Source: Euptelea pleiosperma (Eukaryota > Streptophyta > Magnoliopsida > Ranunculales > Eupteleaceae). Taken from it: a DNA stretch of 64,000 bases. The first letter of the stretch is position 1. Each line of letters starts with the position of its first letter. The stretch spans positions 45,161,893 to 45,225,892 of the forward strand of contig CM068544.1 in assembly GCA_035048495.1 (NCBI GenBank). Reading direction: 5' to 3'. This document shows positions 1 through 64,000 of the stretch, in pieces. The notes below the pieces were generated by a model. That model did not search any database, had not been told where the DNA came from, and saw only the letters and a program-made list of their open reading frames with translations. The translations under genes were made by a program, and so were the position numbers.

Positions 1-287
1 GTTCTTTTGGGTCTAGATGGATTCGTGATGCCATTTCGAAAGACAAACGTCTGATCAAGGCAAAGGGATGATCATATGATGTGTTGGTTTTATAAAACAT
101 CCGACTTGCACAAAAAAATAGGTTAAAGAGGTTCTAGATGATAATAAGAGAAGTTTTAATTATCGTAGAATTGCTTGTTTGTTTTAGATTTGTTTACAAA
201 TTGGTTTTTTAAGTCTTAATAAGATTAGGATAAAGTTTGAGAGTATTTTGAGGTTGAATAAGAATAGTTTTCATTGCTTATAAATGC
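1..287. other. intergenic, no gene seen
   Basis: AT-rich sequence without a coding frame, RNA gene or repeat arm that I can recognise. It ends where the first Helitron-like repeat begins. Confidence 0.5.
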
Positions 288-743
288 TAAGGGGTGGCAG
301 GTGTGTTCCACATTAATGATTGTAGGGGCCTCATCAATATTTATGGCGGACTACAGTATGAGTCACGTGACCGTATGGATGTTTAGCCCATCCCTAGCTG
401 GACTTACATACCAAACTTCAACCTGATTAGTAATTTCTATCCGTTGGATTAGAGTCTTTTCCATGGTTTATTTTTAACCATTTATTTTGAGCATTATTTG
501 GGGTACTCAAATCCCAAGGTTTGAAATCACTAATCAGGCTAATATTTGGTATGTAGGTACACCTAGGGATGAGCCAAACATCCATATGGTGAATGGTCTC
601 TAAGAGTGTGTCATGTGGCTCATACTACATGGCACATACTATGGGCCCTCATCATCATGAGGGACGTTGGTGTCGACAACCTGTGAAGGTGAACATTTTG
701 TGAAGCTCGTTTGCCCCGACCTAGGTTTTGGCTTTAAAGTAGT
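288..743 (-). mobile_element. Helitron-like element, copy A (degenerate)
   Basis: This copy contains the palindromic core found about fifteen times in the window: a left arm with gtatggatgtttagccc and a right arm with gggatgagccaaacatcc, separated by about 100 bp. At its right end the sequence ggttttggctttaaag is the reverse complement of the 5' part of the better Helitron at 34178-34532. The left end (gctaagggg...) is a decayed form of the expected ACTAG. It abuts copy B directly. No protein is encoded, so it is a non-autonomous element. Confidence 0.5.
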
Positions 744-1316
744 ACTAGGGGGTGGCACGTGCGCTGCACATGAGTGATTGTAGGTGTCTAATCAACGTTG
801 ATGACGGACCAAAGTTGAGCCATGTGGCACACTCTTAGAGACCATGACCTTATCGATGTTTGTCCCATCCTAGATGGACTTTTTTTCTTATTATTGAAAT
901 GCTTTATTTTTATAAGGACCCTTTGAGGCTAAGCCAGAAAAAAATACAAAAAGCAAACAAGAAAGACAAACTACGTGGATGGACTTACTTATATACCAAA
1001 TTCAACTTAATTTGTAATATCTATCCGTTGGATTAGAGTATTTTCCATGGTTTATTTGTAATCGTGGATTTGAATACTCGGATCCAAAGGCTTGAAATCA
1101 CAAATCAGGCTTATATTTGGTACTTTGATCCACATAGGAATGGGCCAAACATCCATACGATCAGTGGTCTCTAATAATGTTCCATGTGGCTCATCCTATG
1201 GCCCTTCATCGTCATTGATGAGGGATGTTAGCGTGCTGAACAACCTGTCAAGGTGAGCGTCTTGTGAAGCATGCGTCATTGCCAACCCAAGAGGTTTCAG
1301 CTTTATAATAATGTAA
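744..1316 (-). mobile_element. Helitron-like element, copy B
   Basis: Read on the minus strand, the element ends in CTAGT (plus strand ACTAG at 744-748), preceded by a short hairpin around gtgcgctgcac. It begins near 1316 with a decayed TTTACATTATTATAAAGC, close to the TCTATACTATTATAAAGC start of the copy at 34178. The inside carries the palindromic core with gggccaaacatccatacg. A 97-bp fragment is inserted in the left arm at 881-977. Helitrons move by rolling-circle replication using proteins from autonomous relatives; this copy codes for nothing. Confidence 0.6.
881..977 (-). mobile_element. 97-bp insertion with 8-bp direct repeat
   Basis: The word gatggact occurs at 873-880 and again at 978-985, where the parental repeat has it once, so the 97 bp between are an insertion. 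It starts with a T-run (ttttttcttatta), which looks like the poly-A end of a retroelement in reverse. It could be a short LINE 3' fragment; the family is not identified. Confidence 0.6.
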
Positions 1317-1439
1317 ATAAAATGTGTAATAAACGAAAATGGAGAGTTGATATTTGATTAAAAAAGCAACATAGGGTTTTCTTTTATGAGACATGGCAAT
1401 TTGGAAGCGGATATATCAAACTTTTGAAAAGTTCGTCTA

Positions 1440-2562
1440 TATCAAAGAATTTTTATTAAGATGAGGTCCATCGGTGTCTATTTTTGCCAGATGACATAGT
1501 ATTAATTGACGAGACAAGGGATGAGGTAAATGCAAAACTTGAACACTAAAAGAATGCTTTGGAATTTAAAGGTTTCAAAATAAGTCAAATAAGGACATAT
1601 GAAATGCAATCTTAGTGAGGAAACACATAGAGATAATTTGTCAATTTAAATTGACAACCAGAAAATACTTCGAACTGGCTAATTTCATTACCATAATTCT
1701 ATTATTAACAAGGAAAGAGATATTGAAGAGGAAGTTGCCCATAGAATTGGAGTAAGGTGGCCAAAGTGGAGATGTGCTTACACATTGTTATGCAATCTAT
1801 GTGCGCTGATCAAATTAAAAGAAAATTTCTATAAGGCCGTGTTTGATTGCACGAAATTTTTTCCGAGAAAATACATCTGGGATATGCGTTAAATGGCTGA
1901 TTGATTGCAACTGAGAGCACATATTTCAATCATGTGAGAAAATAAAGGTATATTTTTAGGTGGAAATGAAGTCTCACCTATTTGGATGGGAAATGAATTC
2001 CGAGTTTAGTAGGAAAAATTATCCATATTTAAATGGCTTGTTAAGAAAAATTAACAGATTTATATTGGCTATCTAACAATGGACAGTTGTGTGTTTCCTA
2101 AGGAAAATGTAATTTTTTCACTTGGTAATCAAACACGGCCTAAGATGACATTGAGATTTGCAATGATTTATGGAGTAAAATATTAGACAATCAATAAATA
2201 ATATATTTATAAAATGAGTATAGTTGAAATAAAGATGTTGAGATGGATATGTGATAAGAAAGAACAAAAATAATTAGAAATGAACGCATTCATGAAAAAT
2301 AGGAGTAACCCGATAACTGACAAAACGAGAGAAATCGATTGAGATATAAATAGCGGCATCAGTGAGGAGGAATGTGTAATTACAAACAGTCTAAAAACTA
2401 AAAAGGTGAGGTGAAAGCCAAAACAAACATGAAGTGAGACAATGAGAGGAGATTTCAATATACTTACCTTAACGGAAGATATGGCTTTAGACATGATTGA
2501 ACTAAGGAATAATATTTGTATGGTTCCGTTGAGAAAAGAAAAAAATAAATGATGATGATGAT
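1440..2562 (+). pseudogene. RTE-type LINE remnant, 3' part
   Basis: This is a decayed copy of the same LINE that lies at 38470-40192. A translation near 1490 gives PDDIVLIDETRDEVNAKLE, the region around the reverse transcriptase catalytic box (normally ADD, here PDD). Further on, matching phrases (ggtggccaaagtggagatg, gaagaggaatgt-like text, taacggaaga) run in the same order as in the second copy. The 3' end is the tandem gatgatgat at about 2548-2562, a simple-repeat tail typical of RTE elements. Stops and frameshifts are frequent, and a MITE at 1835-2140 interrupts it. It is not functional. Confidence 0.8.
1835..2140. mobile_element. Tourist/Harbinger-type MITE inside the LINE
   Basis: The element opens with ggccgtgtttgattgc and closes with ggtaatcaaacacggcc, a near-perfect terminal inverted repeat. 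TAA stands on both sides (1832-1834 and 2141-2143), the 3-bp target duplication of PIF/Harbinger elements. LINE-derived sequence continues on both sides, so the MITE came later. The 306 bp carry no gene. Confidence 0.85.
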
Positions 2563-2639
2563 GTGACTTGTTGACCAAAACATATGAATTTTTTGGCCTC
2601 CAATCTCTTAGAAGCAAATTTTGATCCTTCCCTCCAAAA

Positions 2640-2960
2640 TGGCGTGGCCAATCAATGTTTGGCCCACCCTTGATGGACCTACATACCAATAATCGGCTTC
2701 ATTGGATTTTTTAGCCATTGGATTCGAGCATTTTTTTTGGTGTGTAAGTGACCCCAATCAGTGAATGGATAGAAATCAATGATCAGGCCGACTTTTGGTG
2801 TGTAAGTGCATCAAGAGGTGAGTTAAATATTCATTTGTCAGTGGGCCCAGAGAAGTGTTTCCCGCAGAGTTATGGGAAGAGGAAAAGCCCATGTTTGGTG
2901 GCCCCGCAAGACTTCAAACTTCAGAGTTTGATGGCCCCCCTCCAAAACGCAACGTGGATT
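2640..2960. repeat. palindromic core repeat, diverged copy
   Basis: Left arm around 2652-2690 (aatgtttggcccacccttga) and right arm around 2785-2850 form a weak inverted repeat of the same core seen elsewhere. The ends are not recognisable. Confidence 0.5.
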
Positions 2961-3215
2961 ACTCTTTAGGGCCCACTTACCTTATGGATATTTTTTCCAC
3001 ATCTTGATGAACCTACAGATCAAAAAATTGTATAATTAGTGATTTAACCGTTGGATTTAATATTTTAATAACATGCTTTTTGACCGTTGAATATGAGCTT
3101 CTTTTTATGTTAAAATATAACTGTTATAAATCACTGATCAGGCTAATCTTTGGTACGTAGGTCCACCAAGAGGTGGTCCAAACATCCATAAGGTCAGTAG
3201 GACCTACACTAATTT
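2961..3215. repeat. palindromic core repeat copy
   Basis: The right arm (3135-3212: ggctaatctttggtacgtag followed by gtccaccaagaggtgg) pairs with a left arm at about 2968-3035. It is adjacent to the preceding copy. Confidence 0.55.
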
Positions 3216-3607
3216 CCGAATGGCATTTTGAGAGAATTTTGAAGTCCTCCAGGGCAGCAAAGCAAAAAGGATTTCCTTGAAACTGTTCATATTGGTGGAC
3301 CAACAACAGTGTTTTAATATTGACGTACTTATATGAGATCGTACGGTTCATAACACGGGAATATGCAACACATAAATCCAGACCATCCAATCCATGGGGC
3401 AGATTGTGTACGATCAAGACCCACCAGTAATCCTAAACCATCAGATCAGAGTTCAATCCATCGCCTACTTGTGAGATACTCTTGGATTGACAAAATAAAA
3501 GATCCTTGGCACTAAAGCCAAACGAAACCACCGCAAACTCCTGATATTATCATTCCTCTTTTAGTCCTTTGCCGTCGCATATCAAATTGGAAAATGGAGT
3601 AAATCCT

Positions 3608-3946
3608 ACCTGACCACCGCTGGTCAGGTAGCTAACTAACCACCCACAATATAAGCAACGTAGCAATTTCTTAGAGGGCACTGGCCGTATAGATGTTTGT
3701 CCAATCCCTAGGTGGACCTATAACCAAAAATCAAACTGATCAGTGATTTGACTGATTTTTAAGCGTTAGTTGAAATCATTTTCATGGGTTAATATTAACC
3801 GTTGGAATTTGAGCATTATTTACCATTATTTGGGTACAAAGATCGAAAGGTTTGAAATCACTGATCAAGCTGATTTTTTTGGTTTGCCCAAACATCCATA
3901 CAGTCAACGAGTGTACCACGTGACTCATATTATGGGTGGTCAGGCA
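3608..3946. repeat. palindromic core repeat with TGACCAC ends
   Basis: The left side has aaccacccacaatataagc and the right side cttattatgggtggtcagg-like text, the same outer ends as the copy at 53376-53716. The core arms (gtatagatgtttgtccaatc and the reverse around 3880-3905) lie inside. A second small palindrome, acctgaccaccgctggtcagg, sits at the left edge. Confidence 0.65.
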
Positions 3947-3949
3947 AAA

Positions 3950-5615
3950 TGCTACCCACTGATAAGAAGACAAAAAAGTATACGGTTGAGGTGTTTGACC
4001 ACTGGATTCAAGAGATCCACGGTCTTCGAGGCAACAACTGCAAAAGGTCACATCGTTGTTGCCTCATGGACCATGGATCTCTTGAAATCCAACGGTGAAT
4101 TTCTTCAACCGCACATATTTTTGTCCTGTTATCCGTGGGGTAGCAGGACTCTGTCAAAATCACCAAGATATCGCGAGATTTTAAGTAGGATTAATTAATT
4201 AAATTTACAAAATTTAAATAAAATATTAAAATATCGTAAAGTAGATCCTTGCCAACTGGAGCCCTGATAGTGTGAGATTTCTTTGCGAAGGATTCCAACC
4301 GTTGAGTTCAAATTTCGAAAGACGAGAGAAATAAAGAAGAAGAGAAGACTAAAAAGCTACCATGTCTCCATCTGAAAACGACGGTTATGGCTTTCTTTCG
4401 GCGGGAAATTCAAAATTTTCGGAAAAAAAAAAGAAGGAAATGTATATTTCGCTTTAAATAACTGAACAGGTTAACAGAAGACGTTCGTGCAGGCGGGCCG
4501 GCAGACAACTCTCTCTCTCTCTCTGTAACGTCCTTTTTTTTTTTTTCTTATTTGTCACTTTTTCTGTTCTTTTTATTTTTTTCAAATTTTCATTTAAGAA
4601 AATTTCAAACCTTTATCAAATCAGGTTCTCGAATTTCTTAAAATCCGCACTTTTTCCCGCGCTTTTGCTCCTGCTGCTGTCCATTTCGGCAGGTAGGCAC
4701 GTCCCCACGGACCCCACCATGGCCCTCTTCTTTCCGTTTATTTTATTTTCTTCCTTTTTCTTTTTCTTTTTTTTCTCTCTTGCCCTCTTCGCGTGGATTT
4801 CAATTAATTCAATTTAATAAGATTTTGCGTCCGCGAAGAAGGAGAGGATGGTAGTACGGTAAGAGATCATCACAAGTCTGACAAGACTGTTTTTTTATAA
4901 AAACAGATTTAAATTTAAAACAGGTTTTTGATGTGTACGTGTCAAGTACACAGGCTTTAGTGACGATATAGGTCACTAAAGCAAGTGACCAAAAGTGCAC
5001 TCGCTCGCTTTGCGCTTTGGCTTTTCACTCTGCGGAGCAGCTTTTGCTGAAAAAAAAACACGCCGTCAATCTGCCAGACAGAAAGCAACGTCCGTTAAAA
5101 CAAACGGACAGGCGCTTTTGAGTTTTGACTAGGACAAGTAACGGTTAAGCGTCAGGATCCTATTTTATCCACGTCAGCAAGATTCAGATTCAATTGTGCT
5201 ATGGATTGCTAGCAAGACGCGCTCTTCCACACGCGCTACTTTTATGTGCATTTCAAGGTGTTTGTTAAATTATCCATGTGAATTACAAAAACACCCTTAA
5301 AGCTGTGCTGTACAGATCCTATGAAGAGGGCGCGTGAGAAAGATCACATACGATGGCGCGTGGTCTTCGGTCCGTTACCATAATACCATCTCCCTACTGT
5401 TTGCCCACGTCATACTGTTAAGTGTTAATCTCTACAATTATAAAGCGACTGACACCATTAAGCCCTAAGCCGATTATTTTGAACCGTGTCATCACTGATC
5501 AGGACCTTTATCCCCTCTTTTGTCACTTTATCCCTAAACTCAAAGAGTCTTTGTTTACATCAGAAAATACTTCAGTTTTTTTTTCACTTTCTACAGACGA
5601 CATCAATTTTTACAC

Positions 5616-5653
<38 letters not shown>

Positions 5654-5790
5654 TCTAATTTTAAAAAAAAATTACAGTAAAAATCAATCTGTTAATAATG
5701 ATATCCAATATTCACTACTTTTATTCAATATAAATTATTATTTTTTATTTTAAATATACTATAGTACCATTGGAAAGTTTAACTTTTTAC
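3950..5790. other. intergenic, no gene seen
   Basis: No convincing gene. The stretch holds long T-rich and CT-rich runs (4509-4525, 4530-4546, 4730-4790), a small hairpin around 4962-4990 (ggtcactaaagcaagtgacc) and a CT microsatellite at about 5618-5648. The GC-rich patch at 4480-4720 followed by pyrimidine tracts resembles a plant promoter or leader, but no open frame follows. Confidence 0.5.
5618..5648. repeat. (CT)n microsatellite
   Basis: About fifteen TC units in a row, followed by an A-rich stretch. Confidence 0.9.
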
Positions 5791-5802
5791 CGTTGTTTTA
5801 AT

Positions 5803-6015
5803 CATGGTTTAAAATAATGCCATTTTAACAGTTTTAACGGCGGCGTTAAAACGGTAACACCCCAAGTCCGTTACGTTAAGAACCGTTTTGACGCTTAGAA
5901 AAGAATGGCCTTTTTTTTCAACGGCAGTTATTTTCTGAAAAAAATTTGTGGGAAAAAATGTCCGTTAGTTTTGTTAAATTTCATTATTTTCTATTTTCTA
6001 TTTGTTCCCGTTAAA
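5803..6015. repeat. AACGG-word foldback element, partial
   Basis: Starts with catggtttaaaa at 5803, the terminus shared with the elements at 21168 and 36277. Many aacgg/ccgtt words follow (for example gttttaacggcggcg and taacaccccaagtccg). I cannot find the right end or a target duplication, so it is probably truncated near 6015. Confidence 0.6.
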
Positions 6016-7180
6016 ATCTTAGTCAGACTCACACTCCTCTAGAAACTTGAGTCCCACCCCTCGTTCCCTCTTTTTCCCTTATATTTTTTTAATGCCCTAA
6101 CATATTAGGACATTTTCTTCCATTTCTTTTGATTTCACCCCATTTCAAGCACCGGAGTGGATACCACCTCGAGAGAGGAGTCGCGTGGAGCAACCACGAT
6201 ACCATCTCGAGAGCAATCGTGCTAGCCCTCCCCTTGACATTGATGACGACTGTGATACCTTAGCGGAACCCCCCTCCCATTCGAAATATTCTCTATAAGG
6301 CTTTTAACAGATTAAATTAAAAAATAAGGACTTTGTCATTCTATTTCACGCCCACGAATAGACCGAACTGACAAAAGCTTTTAAGAGATGAATGAAAGGA
6401 TGAGCAAAAGCTGAAAATATTATTTTTGGTAAAAAGTGTTGTTTGGTCTGCTAGGGCCAAACAAATCTACAATGTTATGTTATGTCCGCTCCAGCTGAAC
6501 AGTTCAATATGATTCGGTCTTAGTAGACCGAACAAGCAAAATGTCATTTTTTTTTTAGAAAGAACATTGTTTGGTCTATTAAGACTGAACCAAGTTGAAC
6601 TGTTTTGTCAGATCTAACGGAACAAATGAGTTTAGTTCAATCTTAGCAAACCAAACAATAGTGAGAACCTTACATGAATTATAAGTCCACCTTGATTTTT
6701 TGCTTTGTAGGTCCACCTAGTCTTACTATACATGGAGCATATTTGTATCAATCGAAGCTTGTCCAAACTTAATGGAATTAAGTATATCCGTACTTATGTT
6801 TTCCTTATTTTTATTTTTATTTTTTGTAGAAAATAAAATAAAAGAAATGTAAATCTCAAGTTGAAACTAACAAGGTGTGAACCAAAATAGGTAAAAGTAA
6901 ACATAATTTGCTAAAAAGGGAAAAAGCTTATTGTCAGGCAACAATTGAGGAACGACGAATGACTGCACTAGAAGAAGAGGGAGAAGAAGAGAAAAGGGTT
7001 TCGTTGGAAGTGGCCGAGAGGGGAGATAGAGAAGAAGAAATTTTCGTAAGGGTTTTGGTTGTGGAGTGTTAGGTGTAATGTGATAGAGGGTCAACTTATT
7101 TATTTATTTATTACTTTGCAATGATAAATAATGCAGTAAACAAGATAATTTACATATCAGAGGACAAAATGTTTGCGTAC
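6016..7180. other. intergenic, no gene supported
   Basis: An open frame of about 50 codons at about 6150-6297 has no recognisable similarity. At 6430-6660 the words gtttggtct and agaccgaac recur in both orientations, like the word-array foldbacks described elsewhere, but I found no ends. 6790-7090 is A/T-rich with purine runs. Confidence 0.4.
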
Positions 7181-7182
7181 CC

Positions 7183-7735
7183 ACATGGAAGATGAATCAA
7201 TGCTCGATTTTGGTGAGGTTGATCTCCTCACCATATAAATCACCCCTGCAAAAAATCAGCCCATTTTGAAAATTCTAACCCCATCAAATGTGGTTTTCAA
7301 GTTTACCGTAAAAATAAACAGTCTATAATTTTTCAACTTGTATACCAAGTTACGAATATTGGCCGTGCCAACTTTTTGTCCCCTAATTTTGGTCAAATTA
7401 ATGAGTAATATAATGACTAATGGGTGTGTAGCTCACACAAGGATGAGTTAAGGGTGCTCATATTTGGTGAGGAAGTTCTTTTTAGCATAGATATCGACCT
7501 CACAAAAACTTAGCCAATTCAGACATTTTTAGCCTTATAAAAAGTGAATTAGAAGTTAAAATGTTCTGAATCATCTATTTTATCTATTCACTTTAGCTCC
7601 ATGTTTGATAGGGTTAGAAGCTTTAGAGAGTGTTGATTTTTTGTAATTATAATCTATGTAGTTATGAGATCATCCTTACGAAAAAAATCAAACACTTAAC
7701 TCATCCTCGTGTAGACCCCATGGCCAGTAATCATT
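7183..7735. repeat. foldback repeat, 'gatctcctcacc' family
   Basis: Contains ggtgaggttgatctcctcac, then cagcccattttgaaaattct and aaatgtggttttcaagttta. These phrases recur in the same order at 18450-18960, 19821-20213 and 22250-22470. A second, reversed copy lies at 7590-7700 (gggttagaagctttagagag). Confidence 0.6.
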
Positions 7736-8144
7736 ATATTAATCACAAAGCACTAGTCAACTTTTCCCATATATTCTGACCAGCTCAAAGATGGTCCAAC
7801 AATTTCTAAGGGTCACCAATTACATGACAGACTTCGTTAAGAACTTGGCCTCCCATAAAGCCCTCCTTGAAAACCAGCTCAAAAAAGAAGCTCATCCATG
7901 GACACTAGCGCATGTGCAATGCAAGCCCTTAAAGCTGCCAACTCATCTCTCCCCAACTCTATATTTCGTCCCCTTCAGGAGCAAGAACCCTTTAAATTGA
8001 CGCCTCCAATAAATTTTGGAGAGCAACTCTTTCAAAGAGATTAATGGAAAAAGACATTTATGGGGATATAAGAGTGGAAGATTCAAAAAATGGTCAACTT
8101 CATTACCACTCCACCTTCATAGAAATCCCGACTGTCAAAAATGG

Positions 8145-9300
8145 TATCCTCAAAATCCAATTCTAGCTTCCATTTTTTTGTAGAACACCCCTATAAAAAA
8201 AATCAACCCATTCTAAATTTTTTAACCCCATCAAATGTGATTTTTAGGTTAATGGTAAAAGTAGACGATCCATAATTCTTCAACTTATAAAGAAACTAGT
8301 GGGTGCCCCATGCCATCGGCACTTCTTGACAAAGAGTTTGCCAAAATCAGGTGAGTGGGAGAGATCCACCATCCATTTGGGGGAGGATTAGATCTTGGCC
8401 CTTCTTTGTTGATGCTTATAAGAGGAGGTATAAGTAGGGAGACAACCAATGTGTTTTGTTATATAGAATAGTAAATGGCCCATGCCCACGGCACTCTCCG
8501 ATAAAAGCATTTGCAAAAATTGGGTGGCTTCGGCACTCAAATGGTATAACGGACTGGGGCGTTACCGTTTTTTCCATTATAACGACTGTTATAACGAATT
8601 GTAACGCACAGAGGGAGAAATGGGAAACCATTAAATTCTTTTTTTTTTTTAATTTTAAAACTTGAATTTCAGCACCACTTTTTCCATTAAAATCATTAAA
8701 ATCTATTTTTTTCATTTTTGTCACTGCCCGTTTTAACGGTAACACCCCTCTCGAGGCATCAAAAGCGGGGCTCTTGAGCCTGACCCTTGGGCTATATGTA
8801 AATACAACCCATTTCATTCTTTATATGTAGGTAAATAGTAGGTGACCCGTGCTCACGACACTCATCGACAAAGAGTTTGTCAAAATTAGGTGTGAGTGGC
8901 TGCGATCCACCGCCCATTTGCTGTGATAAGATCTCGGCCATCCTTTATGAAGCCATATAAGATGGGGAGACAACCATCCTGCTTTGTTACATAGATGGCT
9001 AAGATGAAGTTACAAATTTTTTTTTACTTATAAAAGGACACGTGGCCATGGGGACTACATGCAGAGGAGTAAAGGGCTGATTTATAAAACCTTAACACTA
9101 TCAAATATGTCCTTAAATTTAACGGTAAATATGGATGGTCCAAAAAATTTAAACTTGCAATCCACTTTCACAAGGCTACAAATGTTGGAATGGAGTGTTT
9201 TTTTTTTTTTTTTTGTGAAGTTAATATCCATGTTGAGAAGATCATCAACAAAAATTATCCCTTAACTCATCTGTATATGTGCCCCACGTCCATTAGTCAC
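8145..9300. repeat. mixed fragments of two foldback families
   Basis: 8165-8290 and 9080-9290 carry pieces of the 'gatctcctcacc' family (for example aaaatcaacccattctaaat). 8525-8760 carries an AACGG-word element (tataacggactggggcg ... ttttaacggtaacacccc) without clear ends. 8300-8400, 8460-8520 and 8830-8990 repeat a phrase (cccacggcactctccgataa and variants) two to three times, so this area also holds a diverged direct duplication. No gene. Confidence 0.5.
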
Positions 9301-9625
9301 AAAACCATGAGTCAATGTGTGTGTGTGTACTACAATTATATTTTGCCCACAAATTAAAACAAAATTCCAATTGTATCTACACTAGTAGATTTAAACATAA
9401 ATGGAAAACAACGCCTAAAGATTTCATTTGATACCTGGAACGGGATAAGCTTCAAAGGAAACTTAATGGCACGATGAGGGAAACGGATTCAAGACGAGTA
9501 AAAAAATGAATGAGCTCTGCAATTTCTTTTGCATATTTTCATGTACTAATAAAAATAAAGAGCTTAAATGCTCACCTTTCTTGTTTTAATTTCCTTTAAG
9601 CTCTCCAGTTTCTTAAAACAACCAC

Positions 9626-9949
9626 GGCTGCGTTTGGGTAAGCTTAACTAATGGGTTAAGCATTGGGTTCGGGTATATAAAGAAGGATAATCTATCATTT
9701 AAATTTTTTTTATTAAAGTTTTAGTGGTCCTTTAGAATTTCCATTGAAAGAATAGAGTAGTATTTTAGGTATATAAAGAGTTCTACTTAAGTTTTAGAAA
9801 CTGCTTCTTGCATAAGCTATAAGCTGAATTACAACGGCTTTTGCTTAATCTGAAAAAATTGGATAAAACCTAGAAAAATAGCTTTTCATATGCTATAAGC
9901 TGCTACAAGCTGACTTTTAACTTATTTTAAGCTTACCCAAGTGCAGTCC
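9626..9949. mobile_element. MITE with GGGTAAGCTTA terminal repeats
   Basis: The left end is gctgcgtttgggtaagctta and the right end, read in reverse, is actgcacttgggtaagctta, an imperfect 20-bp terminal inverted repeat. The inside is full of taagct/agctta words (cataagctataagctg). ccacg stands on both sides and may be the target duplication. No coding capacity. Confidence 0.65.
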
Positions 9950-10061
9950 ACGTGGTTGTTAAAGAAAACTACTAATAACGCAAAATTGAAAAAAGATAAA
10001 ACACAAACAAAAAATCGGTGTTCGCTTAATATTTTTATTTCCTACCAATAAAACAATAAAC

Positions 10062-10340
10062 CAGTGTTTGAAAACTCGAAAACTCGACTCGAAAGTCTAC
10101 CGAGTTAAGTTGACTGGAAGACTCGAACTCGACCCGAAGTAACCCGACTTGAGTAATATACTAATATTTTATTCGATTATAAAACAAATCGTTTTAGAAA
10201 CTTATTTGGTGCGTCAATTATAAAACAACGGATTTGGTGCGTTGTTTTTCACACACCAAGTCCGTTGTTTATTCGATTTGAGTTTATTTCGAGTCAACAT
10301 GGCCAAATTTTGAGTTGACTCGACGAGTTTTAAAACACAG
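10062..10340. mobile_element. word-array foldback element, word ACTCGA, 8-bp TSD
   Basis: The exact 8-bp repeat caataaac flanks it (10054-10061 and 10341-10348). Ends are cagtgtttgaaaactcg and, in reverse, ctgtgttttaaaactcg. The inside is made of ctcga/tcgag words (aactcgactcgaaag; gagttgactcgacgag). The middle has its own hairpin (aacggatttggtgcg and caccaagtccgtt). An 8-bp duplication with a CA-type terminus is the mark of hAT elements. It is non-coding. Confidence 0.85.
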
Positions 10341-10348
10341 CAATAAAC

Positions 10349-11430
10349 TAGAGTTTCCAAATTAAAATTTGTACGTTTCTTTCAAGTTTCTCATATTATT
10401 TCCCATACGTTTCATCAGCGTTTCCAAACCCATTTTGAGGAAATCGTAGTGCAAAATATAATTCTTGCTAACTATGGACTTGAATGAGCTTTAATTGTAG
10501 TCGGTTCAAAGAGAGGAAAAATCATGGGCAGATTGGTCGGGTAATCGGTTAGTAGGTAACCCATTGACCCCGTTACTTTTATTTCGCTGCCTTTACAGCT
10601 ATTTTACCACCTTAATGACAATAACGCTAATTAACAGGCTTTATTTAATGAAACCCACCGTATCTAGTCATGATTAACGGTACATGCGAGCATGTAATCC
10701 GGGTTGCTAGCACTCATCAGGGCATGCCCGAACAGTATGCAGATGTCCGTTTAAACGGTTACACACTTTACAGCATCATTGCAGTTTTTTAAATTGCTGA
10801 CACGAAATATCGAGAAAAATCGAATTTTAATTATATTTTAAGTTTGACAATGCTTGACCTGGACGTGATTTTAAGTTTTTAACCCGTGAAATTCTTGAAG
10901 TGATGTTCAGGGAGGCAGGGTCAACGTCCGGTTTCTTATTCGGCCGATTTAACACAAGCAATTAAGCAAAGCTGTTTGGATTTTGGACGTATGTAGTCCA
11001 GGCTGAAAAGCCAACCCGGTTTTTACAAAACTCCGAGATTCCTAGACCGATTTGACTCGGTTCACGTCCGTTGTTTTCTAGATTCAGATCTGTTTCTCGC
11101 ACCCCTGCAATCCAAGGGTGTTAACATGTGGACCAGAACAAACCCTTGTAGTGGTCCTCTGACCACTCTAGCATCTTTTGTTAAAATAAAATAGAAGACA
11201 AGATAGTATCTTCTGTTGCTGTTCTGCCAGAACAGTATATTTTGAGTTTCAGTTTTAGTTCTCAAGCGATAAGATAATGACATAGAGGGTCAAGAGATAC
11301 TTTATCTTTTTTCCCCCTCTTTTTTTTTTCACAGAAACTTCTTCGGAAACATTTAATAAAGTGTAATTAGTAGTTTGAGGGCCTTTTGTGTCTTTTAACT
11401 TATTCAAACAGTACAAACTGCCCCTCTCTT
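10349..11430. other. intergenic, no gene seen
   Basis: No open frame with recognisable content and no repeat ends. 10560-10900 is ordinary AT-rich sequence; 10900-11130 is somewhat richer in GC. Confidence 0.5.
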
Positions 11431-11432
11431 CT

Positions 11433-12115
11433 AGGGCTGGCAATGGATCCGGTTCAAGTCGGATTGGTACTGATCTGGTACTAATCGATATGATTAGATT
11501 AGATCGGTTACGGTTCTGATCTAATGCGAATATATATACATATATAATACCTTTAGGTATATATTTAAATACCCCTAGACTATTAAATATATATCTATAT
11601 AATATATAGTATAGATCAAGGTTTAAAAGGAACCATTATACAGGTATAACGGACTAGGGCATTACTGTTTTTTCTGTTACAACGGATTGTAACGCTCAGG
11701 AGCAAAAATGGAAAATAACGATGAATAACGGAAATAACGAAAAAATAGTGCTGAAATTCAAATTTTCAAAACAATGAAATACAACAAAAAATAATGACCA
11801 TTTTTTCAAACTTTTTCAAGAAAATAAACGGTAGTTATTTTCGTTATAATGGAAAATAACAATCGTTATGTTTTTGACGTTTTAACGGTACGTAACATAA
11901 CATAACGGAAGAGGTATGAATCCTTTGCAACGACCGTTTTTTAAACCATGGTGTAGATATTAGGTTAGTATCATATTGGAATAGAGTCGATCTAGTACTG
12001 ATCCGACAAGAGATTGTATCGATAATCTGTGATCCGATACTGATCTGATAACAAAAAATAAAATTTCAGACTAAGTTCTTTTAGATCAGATCTCCGGGTC
12101 GATCCGATCCGTTCC
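11433..12115. repeat. word-array foldback, word GATCCG/GATCGG, split by an insertion
   Basis: Words such as gatccgg, gatcgg and ccgatcc occur in both orientations at 11440-11520 and again at 11985-12110. Between them lies a complete AACGG element with its own target duplication (11617-11950). The left edge aggGctggcaatggatcc and the reverse of the right edge are similar, but I could not find a target duplication for this outer element. Confidence 0.6.
11617..11950. mobile_element. word-array foldback element, word AACGG, 8-bp TSD
   Basis: Ends are caaggtttaaaa on the left and tttaaaccatg on the right. The flanks gtatagat (11609-11616) and gtgtagat (11951-11958) match in 7 of 8 positions, a slightly decayed 8-bp target duplication. 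The inside is packed with taacgg and ccgtta words (tataacggactagggc). It is inserted in a GATCCG-word element. Confidence 0.8.
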
Positions 12116-12490
12116 ACTAGCCTCTACAAAAATCTTCCAAATTTACCCCTTACGTAAAAACTTTCCCATTTTGCTAAAGAATTAAACAGGGGTAGTTGTG
12201 TCATTTCATAAAGGAGAGATTAGGGTCATGAGATTGTTGGGGTAGGGTAAATGGGTTGGTCACTTGGTGTAGGAGGTGTTAAATAGTAAAGTGAAACCCT
12301 AACCCTAATAATAATAAATTTTGTTTTTTTTTTTTTTGGGTGAGTGGTAAGCGTTATGAGGCGGGTATTCATGTAATTGATACAGGTGGCAGGTAGGTTG
12401 CATAGAAGGACAAATGTCTGCTCCAACCAAAGAGAAACGAGGAGGGGGATCCAGTTGGTTGCATAGCTTTAGGGTTTCTTTTTCTCCTCT

Positions 12491-12500
12491 TTATATTTAT
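12491..12500 (+). promoter_or_regulatory. possible TATA box of the 12827 gene
   Basis: ttatatttat lies about 330 bp before the start codon, followed by a pyrimidine-rich leader. Position and context fit a core promoter, but no transcript start is visible. Confidence 0.35.
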
Positions 12501-12649
12501 CTATTTATTTCCCCTCTTTTCTTTTCAAAGCCACACACCCACACACCCACACTCTCCTTTCTAACTGTCGCCTAAAACACCCCCCTGAAACCTTAATAAA
12601 CCTGTTTTCGCTTCGACATTCTCTCACACTCTCCTCTTACCTTCAAACC

Positions 12650-12711
12650 CCCCCTCTCTCTCTCTCTCTCTCTCTCTTTCTTTCTCTCTCTGTCTCTCTC
12701 TCTCTCTGCTT
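12650..12711. repeat. CT-rich tract in the 5' leader
   Basis: A long (CT)n run broken by a few other bases lies about 115-175 bp before the start codon. Such tracts are common in plant 5' untranslated regions. Confidence 0.8.
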
Positions 12712-12826
12712 TTTTTTTCTTTTCATTGGGGCCCTGATTCTTGGTTATTATTGAATCTTCTCCGAGCAGCAACTGCCATCACTCAACCCTCCCCTTCATA
12801 TACCTTCTCCGATTTTAGGGCTTCTG

Positions 12827-14638
12827 ATGGCTTTGGACTTGGACGACGGAGAGTTTTGGCTTCCTTCTCAGTTTCTTACGGACGACGATATCTTAATGGA
12901 GAAAAAGAACATCAGCAAAGGGCGAAATATTGAGACTGAATCAAGATTTAGCTTCCCAAGTGAGTTCCCCTATGGGTTTGGCTCTTATGGGTCATCTGCT
13001 TTGAGCTCTCCTGTTGAGTCGGTTGTGGGGTCGACCGAGACAGAGAGCGACGAGGAGGATTTTCTGGCTGGGTTAACTCGGCAGATGGCTCACTCCATGC
13101 TTCACGAAGTTGAGAAAACCGTTGGCCCTTCTTTTGGTGCTGAGAATCCCAAGGTTTGTTGTGTTTCTTGAATAGGTTAATGGGTTTTTTGGTTTAAATG
13201 GTTGATTTCTTTTGAGGGTTCTGATTTTTTGACTTTTTTTGTTGCTGTTGAAGACGTGGGTTATGGCTGGTTCACCGCAATCGACGCTGTGCGCGGTTGG
13301 AAGTTGGTCGGGTTGCAGCGCCGGTTCAAGCCGTGGTAGTCCAAACGGCCCATCACAGGTTTCGTCGCCTCCCTCGACGCCGATGAATGGTAGGGATGAT
13401 GCTTGGGATTTGCTTTTCGCGGCGGCAGGGCAGGTGGTCAGGATGAAGATGAACGATGAAGGCCCCAAGTATCACCACGGCAGGGGTCTTCTAGGTCCTC
13501 CTCGGAAACCTACTCCAGTCTCTGCGCCAGTGAAGAACACTAATGTTGGGTTTTACTCGAGCCAAGCTATTACTCAACAGCAGTTGCAGACGAATCAAGT
13601 AAGCTATCTGGGTTTTGCTTAGTTGGGACAGAGAACACAAGCAGTAGCTTCGTCTTGCTTATAATCTCTTGGGTTTTCTCCTTTCACAGTTTCAACAGCT
13701 GAAACAACAGCCGTGCTCCGCTGTTTGGGGACGGCAAGGAAAGGTACCTCCGACTGTTCAGCAGCATCAGCAACAAGTACAGAGAGCGAGGTCTGTTGCG
13801 CTCGGAAATGGCAGATGCGGTCGCCCTCTTGGCTTATCTTCGTCGGTGTGCCCTACTCTGCAACAGCAACAACAAACGGGTTCGGGTATGCGAGCGGTTT
13901 TTCTCGGAGGATCCGGTTCAAGAAGGGAGTCCACTGGAACCGGTGTTTTCTTGCCTCGCAGAATCGGCAACCCTGCCGACTCACGGAAAAAGCCAGGTAA
14001 ATTTCGGTATTTTTCATTAGCTCACGCATTTTTGGAGGTTTAGAACCAACCGGAGGGCTAGTTTTACCCAACAGGATCTTGTAATTGGGAGTTCTTGGAT
14101 TTTTCTCCTGTTTTGGCGTGACCCCAGTTTGCTCTATTTCCCTAATTTTACTTCGTTAGTTTATGGCTAAATCAAGAAAGCGTTTGAAGTATTTTTGGTG
14201 GTTTCTCTCATTCTTCTTATTTTGTAATAACTAGGTACCCTTGTTGTTAGGGTATTTGATTTTGTCTCTGTTCTTAGTATTCTCACTTTTTTCTTGTGTT
14301 TTCTCCAGCGTGTTCGACGGTTCTGCTTCCTGCAAGAGTGGTGCAGGCCCTGAATCTCAACTTCGACGACATGGGTGCTGCTCAACCACGCTTCAATGGG
14401 GGTTTCGGTACAGAACATGGTAAGCATCACTTGTTCTTCACCCCACTTTTTTTTTGAACTTTTATACTGGAAATAAAGTTGTAAAAGAAGCGAGTGCGCT
14501 GATTCTTACATCTCTATAATTTCCGCAGATGCTCAGATTGCTCGAAGCAATGCTATTCTGTCGCAACAGAAGCGCAACTTCCGTTCCCAGCCTGCAATGA
14601 ACCATGAGATACGCCTTCCCCAGGAATGGACCTATTAA
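12827..14638 (+). CDS. plant protein of unknown function, 399 residues, five exons
   Basis: Exons by reading frame and GT-AG borders: 12827-13153, 13254-13598, 13690-13996, 14309-14419, 14529-14638 (1200 nt, 399 residues plus stop). The phases join without a break. The start is the first ATG in the leader that opens this frame; it gives MALDLDDGEFWLPSQF. Visible blocks: an acidic stretch with TETESDEEDFLAGLTRQM at about residues 70-87; GSPQSTLC and WDLLFAAAGQV in exon 2; a glutamine-rich middle; TGVFLPRR in exon 3; CSTVLLPARVVQALNLN in exon 4; and LPQEWTY at the very end. No transmembrane segment or signal peptide is evident. I recognise the block order as that of a conserved land-plant family, but I know no proven function and do not assign one. 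The ESDEED stretch could be a casein kinase 2 target (inference). The 3' region has a GAA repeat at 14822-14849. Confidence 0.85.
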
Positions 14639-16295
14639 CCGCCTCTCAGTACCTAACTAATCTCTTACAGTTACTGATAGCGTTGTTTTGTTGGATTGTT
14701 GGAGGAAGAAAGATGCTAAGAAGGAAGAAAGACCAACAAGAGGGAAGGTGGAAGTTTAGTATAAGTTCGTTATAGTGGATTTTGTATTTTAATTTTGGGA
14801 AAAGAAGAAAATACTCAAAACGAAGAAGAAGAAGAAGAAGAAGAAGAAATGTTTTTTGTAGGGTTAGAAGAGAAGAATAAGAGTCCTGTTTTGTGGAAGA
14901 AAGAGAGATACAGCTATCTGTTGGTTTGGGGTAGTAGGCGTTTTTGTAATAATTCTGTAATGCTAGTCTTGGAAGAAATGGGGGTGGTTTTCGTTCCTCT
15001 GTTCTTGTAGTCTGGTTTTTTTTTTTTTTTTGAAATTTCAGAGTTGAGGAGAGGAAGATAATATGGATGACCCTCCTCTTTAGACCACCCCCACCCTACC
15101 TACTGTCGCCGGAAAGAAATAAGTGATATATAAAATATAATTGCGTTTTATAATGTTCTTTTGTTTTGTTTGACGGAGAAGATGAGAAATTGTTTGTTTT
15201 TCCAAGTATAGTGAGCACTGAGCTTTGGTGTGGAAATCCAGTCTGTGGTTTCTGTTCTGATGGGACAATGTACCGGTTTTCATGGCGCGTTTAATTTTAT
15301 TGTTCTTGGTTCTCTTTTTTTAATATTCAAATTTGAAAGTTAAGCCTTTAGAGGTAGAGAAAATTGAAATCTGAGCTGGAAGAAGGTGGATCTTTAGCGG
15401 GAAATAGCTGGACTCTGCGCTGATCGAGGGGGGCAATTTTGTCGAGAAAACACTTCTTTTGAAGCTTTAGCAAGACCACCATCCCGAAATTGAAAATTGG
15501 AATCTCTCCCTCTCAGTCGGTGTGTCCGGCGTGTCTTTCTTTTTCGACTTATTAATAAAGTAATAATAATAAAGAGAAGTGAGAGAAAGTGGAGGAGCGG
15601 ATGCTTCGGCGTGAAGCGTTGTGGAATCGATGTCTTACGCCGTCTGATTGTGGCGGACGCATGGCTCTCTTTATCCTCGTGTCTCCTTTAAAGCTGTCTT
15701 TATATGATTCGTCTCACACTTGGGGAGTCGGGTCATGTGTGTTCTCATTCTTTTTTTCGGTTGCATGGACTCGGTAAATATCATTTTTTATTTTTTTTTA
15801 TTTTTAATTTTAGTTTAAATCAAAATGCCTAATCTACCCTTGATACTTGGGGGCCGTAATCTACGCGAGTTTGTTGGTCCCGCAAGCCGTTGTGCCGGTT
15901 GTGGTGGTGTTTATTTGATACACACCTGGACTCCTTTTTTGAATACTAACCAGTAACCACCACTATCCAGTCCACAGTCCACACTACACAACAGTGGTGG
16001 GCCATTATTAGGAGAGGGAATCTCCTAAGATTCAGATTGATTCAACGACTTTATTTGCCTTTCTAATAGGATTTGCCTACCCGCTGGAAATGGAAGGTCC
16101 CGTCCATGTTACAGCTCAATTGAATAAGCCCAACTGCTTTTGTTGAAGACGACCATCTCAATTGGTATTTTGGTCAGACAACTTAATACGCCTAATTCTG
16201 AGCTTTAACGGACTGTACCATTTGTGTAATGGTTGTGGATGGAGATGGATTGACAGATGTATATCTAAAGAATACATCTGATCTGGTAGATGTAG
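14639..16295. other. 3' flank of the first gene, then intergenic
   Basis: 14639-15080 is the likely 3' untranslated region, with (GAA)n at 14822-14849 and T-runs at 15018-15031. From 15080 to 16295 I see no gene or repeat end; 15790-15815 is T-rich. Confidence 0.5.
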
Positions 16296-16485
16296 ACCTT
16301 TCTCAAGCCTCGGAGTAAAGATTCCATCACAATGGGATTGCAAATCACACAAAACACAACTAAAAAGCAAAAGCACATGGGTACGTTGCAAAAGCACTTG
16401 TGTACGTGCGGAGAACTCATTGGCTGTGTTTTGTGTGATTTACAATTTCGTGTGATGGAAGTTTTAGTCCAAGCCTCGTATCTCA
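16296..16485. repeat. foldback repeat, arms 'aaatcacacaaaacaca'
   Basis: The left arm (ttccatcacaatgggattgc and aaatcacacaaaacaca at about 16319-16362) is the imperfect reverse complement of the right arm (ctgtgttttgtgtgattta ... gtgatggaag at about 16424-16464). It forms a stem of about 60 bp. No target duplication found. Confidence 0.65.
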
Positions 16486-16497
16486 AAATGATTACCC

Positions 16498-16842
16498 ATG
16501 TAACAAGCTGTAGCTCAAACTCCCACTTTCCCCATGGATGTTTAGCCTACTCCTTGGTGGATATATATACAAACCAAAAATCACCATGATTGGTAATCTC
16601 TACCCACTAAATTTTACTACTTTTTATGGCGTGATTCTTGCCCTTGGATGCAACCATTTTTTTTTAGTACTTTAACGGATAAAAATCCCATCAAACAAGC
16701 TTATTTTTAGTGTCAATGTCTATCAAGGGTGGGCTATGGGCTAAAAAAACATCCATGCGGTCAGTAAAGCCCACATGGGGAGCGGCGAGTTACAAAAATG
16801 GTGCTAGCTCAAACCACAAGTTTTGGCTACAGCTTGTTACAT
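16498..16842. mobile_element. foldback element with TGTAACAAG ends
   Basis: Ends are atgtaacaagctgtagctc and, in reverse, atgtaacaagctgtagcc, 17 to 18 bp almost perfect. Inside are the core arms (catggatgtttagcctactc; gggctaaaaaaacatccatg). The element at 54978-55363 has the same ends. No protein, no clear target duplication. Confidence 0.75.
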
Positions 16843-17261
16843 CGCGGCTCATAAATAAAGGGGTAATTTCGTCATTGTACGAGAAAACGTTGTATAGTCC
16901 GTCGTCAAATCTGGAGTTGGTTCGGGTGATTAGCACTTAATTACCTTTTTGTACGGTCATGGTTATCCTCGAGGGCCCACCTTTATTTAAAAAAAAAAAA
17001 AAACACAGGCATAACTGATCTGGCTTGGTCCTTTGGTCAAAAGCTGCAGTGTCCGGTAAGGAGAGCGATTCGAAAAGATTTTCTCTTGCACTCTCTCTCT
17101 CCGCCACAGTAGCTTCGCAACTAAGCATGTCAGACTTCACGCAGCAGAGTCCCTTCTTTTTAAGTGGTAGGCCTTAAATGTTCAAATGGTGGGCCCCCCA
17201 CTAACACGAGATATAAGCTCATAGTAATAACTAATACGAATTCACCGAATAAATCTTTGCT

Positions 17262-17455
17262 TACCGACCACAGTACGTGGCACACTCTTACAGACCACTT
17301 ACCGTATGGATGTTTGGCCCATCCCAATGGTTCGTAGGTCCACCTGGAGATGGGCCTAACATCCATACGGTCAGTGATCTCTAAAAATGTACCACGTGAC
17401 TCATACTGTAGTCCGTCATCAAAGTGGATGACGTACATCCGTCATCAAAGATTTG
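17262..17455. repeat. palindromic core repeat with the middle missing
   Basis: Left arm cgtatggatgtttggcccat is followed almost at once by right arm gatgggcctaacatccatac, so the two arms sit only about 35 bp apart instead of about 150. It could form an uninterrupted hairpin. A gtccgtcatcaaag phrase is repeated at its right edge. Confidence 0.75.
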
Positions 17456-17639
17456 CACCGAATCACCCTCCAATGATCTGTCTATCTTGCGCGAGTCACG
17501 CAACTGCCCGACCAGTCACACTCGTACACATTGGCCTAATGACCTTCGTTACTTGTCTCCGCAAGGTTTTCCTGCAGCTCAGCTACATTCCAGAATTCTA
17601 GTAAGCCAAGGAGAAATTTTTCTCTCTAACTTGGAAGCT

Positions 17640-18448
17640 TAGTTGTCGGCTCAAGGGGTGGTTCCTTAATTCAATTTTGCTCAATAACGCTCTTGAGCAA
17701 AAGAAGTCAATAACAAATCTGCTTCCTACACATACCCATAAAATTTTCAAAATTCAAACAGTATTAGTGAAAAATCTTCACAGTGCATAGAGTAATAGTT
17801 CTGGAGTGTAGCAGCAGAGAAATTTATGGCCATAAAAATCCACAACTAGTCCATGTTTTCCGTCCTTATCCTCTCCTACTTATATTTCTATCTATTGGTC
17901 GTGGAGGTTGTCGCATTCTGAAGCTATTTTTTGGCAGTAGAACTAGAAACAACATTATTTAATATCATTCGTACATAAGTGAATGGATATAAACATTCAC
18001 ATGAAACATTGGTGGTGGGTATTTCAAAGTTTGGTGAACAACCCCCTCACTTATGCTTAGCAACTCTTTAATTTACAGCTGCATGTGGGATGTCACGTGT
18101 ACACTCACGTGATCCCTCCCCACTTAAATTCATCCATATATTAATATTAATATTAATAGTAACATAATATTGTACGCGTTCACATTTATGAGTTGGTGTG
18201 TTTTATATTTATGGTCCCTACCACCTCAAAAAACTACCTAGTTGCAGATTAGGAATACTCAAATTTGTTATAAAAGTATTGTTATTTTTTAAATTTTGGA
18301 ATAAACTAATTAGCGGGCCCGGGGCAGCGGAGTCATATTTTTTTTTTTAAAAAATAGTATAGATCATAATGTAAAAAATAACAATAACGATATAATACAG
18401 TTGATGGACAAAGTAGGTTTGTGTGAATCAATTGGTTATTCTATTTTG
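17640..18448. other. intergenic, no gene seen
   Basis: AT-rich sequence with a (taatat)n patch at 18139-18158. Nothing else recognised. Confidence 0.5.
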
Positions 18449-18449
18449 T

Positions 18450-18960
18450 CTAACGATTGAGGTAGACGATCTGGTTAGATATTATTATTTTTTTGTGTCT
18501 GTTAGAGTAGAAACTAGGTGTGTATAGGGTTGTTAATGGATTGGGTTTGGCTCGGAATGTTCCAGCATTGAGTCGATTTTTGGTGAGGAGGAGATCATCT
18601 TCACCAAGATTCAAATCATTCCGACATTCGTAGTCTGGTTTACAAGTTGATAAATTATACGGACCGTCTATTTTTATCTTTAACCTGAAAACCACTTTTG
18701 ATGGGATTAAAATTTTTAGAGTGTGTTGATTTTTTGTATCAATAGTTGATTTCTGATGAGGATGTTCTCCTCACCATATAGATCATCCTTAAAAAAAATC
18801 AGAACATTCTGGAATTTCTAACACCATCAAATGTGATTTTGAAGTTATTAATAAAAATTGATGATCCATAATTCTTCAACTTGTAAACTGGTCTTTGAGG
18901 ATGATCTCCTCGCCATAGAGACCATACTCGCCAAAAATATCCCATTTCCAAAACTTCTAA
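18450..18960. repeat. 'gatctcctcacc' foldback family, two head-to-head pieces
   Basis: Contains ggtgaggaggagatcatctt, aaaaccacttttgatggg, then a second set in reverse (aatcagaacattctggaatt, aaatgtgattttgaag). Same phrases as at 7183 and 19821. Confidence 0.6.
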
Positions 18961-19148
18961 TGTATAAATTATTGGATTTGATCCGGACAGATCCCATAGT
19001 TTATAGGATCATGATTCGCAAGATCATATCCAATGTTATGGGATAGGTATAGGGGTGATCCGATCCATTGACAGAAGTGGGATGGGTGTATGTATGTACA
19101 CGTGGTGTTATGTGAAGAGTAATGGAGTTCAATTAAAGAAACAGCGGC

Positions 19149-19211
19149 TCTCCACTTGACATGTACCCTTGACTTAAAACAAGTTTGTCAAGGGTACATG
19201 TCAAGTGGAGA
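19149..19211. repeat. perfect 25-bp inverted repeat with 13-nt loop
   Basis: Arm 19149-19173 begins tctccacttgacatg and arm 19187-19211 is its exact reverse complement over all 25 positions. The loop is 19174-19186. The bases just outside do not pair. It lies in intergenic sequence 6 kb before PAS1 and is not part of any repeat family I see elsewhere in the window. Confidence 0.95.
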
Positions 19212-19820
19212 AATGCTAATCAGCAGTACTTAGCAAAAACACTTGTCTGCTCTCTGCGTAGCCGGACTGTGGTCCCTCAATCGACCGCCTTAAGTTAAGG
19301 AACATGATACTTTGTGGATATGATCGAGCATGTGGAAAGCCATCATCTTACGATACTTTTGGTTATTATCGTAATTGATTAGGAGGCAAGTGTTGGGATG
19401 AGTAATTAGAGGGACCCTATCTTATGAACCGCCATCATAGTCTTATGTGCAGATGGACACAAACTATAACATGGCAATCAAGATGTTCGTGGGCCCCGTA
19501 TCACTTGTTTTGATGATATATAATTTCAAATGTGGGTCCCCTATACTACACAGCGTGCCAAAACGTAATCATGTTTGTCGCTCTTCCACCAGAAGTGGTA
19601 ACGGTGATATGGAATGATCTAAGGGATATCTCATCTAATATTTTGATATTGAATAAAGTTGGGACCCACCTTTCACGAGTCCTTCCACTAGATCTTCGAT
19701 GCTAACAATTGACCCCATCTTCTTAAAGCAAAAGTTTTTCTTATTGTTAGTAATATGTGAAACAACAAAACTTTGGCCACTAAAACAATTCTGTAATTAA
19801 TCAGGGTCAAAAAGACTATT
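19212..19820. other. intergenic, no gene seen
   Basis: No coding frame or repeat end recognised. Confidence 0.5.
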
Positions 19821-20213
19821 ATCAGGATAGGGGGACAACAATTTCATACAACGTTTTTTATAACAATTTTGGCGCACCCACATGGAATATGAATTAATGG
19901 TTGATTTTTGGTGAGGATGATCTCCTCACCATATAGATTTTCTCTACAAAAAATCAGCCTATTCTGAAATTTCTAACCCAATCAAATGAAGTTTTCAAGT
20001 TAATGATAAAAATAGACGGTCCATAATTCTTCAACTTGTAAACCAGTCTACGAATATGAGAATGATTTGAATTTTTGTGAGGATGATCTCCCCACCATAG
20101 AGACCGTCCTTGCCAAAAATCATATCATTCCAATACTTCTAATTTATAAATTGTCCTGCTCCAATTTTTTTTTGTCAAAAATATTGTATGAAATTGTTGT
20201 CCCCTGATCCTGA
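19821..20213. mobile_element. foldback element, 'gatctcctcacc' family with long ends
   Basis: The left end near 19821-19851 (tcaggatagg and gacaacaatttcataca) is repeated in reverse at 20185-20213 (tgtatgaaattgttgtcccc). Inside are the family phrases gaggatgatctcctcacc and aatcagcctattctgaaatt. This is the copy with the clearest outer ends. No target duplication found. Confidence 0.7.
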
Positions 20214-20221
20214 CCCACATA

Positions 20222-20268
20222 TACGTATGTATGTATGTATATATATATATATGTATATATACACACAC
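20222..20268. repeat. TATG/TA/CA microsatellite
   Basis: Runs of tatg, then ta, then ca units in tandem. Confidence 0.85.
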
Positions 20269-20520
20269 TAGAAGACCGCCATGTGCAATGCACATGCAAC
20301 TTACACGTGACACTTTCTTAGAGATTGACCACCGTATAGATGTTTCGCCCATCTTAGGTGGACGTACTTGCAAAAATTTATCATGATTAGTTATTTCAAT
20401 CATTTTCACTGCTTATTTTCAACCGTAGATTTCTAACAATATTTTGGTTACTTGGACCTATTTTTGTCACGTAAGTCTATCTAGGGATGGATCAAATATC
20501 CGGTAGGATGGTTTATTAGG
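20267..20520 (-). mobile_element. Helitron-like 3' end with palindromic core
   Basis: ACTAG at 20267-20271 followed by gccatgtgcaatgcacatgc is, on the minus strand, a hairpin followed by CTAGT, the Helitron 3' signature. The core arms (accgtatagatgtttcgccc and reverse) follow. The other end is not recognisable, so the copy is probably truncated. Confidence 0.55.
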
Positions 20521-20609
20521 AGGTGGGTCCAATAGATAGACGTCCCGAAACCCAAACATGTATGCCATTATATATTTTCGATAATTCCCAACGTGCTCTG
20601 TGCAGTACC

Positions 20610-20830
20610 CAAAATGGAAAAAATTTTAGATGCAGTTGATGCAGAGGGGTTTCGTGGCCCTACATAGCTCATTTTTGGGGCCCACTATCCGCATGGATAT
20701 TTAGCCCACCCCTTGGTGGATGGTACTAAAGGAAGAACAACTATTCGGTTGATTGGTGAGACGGGTATCCAAACTTTTAATTCAACGAGTAGAATCCACC
20801 TAATAATCCCAAATTTTAGGTATTAGTTTT
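20610..20830. repeat. palindromic core repeat, half copy
   Basis: ggggcccactatccgcatgg followed by tttagcccaccccttgg is a left arm of the core; the right arm is missing. A similar piece with the same lead-in (gatgcagttgatgcagagg) lies at 27340-27470. Confidence 0.55.
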
Positions 20831-21167
20831 GAATTGCCATTTGAATCCAGAAAAACATCTAAATAGTTATAACTGTCCAACCCCCATTTCTTTATAGTAT
20901 CGGGCTCAGGGGACTTGTCTTTTCACTTTTGTCGTCTGCCGAAAATCCAACGGTGGTTGATAGTGCTGAATTGGCATTCACTTTTTGCCAAAGCAAAACC
21001 ACCATTGGATTCGTTATATCCACGGCTGAGGACACAAGTGAAAAGACGAGTCCCGGGAGCTTATACCTTCTTGATGTTAGACAAAACCCTTCCCTGACTC
21101 CTTTATACTCGAGTCTATCTTCCCAAAACAGGAATAGTTAGTATGTAAAGGGTTTCGTACTTTAGAG

Positions 21168-21850
21168 CATGGTTTAAAAACGGCCGTTATAAAGAAATCA
21201 GACAACCCCCCGTTATGTTATGTACCGTTAAAATGCCCAGAAAATAATTGCTGTAATTCTTCCGTTATAACGAAAATAAAGGCCATTATTTTCGTTATTT
21301 TATTTTTTTGAAAATTGGAAATTCAAATTTGAAGTCCAGTTCCATTTTTTCCGTTATTTTCAGATATTTTTTCATTTTTTTCCATTTTTGCTGCTGAGCG
21401 TTATAACGGAAAAAACGGTAACACACCCAATCTGTTATGCCGTTATAATGGCCCCTTTTAAACTTTGCTTTTTTTTAAAGGAGGCTGTTTTAACGGTTAA
21501 ACGGACTGGGGGCGTTTCCGTTTAAACCGTTTAAACGGATTGAAATGGTTGGGGGTAAAAATGGAAAAAAAAACGGAATTAAACGGATTTTAACGGAAAA
21601 AGTGGCGCTGAAATTCAAATTTTGAAATTTGAAAATTAAAAAAAAAAAAGGAATTTAACGGATTTTAACGGAATTAAACGGGTTTAATGGCCTTTTTTTC
21701 ACAAAATTTTTTAAAATTAAATGGCTGTTTAAACGGTTTTAACAGCCGTTAAAACAAAAAAACAGCCATTTTTTTCAAAACCGATACAACGGGTTTAAAC
21801 GGAAACGGGCTTGGGGTGTTACTGTTTAAACGGCTGTTTTTAAAACCATG
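21168..21850. mobile_element. composite word-array foldback element, words TATAACGG and TTTAAACGG, 8-bp TSD
   Basis: The exact 8-bp repeat ctttagag flanks the whole block (21160-21167 and 21851-21858). The ends are catggtttaaaa and tttttaaaaccatg. The left part (to about 21475) is built from gttataacgg words. The right part (from about 21480) is built from gtttaaacgg words. Each part is a foldback of its own, so one has probably landed in, or been fused to, the other. AAACGG is the motif that maize Ac transposase binds (established knowledge). No coding capacity. Confidence 0.85.
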
Positions 21851-21858
21851 CTTTAGAG

Positions 21859-22249
21859 TATGCAACTATGGCCAGAAAGTGACACGTAACAACTAAACCC
21901 CTGGCTATTTTTATTTTCATAGTTTCTTACTTAAAAAATAATTTCATTAATTAAGTTAATTAACATATTTTTACTCAGATATAAAATTATCCAAATCAAC
22001 GGCATTTTTTCAAACGATGGTTCTCCTCTTTATGGTTCAAGACTTGAAGCCTTTCGAAAAAAGAGATATTAGGGTAGCTTTTGGGGGAGGGAAGTTTAGG
22101 AAATATAAGTTCCAAGGCATTTATGGTGTGGATTGAGAAACTTGAATTCAAGGCGTTGGGAAGGAAAACTTCCATTGGGGTCGTATTTGTTATTCTACAT
22201 GTCGGCTACCAACTCACCAATCTGGATATTGGATAATTCCTTCAGGGTC
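21859..22249. other. intergenic, no gene seen
   Basis: Nothing recognised. Confidence 0.5.
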
Positions 22250-22470
22250 GGGTTCCGGTGACCAACACCTTGGTGTACCCTCATAGAAGATGAATCAATG
22301 GCTGATTTTTGGTGAAGATGATCTCTATGCATGGTGAGGAGATCATCATCACAAAAATTCAAATCATTCTGATATTCATAGACTGGTTTAGAAGTTGAAG
22401 AATTATGGACTGTCGATTTTTACCGTGTAACTTGAAAACCACATTTGACGGGGTTAGAAATTTTAGAATG
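22250..22470. repeat. 'gatctcctcacc' foldback family copy
   Basis: Contains gaatcaatggctgatttttg, gaggagatcatcatcac and aaaaccacatttgacggggt, the family phrases in order. Confidence 0.6.
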
Positions 22471-23041
22471 GGTCATGCCTATATAAGTCATATCTCGCAA
22501 ATCATACCTGACAGACAAATATGGAAAATACCCATACATAAGTGGGCTGAATCATATAATCGACATGCTTTTGGGCTTGTATATTTAGAATAGGAGGCCC
22601 ACTGATCGAATGGTGTGAACTGTTTAAATGGGGCTATGTATTATGGTGTTTAATACACCACACCACAAACCCCCTTACATCAGGATCATGTGGTCCATGT
22701 ATCTTTGCACGAATCCATGGAATACCCATAGAGTAACATCATCCATAAATTTGTTGGATATGAATCTGATCATCATAAATTTACATCATGAGTGGCCAAA
22801 TGGACTAAATTGATGACTGACACACAACCAACCGCCACCACCATCTATGTCTAATTTTTGAGTTATCTCCGAGTGAATGAGCAGCCCACCAATTTAATTG
22901 TTATCATTATTTAGCATGTAACTCGAGGTACATTTTTGGCCAATGACAAAATTACCCTTATAATAATGGGTAAATATGGGTAACTTTTAATTAATTATTT
23001 TTTATTTTTTTTACAAAAATTAAATTTTGACACCAAATAAT
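22471..23041. other. intergenic, no gene seen
   Basis: AT-rich; no gene or repeat ends recognised. Confidence 0.45.
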
Positions 23042-23296
23042 TGGTGCCACATGGCGCACACAATCTTAGAGACCTCTAATTGTATGGATGTTTGGCCCAT
23101 CTCTAGATGGACCTCCATACTAAAAGTCATCCTGATTAGTAATTATTATCTGTTGGATTAGTCTTTTTCTTGATTTATTTTTAACCATGGATTTCGAGCA
23201 TTATGATCCAAAAGGTTAGAAATTACTAACCAGGCTGATTTTTTCGACCAAACATCTCTACGGTCAGTGGCCTCTGATAGTATGTCGCTTATTATA
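23042..23296. repeat. palindromic core repeat copy
   Basis: Left arm tgtatggatgtttggcccat, middle tatttttaaccatggatttc, right arm caaacatctctacggtcag. Outer ends unclear. Confidence 0.65.
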
Positions 23297-23599
23297 CACT
23301 GTTGTTTAGGTGGTTGGATAGATTGGAAATATCCTTAGAACTAATTTATATATATTGAATGATTTATAACCATTAGATTAGTGTATTTTCCTTTTTGAGA
23401 TCCAATTCAAGGATTCTGAATTTCCTGCTTAAGCATCACAAAAATTAGATGGTCTTTATCATTGCAAAAGATGCCAAAAAGTATTTAGTTACAGATAAGC
23501 TTAAAAGAGTGGATGGCATCTTAAGGGAAATAGTTTATGGGAAAATTCTGCCTCACAAAATGCTACACTGAAAGGGAGTGATACAAGAAAATGCCCTCT

Positions 23600-24213
23600 A
23601 ATGGAAATAACAGCTGTTGCAATGAATATACATTTTCTAGACATTATAACGGGAAAAATGTAACGGGGTTAGGGTGTTTCCGTTAATGACCGTTTTTATT
23701 GTTGTAACGGTCATTATTTTTTGTTACAAAGTTAGTTTGTTAGACCATGATGTACGTTGGTAAAACCTCTCAAAATTTTTATTTGGCTTAACAATGTGTA
23801 GCTTTTATTTTCTTTAACCCAAATTTATTAGGTTGATGAGAACCGTTCATGTTGGGTTGCCTGATTGGATTGCAGGTCAGTCCTGCGGTGCCAAAGAGGG
23901 AGTTGATATCACGCAATACTGATACGCCACAGTGTCAATGTTTTAAATGTCACCGTTATGTCCGTTATAACAGCCTTATTATGATGGGTCTCATCAATCA
24001 CATCAGAGTAAAAAAATAAGAAATATTATCTTGTAATTATTTTATTTTCCACGACATAACCTTAGTAAAATAACAGATAATTAACAAAATAATTGCCATT
24101 ATTTCCATCATAAAAGCAATTATAATGCTAAGCCAATTTATTTGGTTTTGGACAACGGAACGGGGTTGGGGCATTACCGTTATAATGGTTGTTACAATAT
24201 ATTTTAAAAACCA
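23600..24213. repeat. two AACGG-word foldback fragments
   Basis: 23640-23745 holds taacggggttagggtg and the reverse gttgtaacggtc. 23936-24213 starts caatgttttaaa and ends tttaaaaaccatg, the clan termini, with ccgttataac words inside. The flanks of the second (cacagtgt and tttttaca) do not match, so no target duplication can be claimed. Confidence 0.6.
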
Positions 24214-24636
24214 TGTTTTTACATTACAACCGGCAAAAACCATGATCTAGCGGATCAGTGGTAGTTGTGCAGTTGAGACCATTGCAGTATAATGGTCAAT
24301 GGCCTCAACCACAACTTTTTTTTTCTTTCCCGGGAAGGAACGCATGCGTATTTCATACCATGGTAATCAACGACTTTGTGGGCAGTCACAGTGGAATCGT
24401 GTAACAGCTACTTCACGTGATCAAGATCAACTGAGGAAAACTAGTCTGCAAACGTTTGCAGCTAGAGCGTTTAGCCCATCCCTTTGTGGATCCACACCCT
24501 AAAAATCAGCCTGATTGATGGTTTTTACCTGTGATTTGAGCTATTTTCATCATGGGCTTGGAGAACCCATTCATGGGCCTATTAAGAAGTATATGATAAA
24601 AATGTTCAAATCCATGGTTAGAATCCACGAGTAAAC

Positions 24637-24956
24637 CTTTGATGACGGTATCCTTCATCATCCATCAACGGTGACGATGGACTATGAGCCACGTGGTATA
24701 TTCTTAGAGATCAGTGACTGTATGGATGTTTGGCCCATTCCTAGGTGGACCTACATGCAAAACATCAGACTTATTAGTGATTTCAAACCATTGGATTAGA
24801 GTCCTTTCCATGGGTATATTTTTAACCGTGGGATTCAAGTATTATTTGGGGTAATCAGACCCAAAGGTTATAAATCACTACTCATGCTGATATTCTAATT
24901 GATTAGTGGCCTCTAAGAACGTTCCACGTGGCTCATATTATCGTCTGACATCAAAG
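24637..24956. repeat. palindromic core repeat in the PAS1 5' flank
   Basis: Starts ctttgatgac and ends tcagacatcaaag-like text in reverse; inside are tgtatggatgtttggcccat and the reverse arm up to ccacgtggctcatatt. The right edge is 367 bp before the PAS1 start codon, so it lies in or next to the promoter. Confidence 0.7.
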
Positions 24957-25323
24957 ATATATTCTAGGTCCACTAAGGATGCGCCAAGCATTTCTATAGG
25001 GTCGGTGGGCTCGCAAGTTTCTCCCACGTATCGTATCGTGTCAACGTTTGCAGACTCATCAGTCAACGTTGCAGATTGTTTTTTTTTCTTCTTCTGATCA
25101 GCCGGCCCTTGTGTTTCTATTGTCCGACGTCCGAGCAACATTCAGGTTATTTTCTATTTTTCTTCCCTCTCGAGTCGCGAATTAAACTTTCAGCTCCATC
25201 AAAGATTTTAGGGTTTTAGTTTCTTCGGGTTCTCAACGGATTTTTAGTGTAAATTTATGCAATCTTCATTTCAGTGTTTACTGTAAATTTGCCTCTGCGG
25301 AGGGTAATCTGGTATCTGGAGAA

Positions 25324-28300
25324 ATGGCCGTGAATGAAGATCCAGAACAAGAATATGTTCCCAAAAAGAAGAAATCGCCTAGCGATGAAGAGAAAGAGAA
25401 GAGGTAGATTTTCTTCCCTTTTTCGGAAATTCCAATTAAAAAAAATGTTTGTTTTCGTTCTTTCAATTTGAACTGTTGGTTGGTTCAGTTAATTTAAGAT
25501 GCGATATCTGTTCATTGGCAAGAATTTAACAATTTCATTTATTTTTGATACTTAGGAGAAAGAAAATTGTGGCCGGAAGTTTGATGAAAGCTGAGATAAG
25601 GCCGGGAGCAGGTACTGCGAAACCTGTAGATGATGATCAGGTACATTTTCTTCAATTTTTTCACCATTCAATTTTCAATTCTGCATACTTCTGATCAGTA
25701 ATTATGAACAGGAGCTAAAACAAAATAATATGACACAATCCCCACCAGAGAGCATGGGAAGTTAGGGCAGCAACGCCGCCATTAGATGACCTGATTCCAA
25801 TTGTTATATTGAACTGATCAAACAGCAGGCAGAAGACAGAAACATGGTTAATAATTTCTTGTATAGTGATAGGATCACTGTTGTCCTTTAGTACAAAGTT
25901 CGTGAATTTTGATTATCGTTAACATTGTGATAAAATTGGGGAATTGAATATAAAACCTGAATGCCGCACTGGGTTGTGGTGATGGTGGCTTTTTGGAACA
26001 CCAAATTGTGATTCTTTGGGCAGAAGCTGAAGCAAGTGGGTTAACTTATTTGAGTATTTGAGTCATGCCACCTGTTTCCATCTTATATCCTCTTGGGTGG
26101 AAATTCTAGGATGAGAAGGTTGTATTTGACAATTAGAACTTTCTGTAATTATCTTGTCTCTTGATGCTTGTGCAGTATTTTTCCCTTCTCTAGCCGCCAG
26201 GGATATTTCTGAATGAAAGAGAAAGTGGCTGAATAATTTCTTTAATTGGGGCCATATGTTTGCAGGTTGTATATCATTGCACAGTTCGAACGCTAGACGG
26301 CGTTATTGTTGAGTCTACAAGATCAGAACACGGAGGTAATTCTACTCTATGCTTTCAAGTTATTCATGGGTTTTTCAGTATAAATCTTCTAATTGTGGTT
26401 TGTATTTTGTAATGATATGATGGCTTCTAATTGGTTGCCGCATTTTTTTTGTCAGAGATAATGCCTGCTTTTATATTTAGTGGACAATAAGGAACTGATA
26501 TATATGAGTTAAAAAAGGTGCTTCTGCGTTTTTCTGTTCGATCCTTTGGAGGTTTTGATGTGCCCAGCTGCCTGTCAAGATGTCACTTGAAGTTGCGGCT
26601 TTAAATATTTCAAGCAAAAATTTTCTTAGTCCTTGCCTTTTCCGTTTGAGCAAAGTATCTCTATGAAGTTTGTGTTGTAATGGGGAGAACTCACTCATAA
26701 TCTAGCTTCCCCATGCTATTATTAATCACTGCACAGTGATTGAGTGCAAAGGACTATTTTATTTCTATATTTTCGGTAATTACAATATAAATACAGGCAT
26801 TAATATTATAGAAACATCGTAACAATTTGATGTAGAACATGGTCACATGACCAAATACGAAAGGCCAATCGGTTATGAGGATTTGGGTGAAGTGGATGGA
26901 TCTCTTTTGCAAGGTTTACTTCTTTCTAAAAGATCTCTTTTTGCGTCCCTCATAGTGGAGCGTGATTCACAATCACCAATACAATTGCTTGGCATCAGGG
27001 GATAAAAATCATCTGTGGACGAATCTTTTGTCTTTGACCACATCCAAGAGTTGAGTAGCATTGTTTCTGTGATCTTCTTTCATATCCTTAGAAGCACTAA
27101 TGAGTTATCCAACTCAGTGCCAAAATTGGCGTAAATAGAGATAAGTTGTAGACGGCCATCTCGATACAAGTTGAGGCCTAAGGCGAAAAACTCTATATAA
27201 AACTTTTATACTCTATATAAAACTTTTTTATATTTAATATATTAATTTATATGGTATTAATTAAAAAAATTAAACTCTATATAATTGAAAATCTTTATAT
27301 AAAAACTATTCTTGATAAGCTAAAGCTACGGAAAAAATTTAGATGCAGAGGACTCCCATTGCAGTTGATGCAGAGGACTCTTGTGGCCTTCCATAGTTCA
27401 TTTTTTGGGCTCAATGACTGCATGGATGTTCAGCCCACCTATTTGTGGATAAGCACACAAAAAAATCAGCTTGATTGATGATTTCTAGCCATTGGATTTA
27501 CTACCCAAAAGACATGATTGAATCCAACGGCTAGAATCATGTCCTAAAATGTACTAAAATCTATGGCTAGAGATAATCAATGAGGTTGATTTTTGGTTTA
27601 TATATCCAATAAGGAGTGGCTAAAAACCTATGTGGTTAGTGGGACCTGGGCTGGGGGCCTTCTCTCACCAAGGGGCCTTAGGCGATTGTCTTAATGGCCT
27701 TAAGGTAGAGCCGGCCCTGGTTGTAGATAGGGACATTCTTTGTTAACCTAGTTTTATCTTCTTTTTTCTCATTTAATAAGTTCTCATTAACCATAAAAAA
27801 TTTAGGAAGTCTTATTCTATACCGTACAAATACTATAGATAATGAAAATATCAACTTAATCAGATATTTATCATAAATTTTCTGTCATAACATGTTGAAG
27901 ATAAATTGCTTATGGTGAGATCTCTATTTCTACTTTTTCTTGCTATGTATCCTTTAATTTGTCTGCTTTTACAACAAGTAAATTGTGGTTTTTTAGAAAA
28001 ATATAGTTATCTATCCTGATAGGAATGCACCGTGTTATATTATTATTATTTATTTTTTGATAAAATGCACTCTACACTACTTACAGTCTCATGTTTTCTT
28101 TCTTCTTATATTCTGCTTGGTTTTCCAATTCCAGTATTTGATTTTTAGAGCATACCACATTACTATTTACCTATAAAAGAAAAAAAAAAGAGAGAAAAAA
28201 TCTAGAGCATACCTCAGGCTCTATTATTGTGGTAGTTGACGGGCTAAACCACAACTTGTTGAATCATTTTTTAAGGTTTGTCTGCCAGTTGTTAAGAATG

Positions 28301-31300
28301 AAATGTGATCACTTTCCATTTCCAACACAGCTATAGAGAAAAGTTATTGTCATTTAAGATATTTAAGCCTAAGGAACTTATAGGATTGGTTGGGCATTTA
28401 CCTTATGTAACAGGCAAAGGCAATCCAATAAGAGATGTCTTGGGAAAAAGCAAGATGATACTGGGATTGTTAGAAGGGATTCCCACCATGTTGAAGGGTG
28501 AAGTAGCAATGGTATTCTCTCTAATGTTTCTAAACTGATTATATTTTATATTGAAACTGTACTCCTCTTGATTCATTAAAATATAGAATAATTTAGTGAA
28601 AAGCATCATTATAGCTAGGAATTCTTGAGGAGAGTATTGTTGCATTCTGAGACGAACTTTACCATTGTCAAAACTATACGTGTAACTGCATTTTCCTCTT
28701 GTGCAATTTGCGTTTCTAAATGGCAAGAATTGAATTCTGGTAGAGTCAAATTTATTTATTGTTCTTATAAAAAAAATCTATTTATTGTTCGGTAATTGTT
28801 GGTAGAATTGATTTGTTTCTTCCTGGGAACTTATCAAAATTGGTGTGGAATGTTTGACTTAAGTGATCAGAATTATACCCTTACAAATGCGTAAGATTAG
28901 AAAGCCATTTAACTATTTTGCTGCTATAGTTCTTCAATCTTGGATATAATTTTTATCTTCGGCATTTAAATATCTTTGTTTCTGGCGTGTGATGCGGTGT
29001 CTGGAGCTTTGTTTGTGGCACTAGGTCTTGCACAGAATTGTCAATTTGTTGTCTTTGCTTGGGTCCCCCTTTCTTTGATAACTTGACGTTTTTGTGTATT
29101 CTATGCATTATTAAAATGAATCATGATTGTAGGTGCAATATTTTTTTGTTGCTCAATCTGTCATTTTAGATCAAGGTATTTAATTTTGACAAAACATCCG
29201 AAATTTCAGTCTGGGCATACCGAAATTGAAACTCCTCTAATTTTGAAATTTCGGCTAAACTATTACAATACTAATTGAAAAGGAGATAAAAGATCATTTT
29301 TCAATTAATTAAGGCATAATTCAAGATTGTGTTATGTTAGAGATATTATTGAGATTGGAAGATAAGATTTCGTTTCTATAATTAAGGGATATTGTAATCT
29401 CATTAGCTGTAATTGTTCCATGATTTCACTGAAATTTCAAAATATCTCACAAAATTTCGTTTTCCATTTTGGTTTCGACCAGCGCCGAAACCTGGTTGAA
29501 ATTTAAATTTTAATCCTTGTGTTAGATAGATGAAACATTTCTGATGAACATGTTGGGAGTATGGTGTCAGTGGGTCGGTGAGGTCATTCTGTACATAAGC
29601 CACCCAAATTCGTTGAGCCTTGTGCTCTTCCTGACATTGTTGCTTAAAATCCACTCAAGCATTTCTTATCTGCCTTTGGATTTTCTTGCTATGGTATGGC
29701 CTCATTGACTTCATTGTTTAAAAGTGTGACTCTTGAACCCAAGGGTTTCACTTGGCCCCGATTCGTGTATCTGAACTATGAGAGGCGGATCTTGTCAAAT
29801 TGGCCCAATGTAGTTGACAGATTTGTGAATTAGTTGTGTTATATTAGAATTGGACTAAGCAGAGTAACAAACATGTATATATTATCAACATATTCACAAA
29901 GTCTAGTTTCATCAATTTGATAATTAATCTTATCTCTTGAGCCCAGACATATTTGAACAGAAATGCCAAATGGTTAGATGTGTGATTCATAGAAGGGACC
30001 AAGGTTCTATGAAAATGCAATAATAACCATGTTGCTTTAGATTGCTTGATTTCTATTTCATTTAATACAAGATGCTGCTGTGTTACATTAATACATATTT
30101 TTGTGCCACACATATTAAGGAAATAGGTACATCATACTAACGAGTATGCAAAAAGTGAAAGTTGTTATGCATGAGACTTTGTATGGTACTGGTGTGCTCT
30201 ACTGCAATTTTGTGTTCTATGTTTTAATCTCTATATTTTAATCTATGCATATAGTATTGTATAGCTTTTTCCTTAATTTGGTAGTAAAGCTTGCTGGTAG
30301 TTTGATTGCTTAATGTTAAAGAAAAAGTAGTATACCATTCGAATATCTGAGCACTCACTACTATATATGTATGGATTGGACACCTCATATCCCCAATCCA
30401 TGTCCATCCTATGTTGTTAATTAATGTTGTTCATACAATGTCTCTTCTTTGGATTTCAAGTTTTAGTTTCATGGAGTTAGGTTTATGTGGAAATATATCT
30501 GTAGGAGTATGGATGTTTTTGTCAAGATAGATATAAGGATTATTAACTGTGAAGTAGTGCTGCATTATAAGCAGTTTAGTTGATTACTTGGAGATTAGCT
30601 GTTGTCATCTTTGAGATTTCTGTGTCCCATTTAAACAAATTATTTTTTATTATAGTTTGGAGAGAGAGAGAGGGAGAGGGGGTATGTCTCTGTACTCATG
30701 TGGTCCTTAGGTTCATATGGGATATGTCTCTATACTCTTTATCACACTTGAATAACATAAGATATGTCCCAACCTGAGATCTCTTAATGTTACAAAACTA
30801 CATAATTGAAAATGAATAATATAAATATTGTTTCTATCATAATGTAAGGAAGTGTTTGTGCATTGTGTGTTTTGAAGCCGCTGTTTCGGACACCTCGTAT
30901 TTTTTTGGGACACCGACACATGTCAGTGTCCTTGTTGCATAGCTTAATTTAGTTGATTACTTGATTTAGTACTTAAAAGATCTTTCTCTTGACCCATTTC
31001 AAATTTTGTGTCTTCTTTTTTATCTCAGTTGAAGATGAAACCTGAACTGCACTATGGTGAGGTTGATTGTCCAGTTACAGTTTCGGAGAGCTTCCCCAAA
31101 CATGATGAACTTCATTTTGAGATTGAGCTGATAGATTTCTTTAAAGTTAAGGTCAGGAGTATTACATTACCAATGCAATCTGCTTAACTATTGAGAATTT
31201 GATGAGATAGAATCTTGCACCTTTTAGTATTTTATGGCATTTTGAAGACATTTCTTGCGGTTTTTATAACTAGTGTTACTTGTTCACGATCTATGGAAAC

Positions 31301-34300
31301 TTGTGTGCTTGGTCCAAGGCTGCTCTCTTGTTCTAGACATCTTCTATGGTCTATACCTTGATATTGTAACCTTCTATAGTGATCATATTGTATGATATGA
31401 ATAAAGATCCTAAGGTTACTTTTTGTAAGAGTAAAGGCCATATTTTTTGGCCTCATCAAATTTTTTGTGCCCTGCATCTTCTTTATGAGGACTTGTGCAA
31501 GTATTCATCCATCTTTCTTTGCTTTCACTACAGATCTCTATTTTGGTGCTGGGCTCATTTTTGAGTTCTTGAAATTTGAAAATTATGTAAGTTTTATCAA
31601 GTGACTAATGACCGATTCAAATTGACTACTCACCAAAAAAAGATTCAAATAGACTACGAACCTAACATCTATTCATTATTTTTTATTTTAGCTTTATATT
31701 TACAGTCGTCCAATCGGTTTGGTATTGACCTAGAAGACATCCTAGGTGGGTCAGATCTAGCATTGGTTTTGACTCCTGACCCTAGTTGATAAGTTTGGAT
31801 ATGGGCAAAAGTTCAAGTATAATTTGGTTTTGGGATTCAAAAATCTGGCCAATACTTCGAGGAATGACAAAAGTTCGCAACATCATTTGTTTGTCTTTAA
31901 TACGGTTTCGAATAAAAAAATTGGGACAAAAAGATGTGTAGAAATATTTGTTTATGTGACTACACATGCATAGATTTATACACACACATATTGGCATACA
32001 CCTTTGTGTACACAATACCCAAATATGATACCATACAACGCATTTGTTTTACCCTAATTCATGTATGCAATATAAATATCCATTTATAAGAATCACACAT
32101 ACATGTAGATGTTATTTATAGAGTCTTATTTGAGCCTAGGGATTTTTGAAGCTAGGTTCTTTGAGTTTTGTTGCGTGTGTTTAAAAATACTTCCTATGAG
32201 TTTACAACTTTATAAAATTATGAATGAAAATTTTAGAGGGAAGCTTAGAGAGCTTATCTTCTCGAAAAACGTGTTAGTCGGAAAGCCGCTACAGAAGCTT
32301 GAGAAGGGGACACACACTGGATCCCTGATACGGCTGAGGGAAAAAACAAACCAGGAAATCAAAATCGCTAGTGTTTTGCCTCAGGATTGATCCACGGATC
32401 GCGCAGGAATGATCTATGTGATTTCTTTTAAAGCTCGTGCCGTCTCCGGATGCTCACAAAACCATCTTAGATTGGAATTGAGCCTCTAGGGGACAACAAA
32501 ACATGCCCTAGAGTTAACATGCTTTGATACCATGTTGTGATTTAGATTGTAACTAGTAGAGGAAGATTTACAGAGAGAAGAAGGGAAATAGTTGTGGAGG
32601 TGAAGAGGGAGATTAGGGTTAGAGAAAAGATATGGGAAAGAGAAGAGGTTGAATTATGATTTAATCTCTCTCAAACTTGGTATATATATGTGGGGGGGGG
32701 GGCGGACCGCTACAAGCCAAAACCATGGAGTTAAGTGGTGGGCCCACTTAACTCCCACAAACATAAAACGTGGGTTAAGTGGCCCTCCTAGAAGTGAATA
32801 AAGGGATCCACGGGGGAAGTGGGACACAGCCCACTTATGGACACCCACGCGGGTGTACAACATAAATTCCAACATCATAGTCTGATGATGGTGATGAGGA
32901 CAACGACGACGACGACTGTTTGCATCCGATCTCAGCCACACTCTTGATGGGTCAGATCTGGGGTACACTATTTTTGTGCCATGGATTGCTGTTTTAGTAC
33001 AATTTGGTAAAACTTTGTTGATATGTGCCTAGGTTTAAACTATGGTAGTTTTAGATTGTGCCATTGTGGTTACCAGTGACCAGACTTATTGCACAAATAT
33101 ATTACAGTTGACTGTATGCTTAAGTTGCTCAGTGCAGCATGGAACTATACATTTGGTACAAAAGAAGAAAAGGTCTAATGTTCGTTGATTCATTAATAGT
33201 TATATAATTTCTGATCTCAACAATTGTCCCCTCATATGGTAATGAGATGGAAATTGTCCTTAAGCTGACGTTTACTTCCAACATTAGGGATTAGCTGGTG
33301 TGGTGCATCGAGCCTCTTTTCTAATTATAAACTTGGTTTTCTTTTGTTGTTTTTCAGGTTATTAGTGAGGATTTGGGAGTTGTGAAGAAGGTATTGCGAA
33401 CTATGATGAATTATTAAATAATTTCGTCATTTCTGTGTGAACATTTAGATTGTGTTTTTGCTGTCAGTAATAGGAAAACAAATTACTTGCAATTGAAAAT
33501 GGCATATACTTTCACATGTTGTACATGTACTGGAGATCTGGATGTTTAGCTATTATTCTAGCAATCTGCATATTAAATACATAAAGTTGCTTGCTTGATG
33601 AAAAATAGAAAAGCCCATTTTTGGCCATCATGATCTTTATAAGTCTTGGCTGCCAGTAGGTAGATCCCCATAATTTTTCAGTTACAGGGGCATTTATGTA
33701 ATTTGATTAAGTTGAGTCATTAAGGAGAGGGTCCTCTAGGGATGATGGTTACTTTGACCTACTCATTTTTTTTCTTACTTGAAATCTATGTAACTACGTG
33801 ACACTTTTACCGTTTTACAGTTTTTTGCTGTGCCAACATGTCCCGACGTACATCCAATAAGCATGCCAGTGCCACTCTTTATTTTAATGATTTTTCTTTT
33901 AATTTTATAAAAATGATTTCTAAAAGATGGCTGGTGTGTTCCATCCTCCATGCACCACTTTATCAAGTAAATCATAAAAATAGTTTTTTTTTGGGTAGGC
34001 AAGCGGGTTAGTGGTATCAACGCTCACAAGCCTTACCAACATAGTAAGATGGTAAACATAATTATAGTTAAATATAACAAGTTGTTTGATATTCTTCCTC
34101 TAAGTTTATGGTGTATGAAAATGTTTTCGTTTACTTTTCATATATTTCTGCCTATTTTTAATTGAAAAACCTTCTTATCTATACTATTATAAAGCGAGAA
34201 CCGGTTTTGACGTCCACAGGGCTTCAATTAAATGCCTCTCACTTTAAAGGCTATTTTAAAGCCAAAACCTGGGTTGGGGTACGACCGTTCACCAGCACGC

Positions 34301-35196
34301 CTATGTCCCTCATCAGTGATGATGGGGACCACAGTATAAGCCATGTGGCACACTCTTAGAGACAACTGACCGTATGGATGAAAACGACTCTAATCAAATC
34401 CTTAAAAATCACTAATCAGGCTGATTTTTTGCATGTAGGTCCACCTAGGGATGGGTCAAACATCGATAGGTCAGTGATCTCTAAGAGTGTGGCACGTGTG
34501 TGCACGTGCATCGCACTTGGCGTTCCCCTAGTTTAAATATAACTGAATATTATCTTCTAATACATATTTACTAATGTGTTTGCGTAATTGCGTCTTGGGT
34601 TTCTCGAAGATGTCAGACACCTAGTATATGTGTTGGACACCAACAAATGTTTTCGTGTATTTGTTACATTTGCTTACTTACTGTTAGATGGTTGATGATA
34701 CAATGTGTGTTCATGATGTTTCTTTAACTATTATGTGTTTTAGTGACTAATTGTAGTATAACTATATTTCAACATATTTGGACAGGTAATAAATGAAGGG
34801 GAGGGATGGGAATCTCCAAGGGAACCTTACGAAGTAAAAACTTGGTAGATGCTCTTTCTTTTCTCTATTTTTTGTGTTTAAGTTGTGCTGAAATATTTAT
34901 AAATTGGATGAAAAACTATAGTTTTTTGCATTTATAAAATTTTGTTTGCAGTTAACTTGGGATCATCAAGTACCAACACTGATGCACCACATCGTTTTCT
35001 CCTATCAGCCTTCATTCTTTTCATTCTAGCATTTTCGGTTGACCAAGATTGTCTTCAATAGAATATTTTACTCTCAAACCATTGGAAATAATATCTATAA
35101 ACATTAAAGAGAAGATCTACAAGGAATCTAATACTCAAAATTGTAAATTTTGTTGCCTGATGCCTCTATCAATTGTCTTGAGTTTCATTTTTATTT

Positions 35197-35227
<31 letters not shown>

Positions 35228-38200
35228 TGTGCACGAAAAGCAAAAGGTTACATCGACAAGTCCCCCCAAAAAGAAGATGACTCCCACAAGACATGGCAAA
35301 AGGTCCCCCTTGCCATTGATTTATCAAATCCATAATGTTGGGGGAAAAGACCCAGATAAGATCTGTAAGATTAAGAATGAAGAAGTGATTAGCCAATTTT
35401 CCCTCCCTTTTTTCTTTCTTTTTTCCTTTTTCACATATGATGCAGACATGAGGCGATATAGCTTCTTCTCTTTTGCAATACGTCACGAGTGTTTAAGAGA
35501 TGCTGGCCACATTGAAGCCTTAACCTTGGAAGGAGCATGTATCATCAGCATTATCATCTACACATTACCTCAAATATTTGGGCTCTGCAACATGAGTCCT
35601 ATTTTGCCATTCAGCTCTATATATATCTTCTCTCAGGCATGCATCTTCAGACCTTTTCTTACTACCTCTATCCACGTCAGTTTCGGCATTCCTTTCTCCC
35701 TTCTACAACCTTTAACTTGCACCAAAGCGCACTTTTTCACTGGTGCTGTTGTTGTTCCTCGTTGTACATGCCCAACATACTGGCACCCTACACTAGTTCA
35801 TTAGTCACATCCTCACCAATCTCTCCATCTCTGTCGATAAGTAAACCTAAATGATGAAATTGAGTTCAGTTATTCATAAAGATGGAGGGATTTTGAGTAT
35901 GCAGTTCCCAAATCTTCTCAAGTAGGAAAAGCAAAGTAGGAGATTTTATCACTCCAAAAAAGAAAAGAAAAAAAGAAGATTCGAACATAACCATCAAGTT
36001 CAAGGGTCCGAACTCTCTTATTGATTTTGGAAAATAAACAGATTTGTTTATTGTTTTTAAGAGAATCCTAATTGAAGTCTCTAAGATCCTATGAAATCTA
36101 AAATTCCAAGAAAGTCTATTTGAGGATTAGGAAGCAACAATGAACATAGGATCATTTTTAGGGCCCACTATGCTATATAAGCATAGATGTTTAAGACGGA
36201 GAGAACTATCAACACCAAAGATCTTCCCAAAATTATTGTAGTTGAGGATTTACGCTTAGTATTAAGCACTTGCGCACATGGTTTAAAATGTCGGAATGTT
36301 TCGTATGTTTCGTTTCGTTTCGTAAGAAAACTCAATGTTTCGTTTCGTAATGTTTCGCCGAGACAAAACCGATATAATCCAAAAAAAAATAAAAAATATG
36401 ATTTCATGATTTTGGAATATATTTCGAAATGTTTCGGAATGTTTCGTAATGTTTGGAAGTTTCATTTTTTCACTATTTTTTCAATGTTTCGTGAATGTTT
36501 TCGTTTCGTTTCGGAGTTTGTCTCGGTTTTCACTTGACCAAGACATTCTCCGAAACGAAAATTTAAACCTTGCTTGCGCATAAGGAGTTAGGGAAGACTG
36601 AATTGGGTTTATAGCTGATAAAGCACTCTTCCACACTAAGATTGTTATAGACTTAAGTTTGAGATGTTCCAACATCCGTTTTAAATACTATAATGTTGAT
36701 GAATTGTTGCTCCAAAGAAATCCTAGAGCTTTACTTCCATGCATTGTATACTCTAGGTTTAGTTCTACCCATAGTTTGTTTGACTCAAGAACATGACCGG
36801 CAACCTGGGTAGTCATCTCGACTTTGGAGCTATGATATTGTGAGCGTGTGGAAAATCGAGCGTTTCATTGTCGTCGAATGACCTTGAGATCCACAATCTC
36901 ACATCATTGGTGATGGATGGTTGATCAAGGAACAAAGATAAAAAATACTAGAAATTAGATGGAATAAATACCAAAAAAAAAGACAAGGAAAGATGCAAGA
37001 GAACATGCAAGTAACATGGTTCATTGTCGGGCCACTCGACAATCATGGATGATCAATTATTGGCTTCAAATCCACTAAATTCTATTTTGATCATACAAGT
37101 ATTTCTCTCTCTTCCTTTCCCTTTTTTATACACATGATCTTTCCCCTTTCCCTTTTCCTTACAGTTTCTCTTTTTCTCTTCTCAGCCTATCCGAGAAGTT
37201 TCCCCTTTCTCTGAGATTTTCCTTTATTATCTCCTATTCTCTCTTACCTCCCTTCTGAGAAGGATCCCGTCCGAGAAGAACTCCCCCCTTAATTAGGAGA
37301 CATCCCATTTTATAGGTCATTTAGTTACCATGTATTGAAAATATTCTAACTAGCCTTTTTAAATGTAGCCTTGTGTTGCTTTACCTGTCATTCTTATAAC
37401 AAACGGTGAAAGGAAGATGTGAAGTGTTTGAAATGGGATACATGGATTTGGTGCTCCTAAGAAGAAATATGACAACATTCATTGTAGGTGCATGATGGTT
37501 ACGCCTTGGAGCGTACATTTTGAGCACTCATAGATACCTAGAACTTCAACTTGTCCTTCATATCCGTATCCACATGACATAAAAACCACCATGGTACCGG
37601 AGACTTCTACCTTACGATTTTCTAGTTTCCTAATTTATTATTAGTTATTTTCTTAACTCGTAACAATTTGTTCATTTTTTTCCAAGAAATATAAATATAG
37701 CATATTGTAACAAATCTTTCTATAAAAAGCTTTACAATATTAGAAGTCTCATTGCATTTGGCATGATTTAAATGCTAAAAAATATGCTCATTTTAAACTA
37801 CTAAAATTAAAGCATGGTATAGACATAATGAACGGGCCACCTATATTTGTATTCGTGACTTGGATTTTGTGAAATGAAAAATCATATTCTCGTTTCCTAT
37901 ATCAGTGTCTGCGTCCATATCTATATCCGGGCATCTTTGCTTCAGAGCCACTAAAGTTCGGAGTCTGTTTTGTAATTTTTAAATATAGGAAAGTAAAAAA
38001 GTATCTCAAATAATGGTTGGGTTAGAGCAGAAAATGCTTTTTTTCAATTGTCGAGAACTGTGTATTTTTCTGATTCATCGCATTCATCTAATGCAAAACA
38101 AATGACCCACAACTCATTGTGTTATCAATTACCTAAGTACCAATTCAATACACTTCAAAAAGATCTATGCACATTGAGCATTTTTGTGCTCAAAATCTTT

Positions 38201-41200
38201 TTTGGACAAGAAACAAAATAAATATATCAAAAAAGAGAAAACATAAATAACATATAAAAGATGGAAATATAGAAAAATATGCAATAAAAACAAAAACAGA
38301 TTAATTACTTTCACGTTATACAATCAGTTGAAAGAAACTAAGCGAAAATAAAACTTGACTCATGAATCGAATTGTAAGAACAAAAAAGAACAGATATACA
38401 TGTTAAAAATTTAAAAATAATTGTATACTTTTGACTTAAAAAAGATATAAAAATGCTGAAAAGGAAATAAAGAAAGTGGTAATTGTGGCTAAACATAAGG
38501 TATATAATAGCTTATGAAAAATTAGGGACAAGAGTGGGTGAGAAAGATGTTTACAAGCTTGCACGAACTAGAGAGAAAAAACTAAAGACCTAGATCATGT
38601 TAGATGCATTAAAGGTGATGACTCAGAGATTCTAAGTGAAAGTTGAAGAGATTAAGGAAAGGACGAGGACTTATTTCTATAAATTCTAACTGAGGATAAC
38701 TTAGAGACTTAGAACTAGATAGAAATACCAGGGAGAACAGACTCAACATAGAACACATATTTTTATAGAATTTGGCTATCAGAGATGATAGCAGCTTTAG
38801 CAGGTTGGGCCTTAGGACCAGATGGTATTACAATAGAGGTGTGGAAATACATGAGAAAAATTGGATTTTCCTGGCTTACTAAGTTATTCAACATTATCTT
38901 GAAGACTAAGAAAATACCATATTAATGGAGAAGTATTGTAGTATCCATATACGAGAACAAAGGAGATGTATATAGTTGCACAAACTATTGTGACATCAAA
39001 TTTATGAGCCACACTATGAAACTATGAAAAATAGTGGAACAAAGATTAAGACAAAAGATAAGGATATATGAGAATCAATTTGATTTTATATCAGGAAGGT
39101 TAACTATCGAGGCAATCTTCTTACGTAGACAAATGTTGGAAAAGTTCAGAGAAAAGAGAAGAATTTTAGTGTGGTCTATATGGACTTAGAAAGAGCACAT
39201 GGTAGAGTTTTTAGAGTGTTCATTTGGTGGGCATTGAAAAGAAGGGAGTCTCGAATTGATACATTGGCATCATTAAAGATATCTATGAAGGAGTAGTAAC
39301 TATTGGGAGAACAATTGGTGGTGAGATGAGACAGGTGAGTTCCAAATCACAGTAGGTTTACACCAAAGATCCACCCCTAAGTCAGTATCTTTTTGCTTTT
39401 GTTATAGATGAAGTAACTGCTCACATCCAAGATCAGGTCCCCCGGTGTATGTTATCTGTAGATGATAATATTAGTTGACAAGACTAGAGATAAAGTAAAT
39501 GTAAAACTAGAACTCTAGAGGAATGTTTTAGAGTCCCAGGGTATTAAAGTAAGTCGAACGAAGACAGAGTATATGGAATGCAATTTTATTAAGGACGCGC
39601 ATAGAGATGATCCGCCAAGTAAAATTGATAACCGTGATATTCCCCTAAGTGACCAATTTTGTTACCTTGGTTCAATTATTCATAAGGATGGAGAGATTGA
39701 GGAGGGCATTGCCCCATATATTAGAGCTAGGTGGCTAAAGTGGAGATGCGTTTTTAGAGAGTTATGTGATCGACGCATACCGATCAAACTAAGACTAGCG
39801 ATGCTTTATAGAACAAAATGTTGGGCAATCAAGAAATAACATGAGCCAAGTTGAGGATGTTGAAATGGATGCGTGGAAATACTAGGAAAGACAAAATTAG
39901 AAATAAAAGCGTTTGTGAAAATATAAGAGTAGCCTCAATAGGTGACAAAATAAGCGAAAGTCGATTGAGATGGTTTGCTCATGTACAACAAAGACCAATG
40001 ATAGCACCAGTGAAGAGGAATGTGCAAGGGTGAGGGAAGGCCAAAATGGATGATTGAGGGTTCGAGAGGAGATTTTAAGAAACTTGCTTAACGGAAGAAA
40101 CAATTTTAAAAAGAATTGATTTGAGGAACGTGAATCGTGTGGCGGCCCTATATTGTTGGGATAAGGCTTATGATGATGATGATGATGATGATTTAGGGCT
40201 TCTAGAAGATTATTATCCTCAGTAAATAAATAGCAAAAATCACGTTCGTTTACTTGAAAAAAAATCACGTTTCTTGTTAGACTTTTTGTTTCCTCCTAAT
40301 GAAAAAATCTGATATTAATTCTATGCTTTCTTTTTTGAGATAGGGTTTAGTGAGGTCATCCCCCAAAATGTTTGTAATACATTCATTTTTCATTATAGAT
40401 TTAATTTATTTTGGACTCGATGGAATCATTTGACTCACTAGAGTCACATGACTTGATGCTAGGATGGGGTGTCAAGAAATTGACTACACCGATATTTGAA
40501 TCATGGAAGTCCACTTGATTTAGGAATCAAGGAGTTGATTTGAGGGCCCAAATTACATTCGTTTGGGCCTTCTGTTTTGTTTTTTTCTTCCCAACTAGAA
40601 AAAGTTATGCAGGACATCTAACCAATACTCCAAAAGTTATGACTGAGGGGGGGTGTGAGATTAAGTACCTTTATCTCATAATGCAGATCTAGGCTCCTTC
40701 GCCCTTCATGCAGGCTGCCCCAATCGAGCCCAGTGTGAAAATACACCCGCATTAATCACCCTTGGTGAGGAACACGAGACCTCTTGCTTTGATACCACTT
40801 TGATGCAGGACATCTAACCAGTACTCTCAAAAGTTGCGACTGATGGGGGTGTGAGATTAAATTCCTTTATCACATAGCCCAGATCTAGGCTCTTGGTCGA
40901 GCCCCCTTTCGTGGGTCCCATCTCACATAGGCCATCCCATCCCGAGTGTGCCCCCGTCCTTCACGCAGGCCGCCCCACTCGAGTCCTGTGTGAAAAGGCC
41001 CCTGCATTAAAAAGATAAAATTAAAGAATAAAAATACACTTCCTTTTATTAGACATAGCAAAGTTAGCAAATCGACACTTGTTAGATAATGACTGAATTT
41101 GGTACCCGCGACATAAGTCCTTGGTTTGGTAAACCTATCAAAATCTTGAATATCTAAGAGTTCATGTATTGTTTGAATGTATGCATGTATGAATTTACAT

Positions 41201-44200
41201 ATCCATATTCCTATTTGAAAATGCCCCTTCAATTTTCTTTTTTGATAATTAAAAAAAATGCCCTTAAAATATGAATTGCTGTTTTCAGGATTTCTGCAAA
41301 GACAGGTGACGGGAAGTTGATTCTGTCACATACAGAAGGAGAACCATTTTTCTTTACTTTAGGAAAATCCGAGGTTTGTAAACCATATGCATGCACATTG
41401 GTTTCTATTTTTTTTTCTCTTGGTCGGCCTCATCTAATGGATGGGGTGAGTTTCTTATTTCTTAAACTCTGTTGGGATCTACTGACTTTTGGTCTCAGCA
41501 ACACAGAGTTGGCAGTTCCACCATAGGAGTTTCTTATTTATGTGGTTTGGTGAGAATGAAATTATGCAGCCGAATAGAAAAATTATGTTTATTTGGTGTT
41601 TCTTATATAAATCTTCCCTATCTACGAATTCTGATGTTTGTAATTGCTTACGTTTAGTTAGGTACCTAAAGGTCTTGAGATGGGAATAGGAACAATGACT
41701 CGGGGAGAGAAGGCTATAGTATATGTTACCAATCGTTATTTAACTCAATCTCCTTTCATGCCGGTGGTAGAAGGTTTTGAAGAAGTTCAGTTTGAAGTGG
41801 AGTTAGTCCACTTTATTCAGGTAACATAGTTTTCTTTGCGAATCAGAGTTGGTGCTGTATCTGCTTCTATATTGAGGTTGCTTTGAGGTTAAAAATTGTT
41901 TCTACCTGGGTATTTGAATTTACACTGTTAACCAGCAGATGAAATCCATGAACTCTACTGAATTCCACCTAATTTGCAAAAGGTTTTAAGAGAGTGAAGA
42001 CAATTAGAATATCATTTGAATGATGCTTCTAATACATCACTGCTTCTCTAGATAAATGTTCCATTCGGAATGTTTTCTGTTATTGATTTTAAGATAAAGT
42101 TACTATGCTGTATGTGAAACTCATAAGGTCCACTTTTCTAATTGAAGTCCAGGGTGTATGGTTTTAATGATCTTTTTTTTTTAAACAAAATTATTTACCT
42201 TCAGGATTTGATAACTTCTTTGTGTAGTTTACTCATCTATCTTTATCTGCGCAAAAAAAAGAAGTTTTTTCTTTCATTTTTCTTGCTATCCATGTATTAA
42301 ATCATTATCTTTTCTGCTGCATATACGTATATTAGTAGGGGTGCATCTTTTCTTTCTGTTTTTTTCCTTCTAAGTTTTCAAGTTACATATTGACAGGTGA
42401 GAGACATGCTTGGTGATGGTCGTCTCATAAAACGTCGCATTCGTGATGGAAAAGGTATCAGTTCTAATTTTAATTTAACGCAAAGCTGGACTTCATGAAA
42501 ATGTCATTATGCAACTATATTTTTTTCTCGCAAACTATTAATAATTCTAGCCTTTCTTAGCATTTAAATTTATTCAATGTTTTAACTACTATAAGAATAA
42601 TAACATGGACTTTATGACAGTAGGTAGGACTGTACTTGCAGGGAAATATCCATTCTAGATAATCTGCCTCCAAAGTAATTATAATGTTGCTTTGTTCTTG
42701 TGGAAGTTTTAAAATGTGCTTAGTAAAATAAAGTCCAAGCACTGTTTCTGGTTACAAGACAGCTGGCACTCATAAGTTCTGAAATTTACCACTTGTTGCG
42801 AACATAAAATGCATTTGCACTGCTTTCAGTTGATTATATTGGTTATGGTTTACTTGATTATGACTAGCAGAGGATCTCTAATGGATGGTCAATGGATTGT
42901 GGAAGGCATTACTTCAATATGAAATGTTATCTAAGTTTGCATTTGTTTTAATTGTCCTTAGTCTAGCTTGTGTCATCTCCTTGTTGAAAACTTGTGACTT
43001 AGAATCGGTCTCATCCAGCTATAAAAGATTTGACTTGCAGAAGTTGATGCTGTGAATTGGAGAAGTATCAATTCTGTAAAATAAGTGAATTAGAAATGAA
43101 ATTGTTGTTTTAAGAAATATAGAATAACGCTCGGCCGGTACTAACCAGTTCCATTCCCTCATTATTGACTTGGACGAGTCACCTACTCATGCAATAAGCT
43201 TGGCCAAGTCGCGCGTAATCCTAGCTGAGTCATTTGACATTTTGACTTGGTAGGCAAAAATGGCTCAACTCAGCTGAATCATGAGTTGGCTTGCTAAGTT
43301 TTCCAACACTGCATTATTTGAGACGATATGTTATCTATAGTTACTGATCCTTAATTCGCAGATGACATCACTTGACAAACATTTGTTATCTAGGTAGTGT
43401 GTGGTTTTGATTGGCTTCTGTTTTACACAAGGTTTCTAAAAGTTCTGATATTGGCATTTCTAACATTTCTGAATTTGACATTTTATACTTTCTTTAATTC
43501 TTGGTTATAATTAGGTGAGTTTCCTATGGATTGCCCCCTTCATGACAGTCTACTACGCGTGCATTATAAGGGCATGCTTCTTAATGAAGAAAGGACGGTG
43601 TTCTATGATACAAGAGTTGATAACAATGGTCAGCCTCTGGAGTTTAGTTCGGGAGAAGGGCTTGTGAGTTTTTTATTTTCTATCTTTTATCTCCTTTAGG
43701 CTGGTTAATTTTTTAATTTTAGTCAAGTTCATGTTTGAGGAAATGAAAATGGGGAAGAGTTAAGGGGCACCAGGGTCTACTGTAATTGAAAATGATTTTT
43801 TTTTCTTTTCTTTTAAGATAGATTAAATTGCTTCATGTTCATGCTTATATCTTGGTTACAGTATTAGAGGAAAAGGAGAGCAAATTTTTCCATGAAAGAT
43901 CTGCATGGTAGTACCCATTTAGAACCTGTCACAACCCTGTTGAGGGTTCCCCAGCCACATTGGATGTTGCTCACATGCACAAAATCAATGTTTTAAAGAG
44001 CGTTTTGAGGCTTACACCTTGGGGTTCGTCTCGAGGCGAGGCTCTCCCAAAATGCCCTAAAGCTTATTAAAAAAGCTTATGGGGCATACGCCTTGTTTAC
44101 TGAGGATTTAAAAAAGGCTTATGCCTCACGCTTGTTACACCTTTTTTAACGCCTTCTGTCAAAAGCATGCGCCTTACATGCATATGCTAGTGGGGGCAAC

Positions 44201-47200
44201 TGTACCTTAAAAAAATAAATTTATTTCCTTTTTTTTTCTTCTTTTCCCATTCTAAATCATAGTTACATAATATTAAGCTATTCTAAATTGAATAAAAGCA
44301 ACAAAACATCTCTTTTCCCCTATATGAAATAAATTAATGTTATTTTTTCACAAATTTACCTAAATTTATCTTTTTTTTTTATTGAATTCTCCTATCATTT
44401 ATTTATTTTCTATTTTTTAGTATTCATTTAAAATGGCATGTTAGTGAGGATTATGCCCCACGCTTTAATCCATTGAAGTGCCTCGCCCCAGGCCTTCGCG
44501 TTTAAAATCATTGGGTTAGAGTGGTTGTTCCACTAAAGAATTTGGTTTTTTTTTTTTGATAAGGTAAACCTTTATTGAGAAAGAAAGGAGAAGGTACAGC
44601 TGGAGGTCGAGGAGACCTCCAAAGGAAACATAAACAAGAAAGTTAAAGACTATCCTTGCTCATAATGGAATCCCATCTAAAAACCATATCCTCAAAAGTC
44701 AAGCCTTTGCACTCCTCAAACAATTTGGACCAGAAGAAGAGATAGGTCTTGATAGAAATGACTGTCGAGGGTAGACTTCTCTTTGCCTTCGAAGATCCTT
44801 CTGTTCCTCTTGTTCCATATACCCCACCAGATCGCGAACGGCAAGAGACTCCAGAGTCTGCGCCCACAAGGATAGAAGCATCTAGCAGACCAGCTCCCAA
44901 TAGTCAGGCTAACTGAAGCATGGAGGATCCAGTACATTCCGAAAATGCCAAAAAAGAGGCCCCACACTTCCCTGGCTAACCTGCAATGGAGGAGGAGATG
45001 GTCGACGGATTCGCCCGTGTCTTTGCACATAACACAGTAGTTCGCTAAAACCCATTTTCTTTTGATCAGGTTATCCATCGTCAAAATCTTCTCGAGGGCG
45101 GCACACCAAACAAAGAAAGCAATTTTCGTCTACACTTGGTAAGTTAAAAAGTATAAAACTATGGATGTGGTAGAACGATTCCAGAGAAGATTGGCCTCGT
45201 GGAAAAGAGGGTATTTCTCAAAGGGTGGTAGACTCACTCTGGTTAAAAGTACCCTTTCTAACTTGCCTATCTACTACATGTCCCTATTCTCTATCCCGGT
45301 GGGGTCGCTAAGAGGATAGAAAGTATCATTAGAAATTATTTATGGGATGATAGAGAAGATAATCACAAGTTTCACCTTGTCAGTTGGTCGAGGATATACA
45401 AGACGAGAAGAGGGAGGGCTTGGTGTTCGCCAAATCAAGCTCATGAACAATGTCTCGCTTGGGAAGTGGTTATGGAGATTCGGTGCTGAACGGGAGAGTT
45501 TATGGAGAAGTGTGATCTCAATTAAGCACGACGTCGATACTAACGGTTGGGGTAGCAGGACCCCCACCTCTTCTTACGGGACGGGGGTATGGAGAGGCAT
45601 TTCCAAGATGTTGGGGGCGATCAGGAATGGTAGCACATTCAAAGTGGGAATCGGTAATAAAGTTAGATTTTGGGAAAAGAGGTGGTGTGGGGATCTTCCT
45701 CTTAAAGAAGAGTTCCCTTCGATCTATGCCATCTCAAATCCAAAAGGAGACTCGGTTCGTGCTGTTTCAACTTTAGAGAATGGCATCCTTTCGTGGGATT
45801 TGGGGTTAAGAAGGCAGATCAATGATTGGGAGGTGGGCACGGTGGCGTCCTTACTTAATCGTCTTGATGGGGTTAAGCTCTCGGATAGTGAAGAGGATAA
45901 AAGATGATGGATCAATGATTCAAAGGGTAGATTCTTTGTTAAATCCTTCTATAAGTCTCTCCTAGGCCCTAATTTGGTGTGCGATGTTGGATAAGATTAT
46001 GTCTGTGGAAAAGTTAAGAAAACGCGGCTTTCATATGCCTAGTAGGTGCTTTCTTTGCTGTGGTGAGGAGGAAACCACTAGTCACTTGCTCATTCATTGT
46101 AGTGTCTCAACGAAGATATGGGATAGCTTCCTCGGCCTCTTTGGTATGTCTTGGGTCTTCCCCAAATCGGTGTTTGATACCTTTGAAGGATCGTCCTCTA
46201 AGGCCTTCTCCAATAGTGGTCGTTTGCTTTGGAGGCTTACTCCCTTTGCCATTTGTTGGGAGTTGTGGAAAGAAAGAAATCATCAAACTTTTGAAGACAA
46301 GGAGGCAGGGTTGGAGGAGATACTCTTGAATATTAAAGTTACGCTTTATTATTGGGGTTCGGTCATTCCTGAGCTCAATGGGTTTAGATTTGAAGATATT
46401 TGTGTTCCGGTGGGATCGCTTGATTTCCTAGTTGTTGTCCTTTTGATTCTTTTTGGGGGTGGGGTTGTTGGTTTTTCGCCTTTTGCTCTTGCTTGTTGTT
46501 GTATTGCCTTGCTTGTTGTTGTATCGCTTTCTTTGGGAAAAAAAAAACTATGGATGTGGTACAGTAATAATTTGATTTTGATGAGTTCCAAACTTTGGAA
46601 ATGGAAGTATGAAACTGTGGATGTTATTGTTGTACTATTTTAATTTGATTACATGTTTGGAATTTGGATTTGGATATTGAAATGTGAATTGTCATAATTT
46701 TTGAAAATTTCCTTGATTTTTTTCTTCTAATTTTTACTCTATTTTTTTTGTATATTTAATTACTTATCTATTTAAAATTACATGCTTGAGAGCTATGTTA
46801 CCCGGATACGGCAAGGACACGGGGAGGATACGGCATTTACACTTAAAATGGAAGTATCCGACACGGATACGGCACCCATTTTTCAGTATCCGGGTATCAT
46901 AGTTTGAGAGGCTTTGGCTAGTGAAGTGCTTCGCCTCACGCCTTAGCATTTAAAGGCACTGCTTTATATCATTCACTTTGTTCTTTGAAACCAATTTCTA
47001 TTTGTTGGAATGGTAGCGGATAGTAGCAATTGAGGGCCTGTTTGAAGGATTTCAACTTTCAAGCAAAGTTCTTTAATCGTTAGGACTCCAATGTAGTTTT
47101 AGCCTTCAAGATTGACAGCCATGGTTAATGTATAAAGTATAAACTTCATTTCGTAGTAGCATTCCTGGTGTATTATATAATGTGGTAATTCTTTGCTAGT

Positions 47201-50200
47201 TAAATATGATTTATTTCCTATTGTACAAGTAGAAAAAGTTATAGCTCAGTTGTGAATTAACATATGAATAACATAAAATGATCATTAAGTACTTCTATGA
47301 ATGTATTAATTCAAATTTTGAAATAGACAGATAAAAGATTTATTGAAATTAATTTAACTAACACAAGTCAAAATTAGTTTCCTATTTGAAATTATTATGA
47401 ACTTTTCCTTTTTTAAGAAGTTGATTTAGAATGGGAAATCCAAGAAAGAAGCTGAGTTTAAATAGGAATTCAATTCAATATAACGTTAAGTATTATTGGA
47501 TGTATTAAACATGTTTAACATTATAAATTTCTGTATTATACCTATTATGCATTTATGCTTATTTATAGTTTTATTCATACGGTTAGGGCAATGTAGCAAT
47601 GGCACTGTCCGACACAGATATGAGATGTCTAACTCTAACAAGCTCTTTTAAGAAGCCTGACATGCAGACACGTCCAGACATGTGTTAAAATATAACATTT
47701 TAGTTTAAATCAAAAGTTTTTTTCATAAAGATAAGGAAAGAAATGTATGAAAAGTAAAAGAAAACATTTTCATACGCCATGGAGCTATCCAATAATATAA
47801 TAAATATATGTAGATTTATAAGAGAGGAAACTATCGAACAAGTATAGCTGTGTTTGAGAACTTAACCAAGTTCCGTATAGAGGGTTGAACACCAACTCTC
47901 TCTTAGAAACCATTTACTTAATAAAAAATCATTAAAATAAAGGGTGACACTGCCTTATGTTTCAGGATGTGTGTTGGGATGTGTTGACACGCGTGTCCAT
48001 GTGTCGACATGTTCGACACAGCAAAAGAACCCTAAAATTGCCATGTCCTTGTTACATAGGGTTAGGGAATAAATCGTGACTATTTGGCTCTTCGGCCAAG
48101 AAAGTCACTGAGGAATGCTACTATGATTTATCATATTCGTTTTGAGGTTGAGAACATGAATTCTTGGACAGAGGAGGCTCAGTAGCAACTATAACAGTTA
48201 AGTGCTTTGTTGTCAATCAAGGCATTTATCTGCTTCTACTTAAAAGCAGGTCTGCTTTTCATTAGGAGCCACCTTGCAGATTCTGGTTTCTGTCTGAGTT
48301 GCTGTAGATTGTGAACCATTACGGCAAAAGGTGAGCACATTAAAGGTGAAATTCAAGCGGTTCCCTGTTCCTGGGGATATTTATGACATGGATGCTGGAA
48401 ACTTTTGTGATATTGGGCAATCTGTAGAGGCTAGTAAGTAATTTATTGTACAAGATCTTTTACTTTAATTTCTGAGTTTTTGGTATGACTTGGATTTTAT
48501 GAAGATTTATTTGTCGATCTATCATGCTCCAAATCCCAGAGGGCAGATATATGAAATAGTGGGGCTTGCCCTAATAAATATTGTGGATTTATTTATGTTA
48601 AATTTTGGATGTAGAACGTCTAGCACATCTATTATACTCTTGGCTGGTTATTGACTTTAGCTCTTGCATACAAAATGATACTATTTGTGAGGTGTATTTT
48701 TGTGTGTTAGGTGCCCGAAGGACTTGAAATGTGTGTTCGTCTGATGCTGCCTGGAGAGATGGCTCTTGTCACATGCCCTCCAGATTATGCATATGACAAG
48801 TTTGCAAGGTTACTTTTCCAGACCAAGTTTTCTAATTTTTTTGATGTGCCAAGATTGCAAATAGAGTACAATCGCATGAACATAGTTTAGCTGACTATGA
48901 TTTTTCTTTCTCAAGACCAGGCCTGCAAACGTTTCCGAAGGTGCTCATATTCAATGGGAAATTGAGCTGCTTGGTTTTGAGATGCCAAAGGTAATCAAAC
49001 TGCTGTCTCTTCAGCAACTTTTTTTTGCTTTTACTTGTGAGATCGCATATTGGAACTCCTGGAACTATATAGTATGATATTCTGCGTTGGTTGATTAAGA
49101 TTGCATAGTGCATTGCTGCTTGAGTGGTAAGATTTGTTTCTATGAACTCCTAGATGTTCTAAGTCAAGAATCAGTTATTTTAGACTTCATTGCGTCAAAC
49201 TACATTTCTTATGCGTGACATAACCCATATTACAGGATTGGACTGGTTTAAACTTCACAAGTATAATGGAAGATGCTGATAAAATAAGAAGCACGGTATG
49301 AAGTCTAACTTCCTGTATTTCTCAGCCTTCTTATTGTTTCTCTTACACTTACTAGGTTAATGACTTAACGTGGAAAAACAGTCATTGCTATTGTGGCATG
49401 TCTTTTGTATATATGTTTTTGAGCATAATAATTTCTTTCCCAGTGGTATTGGCTATGTAGCTTGGATATTCATCTGTAATGCTTTAATGTAGAATTTAAA
49501 TAGTTGTTGTTGGGACAAGGTTTGGGAGGTGGATTGATTAGGTTAACTGTCATGAAAGAAACGTTTAACACTGAAATGCGAATTTTTCATTTTTCAGGGA
49601 AACAGGCTTTTCAAAGAAGGAAAGTATGAACTAGCTAAGGCGAAGTATGAGAAGGCATGTCTTATTTTTCTTCCATGCTGTCACCTTGTTTTGATAAAGG
49701 ATGTATTAATAACAATTGACTTTTCTGTATTAATGTTGCTAATAAGATGCTCACAATTGTTATAACTGTTTTTCATGGATGCAAAGTTGTCTCATGGTAT
49801 TGACAAGTGAAAGTCCAGATCCTTTCTTTGATTTGTCCCTTACAGTTTAGCTACGGAAAAAATAGAGGTACATGGGATTGGTGTCTGTGTGAAAATTGTA
49901 TTGCAATTTTGCAAGTACCTCAAGTAGTTGGTTACATTATCAGTCCAGGATACTTGATCTTCTAGCCATTTTGAGTGTGTGCTTTAGAAGTGGTCTCCTT
50001 GTAGACAAGGTCCACATCAAATTTCTTATTATTCTTTTATGACTATTAGGTGGTGACTGTTAAATTCATAATTTAGTATCCTATTATAGAGTTTCCTTTG
50101 TATGGGATGCAAAGGGAAAATTCCTCCAATGATTTAAGATATATTATCTTCTTTCCAGTCGTCCATATTCTCACAAATGATAATTTCTCAACAGGTGCTT

Positions 50201-52810
50201 CGAGAATTTAATCATGTTAATCCACAAGATGACGAGGAAGGGAAAATCTTTTTGAATTCAAGAGTAAGTGTGCTTCTGGAAAATTACTGAAAGGAACTTC
50301 TATTTTTGTGTGGCCAAATTCCCTGATTTTGTTATGCGTGTTGAAGGAAATATCATTTACTCTCGTCTTCCGTTGAGTGACCTAAATTTATGGTTACTGG
50401 AATGATTCTATTTAGGTTTAGTTTCTTCTCTTTTGGATGCTTGCAGAATTCATTACATCTAAATGTGGCCGCCTGCTACCTGAAAATGGGTGAATGCAGA
50501 AAATCCATTGAGGCATGTAACAAGGTATGCTCCCTGACCAAATTATGAGGCTTCACCTATGATTTTTGGAGTGATCAAAATTCCTGGTGTTGTTCAATTG
50601 CCTTTTCTGTGAATCCACATCTGGAAATGAAGTTGAACTGCACTGCAATGTTCCAAACTTGAAATCCAATAATTGATTACCTTTTTGTTTCAGAATTCAG
50701 GTCAATTGTCATTGACTAAGGTTATTTGCATTCTATGACCGACACATTTTTGTATCCTACCTTTTGATTAACTTGAGGGTATTTTTGGTAATCTTCATTT
50801 TCCAATGAGGAAAAAAAGCACATTTTTATTAAAGTAGCACTTGTACCAAGTTTTATTTTTGGTAATTCCATGTGAAGTTGTAATTATCAAAGAATCTTTA
50901 GTTTGTTGCATCCTATGACGAAATAAAATGTGCTCAAAACTATGAAGAAGTGACCTGTAGAGGCTCCTACAACAAAGTAAAAGATCGTGAATGAGAGTAT
51001 CATGTAATGACTGTTTTATTGACTATGATTCCTTGATACATCAAATAACCAGTTTTGATCTAATTGTCCTTTTGTCTGATATCTGATCCTGCTAGTGCCA
51101 GACCTGGACCACACGGATGATCTACAGTTGAAACCTTACAGACAATAAAAATGGTCACTATATGGTGCTCCCATGAATGAGAGATCTGGTAGGCCAATCA
51201 TTCTGGTCAGATCGTTGTAACCATTTTATTGTGACTTTTCCTTGGACTATCAGCTGTGTGTTCTGGCCATCCAAGAATCAGACTGGTTGCATGGTTATGG
51301 TGATCCGATGGATCATTTTTTGGCATATATCTCTTAGTTGTGACCGATTGGATGTGTGGGCTCCTTTATGTGCTTCTGTGTACGGTGATGCTGTTTGTAC
51401 TGTTTATAGTTTGTAAGGCATGGATTTTTATTATTTCTTTGATGCCATATATAAGTGTGAATAACATTGCTGTTGTATGCATATTCTTGCATGTATTCTG
51501 GCAAAGGGTGGGTTTGCATAAGGCTGCTTCTCGGTCAGGTTGAGTTGGGCTGGGGGTCCCAACCTTCAAGGCACTGAGCCCAACCCGATTAGGTTCGGTC
51601 AGGATGGCTACTTTGTTTCGTAAAAGAAAACTTGTTTGGTGAAATGCATAAGAAGGTTATATGTAATAACTTGTTTAGTGACGTGTGAACGAAAGCTTGA
51701 ACTATCTTCAAAAAATAACCTTGACACGAAGTTATCTTAGAAGAATGTGCAATTAGTTTTCCCTCTTACTTCACATATGTATTTCTTTTTCCAAATCAAG
51801 ACCTCTCCTTATGAAGCCTGGTCATGGTACAAGGGTAATTTATATAATTGATCGGGCTCAGGTTGGGTCAGGTTGGCCAGGGCCTCAATTTGAGTCCAAC
51901 CTGATTTCAATCGGGTTATAAAAATCGAGTCCAATCCTAAGCCTTAAGCCTAAGCCCAAGCCCAAGCCAAAGCCCGAGTACTGTAGATGCCAACCCAACC
52001 CGAGCCCAAAGTTGGGTTGAGCTGGCCCAAGTTTCATCCCAAGGCATGCATGCATGGATTCTAGCACATGTTCCTTGTATGAGTTTTGAGTACTATTTGA
52101 TTACCAGAAATGGGAAGTGAATGAGGGCATATGGTTTTGTATCTTGATATTTATATTTTTAATGGAGCAATGCAGGTATTGGATGCGAATCCTGTACATG
52201 TGAAAGCTCTCTATCGTCGTGGTATGGCCTACATGTCGGCTGGAGATTTCGAAGAAGCAAGGAGCGATTTTAAAATGGTACTAGTTGCACCTTGTTGTTC
52301 TGTTTTGTACATGTACCTGATGCCTTCCATCTGGGTCTGAACTATATATCTTCTGGATGCTGTTAGATGTTAACCATTGACAAGTCTTCAGAACCTGATG
52401 CAACCGCTGCTCTTCTTAAGCTAAAGCAAAAGGAACAGGTGGGTCGAACATTCAACCCTTTTGTCATTTATACATAGCTTTTAGTTATAGGCTATGTAAC
52501 TGAAAATACTCCATTATTTCCAAATATCACCTTCATGCAAACACAGGAAGTTGAGAGGAAGGCTCGGAAACAATTTAAAGGGCTGTTCGACAAGAAGCCC
52601 GGGGAAATTGCGGATGTTGGAACTGAGTTGAGTGAAAACCAAAACCCAGAAGTTGAAAACCTTGAAAGTCGTGATCAGGCAGATTCAGATGGGGAGGCAG
52701 AGGGAATTCATGAAGCTGCTCCGCCTCCAATGGGTTTGTTCTCCCGGTTTTGGCCTGTTGGTAGTAGACTCTTCACAGCTCTTGGGCTACAAAGATGTAC
52801 CATTTTGTGA
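25324..52810 (+). CDS. PAS1: PASTICCINO1, FKBP-type immunophilin with TPR repeats, 20 exons
   Basis: Exons: 25324-25403, 25556-25640, 26266-26335, 28414-28511, 31029-31151, 33358-33390, 34786-34844, 41289-41373, 41662-41820, 42397-42454, 43515-43663, 48711-48808, 48921-48990, 49236-49295, 49598-49654, 50195-50263, 50447-50524, 52176-52277, 52367-52438, 52547-52810. All phases join; the product is 622 residues (Arabidopsis PAS1 is about 635). Domains: FKBP 1 at about residues 50-152, FKBP 2 about 165-265, FKBP 3 about 283-389, TPR repeats about 400-530 ([36 protein letters not shown]), a lysine-rich stretch near 540-550 and an acidic tail. The core tryptophan of catalytic FKBPs is leucine in all three domains ([30 protein letters not shown]), so isomerase activity may be weak. 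In Arabidopsis PAS1 controls cell division and very-long-chain fatty acid elongation at the ER (established). The protein ends LQRCTIL, a possible prenylation box. Intron 15 begins with GC instead of GT. Introns 3-7 and 11 are 1.4-6.4 kb and hold many transposons. Confidence 0.95.
27320..27725. repeat. palindromic core repeat in PAS1 intron 3
   Basis: ctgcatggatgttcagcccac and, further on, the reverse arm (gttgatttttggtttatata, gtggctaaaaacctatg) form a weak inverted repeat. Flanking gatgcagaggact words match the half copy at 20610. Confidence 0.55.
29172..29519. mobile_element. word-array foldback element, word AAATTTCGG, 8-bp TSD
   Basis: Flanks ttttagat (29164-29171) and tgttagat (29520-29527) match in 7 of 8 positions. 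Ends are caaggtatttaattttgac and, in reverse, caaggattaaaatttaa. Words gaaatttcgg, ccgaaatttc and gaaatttcaa fill both sides. It lies in PAS1 intron 4 and codes for nothing. Confidence 0.75.
32233..32874 (-). mobile_element. LTR retrotransposon remnant (one LTR plus primer-binding site)
   Basis: On the minus strand an LTR of 342 bp (plus 32533-32874) runs from tgttggaatttatgttg to aaatcacaaca, with TG...CA ends. The next bases are TGGTATCAAAGC (plus 32521-32532), a one-mismatch match to the usual initiator-tRNA-Met primer-binding site. About 290 bp of internal sequence remains before recognisable sequence ends; no second LTR, gag or pol is seen. It lies in PAS1 intron 5. A G11 run (32692-32702) sits inside the LTR. 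Copia is the likely class. Confidence 0.7.
34178..34532 (+). mobile_element. non-autonomous Helitron in PAS1 intron 6
   Basis: It starts with TCTATACTATTATAAAGC and ends with CTAGT, preceded by the GC-rich hairpin region gtgcacgtgcatcgcac. The bases outside are A (34177) and T (34533), as expected for Helitron insertion between A and T. Inside is the palindromic core (ctgaccgtatggatg; gggatgggtcaaacatc) with a shortened middle. No helicase gene, so it depends on a partner. Confidence 0.8.
35202..35227. repeat. run of 26 G
   Basis: Twenty-six consecutive G on the coding strand of PAS1 intron 7. Such a run can form G-quadruplexes in the pre-mRNA and in DNA, and its length is unreliable in sequencing. 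Confidence 0.9.
36277..36572. mobile_element. word-array foldback element, word TTTCG, 8-bp TSD
   Basis: The exact 8-bp repeat cttgcgca flanks it (36269-36276 and 36573-36580). Ends are catggtttaaaatg and tttaaaccttg. The inside is made of atgtttcg, cggaatgtttcg and cgaaacg words. It lies in PAS1 intron 7. Confidence 0.9.
36590..38460. other. unassigned stretch of PAS1 intron 7
   Basis: 36780-37320 is pyrimidine-rich with words ccgagaag and cttctgagaagg and looks like decayed retroelement or LTR sequence, but I found no matching ends. The rest is AT-rich intron sequence without features I can name. Confidence 0.4.
38470..40192 (+). pseudogene. RTE-type LINE, reverse transcriptase pseudogene
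   Basis: Translation in mixed frames gives [17 protein letters not shown], then [34 protein letters not shown] and, at 39573-39839, an open stretch with [19 protein letters not shown]. These are the ordered blocks of a non-LTR reverse transcriptase of the RTE type common in plants. Many stops and frameshifts make it inactive. The 3' end is a tandem gatgatgat at about 40170-40192. It lies in PAS1 intron 7 in the sense direction. The decayed copy at 1440-2562 is its relative. Confidence 0.85.
40618..41006 (-). mobile_element. TRIM-like element, very short interior
   Basis: Two related terminal repeats run in the same direction: 40618-40751 (134 bp, internally shortened) and 40804-41006 (203 bp). 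Both begin tgcaggacatctaacca and end ...gca on the plus strand. Between them are only 52 bp, which hold, on the minus strand, TGGTATCAAAGC (plus 40786-40797), a primer-binding site for initiator tRNA-Met. That is the layout of a terminal-repeat retrotransposon in miniature. No 5-bp target duplication is clear. Located 283 bp before PAS1 exon 8. Confidence 0.7.
43168..43311. repeat. foldback repeat with GACTTGG/GAGTC words
   Basis: Words acttggacgagtc, gccaagtcgcg, gagtcatttgac and ctcaactcagc recur in both orientations. The right end ttttccaacactg is, in reverse, cagtgttggaaaa, close to the terminus of the 10062 element. Flanks cattattg (43160-43167) and cattattt (43312-43319) match 7 of 8, but the left end lacks the terminus, so this is a tentative member. 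Confidence 0.45.
43986..44513. repeat. word-array foldback element, word GCCTC/GAGGC
   Basis: Starts caatgttttaaagagcg and ends cgcgtttaaaatcattg, an inverted pair. Words gaggcttac, gaggcgagg, gcctcacgc and gcgccttac fill the arms. The left end resembles the published Tag1 hAT terminus (CAATGTTTTCACGCC, from memory). No matching 8-bp flanks. A related fragment lies at 46905-46965. PAS1 intron 11. Confidence 0.65.
44541..45120 (-). pseudogene. L1-type LINE 3' fragment, minus strand
   Basis: A T-run at 44542-44553 is the poly-A tail in reverse. The minus-strand frame at 44716-45084 reads [16 protein letters not shown] ... DHLLLHC ... [16 protein letters not shown], the zinc-binding domain (C-x2-C...H-x4-C type) that follows the reverse transcriptase in plant L1 elements. 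The 5' part is absent. It meets a second L1 of opposite direction about 50 bp on. Confidence 0.85.
45173..46543 (+). pseudogene. 5'-truncated L1-type LINE with 18-bp target duplication
   Basis: aaaactatggatgtggta stands on both sides (45155-45172 and 46544-46561), and the element ends in an A-run, so this is a complete but 5'-truncated insertion. It opens inside the reverse transcriptase C-terminal region ([40 protein letters not shown]) and continues into the zinc-binding domain ([19 protein letters not shown] at about 46045-46101). At least one frameshift and stops occur near 45904-45985. PAS1 intron 11. Confidence 0.9.
46793..46902. mobile_element. word-array foldback element, word GGATACGG, 8-bp TSD, 110 bp
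   Basis: Flanks cttgagag (46785-46792) and tttgagag (46903-46910) match 7 of 8. Ends are ctatgttacccggatac and, in reverse, ctatgatacccggatac. The inside is ggatacggca repeated four times in both directions. It is the smallest member of the set. Confidence 0.8.
47589..48059. mobile_element. word-array foldback element, word GACAC/GTGTC, 8-bp TSD
   Basis: The exact 8-bp repeat ggttaggg flanks it (47581-47588 and 48060-48067). Ends are caatgtagcaatgg and, in reverse, ctatgtaacaagg. Words ctgtccgacacag, gacacgtccagacatgtg and cgtgtccatgtgtcgacat fill both ends. Similar words without ends lie at 30888-30940 and 34605-34670. Confidence 0.85.
51525..52040. repeat. foldback repeat with GGGTTG/CAACCC words
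   Basis: gtcaggttgagttgggctgg, cccaacccgattaggttcgg, and further on ggctcaggttgggtcaggtt and ccaacccaacccgagccc, plus an aagcccaagccc tandem. Both strands carry the same word. No ends or target duplication found. PAS1 intron 17. Confidence 0.55.
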
Positions 52811-53375
52811 GAACATTTTGACCGCTGATTGCATTTGATCCTCAATAAGAACTATTGGTGTATCTGCACGTAGACCCACTACTCAAATGCTGTGATGGTT
52901 TAATCGCGATGGGTTCTTATCTGGTCTACTGAGTCAGTGTACAGAAATGTATACTGAACTTCCCCCAGATGCCAGGAGGCAGTCTTTTAGGCCCACAAGA
53001 TCAGGGAAGCCGATTTGGTGTCAACTTTAGGTGGTCTCGCAGGTTCCATGCTTGTTGAGAGAATTTTTGAAGCTGCGGCATTCTTGAAGCAGCGATCAAG
53101 CACCAATGATCGTGCGCCACAAATACCGATGGTTACTTTTTAAAACCAAAGTCTAAACCATGGATATATGTGGAGCGAGATCATTGGGCAGCGATAAAAA
53201 TCCCGCCTCTTCAAAAAATTTCTCGGCAACCCTAAACTTGCATTTTATCAAGTTATTATATAGAACTATTTTTTTTTTTTTATAATATTTTTAGGGTCCA
53301 AAAGGTACCATACTGAGTTTTGTTTACGTAAGAAAGGTACATTACGATCACCTTCTATGAATCCTACCACAAGTA
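52811..53375. other. PAS1 3' flank
   Basis: Likely 3' untranslated region and downstream sequence of PAS1; T-run at about 53271-53281. No other gene. Confidence 0.5.
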
Positions 53376-53716
53376 AGACTTGCCTGACCACACACAATAT
53401 AAGCCACGTGGCAATTTATTAGAGAACACTGACCGTATAGATGTTTGGCCAATCCCTAGGTGGACCTACAAACCCAAAATCAAGCTGAGCCGTGATTTCT
53501 AAGAGAGAGTTGAAGTCATTTTCGTTGGTTGATTTTAACTGTCGGAATTTGAGCATTATTTACCATTATTTCCGTACAAAGATCCAAAGTTTGAAATCAC
53601 CAAGCAGGCTGAATTTGGGGTTGTAGGTCCAATTACGGCTTGGTCAAACATCTATACGGTCAGTGTCCTCTAATAAATGGCCACCTGGCTTATATTGTGG
53701 GTGGTCAGGCAAGTCT
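53376..53716. mobile_element. foldback element with AGACTTGCCTGACCAC ends and palindromic core
   Basis: Left end agacttgcctgaccac is repeated exactly in reverse at the right end (gtggtcaggcaagtct, to 53716). Subterminal acaatataagccacgtggc also mirrors. The core arms (gtatagatgtttggccaatc; ggtcaaacatctatacgg) are inside. No clear target duplication. Non-coding. Confidence 0.8.
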
Positions 53717-54116
53717 GACTCATCATACCACCTACCCTATACCCATTACAAGTGCGTGGCTCTGAACAAAAATGTTACCCCGGGTGTCTTTTGGTTGCAT
53801 TTAGAAGTGCACGTAAGTCGTTGAAGTGGACTGTGGTGGGATTAATCAATCAGGTTGATGGGGTTGGCCTTGCCAGCTCTTGGATGGCTTTTACTCCCCA
53901 CAAACCATGTTAATCTGATGCTATTAAGAACAAACATCATGAACGATACGTAAAAATAAGTCACTAATAAGTAACAACACTCTCTCCCCATACATTGCTT
54001 AAACAAACTTCTTTATTTTATTTTATACCATCACGAACCTAAAAGCGGAAAACAGACAGAAGAAAGAGGGTAACTGGTAACATGAGGAGATCGAATGATT
54101 AATAATAGAGGCCAAA

Positions 54117-54584
54117 TTAGAGTTTGACAGCAGTAGCAGCAGCAGCAGCGTTGGTGGTGGTGGGTATGCCCAGGGCGGGCTTCAAGTGCCCGAAGATAAA
54201 GAAGCCGAGGAAATGACCAGTGATGGCGATGAGGAAAAAGCCGAGATTGAAGGACGCGATGGAGAGCATGACGAGATAAGCGAACCCCATTTGAAGGGCG
54301 TGAATAGTGGCTTCAACCACCCGGGCCGCGGTTGGGCTCATCACTAGCTTTACGTACACATGGGCCAAGAAGAACGCCTCCAGACACAGCGAGAGCTCAA
54401 ATAGGAGGAGGAGAGCCAAAAAATGGAGGCTAAGGTCGTGGTAAGGAAATCCAGAGAAGAGAATCTCCACGTCTTTGCCCCAGAAGAAGGTCCTGTGCAT
54501 CATCGACTTCACGTGACTTATGGGAATGGTCACCCCACTGCTCGAGATCGACGCAGTAGGCGTCATTGCCTTCCCAGGATCCAT
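54117..54584 (-). CDS. COPT: CTR/COPT copper transporter, diverged, MxxxM lost
   Basis: Single exon, 155 residues. CTR-family proteins carry Cu(I) across the plasma or internal membranes as trimers with three membrane segments. Visible: HRTFFWGKDVEILFSGFP (residues 30-47) before segment 1 (about 51-75), segment 2 (about 95-115), the GxxxG motif of segment 3 (GHFLG, 123-127) and an alanine-rich tail. The N-terminus has few methionines (M1, M7, M28, M29), unlike Met-rich copper-gathering tails. The filter motif MxxxM is MLSIA: M106 is kept but the second Met is Ala110. It forms a tandem array with the genes at 58438 and 61544, all on the minus strand, and is the least similar of the three. The ATG at 54584 is the first in frame after a TATA-like box. 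No frameshift is visible, so it is an intact gene with altered pore chemistry. Confidence 0.9.
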   Translation of the reverse strand: MDPGKAMTPTASISSSGVTIPISHVKSMMHRTFFWGKDVEILFSGFPYHDLSLHFLALLLLFELSLCLEAFFLAHVYVKLVMSPTAARVVEATIHALQMGFAYLVMLSIASFNLGFFLIAITGHFLGFFIFGHLKPALGIPTTTNAAAAATAVKL

Positions 54585-54641
54585 GCTCGAGAGAAAGAGA
54601 TAGGGGTAGCTGATTCGGGTTTCTCTTATAGTTTTTATGGG

Positions 54642-54649
54642 TATTTAAA
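54642..54649 (-). promoter_or_regulatory. possible TATA box of the 54117-54584 gene
   Basis: On the minus strand TTTAAATA lies about 58 bp before the start codon. Confidence 0.4.
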
Positions 54650-54977
54650 GGGTGGATCGGATAGAAACCAAAGGAGAGAAAATGTGTTTAGTGCCTTGGT
54701 ACGTGGTGCGGTGGTGGTGAAAAGGACTGAGACTTGAGAGTGAGACATGACGGTTTATGGGTGTAAAGGAGACGGAACCATTTGCATAAAGAGAAGCTAG
54801 CCAAATACAGATTTAAACGTAAACAAGTATGCTTCTTACTACCTTGTTCATACTCCACTTAAACCATTTTTAGATTCCACTCAGCCATTGATGAAGCTAC
54901 TTAAAGGTAAGTCTTTAATGAGTTGCTGTTTCATGACTCATCACGTATCTTTCTAAAACGCTTTTATTTAGGGTCGT

Positions 54978-55363
54978 GATGTAACAAGGTATACCTGAGA
55001 TCTTTTCAAATGCGGAAGCTTATTTTTGTTACTCACCGCTCCCATCTGGGCCCACTGACCGCATGGTTGTTTAGCCCAGCCCTCAGTAGACATTCATACC
55101 AAAAATCAGCTTGTTTGATGATTTTTATCCATTGATTTTAGTGCTCAAAAAACATACGGTTGAAGTCAGCGGCTATAAGAACGCCTTAAAGGTAGGAAAA
55201 TCGAATGTTTAGAGATTACCAATCAGGGTGATTTTTTTTGTATGAATGTCTACTAAGTGGTGGGATAAACATCCATTTGGTCGGTGGGCCCAGATGACAG
55301 CAAAGAGTAACAAAAAATAGTGCTTCCGCATTTGAAAAAGTTTCAGGCATACCTTGTTACATC
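54978..55363. mobile_element. foldback element with GATGTAACAAGG ends
   Basis: Left end gatgtaacaaggtatacctg is mirrored at the right (caggcataccttgttacatc). Next inside, ttcaaatgcggaagc mirrors gcttccgcatttgaa. The core arms follow (gaccgcatggttgtttagcc; gggataaacatccatttggtc). Same ends as 16498-16842. No target duplication. Confidence 0.85.
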
Positions 55364-55988
55364 TTTTTCCTTTATTTTAGGGTTCAGTGGTGTGATTCTT
55401 GGAGTTCATTTGGTCACCAGTGCTAGTGATTAATGTTAGTCACTTGACACCTATCCATTTTACAAGTGCCCCTTGACAATCTTCGTCACTAGCATTAGCA
55501 ACCGAAATTGGTGAATAGGGCTTCTACATATATGACAGAGCAACTCTGGCACTGTTTCCTAAAATGGTTTTAATTTTTCAAAAAATTTAAAGGGAAGTTT
55601 TGACATACCCCCATGTTATCTTTAAAATTTGACATACCCCCTCACAATTTGAAAAAGCTGACATACCCCCCTATGACCCGGTCCAATGTCATTTGACCAG
55701 TGTTGACCCGAGTTGACTACCAAAATTTTGTATTAAAGGACGAAAGTGCCCTTCTCTTCAACTTTAGAACAAGGGTTTGGGTTTAGGCCAAAACCCAAAC
55801 CCCAAATCAAACATGAAAAGAGGAGATTAAAAATAAAAATAAAAATTCATGTTTGTAAACTTAAGATATTTTTTTTTGATTTTTTGATGAATTAAGCAAA
55901 TATTGAGAAGAAAAAACTCCCAAAAAATAGATAAAACTTACGAAGGAATATTTTAAAATTGAGAAATCCCATCTTTCCAAAATCCACA
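55364..55988. other. intergenic, no gene seen
   Basis: Contains a small direct repetition of gacatacccccc phrases at 55601-55672, echoed in reverse around 56860-56875 on the far side of the TRIM. No gene. Confidence 0.45.
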
Positions 55989-56514
55989 TGTCATGGCCTA
56001 GTCGGTGCGCCACGCCAGGGTTACTGGGTGGAATGGCAGGTGGGTAGTACATGAGTTTAGTCCCACATCGGATAAGGAAGCGTCCGGAGCCTGGGCTATA
56101 AGGGCAAGCCGGACCTAAACTAGTTGAAGGCCTTTTGGGCGTGCCATAGGGCACGTACCAAGAACAAAACCGTGAGGGGGGATGACCCCAAAGCGGACGA
56201 TATCTGACTAGTGCGGGCCCGGGGCGTTATAATTGGTATCAGAGCCGATGACGGCTCATCCTGTCGGGTGGGGTGAATTGTCATGGCCTAGCTGGTGCGC
56301 CACGCCAGGGTTACTGGGTGGAATGGCAGGTGGGTACATGAGTTTAGTTCCACATCGGATAAGGAAGCGTCCGGAGCCTGGGCTATAAGGGCAAGCCGGA
56401 CCTAAACTAGTTGGAGGCCTTTTGGGCGTGCCATAGGGTACCAAGAACAAAACCGTGAGGGGGGATGACCCCAAAGCGGACAATGTCTGACTAGTGCGGG
56501 CCCGGGGCGTTACA
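55989..56514 (+). mobile_element. complete TRIM retrotransposon, 526 bp, with 5-bp target duplication
   Basis: LTR 1 is 55989-56231 (243 bp) and LTR 2 is 56279-56514 (236 bp). Both start tgtcatggcctag and end gcgttata/gcgttaca, and they are almost identical. ccaca flanks the whole element (55984-55988 and 56515-56519). Directly after LTR 1, TGGTATCAGAGC (56234-56245) is an exact initiator-tRNA-Met primer-binding site. A purine tract (gggtggggtgaa) sits just before LTR 2. The interior is only 47 bp and holds nothing else. Such elements use proteins from full retrotransposons. The high LTR similarity suggests a fairly recent insertion, with small indels. Confidence 0.95.
56060..56102 (+). promoter_or_regulatory. 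snRNA-type promoter motifs inside TRIM LTR 1
   Basis: GTCCCACATCG at 56060-56070 fits the plant upstream sequence element RTCCCACATCG of U-snRNA genes exactly. TATAAG follows at 56097-56102, 26 nt later. In LTR 2 the first motif has one change (ttccacatcg). Function in the LTR is inferred. Confidence 0.55.
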
Positions 56515-56519
56515 CCACA

Positions 56520-57535
56520 TCTCAAAAGCTTAAAATGTAAATTGCTTTGTCTTGTTTTTCATTTATGTTACTGAAAATTTTAAAACTACAATTTAATGCT
56601 ATTTCTTTTTCTATACCTTGTGTTTTAAATTATTGCCGGAGTGGTGACCGGCTGGCCATGAGACTCCGGTTGGTTGGTCGCCGGTGGTGGGCAGCCAACC
56701 CATTGGAATCTCTTGGCTGGCCGTCCAGCATAGCCGTTTGGGGTTTGGGTTTTTGCCCACACCCTTGTTCCAAGGTTGAAGACAAGGGCATTTTTGCCAT
56801 TTAATAAAAAAATGATAGTCAACTCGGGTCAACACTGGTCAAATGACAGTGGACCGAGTCATAGGGGGTATGTCAGATTTTTTAAATTGTAGTTAGTAAA
56901 GTCTTTAATATGTGGATTTTTCATTGTTTTTTTTAAGAAACATTTAATACGGCCGTATAAAATAAAAAATTTAAAAAGTCACGAATTTTAAGATTAAACA
57001 AATAAATTGCGTATTATTCATGTTTTATATTAAAATTTTATATTTTTTTAAATAAAAACATATTAAACAACCGTATAAAATGAAAATATTCGTAAAATTC
57101 AGGATTTTAAGGCTAAATGAATATGACACTTCAACAATGACCAAATTTTTATATCCTGAAATTGAATTAAACTTGAACTTTTCCCGTTTCGAATTAGTCT
57201 GAATTGCTAAATATGGTCGGGTGTTCTAAGAGGCCCAGATACCATCGGTTTCAAAAAAGGTCAGATGGGCCCAAAAGGCTTTTACGACCGGCCGGCTATA
57301 TGCATGCCCAGGTTTGGGTTGCATTTAAAGGCTCCTTAACATTTAAAAAAGAAAGAAGTTTAGGCCAGCCAAAACTCTATTGACCCGATCTGTAATATCA
57401 TCTATTAAAGGGAAAAAGATTGGCCCTATTTCGTTTAACTGGTTAGGCAGCTGGTCTAGGCTTGGACCTACCAGTTTCTGTTCCATGCCGGGCAATTAGC
57501 AGAAGAGCTTGCCCGGTGCGTATCTAGCCCAATAA
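56520..57535. other. intergenic, no gene seen
   Basis: A GC-rich patch at 56630-56770 gives overlapping short frames on both strands but no recognisable protein. 56900-57180 is AT-rich. Confidence 0.45.
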
Positions 57536-57821
57536 TGTTCCTAATTAGTTGTGGCAAATGACCCATGTCGTGTTATGTAGAGACTGATGATTCTTGAAGC
57601 ATTGTACATGAAGGCACGATTCGTCTTGGGGTTATATATACCCCTGTTGGTGAGAGACGAGTATCTAAATCTTGTACTGTGTGTATTCTTTTTTGCTCTA
57701 AAACATAGTGGAATCGGTGTGGATCTGTGGACGTACCTCAATCTAGAGGGAGCCACGTAAATCTGTGTTGTGGTTTGTTTGCATCTTTGATTTATCGCTA
57801 GTTTATTGTTCTCTTCCCAAC
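57536..57821 (+). mobile_element. Copia-type solo LTR remnant
   Basis: Starts tgttcctaattag and ends cttcccaaca; inside are ggttatatatacccctg and gtggatctgtggacgtacc followed by gccacgtaaatctgtg, phrases typical of plant Copia LTRs. No second LTR, primer-binding site or target duplication seen. Confidence 0.55.
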
Positions 57822-58172
57822 AACCCACCTAATCCAAACTGGTTCATTGAGGTTCCCTTGGTTAGTCCTCCAACAAGTACATATCGCCAAGAACTTAGTT
57901 CACCTGGTTCCCATCCAAATTGGATCAAAATTAGTTCGGTTTCCAACCCTGGTTTTTGGATTCAAAACCTTGTATCGCGTTGCTCTAAAATCTAATCCGA
58001 TGACCCATACTTTATTCTCACACAATAAACACTACTTTTTCAATCACTTTTCTCCAACTTTATCACATATTTCATCTCTTATTCTAACACAACATTGCTA
58101 ATAATACAGGCACAAACTAGAGAGAGCCCCCCCACCCCCCAATTAATAATACAGGCACAAAACACACACACC

Positions 58173-58309
58173 CCTCAATGGATAGTTGCACATATGCAAC
58201 CCCGCAAAAGACAAGAAAGAAACATATATTTTAATTAAAAAGCGTGGTTTCCAAGGCAATTTTTCTTGTCTCTTGTAGGGTTGCATATGTGCACAGCTCC
58301 ATTGAAGGG
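58173..58309. repeat. short foldback repeat, arms 'gcacatatgcaaccc'
   Basis: cctcaatgga ... ttgcacatatgcaacccc and gcaaaagacaagaaa on the left mirror ttcttgtctcttgtag and gggttgcatatgtgcac ... tccattgaagg on the right. Just before it, aataatacaggcacaaa occurs twice (about 58099 and 58146). Confidence 0.7.
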
Positions 58310-58437
58310 TTGCATGCTAGCATATGCATTCCTCAAGAAATAAAAATAAATTACAATTAACCACAACAATTTAAAAGGCAATCGGGCTTATAATTAGCAA
58401 TTCATCGGTGTTTTTCCGTCCCACAAGCCGCGCGTGT

Positions 58438-58797
58438 TCACTTAAAAGCCCGACTACCGAAAAACAAGAATCCAACAGCATGTCCAGCAACAGCGACGAT
58501 AAGGATACCAACGTTGAAGGACATGACAGCAAGCATGACCAAGTAAGCGAGTCCGACACGAATAGTGTGCACAACCGTCTCCACTAACCCAGCAAAGATG
58601 CGATTCAAATCGGGTTTGATCAATTTGTAGTGCGAGAGCCATTCGACAAACACCGCAAGCACAAAGATAACAACCAAGGCTAAAATATACATACCCGTTT
58701 GGGTGCCCGGCCAACCCGAAAAGAGAATTTCGGAGTTCTTGCCCCAGTAGAAAGTCATGTGCATCATCCCTTGCATGTCATCATCCATTCCGTCCAT
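58438..58797 (-). CDS. COPT: CTR/COPT copper transporter, short form
   Basis: Single exon, 119 residues, an intact CTR-family protein. The N-terminus is short, with methionines at 1, 4, 8, 11, 12 and 14, then HMTFYWGKNSEILFSGWPG (13-31). Segment 1 is about residues 36-55, segment 2 about 77-97 with the filter motif MLAVM (88-92), and segment 3 about 98-114 with GHAVG (105-109). It ends shortly after segment 3 (SRAFK), without the Cys-rich tail seen in some COPTs. It belongs to the tandem cluster and is closer to the 61544 gene than to the 54117 one. Three GTAC motifs lie 112-237 bp upstream. Likely role: high-affinity Cu(I) uptake (family knowledge). Confidence 0.93.
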   Translation of the reverse strand: MDGMDDDMQGMMHMTFYWGKNSEILFSGWPGTQTGMYILALVVIFVLAVFVEWLSHYKLIKPDLNRIFAGLVETVVHTIRVGLAYLVMLAVMSFNVGILIVAVAGHAVGFLFFGSRAFK

Positions 58798-58908
58798 GGC
58801 TTCTTTATCTCTGCTTGGTTTTCTTGATTGGAATTTTAATGGGAAACAAGGAAGTTATGACGGGAGTGGAGACCATACAATCGGTTCCTGCGTTGAATAT
58901 TAGTGGTA

Positions 58909-59034
58909 GTACAAGAGAGTTCAATAGTACAGTTTGTGATGATGGGAAGAATTGGAATAGTCAAAACTGTAATTTGGGGCAGATGAGGAGAGTTTAATTA
59001 ACCCTAGTTGTAAAAATTATGATTGTGCGAGTAC
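58909..59034 (-). promoter_or_regulatory. GTAC motifs upstream of the 58438-58797 copper transporter
   Basis: GTAC at 58909-58912, 58927-58930 and 59031-59034. GTAC is the core bound by the copper-deficiency regulator SPL7 (CRR1 in algae). Two of the three are 18 bp apart. Chance expectation is about one per 256 bp. Confidence 0.45.
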
Positions 59035-59359
59035 TACATGTAGCCATTTAAATGGAATACTGAAGCAGTAACATATGGGTCGTTACTCGTTACGATAGAG
59101 AGGTGGTCGTTAAAATAGAGGAATATGATTTTTTATTCATGATTTTTTTATGCTATGTGGGTCCCTCCTTTCTATAGAGACACCCCAATGAGTTATGAAT
59201 CCAACAATCGATGGGTCCCACCTAGGGTATCTCTATTACCAGTTTGGCCGGATGGTGGATGTGTACCCCGTCCTTGTATTGTTGTTATACTAGTACAAAT
59301 ATGGCCCGTGTCCACGGCACTCTCGACAAAAGCGTTTACAAAAATTGGGTGCCTTCGGC

Positions 59360-59990
59360 TTAAACAGTATAACAGATTGGGGGTATTACCGTTTTTTCCG
59401 TTATGACGGATTGTAACGCACAGGCAAATAATGGAAAAAAAAGGGAAAATAAGGGTAATAACATAAAATAATCGAAAATAACGGCCCTAAAATTAAAAAA
59501 TTGAATTTCAAAATTTCAATAAATGTTCAATGGGTTGGGTTTAGGGGTCAAATGAGTGGGAGTGGCCAAATAAATGAAAGGGATTGAGTGGCCGAAATCT
59601 AATTGTCCACATTAGATGGATAGATTTGATCTCAACCATTCTTTATCTTACGAAGCAGGATAAGATAAGAAATAAGACAACTTCGCTGTTTTGTTACATA
59701 GATGGTTTAAAACATGACCATTAATTATAATGAAAATAACGACTGCTAAAATGGATTCAGAGCTCCCCTGTTACGTTATTTACCATTTTAACACTCCGAA
59801 ATACCAGCCGTTGTTTTCTGTTATATAGAAAATAACAACTGTTATTTTCTAAAAAAGAATTGTTATAAAACTTCCTTTTTTCCATTATTTCCCCTTTTTC
59901 CCGTTACAAATTTTATTGAAAAATTGACTTTTAGCAATGTTTTTTTTTTTTTCATTATTTTCTATTTTTGCCATAGAACGTGTGGGCTAA
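59360..59990. repeat. AACGG-word foldback fragments
   Basis: 59368-59520 (ccgttatgacggattgtaac; aataacggccc) and 59705-59960 (gatggtttaaaacatgacc; ccgttgttttctg; ccattatttccc) are decayed members without clear ends. 59280-59345 repeats the cccacggcactctcgacaa phrase also seen at 8300-8520. Confidence 0.5.
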
Positions 59991-60080
59991 AAAAAACTGC
60001 CTTGATTTGTCGCCAATATTATCTTTAATTTTGAATTCAATTTTTTTTCCGGTGAGATCGAAATAATACTTAATATCCTT

Positions 60081-60105
60081 AAAAAAAAAAAAAAAAAAAA
60101 AAAAA
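60081..60105. repeat. run of 25 A
   Basis: Poly-A of 25 with no recognisable retroelement directly before it. A frame of 71 codons at 60199-60414 follows; I recognise nothing in it. Confidence 0.8.
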
Positions 60106-60599
60106 GTCCAACTTAATCACTTTGGAAAATTTATACATGACAGCTGTGAAATCTTTGATGTTTGGAACAATGCCGAATACCCTTTAAATTTTCATTCTTT
60201 GGGACATAAAGCAAGACTGAAGTTAGGTCCTTGGTTGGGCAAAATGGATATTTTAAAAAACGTAGAGGGGCATTTTGAAGTTAAGTCATTGGGTGAATCC
60301 ATTATTTGTGTTGGTCAACGACGTACGTATAGAACCATAGAATGGTCAACTATGATTCATGTCAAAAGTATGAAAGGGGCGGTATTGCAATTTGCAAATA
60401 TGAGAATGAGATGAATTAGCAGGGAGAAAGTCAAATTCCAAATCCCTAATTTTTATTAGATAAGCATATTCTCTCATGCCGTCCTTTCTTATATTTCTCT
60501 CTATCCTGCCATGTTTCATGCCGCCCGTGAGAAGAGAGGATTAAGGGAGAATATTTTGTAGCACTGTAACTATAATACTTATTTCGTGTCCATTTTTCC

Positions 60600-60998
60600 T
60601 CATCAACGACGTTGTTGAGAATTGTTCTTCAACAGCGGCTTTTGAGCCACGTGGAATATTATTTTGAGTATTCCAAAAATAATGCTTGAATCCCACGGCT
60701 AAAAATCAACCTATGAAAGGACTTATATCCAACGGCTAGAAATCACGTGCTGATTTTTCTCTGTTGGCTACAAACATCCTGCGGTCAGTGATCTCCAAGA
60801 GTATGCCCAGTGGTACATTTCACATTATTTAATCGATCCCAAACCGTCTCTACTCCAAATCAGTGCATGCCCTGTGGAGCCACTTACATGAGGAAATTTT
60901 ATATTAACAATGCTATATGTGCCATATGTCACACTCTTGGAGACCACTGACCGCAAGGATGTTTTCACACCCTTAATTTGGTGGACCTACAGACCCCC
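60600..60998. repeat. palindromic core repeat, one and a half copies
   Basis: 60640-60815 holds gagccacgtggaatatt, the middle (cacggctaaaaatcaacc) and a right arm (caaacatcctgcggtcagtg). 60910-60998 is a separate left arm (ctcttggagaccactgaccg, caaggatgttttcacaccc). Confidence 0.55.
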
Positions 60999-61543
60999 TT
61001 TGAGGCTCCAATCTTCTCCACTGGAAAACCCTAATTGATGAAAACCTCCCATTCACCCTGGGCCGGACATCAAAATTTCTTTTTCGATCTTTAATACCAC
61101 CCAGAGGTACAAGAAGAGGGTTTGGAGTCTTTGGACTTGCGCGTTACGAGACTTACGACTACGACTTCGGAGTTTGGAGGCTTATCTCGTTCTCGTTTCA
61201 TCATCCCACAGCCACACAAGCAAAAACCCTATCTCCTCACGAAATTAAACATCCCAAATAAAGTAAAAAAATCAGGAGTGAAGAAAGGATTGAAATCTCA
61301 TATTGGGTATTTCATAATTTTTTTTTCATTTTATTAATTAGATGGAAATGGGTAGGTCGGAGCAGTTTAAGATCTACATGAACTATCCATTCTCAATTTA
61401 TCTCTAAAAAAATACAGAACTGATCACACCCATCTCCTTCATACTATCAAGAAAAGCCACTTTTGTTCGATCCAGACTCAATAAAAGACAGTAAAGAAAC
61501 AAAAACAAGACACCCAAGTCACAAAACCAAATGGGTCTACTAA
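60999..61543. other. 3' flank of the last copper-transporter gene
   Basis: No gene. Downstream side of the minus-strand gene at 61544-62023, so it probably includes its 3' untranslated region. Confidence 0.5.
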
Positions 61544-62023
61544 TCAACACTCCACGGGAGGAAGATCGGATTGTTTCTCATAAGAAGTCATATCCGTCCG
61601 CTTGAAAACCCTACTCCCGAACAGAAAGAACCCGACTGAATGTCCGGCAACAGCGACGATGAAGACACCAACGTTGAAGGACATGAGGGCAAGCATGACC
61701 AAATACGAGAGCCCAACCCGAATTGCATGCAAGAAGGTCTGTGCGAGCCCCGCCGAGATGTGGTTCGAACCTTCTTTAATCAGTCGACAATGCGAGAGCC
61801 ACTCGACGAGCATCGACAGGAAGAAGACGACGATCAAGGCCAAGGCGTACATGCCAGATCTCGTGCCGGGCCAGCCTGAGAATAGAATTTCGGTGTTCTT
61901 GCCCCAGAAGAAGGTCATGTGCATCATCATCTTGTGGTGCATGTGCATGTTCATGCCCGTGCCGTTGTTCGACGACGGCGACATGTCATGATCGCCCATC
62001 ATACCGTGATGCATCCCGGCCAT
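61544..62023 (-). CDS. COPT: CTR/COPT copper transporter, Met/His-rich, COPT1-like
   Basis: Single exon, 159 residues. The N-terminus is rich in Met and His: 12 methionines in the first 36 residues (for example NMHMHHKMMMHM), the extracellular copper-gathering part of plasma-membrane COPTs. Then MTFFWGKNTEILFSGWPG (36-53), segment 1 (about 58-77), segment 2 (about 99-119) with MLALM (110-114), segment 3 with GHSVG (127-131), and a C-tail ending VEC; Arabidopsis COPT1 has a Cys-containing tail. The start at 62023 is the first ATG in frame and gives the full Met-rich tail. Of the three cluster genes it looks most like COPT1/COPT2. Three GTAC cores lie 95-151 bp upstream. Role from family knowledge: reductase-coupled Cu(I) import. 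Confidence 0.95.
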   Translation of the reverse strand: MAGMHHGMMGDHDMSPSSNNGTGMNMHMHHKMMMHMTFFWGKNTEILFSGWPGTRSGMYALALIVVFFLSMLVEWLSHCRLIKEGSNHISAGLAQTFLHAIRVGLSYLVMLALMSFNVGVFIVAVAGHSVGFFLFGSRVFKRTDMTSYEKQSDLPPVEC

Positions 62024-62117
62024 GACTTTGTCTTTCTCTTTCTCCCTTTCCCTCGGTTTTTGTTTTGGGATTGCGAAGGAAAACTGACTATAAACAAGGA
62101 GCTAGATAACTACGTTT

Positions 62118-62174
62118 GTACGTTTAATCTTGTTTGTGACATATTGTGTGTACTACAATACGGTTCGCTAGTAC
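62118..62174 (-). promoter_or_regulatory. cluster of three GTAC motifs upstream of the COPT1-like gene
   Basis: GTAC at 62118-62121, 62150-62153 and 62171-62174, three in 57 bp. GTAC clusters are the SPL7-binding copper-response elements in promoters of plant COPT1/COPT2-type genes. Position just upstream of the start codon fits a proximal promoter. Confidence 0.6.
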
Positions 62175-62631
62175 ATTTTTTTTTCCTTCTAAAAATATCT
62201 GATTTTGTAAGCCTGTGATGTTACCAATCTGTGTTTTTATTCTGAAAATTTCAGACTACACCATGGAAAATTCATTGAAATGGGGAGCGTGGGACTTTTT
62301 CGGTGCGTGATAACCTAGTGACTCCGTCTATACATAGTGTGGTAATGTGAGTCCCACCTTGCGATGTATCGATGAGTGACAACCCTAGGATGATACTGAA
62401 GCATCATGGTCCCAAGTTCTAGACCAGTACTGATGATCATCGAGATTCCCACTATAAATAGCAAAGAGTCAAAGACCACCAAATTTCATAGAATATCTTA
62501 GGGACGGCTATGCTACATTTATTGTCCCGAGGAGCGAAACTTCAACCTACAGAGACATTTCAAAATCTTCTTATTAGACTCCCTGTACTTTCTTAAATTA
62601 GGATCACCTCCTTGATTGTTGATTGACACGA
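62175..62631. other. intergenic, no gene seen
   Basis: Upstream of the last copper transporter; no gene or repeat ends recognised. Confidence 0.45.
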
Positions 62632-63015
62632 GTAAACCTTCGCTCACACCAATCACAGTCCACAATAAGAGCTACGTGGCACATTCTTAGTGGACACTGA
62701 CCGTATGGATGTTTGGCCAATCACTAGGTGGATCCACAAACCAAAAATAAACCTGATCCGTGATTTCTAAGCGTTGGTTTGAAGTTATTTTCATGGGTTG
62801 ATTTGAACTGTAGGAATTTGGGCATTATTGAGCGTTATTTGGGTGCAAAGATCCAAAAGTTGTAAATCACTAATCAAGCTGATTTTTGGTCTGCACGTCC
62901 ACCGAGGCACTGGCCAGACATCTATACGGTCAGAGACCACTAAGAGTGTGCCACGTGGCTCGTACTTTGGGCTGTGATCGGCTTCGCTCACAGCATGGTG
63001 TGAGCGAAGGTTTGC
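62632..63015. mobile_element. foldback element with AACCTTCGCTCACACCA ends and palindromic core
   Basis: Left end gtaaaccttcgctcacacca is mirrored at the right (tggtgtgagcgaaggtttgc). The right side carries a further small palindrome (gcttcgctcacagcatgg region). The core arms (cgtatggatgtttggccaat; ctggccagacatctatacgg) lie inside. No clear target duplication. Confidence 0.8.
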
Positions 63016-63104
63016 GAAGCATGTCAGTCACGTCAACATGTTAATTAACGCCCAAATAAATGCAAATTTTTTAGTAAAATTTTGATGGCTGTGCTTGTTA
63101 TAGA

Positions 63105-63440
63105 GGCTGATGACAGGGTACAATATGAGCCACGTGGCATACTCTTAGAGGACTATAACCGTATAGATGTTTTTCTAATCCCTAGGTGGATATACAAACC
63201 GAGAATCAGCTGGATTAGTAATTTCAAACCTTTGGATCTTTGTACCTCGAATAATGGTCAATGATGTACAAATTCCACGGTTAAAACCAACCCATGAAAA
63301 TAATTCCAATCCAACGCCTAGAAATCACTAATCCGTCTGATTTTTGGTTTGTCGGTCCACCTAGGCACTGGACAAACATCTATACGGTCAGAGTCCTCTA
63401 AGAATATGCCACGTGGCTCATATTGCGCCCTGTCATCAAA
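63105..63440. repeat. palindromic core repeat copy
   Basis: Starts ctgatgacagggtac and ends ccctgtcatcaaag, an inverted pair; arms accgtatagatgtttttcta and ggacaaacatctatacggtc inside. Confidence 0.75.
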
Positions 63441-63539
63441 GTCTTACTCCAAATTTTTTTTGAAGAACACATCGGAATATGGATCGTTAAAACAAGCATC
63501 ACGTGACACACTCTTCCAGATCCAAATTCCAAACCAACT

Positions 63540-64000
63540 GACCGTATGGATGTGGATCATGGTTTTAAAAACGGCCGTTTAAACGGTAACGCCCCAAGCC
63601 CATTTCCGTTTAAACACATTTTATCGGTTTTAAAAAAAATGGCCGTTAATCGTTTAAACAGCCGTTTAATTCTGAAAATTTTGTGAAAAAAAAAAACGGC
63701 CGTTAAATCTGTTTAATTCCGTTAAATTCCTCTTTTATTTTAATTTTCAAATTTCAAAATTTGAATTTCAGCGTCATTTTTTTTCGTTTTTTTCCGTTAA
63801 AATCCATTAAAACCATTAAAACCCGTTAAAATCAGTTTTTTCCCATTTTTTCCAATTTTGCCCCTGGCCGTTTCAATCCGTTTTAATGGTATAAACGGTA
63901 ACGCCCCCAGTCCGTTTAACCGTTAAAACGGCCTCCTTTGAACCTTGGATCTACAAACCAAAAATCATCCTGATTTCTAAGCATTGGATTGAAGTCTTTT
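63540..64000. repeat. palindromic core repeat interrupted by an AACGG element
   Basis: ctgaccgtatggatgtggatc (left piece of the core) breaks off at about 63557 and resumes at 63948 with gatctacaaaccaaaaatc. The text between is the AACGG element listed separately. The copy runs off the window end. Confidence 0.7.
63558..63947. mobile_element. word-array foldback element, word TTTAAACGG
   Basis: Ends are catggttttaaaa and, in reverse, caaggttcaaa. Dense gtttaaacgg and ccgtttaa words and a central aaatttgaatttcagcg. tggatc occurs at both junctions, but an exact 8-bp duplication is not visible because part of the host repeat is also missing. Confidence 0.7.

Follow-up and report, generated by a model that had tools for sequence, protein, structure and literature searches.

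A 64,000-nucleotide stretch of the Euptelea pleiosperma genome, hereafter the window, contains a series of short blocks that combine inverted tips with many copies of a short word. The question raised by this locus is what the words are. An earlier note on the same DNA had proposed that the blocks are hAT-like foldback elements, and that each displays the binding motif of a different hAT transposase. Our analysis, which draws on the window, on its genomic copies and on the hAT genes of the same genome, leads to a related reading: probably, the blocks are short non-autonomous hAT elements that consist largely of transposon end, and the words are predicted grip sites for the BED-finger transposase of each element's own family. 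We infer that the BED finger recognises and binds its word, and that these transposases mobilised the elements; with good support, the words may be taken as a panel of hAT transposase specificities.

Elements in the window

All seven blocks previously placed in the window are bordered by 8 bp target site duplications (TSDs), four of them exact and three matching at 7/8 positions, and their coordinates are correct in every case. The ends had been described as alike; inverted tips are indeed present in 7/7 blocks, and they form two groups. The tips of E1–E5 are CAWGGTTTAAA-like or CAGTGTTTGAAA, and those of E6 and E7 are CWATGTWAC-like.

The first block, E1 (10062–10340), is a hAT-type MITE with the word ACTCGA/ACTCG near its ends. 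It lies between two copies of CAATAAAC (10054–10061 and 10341–10348; 8/8), and its tips, CAGTGTTTGAAAACTCG and CTGTGTTTTAAAACTCG, match the 3' tip of the hAT gene L095. E2 (11617–11950; TSD GTATAGAT/GTGTAGAT, 7/8) is an AACGG-word element inserted into E0 (11431–12120), an older, previously overlooked element with an array of the word CCGATC; an 8 bp duplication belonging to E0 itself is not recognisable (5/8 by eye). E3 (21168–21850) comprises two AACGG-family units, E3A and E3B, inside one exact TSD (CTTTAGAG, 8/8): an E2-like stretch (21168–21467) and an E8-like stretch (21468–21850), back to back. E4 (29172–29519; TSD TTTTAGAT/TGTTAGAT, 7/8) carries the word AAATTTC(GG) and has the right tip CAAGGATTAAAATTT, the first 15 bases of which equal the 3' tip of the hAT gene L080. 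E5 (36277–36572; TSD CTTGCGCA, 8/8) is a TTTCG/CGAAAC array with a periodicity of ~10 bp. The last two blocks are E6 (46793–46902; TSD CTTGAGAG/TTTGAGAG, 7/8; tips CTATGTTACCCGGATACGG and CTATGATACCCGGATAC), which is an array of GGATACGG, and E7 (47589–48059; TSD GGTTAGGG, 8/8; tips CAATGTAGC and CTATGTAAC), the (C)GACAC words of which lie near the ends and are not significant alone. An eighth element, E8 (63558–63947; tips CATGGTTTTAAAAACGG and CAAGGTTCAAAGG), had been overlooked; it bears the word AAACGG, sits in another repeat, and shows no 8 bp duplication at its borders. Further AACGG fragments, also overlooked earlier, lie at ~5803–6018, 8540–8745, 23640–24215 and 59360–59985.

The seven blocks are non-autonomous hAT-type elements (MITEs): they are short (110–683 bp), non-coding, and present in many copies (copy figures were obtained for E1, E4 and E5). 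No hAT coding sequence was found among the window ORFs scanned with Pfam (8 of the 14 ORFs of at least 120 aa). In a protein search with a copper-transporter gene from the window, the named matches listed all belong to flowering plants. A blind scan of the window for 8 bp duplications with at most one mismatch and a TIR of at least 11/16 returned 38 hits, all seven blocks among them. The scan alone is no proof, because the number of C..G hits falls smoothly as the required duplication is lengthened from 6 to 10 bp (33, 22, 16, 8 and 2 hits); copies elsewhere in the genome are the better evidence for the TSDs.

These copies were sought in the 613 Mb genome from which the window comes. For E5, a first look gave 1371 candidate places, of which 40 were scored and 30 read; counting the window copy, 21 of the 30 loci have a TSD of 7/8 or 8/8, and those 21 copies are 272–314 bp long. 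The remaining nine (one at 6/8, eight at 0–4/8) are, by eye, mostly truncated or wrongly bordered. For E4, 40 of 149 first-look candidate places were scored, and the two further copies that were read have TSDs of 8/8 and 7/8, with TTTCG occurring 7 and 4 times. For E1, 40 of 632 first-look candidate places were scored; many match the outer parts of the element and leave a gap in the middle. Beyond this genome, viral contigs contained no match to a DNA pattern made from either the AAACGG or the TTTCG array (0 and 0 hits). An 18-base AAACGG pattern gave 11 hits in bacterial and archaeal genomes, against 7–8 reckoned by chance, and these contained no arrays (3–6 AACGG in ~620 bp, or 321 bp for one).

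The seven blocks had each been credited with a word of their own. Compared with half-overlapping window tiles of the same length, taken from outside the seven elements, repeated words are clear in five blocks: for the words of E1, E2, E3, E5 and E6, no control tile is as extreme. The word of E4 is marginal (6/336 tiles as extreme), that of E7 is not significant (36/249), and E2 and E3 share the same word. E2 and E3 belong to one family (68% over 339 bp), which also includes E8, and E6 and E7 have similar tips. Since E2, E3 and E8 share a word and E6 and E7 share ends, the window holds about five word families, or six including E0.

The label "foldback" does not describe these elements. Long inverted arms are absent, and the orientation of the words is mixed or one-way: mostly one-way in E2 (6:1), E3B (14:3) and E5 (14:3), and more mixed in the others. 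Inverted stretches are only local, the examples being one of 48 bp in E1 and one of 60 bp in E5. The least clear case is E3, because it is partially self-inverted (364 bp at 66%).

Words at the ends of hAT genes

The hAT genes of the same genome were collected through their dimerisation domain (150 of 589 candidates scored), and 64 loci were read downstream of the domain. Of these, 37 were filed in nine word groups and put on a tree. The other 27 were left off, nearly all of them having no clear array of their own; one, L107, has an ATTTCC array and a domain unlike that of the L072 group. The word labels were given after reading the arrays, not blind. Four loci (L086, L087, L094 and L098), with weak counts of their own, were labelled by their relatives, L069 was labelled by its matching tip, and L100 was filed by CGATAC.

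The 3'-end arrays of the nine groups are built from the words CCGAAAC (L074), CCGATAC together with CGAAAC (L099, which thus has two words), CCGAAATTT (L080), TGGAAAT (L072), CCGAGT (L092 and L095), CCGAATT (L089), CCGATT (L085), CCGATC (L046) and AGGGCC (L044). Seven of the nine group words begin with CCGA and differ in the tail that comes after it (-AAC, -TAC, -AATTT, -GT, -ATT, -TT or -TC). The arrays precede the tip, which is of the same kind as in the window elements and is placed at the point where copies of a gene cease to be alike. Copies are 81–98% alike as far as the tip, and the point of divergence lies within 5 bp of it in 12 of 14 compared pairs; the exceptions are L099–L100 (27 bp short of the tip) and L092–L095 (9 bp beyond it).

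The concentration of words at these ends was measured in the last 180 bp before 24 tips, against 961 control windows from the same loci. In nine tip regions, words are more abundant than in all but 0–3 of the controls; in a further 13, between 11 and 76 controls reach the same level; the remaining two (L086 and L094) are ordinary. Counts of the exact word are weak at eight of the 24 tips: L103, L092, L095, L085, L056, L063 (76/961 controls), L094 (442) and L086 (958). The top word contains a CpG at 18/24 tips, compared with 12% of controls.

On the tree of 37 dimerisation domains, the nine labels require 8 changes, which is the minimum, and 0 of 200 shuffles did as well; this association is in part trivial, as it comes partly through near-copies. 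Seven of the word groups each form one side of a branch, while CCGAATT and CCGATC are not single branches. Both zf-BED and DUF659 were found in all six open frames scanned with Pfam, the BED scores of L080 and L095 falling just under Pfam's cut-off. A complete, 6.7-kb element of L099 (G000:C4:5043136-5049871) has words at both ends, tips CATGGTTCAAAG, and an exact 8 bp duplication (CCTTCCAG, present twice). It encodes a BED/DUF659 transposase and, judging from its open frames, is apparently autonomous. In five other genes, no upstream array occurs in the sequence fetched (317–1257 bp), so their 5' ends lie beyond that sequence or have been lost.

Together, the group words bring up a tentative reading that we hold somewhat less probable than its opposite. 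BED/DUF659 hATs of this plant may have a fixed CCG(A) recognition core, with the following 2–5 bases changed repeatedly; as every group and its MITEs would repeat the site many times at their ends, the specificity of many BED fingers could be read from sequence as a natural recognition code. L074 and L099 would be an example: their identity is 76% outside the BED region and 70% inside it, and their words are CCGAAAC and CCGATAC.

Links between window elements and genes

Window elements were compared with genes by their tips (nine hAT arrays) and by shared 6-mers (eight arrays, without L085). The left end of E0 aligns with the 3' tips of L046, L047, L056, L063 and L069 (79–89% over 63–68 bp; best E 4e-16), and E0 shares 17/18 tip bases and an excess of 6-mers with L046 (z 5.1). 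E1 is closest to L095, with 14 and 15/18 bases at its two tips (next best, 11) and a 6-mer z of 3.9. The right tip of E4 matches L080 at 15/18 bases (16 in a sister copy) and L072 at 14 (15 in the sister copy); its left tip matches L072 at 13 and L080 at 12 of 18, which is about equal, and its words score hardly separably with L080 (z 2.0) and L095 (z 1.9). E5 lies close to three genes: L080 by its tip (15/18), and L099 (z 2.8) and L074 (z 2.3) by its words. E0 and E1 thus match particular genes by both tip and word, and E4 matches by tip, its words being ambiguous. Plain blastn at 1e-4 finds no match of E1, E4, E6 or E7 to the hAT loci, and a single match of E5, to 53 bp of L103; it is therefore by tip and word that E1 and E4 are linked to their genes.

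Among the 64 hAT loci read, of 589 candidates, no partner was found for the AACGG family (E2, E3 and E8), E6 or E7; the best tip matches are 12/18 for E2/E3 and 10/18 for E6/E7. The proposed panel of specificities is partly supported: different transposase groups have different words, and the AACGG family and E6/E7 have no partner among the genes read.

The arrangement that best fits these observations is one in which an element would consist of (i) an inverted tip, and (ii) repeated copies of the site gripped by the BED-finger transposase of its own family. Each group of related hATs would keep a version of the site peculiar to it, in most cases CCGA with a tail that varies between groups, and in that case the arrays would record changes in DNA specificity among related transposases. 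By analogy with Hermes and Ac, multimeric transposases most likely dock on the arrays through their BED fingers, and elements that are mostly array may compete well for transposase.

A looser connection, which we regard as rather unlikely, is that every one of these transposases recognises the same CCG(A) core, with tails that have drifted to no effect on binding. The CCGA core of seven of the nine groups is in keeping with this, as are three further observations: the tip of E5 is nearest to L080 while its words are nearest to L099 and L074, those of E4 hardly distinguish L080 from L095, and L099 has a second word. However, in several groups the tails are uniform across many words—L074 has CGAAAC 13 times in 180 bp—and drift would have blurred them.

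Position, composition and known systems

Compared with 20000 random placements, words lie closer to the ends than expected in E1 (3 placements as close), E7 (115), E4 (241), E3A (377) and E8 (391), and not clearly so in E2 (1600), E3B (3517), E5 (4187) and E6 (4208). The words of E1, E4 and E7 lie near the ends, with hardly any inside, and in E1, E3, E5 and E6 a first word touches the inverted tip or overlaps with it. A word periodicity of 9–11 bp is seen in E3B, E8 and E5 (a level that no control tile reaches) and in E2 (17/1357); it is weak in E3A (107/1379) and absent in E1, E4, E6 and E7. A general 10 bp phasing rule was accordingly rejected.

Simple-sequence slippage would make the words microsatellite-like expansions in ordinary hAT MITEs, unrelated to binding. 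The tandem runs of E5 (5 and 10 bp) and of E3 and E8 (~10 bp), together with the variable length of the E5 copies, are of the kind that slippage leaves. Yet the words occur in both orientations at irregular spacing, a CCG core is common to unrelated elements, words are found where transposase genes end, and these are genes whose copies remain closely alike up to the tip, and in E1, E4 and E7 they are nearly confined to the ends; we consider slippage improbable. Least probable of all is that the words are sites for host proteins (transcription factors, methyl-CpG readers or CGG binders) kept for element expression or silencing: CpG-rich words in a CpG-poor genome could draw such proteins, also to non-autonomous elements without a transposase of their own, but within this single genome the words differ from one transposase group to the next, which one host protein would not explain, and the first word meets the inverted tip in four elements.

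The preferred reading, that of transposase grip sites, has counterparts in known systems. The tip sequence of the maize element Ac is CAGGGATGAAA, and the window tips differ from it (CAWGGTTTAAA, CAGTGTTTGAAA and CWATGTWAC). Ac/Ds elements resemble those described here in their short inverted repeats and non-autonomous members, many of which have subterminal AAACGG; this hexamer also occurs in E3 and E8. Counted over whole elements, there are 13 AAACGG hexamers in E3, 11 in E8 and only 2 in E2, such that E3 and E8 have the at least three copies that mark Ac/Ds-type elements, although in these two the words run through the whole element rather than lying subterminally. In addition, no transposase gene with AACGG ends was found among those read here. 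According to one study, Ac transposase binds AAACGG copies cooperatively; the same study reports that the Ds-l3 and Ds-l4 elements tested were immobile despite their AAACGG hexamers, and that some Ds1 elements move without them (PMC3260210), results that count against reading the words as grip sites.

For Hermes, published work describes several BED domains of one assembly taking up the subterminal repeats of the left end, the phasing of which to the tip matters (PMC10368747). There, interior repeats are considered probably dispensable, and no binding of the right-end repeats was observed (PMC10368747); both points likewise count against the grip-site reading. More generally, subterminal repeats vary from one hAT transposase to another (Herves, PMC3143072; Kat1, PMC4763223, where the role of the repeats is the authors' speculation). 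Tag1, Herves, Hermes, Kat1 and Tol2 share with the present elements short subterminal repeats, particular to each hAT, that are bound by the transposase or affect it (PMC3143072, PMC10368747, PMC4763223). As far as these sources extend, they concern single elements, not a panel of related transposases in one genome. Another parallel is provided by BED proteins of the CGGBP/hAT-19 type, both hATs and hAT-derived (Yellan 2021, PMC8097297), the motifs of which mostly contain CGG and differ from one another; for four hATs, the motifs match subterminal regions of their own element (PMC8097297). Those proteins come from animals and one fungus and their binding was measured, whereas ours are DUF659-type hATs of a plant and the words are read from transposon ends alone.

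Plant hAT MITEs, as treated in a survey of 207 genomes (PMC12550479), are similarly short and multi-copy, are classed by TIR and target duplication, and are widespread. The survey takes TIRs as transposase binding sites, and its text does not use the word "subterminal". Among the best hits of full-text searches, which covered few subscription papers, no title or abstract opening describes a set of hATs typed by their words within a single plant genome. That hATs recognise differing subterminal repeats has been published before, and the present genome would be an unusually rich instance of it.

Should the words be binding sites, then a single genome holds some nine hAT groups with their sites written out many times. 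It would follow that (i) a recognition code for BED zinc fingers, a domain also present in hAT-derived proteins, could be derived directly, and (ii) an orphan MITE could be traced, by its tip and word, to the transposase that moved it.

A further testable feature is control of binding by methylation, given the CpG in most words. It had been stated that nearly all words hold CpG; this is true of most, the group words of L072 (TGGAAAT) and L044 (AGGGCC) being without it. With an observed/expected ratio of 1.07–2.7, CpG is enriched in E1–E6; the ratio is 0.63 in E7, close to that of the remainder of the window (0.61). Among the one-base variants of the words, those in greatest excess in E1–E5 and E8 are ones to be expected from CpG decay. 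The AACGG elements contain 30 CpG-decay neighbours of their word (7.3 expected) and 34 other neighbours (20.4 expected), and E4 contains 11 (1.2 expected) and 2 (2.5 expected), respectively; non-CpG neighbours are enriched in E1 (10 versus 1.3) and E5 (13 versus 7.5) too. Finally, among the 30 E5 copies, transitions are about twice as frequent at CpG columns (0.113) as at other C/G columns (0.059).

Structure of E3 and spacing of its words

The AACGG-family element E3 (21168–21850) consists of two related elements joined end to end, with a single exact 8-bp target duplication at the outer borders of the pair and no duplication between the two joined units. This arrangement resembles a composite or double-Ds structure. 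In two word families, the words recur with a period of 9–11 bp, approximately one turn of the helix: AACGG in the second unit of E3 (21468–21850), and CGAAAC in element E5 (36277–36572). This period is not present in four other elements of the window.

Word arrays in hAT genes and in other repeats

Five hAT transposase loci elsewhere in the genome (L044, L048, L050, L051 and L053) form a group marked by the tip CTAGGCCTGTCAAAGGGTCGGG and a GC-rich array of AGGGCC words, both located about 300–520 bp past the hAT domain. The group falls outside the CCGA pattern seen in seven of the nine transposase word groups.

An internal AACGG array is also carried by a separate repeat, characterized by CACGGCACTCTCC and AAAATTGGGTG, at 8361–8995 and about 59279–59699 in the window and at the hAT loci L064, L080 and L105. 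The array's position within the repeat is constant across several loci, as though a piece of an AACGG element had been taken up by the repeat.

Other repeats and genes in the window

The stretch at 33787–34190, which starts CTATGTAACTACGTGACAC, is a possible decayed relative of element E7 (47589–48059); the sequence interrupting it looks SINE-like. Open frames with zf-RVT domains (44716–46643) are probably LINE remnants. Two Ctr copper transporter genes lie on the minus strand (54117–54584 and 61544–62023); among the matches listed for the second, the named relatives are flowering plants (e.g., Citrus, Coptis and Tetracentron). Other inverted-end repeats (53412–53680, 54996–55345, 62680–62950 and 63138–63408) frequently have palindromic borders, such as CCACGTGG, and numerous partial copies of them occur in the window and close to hAT genes.
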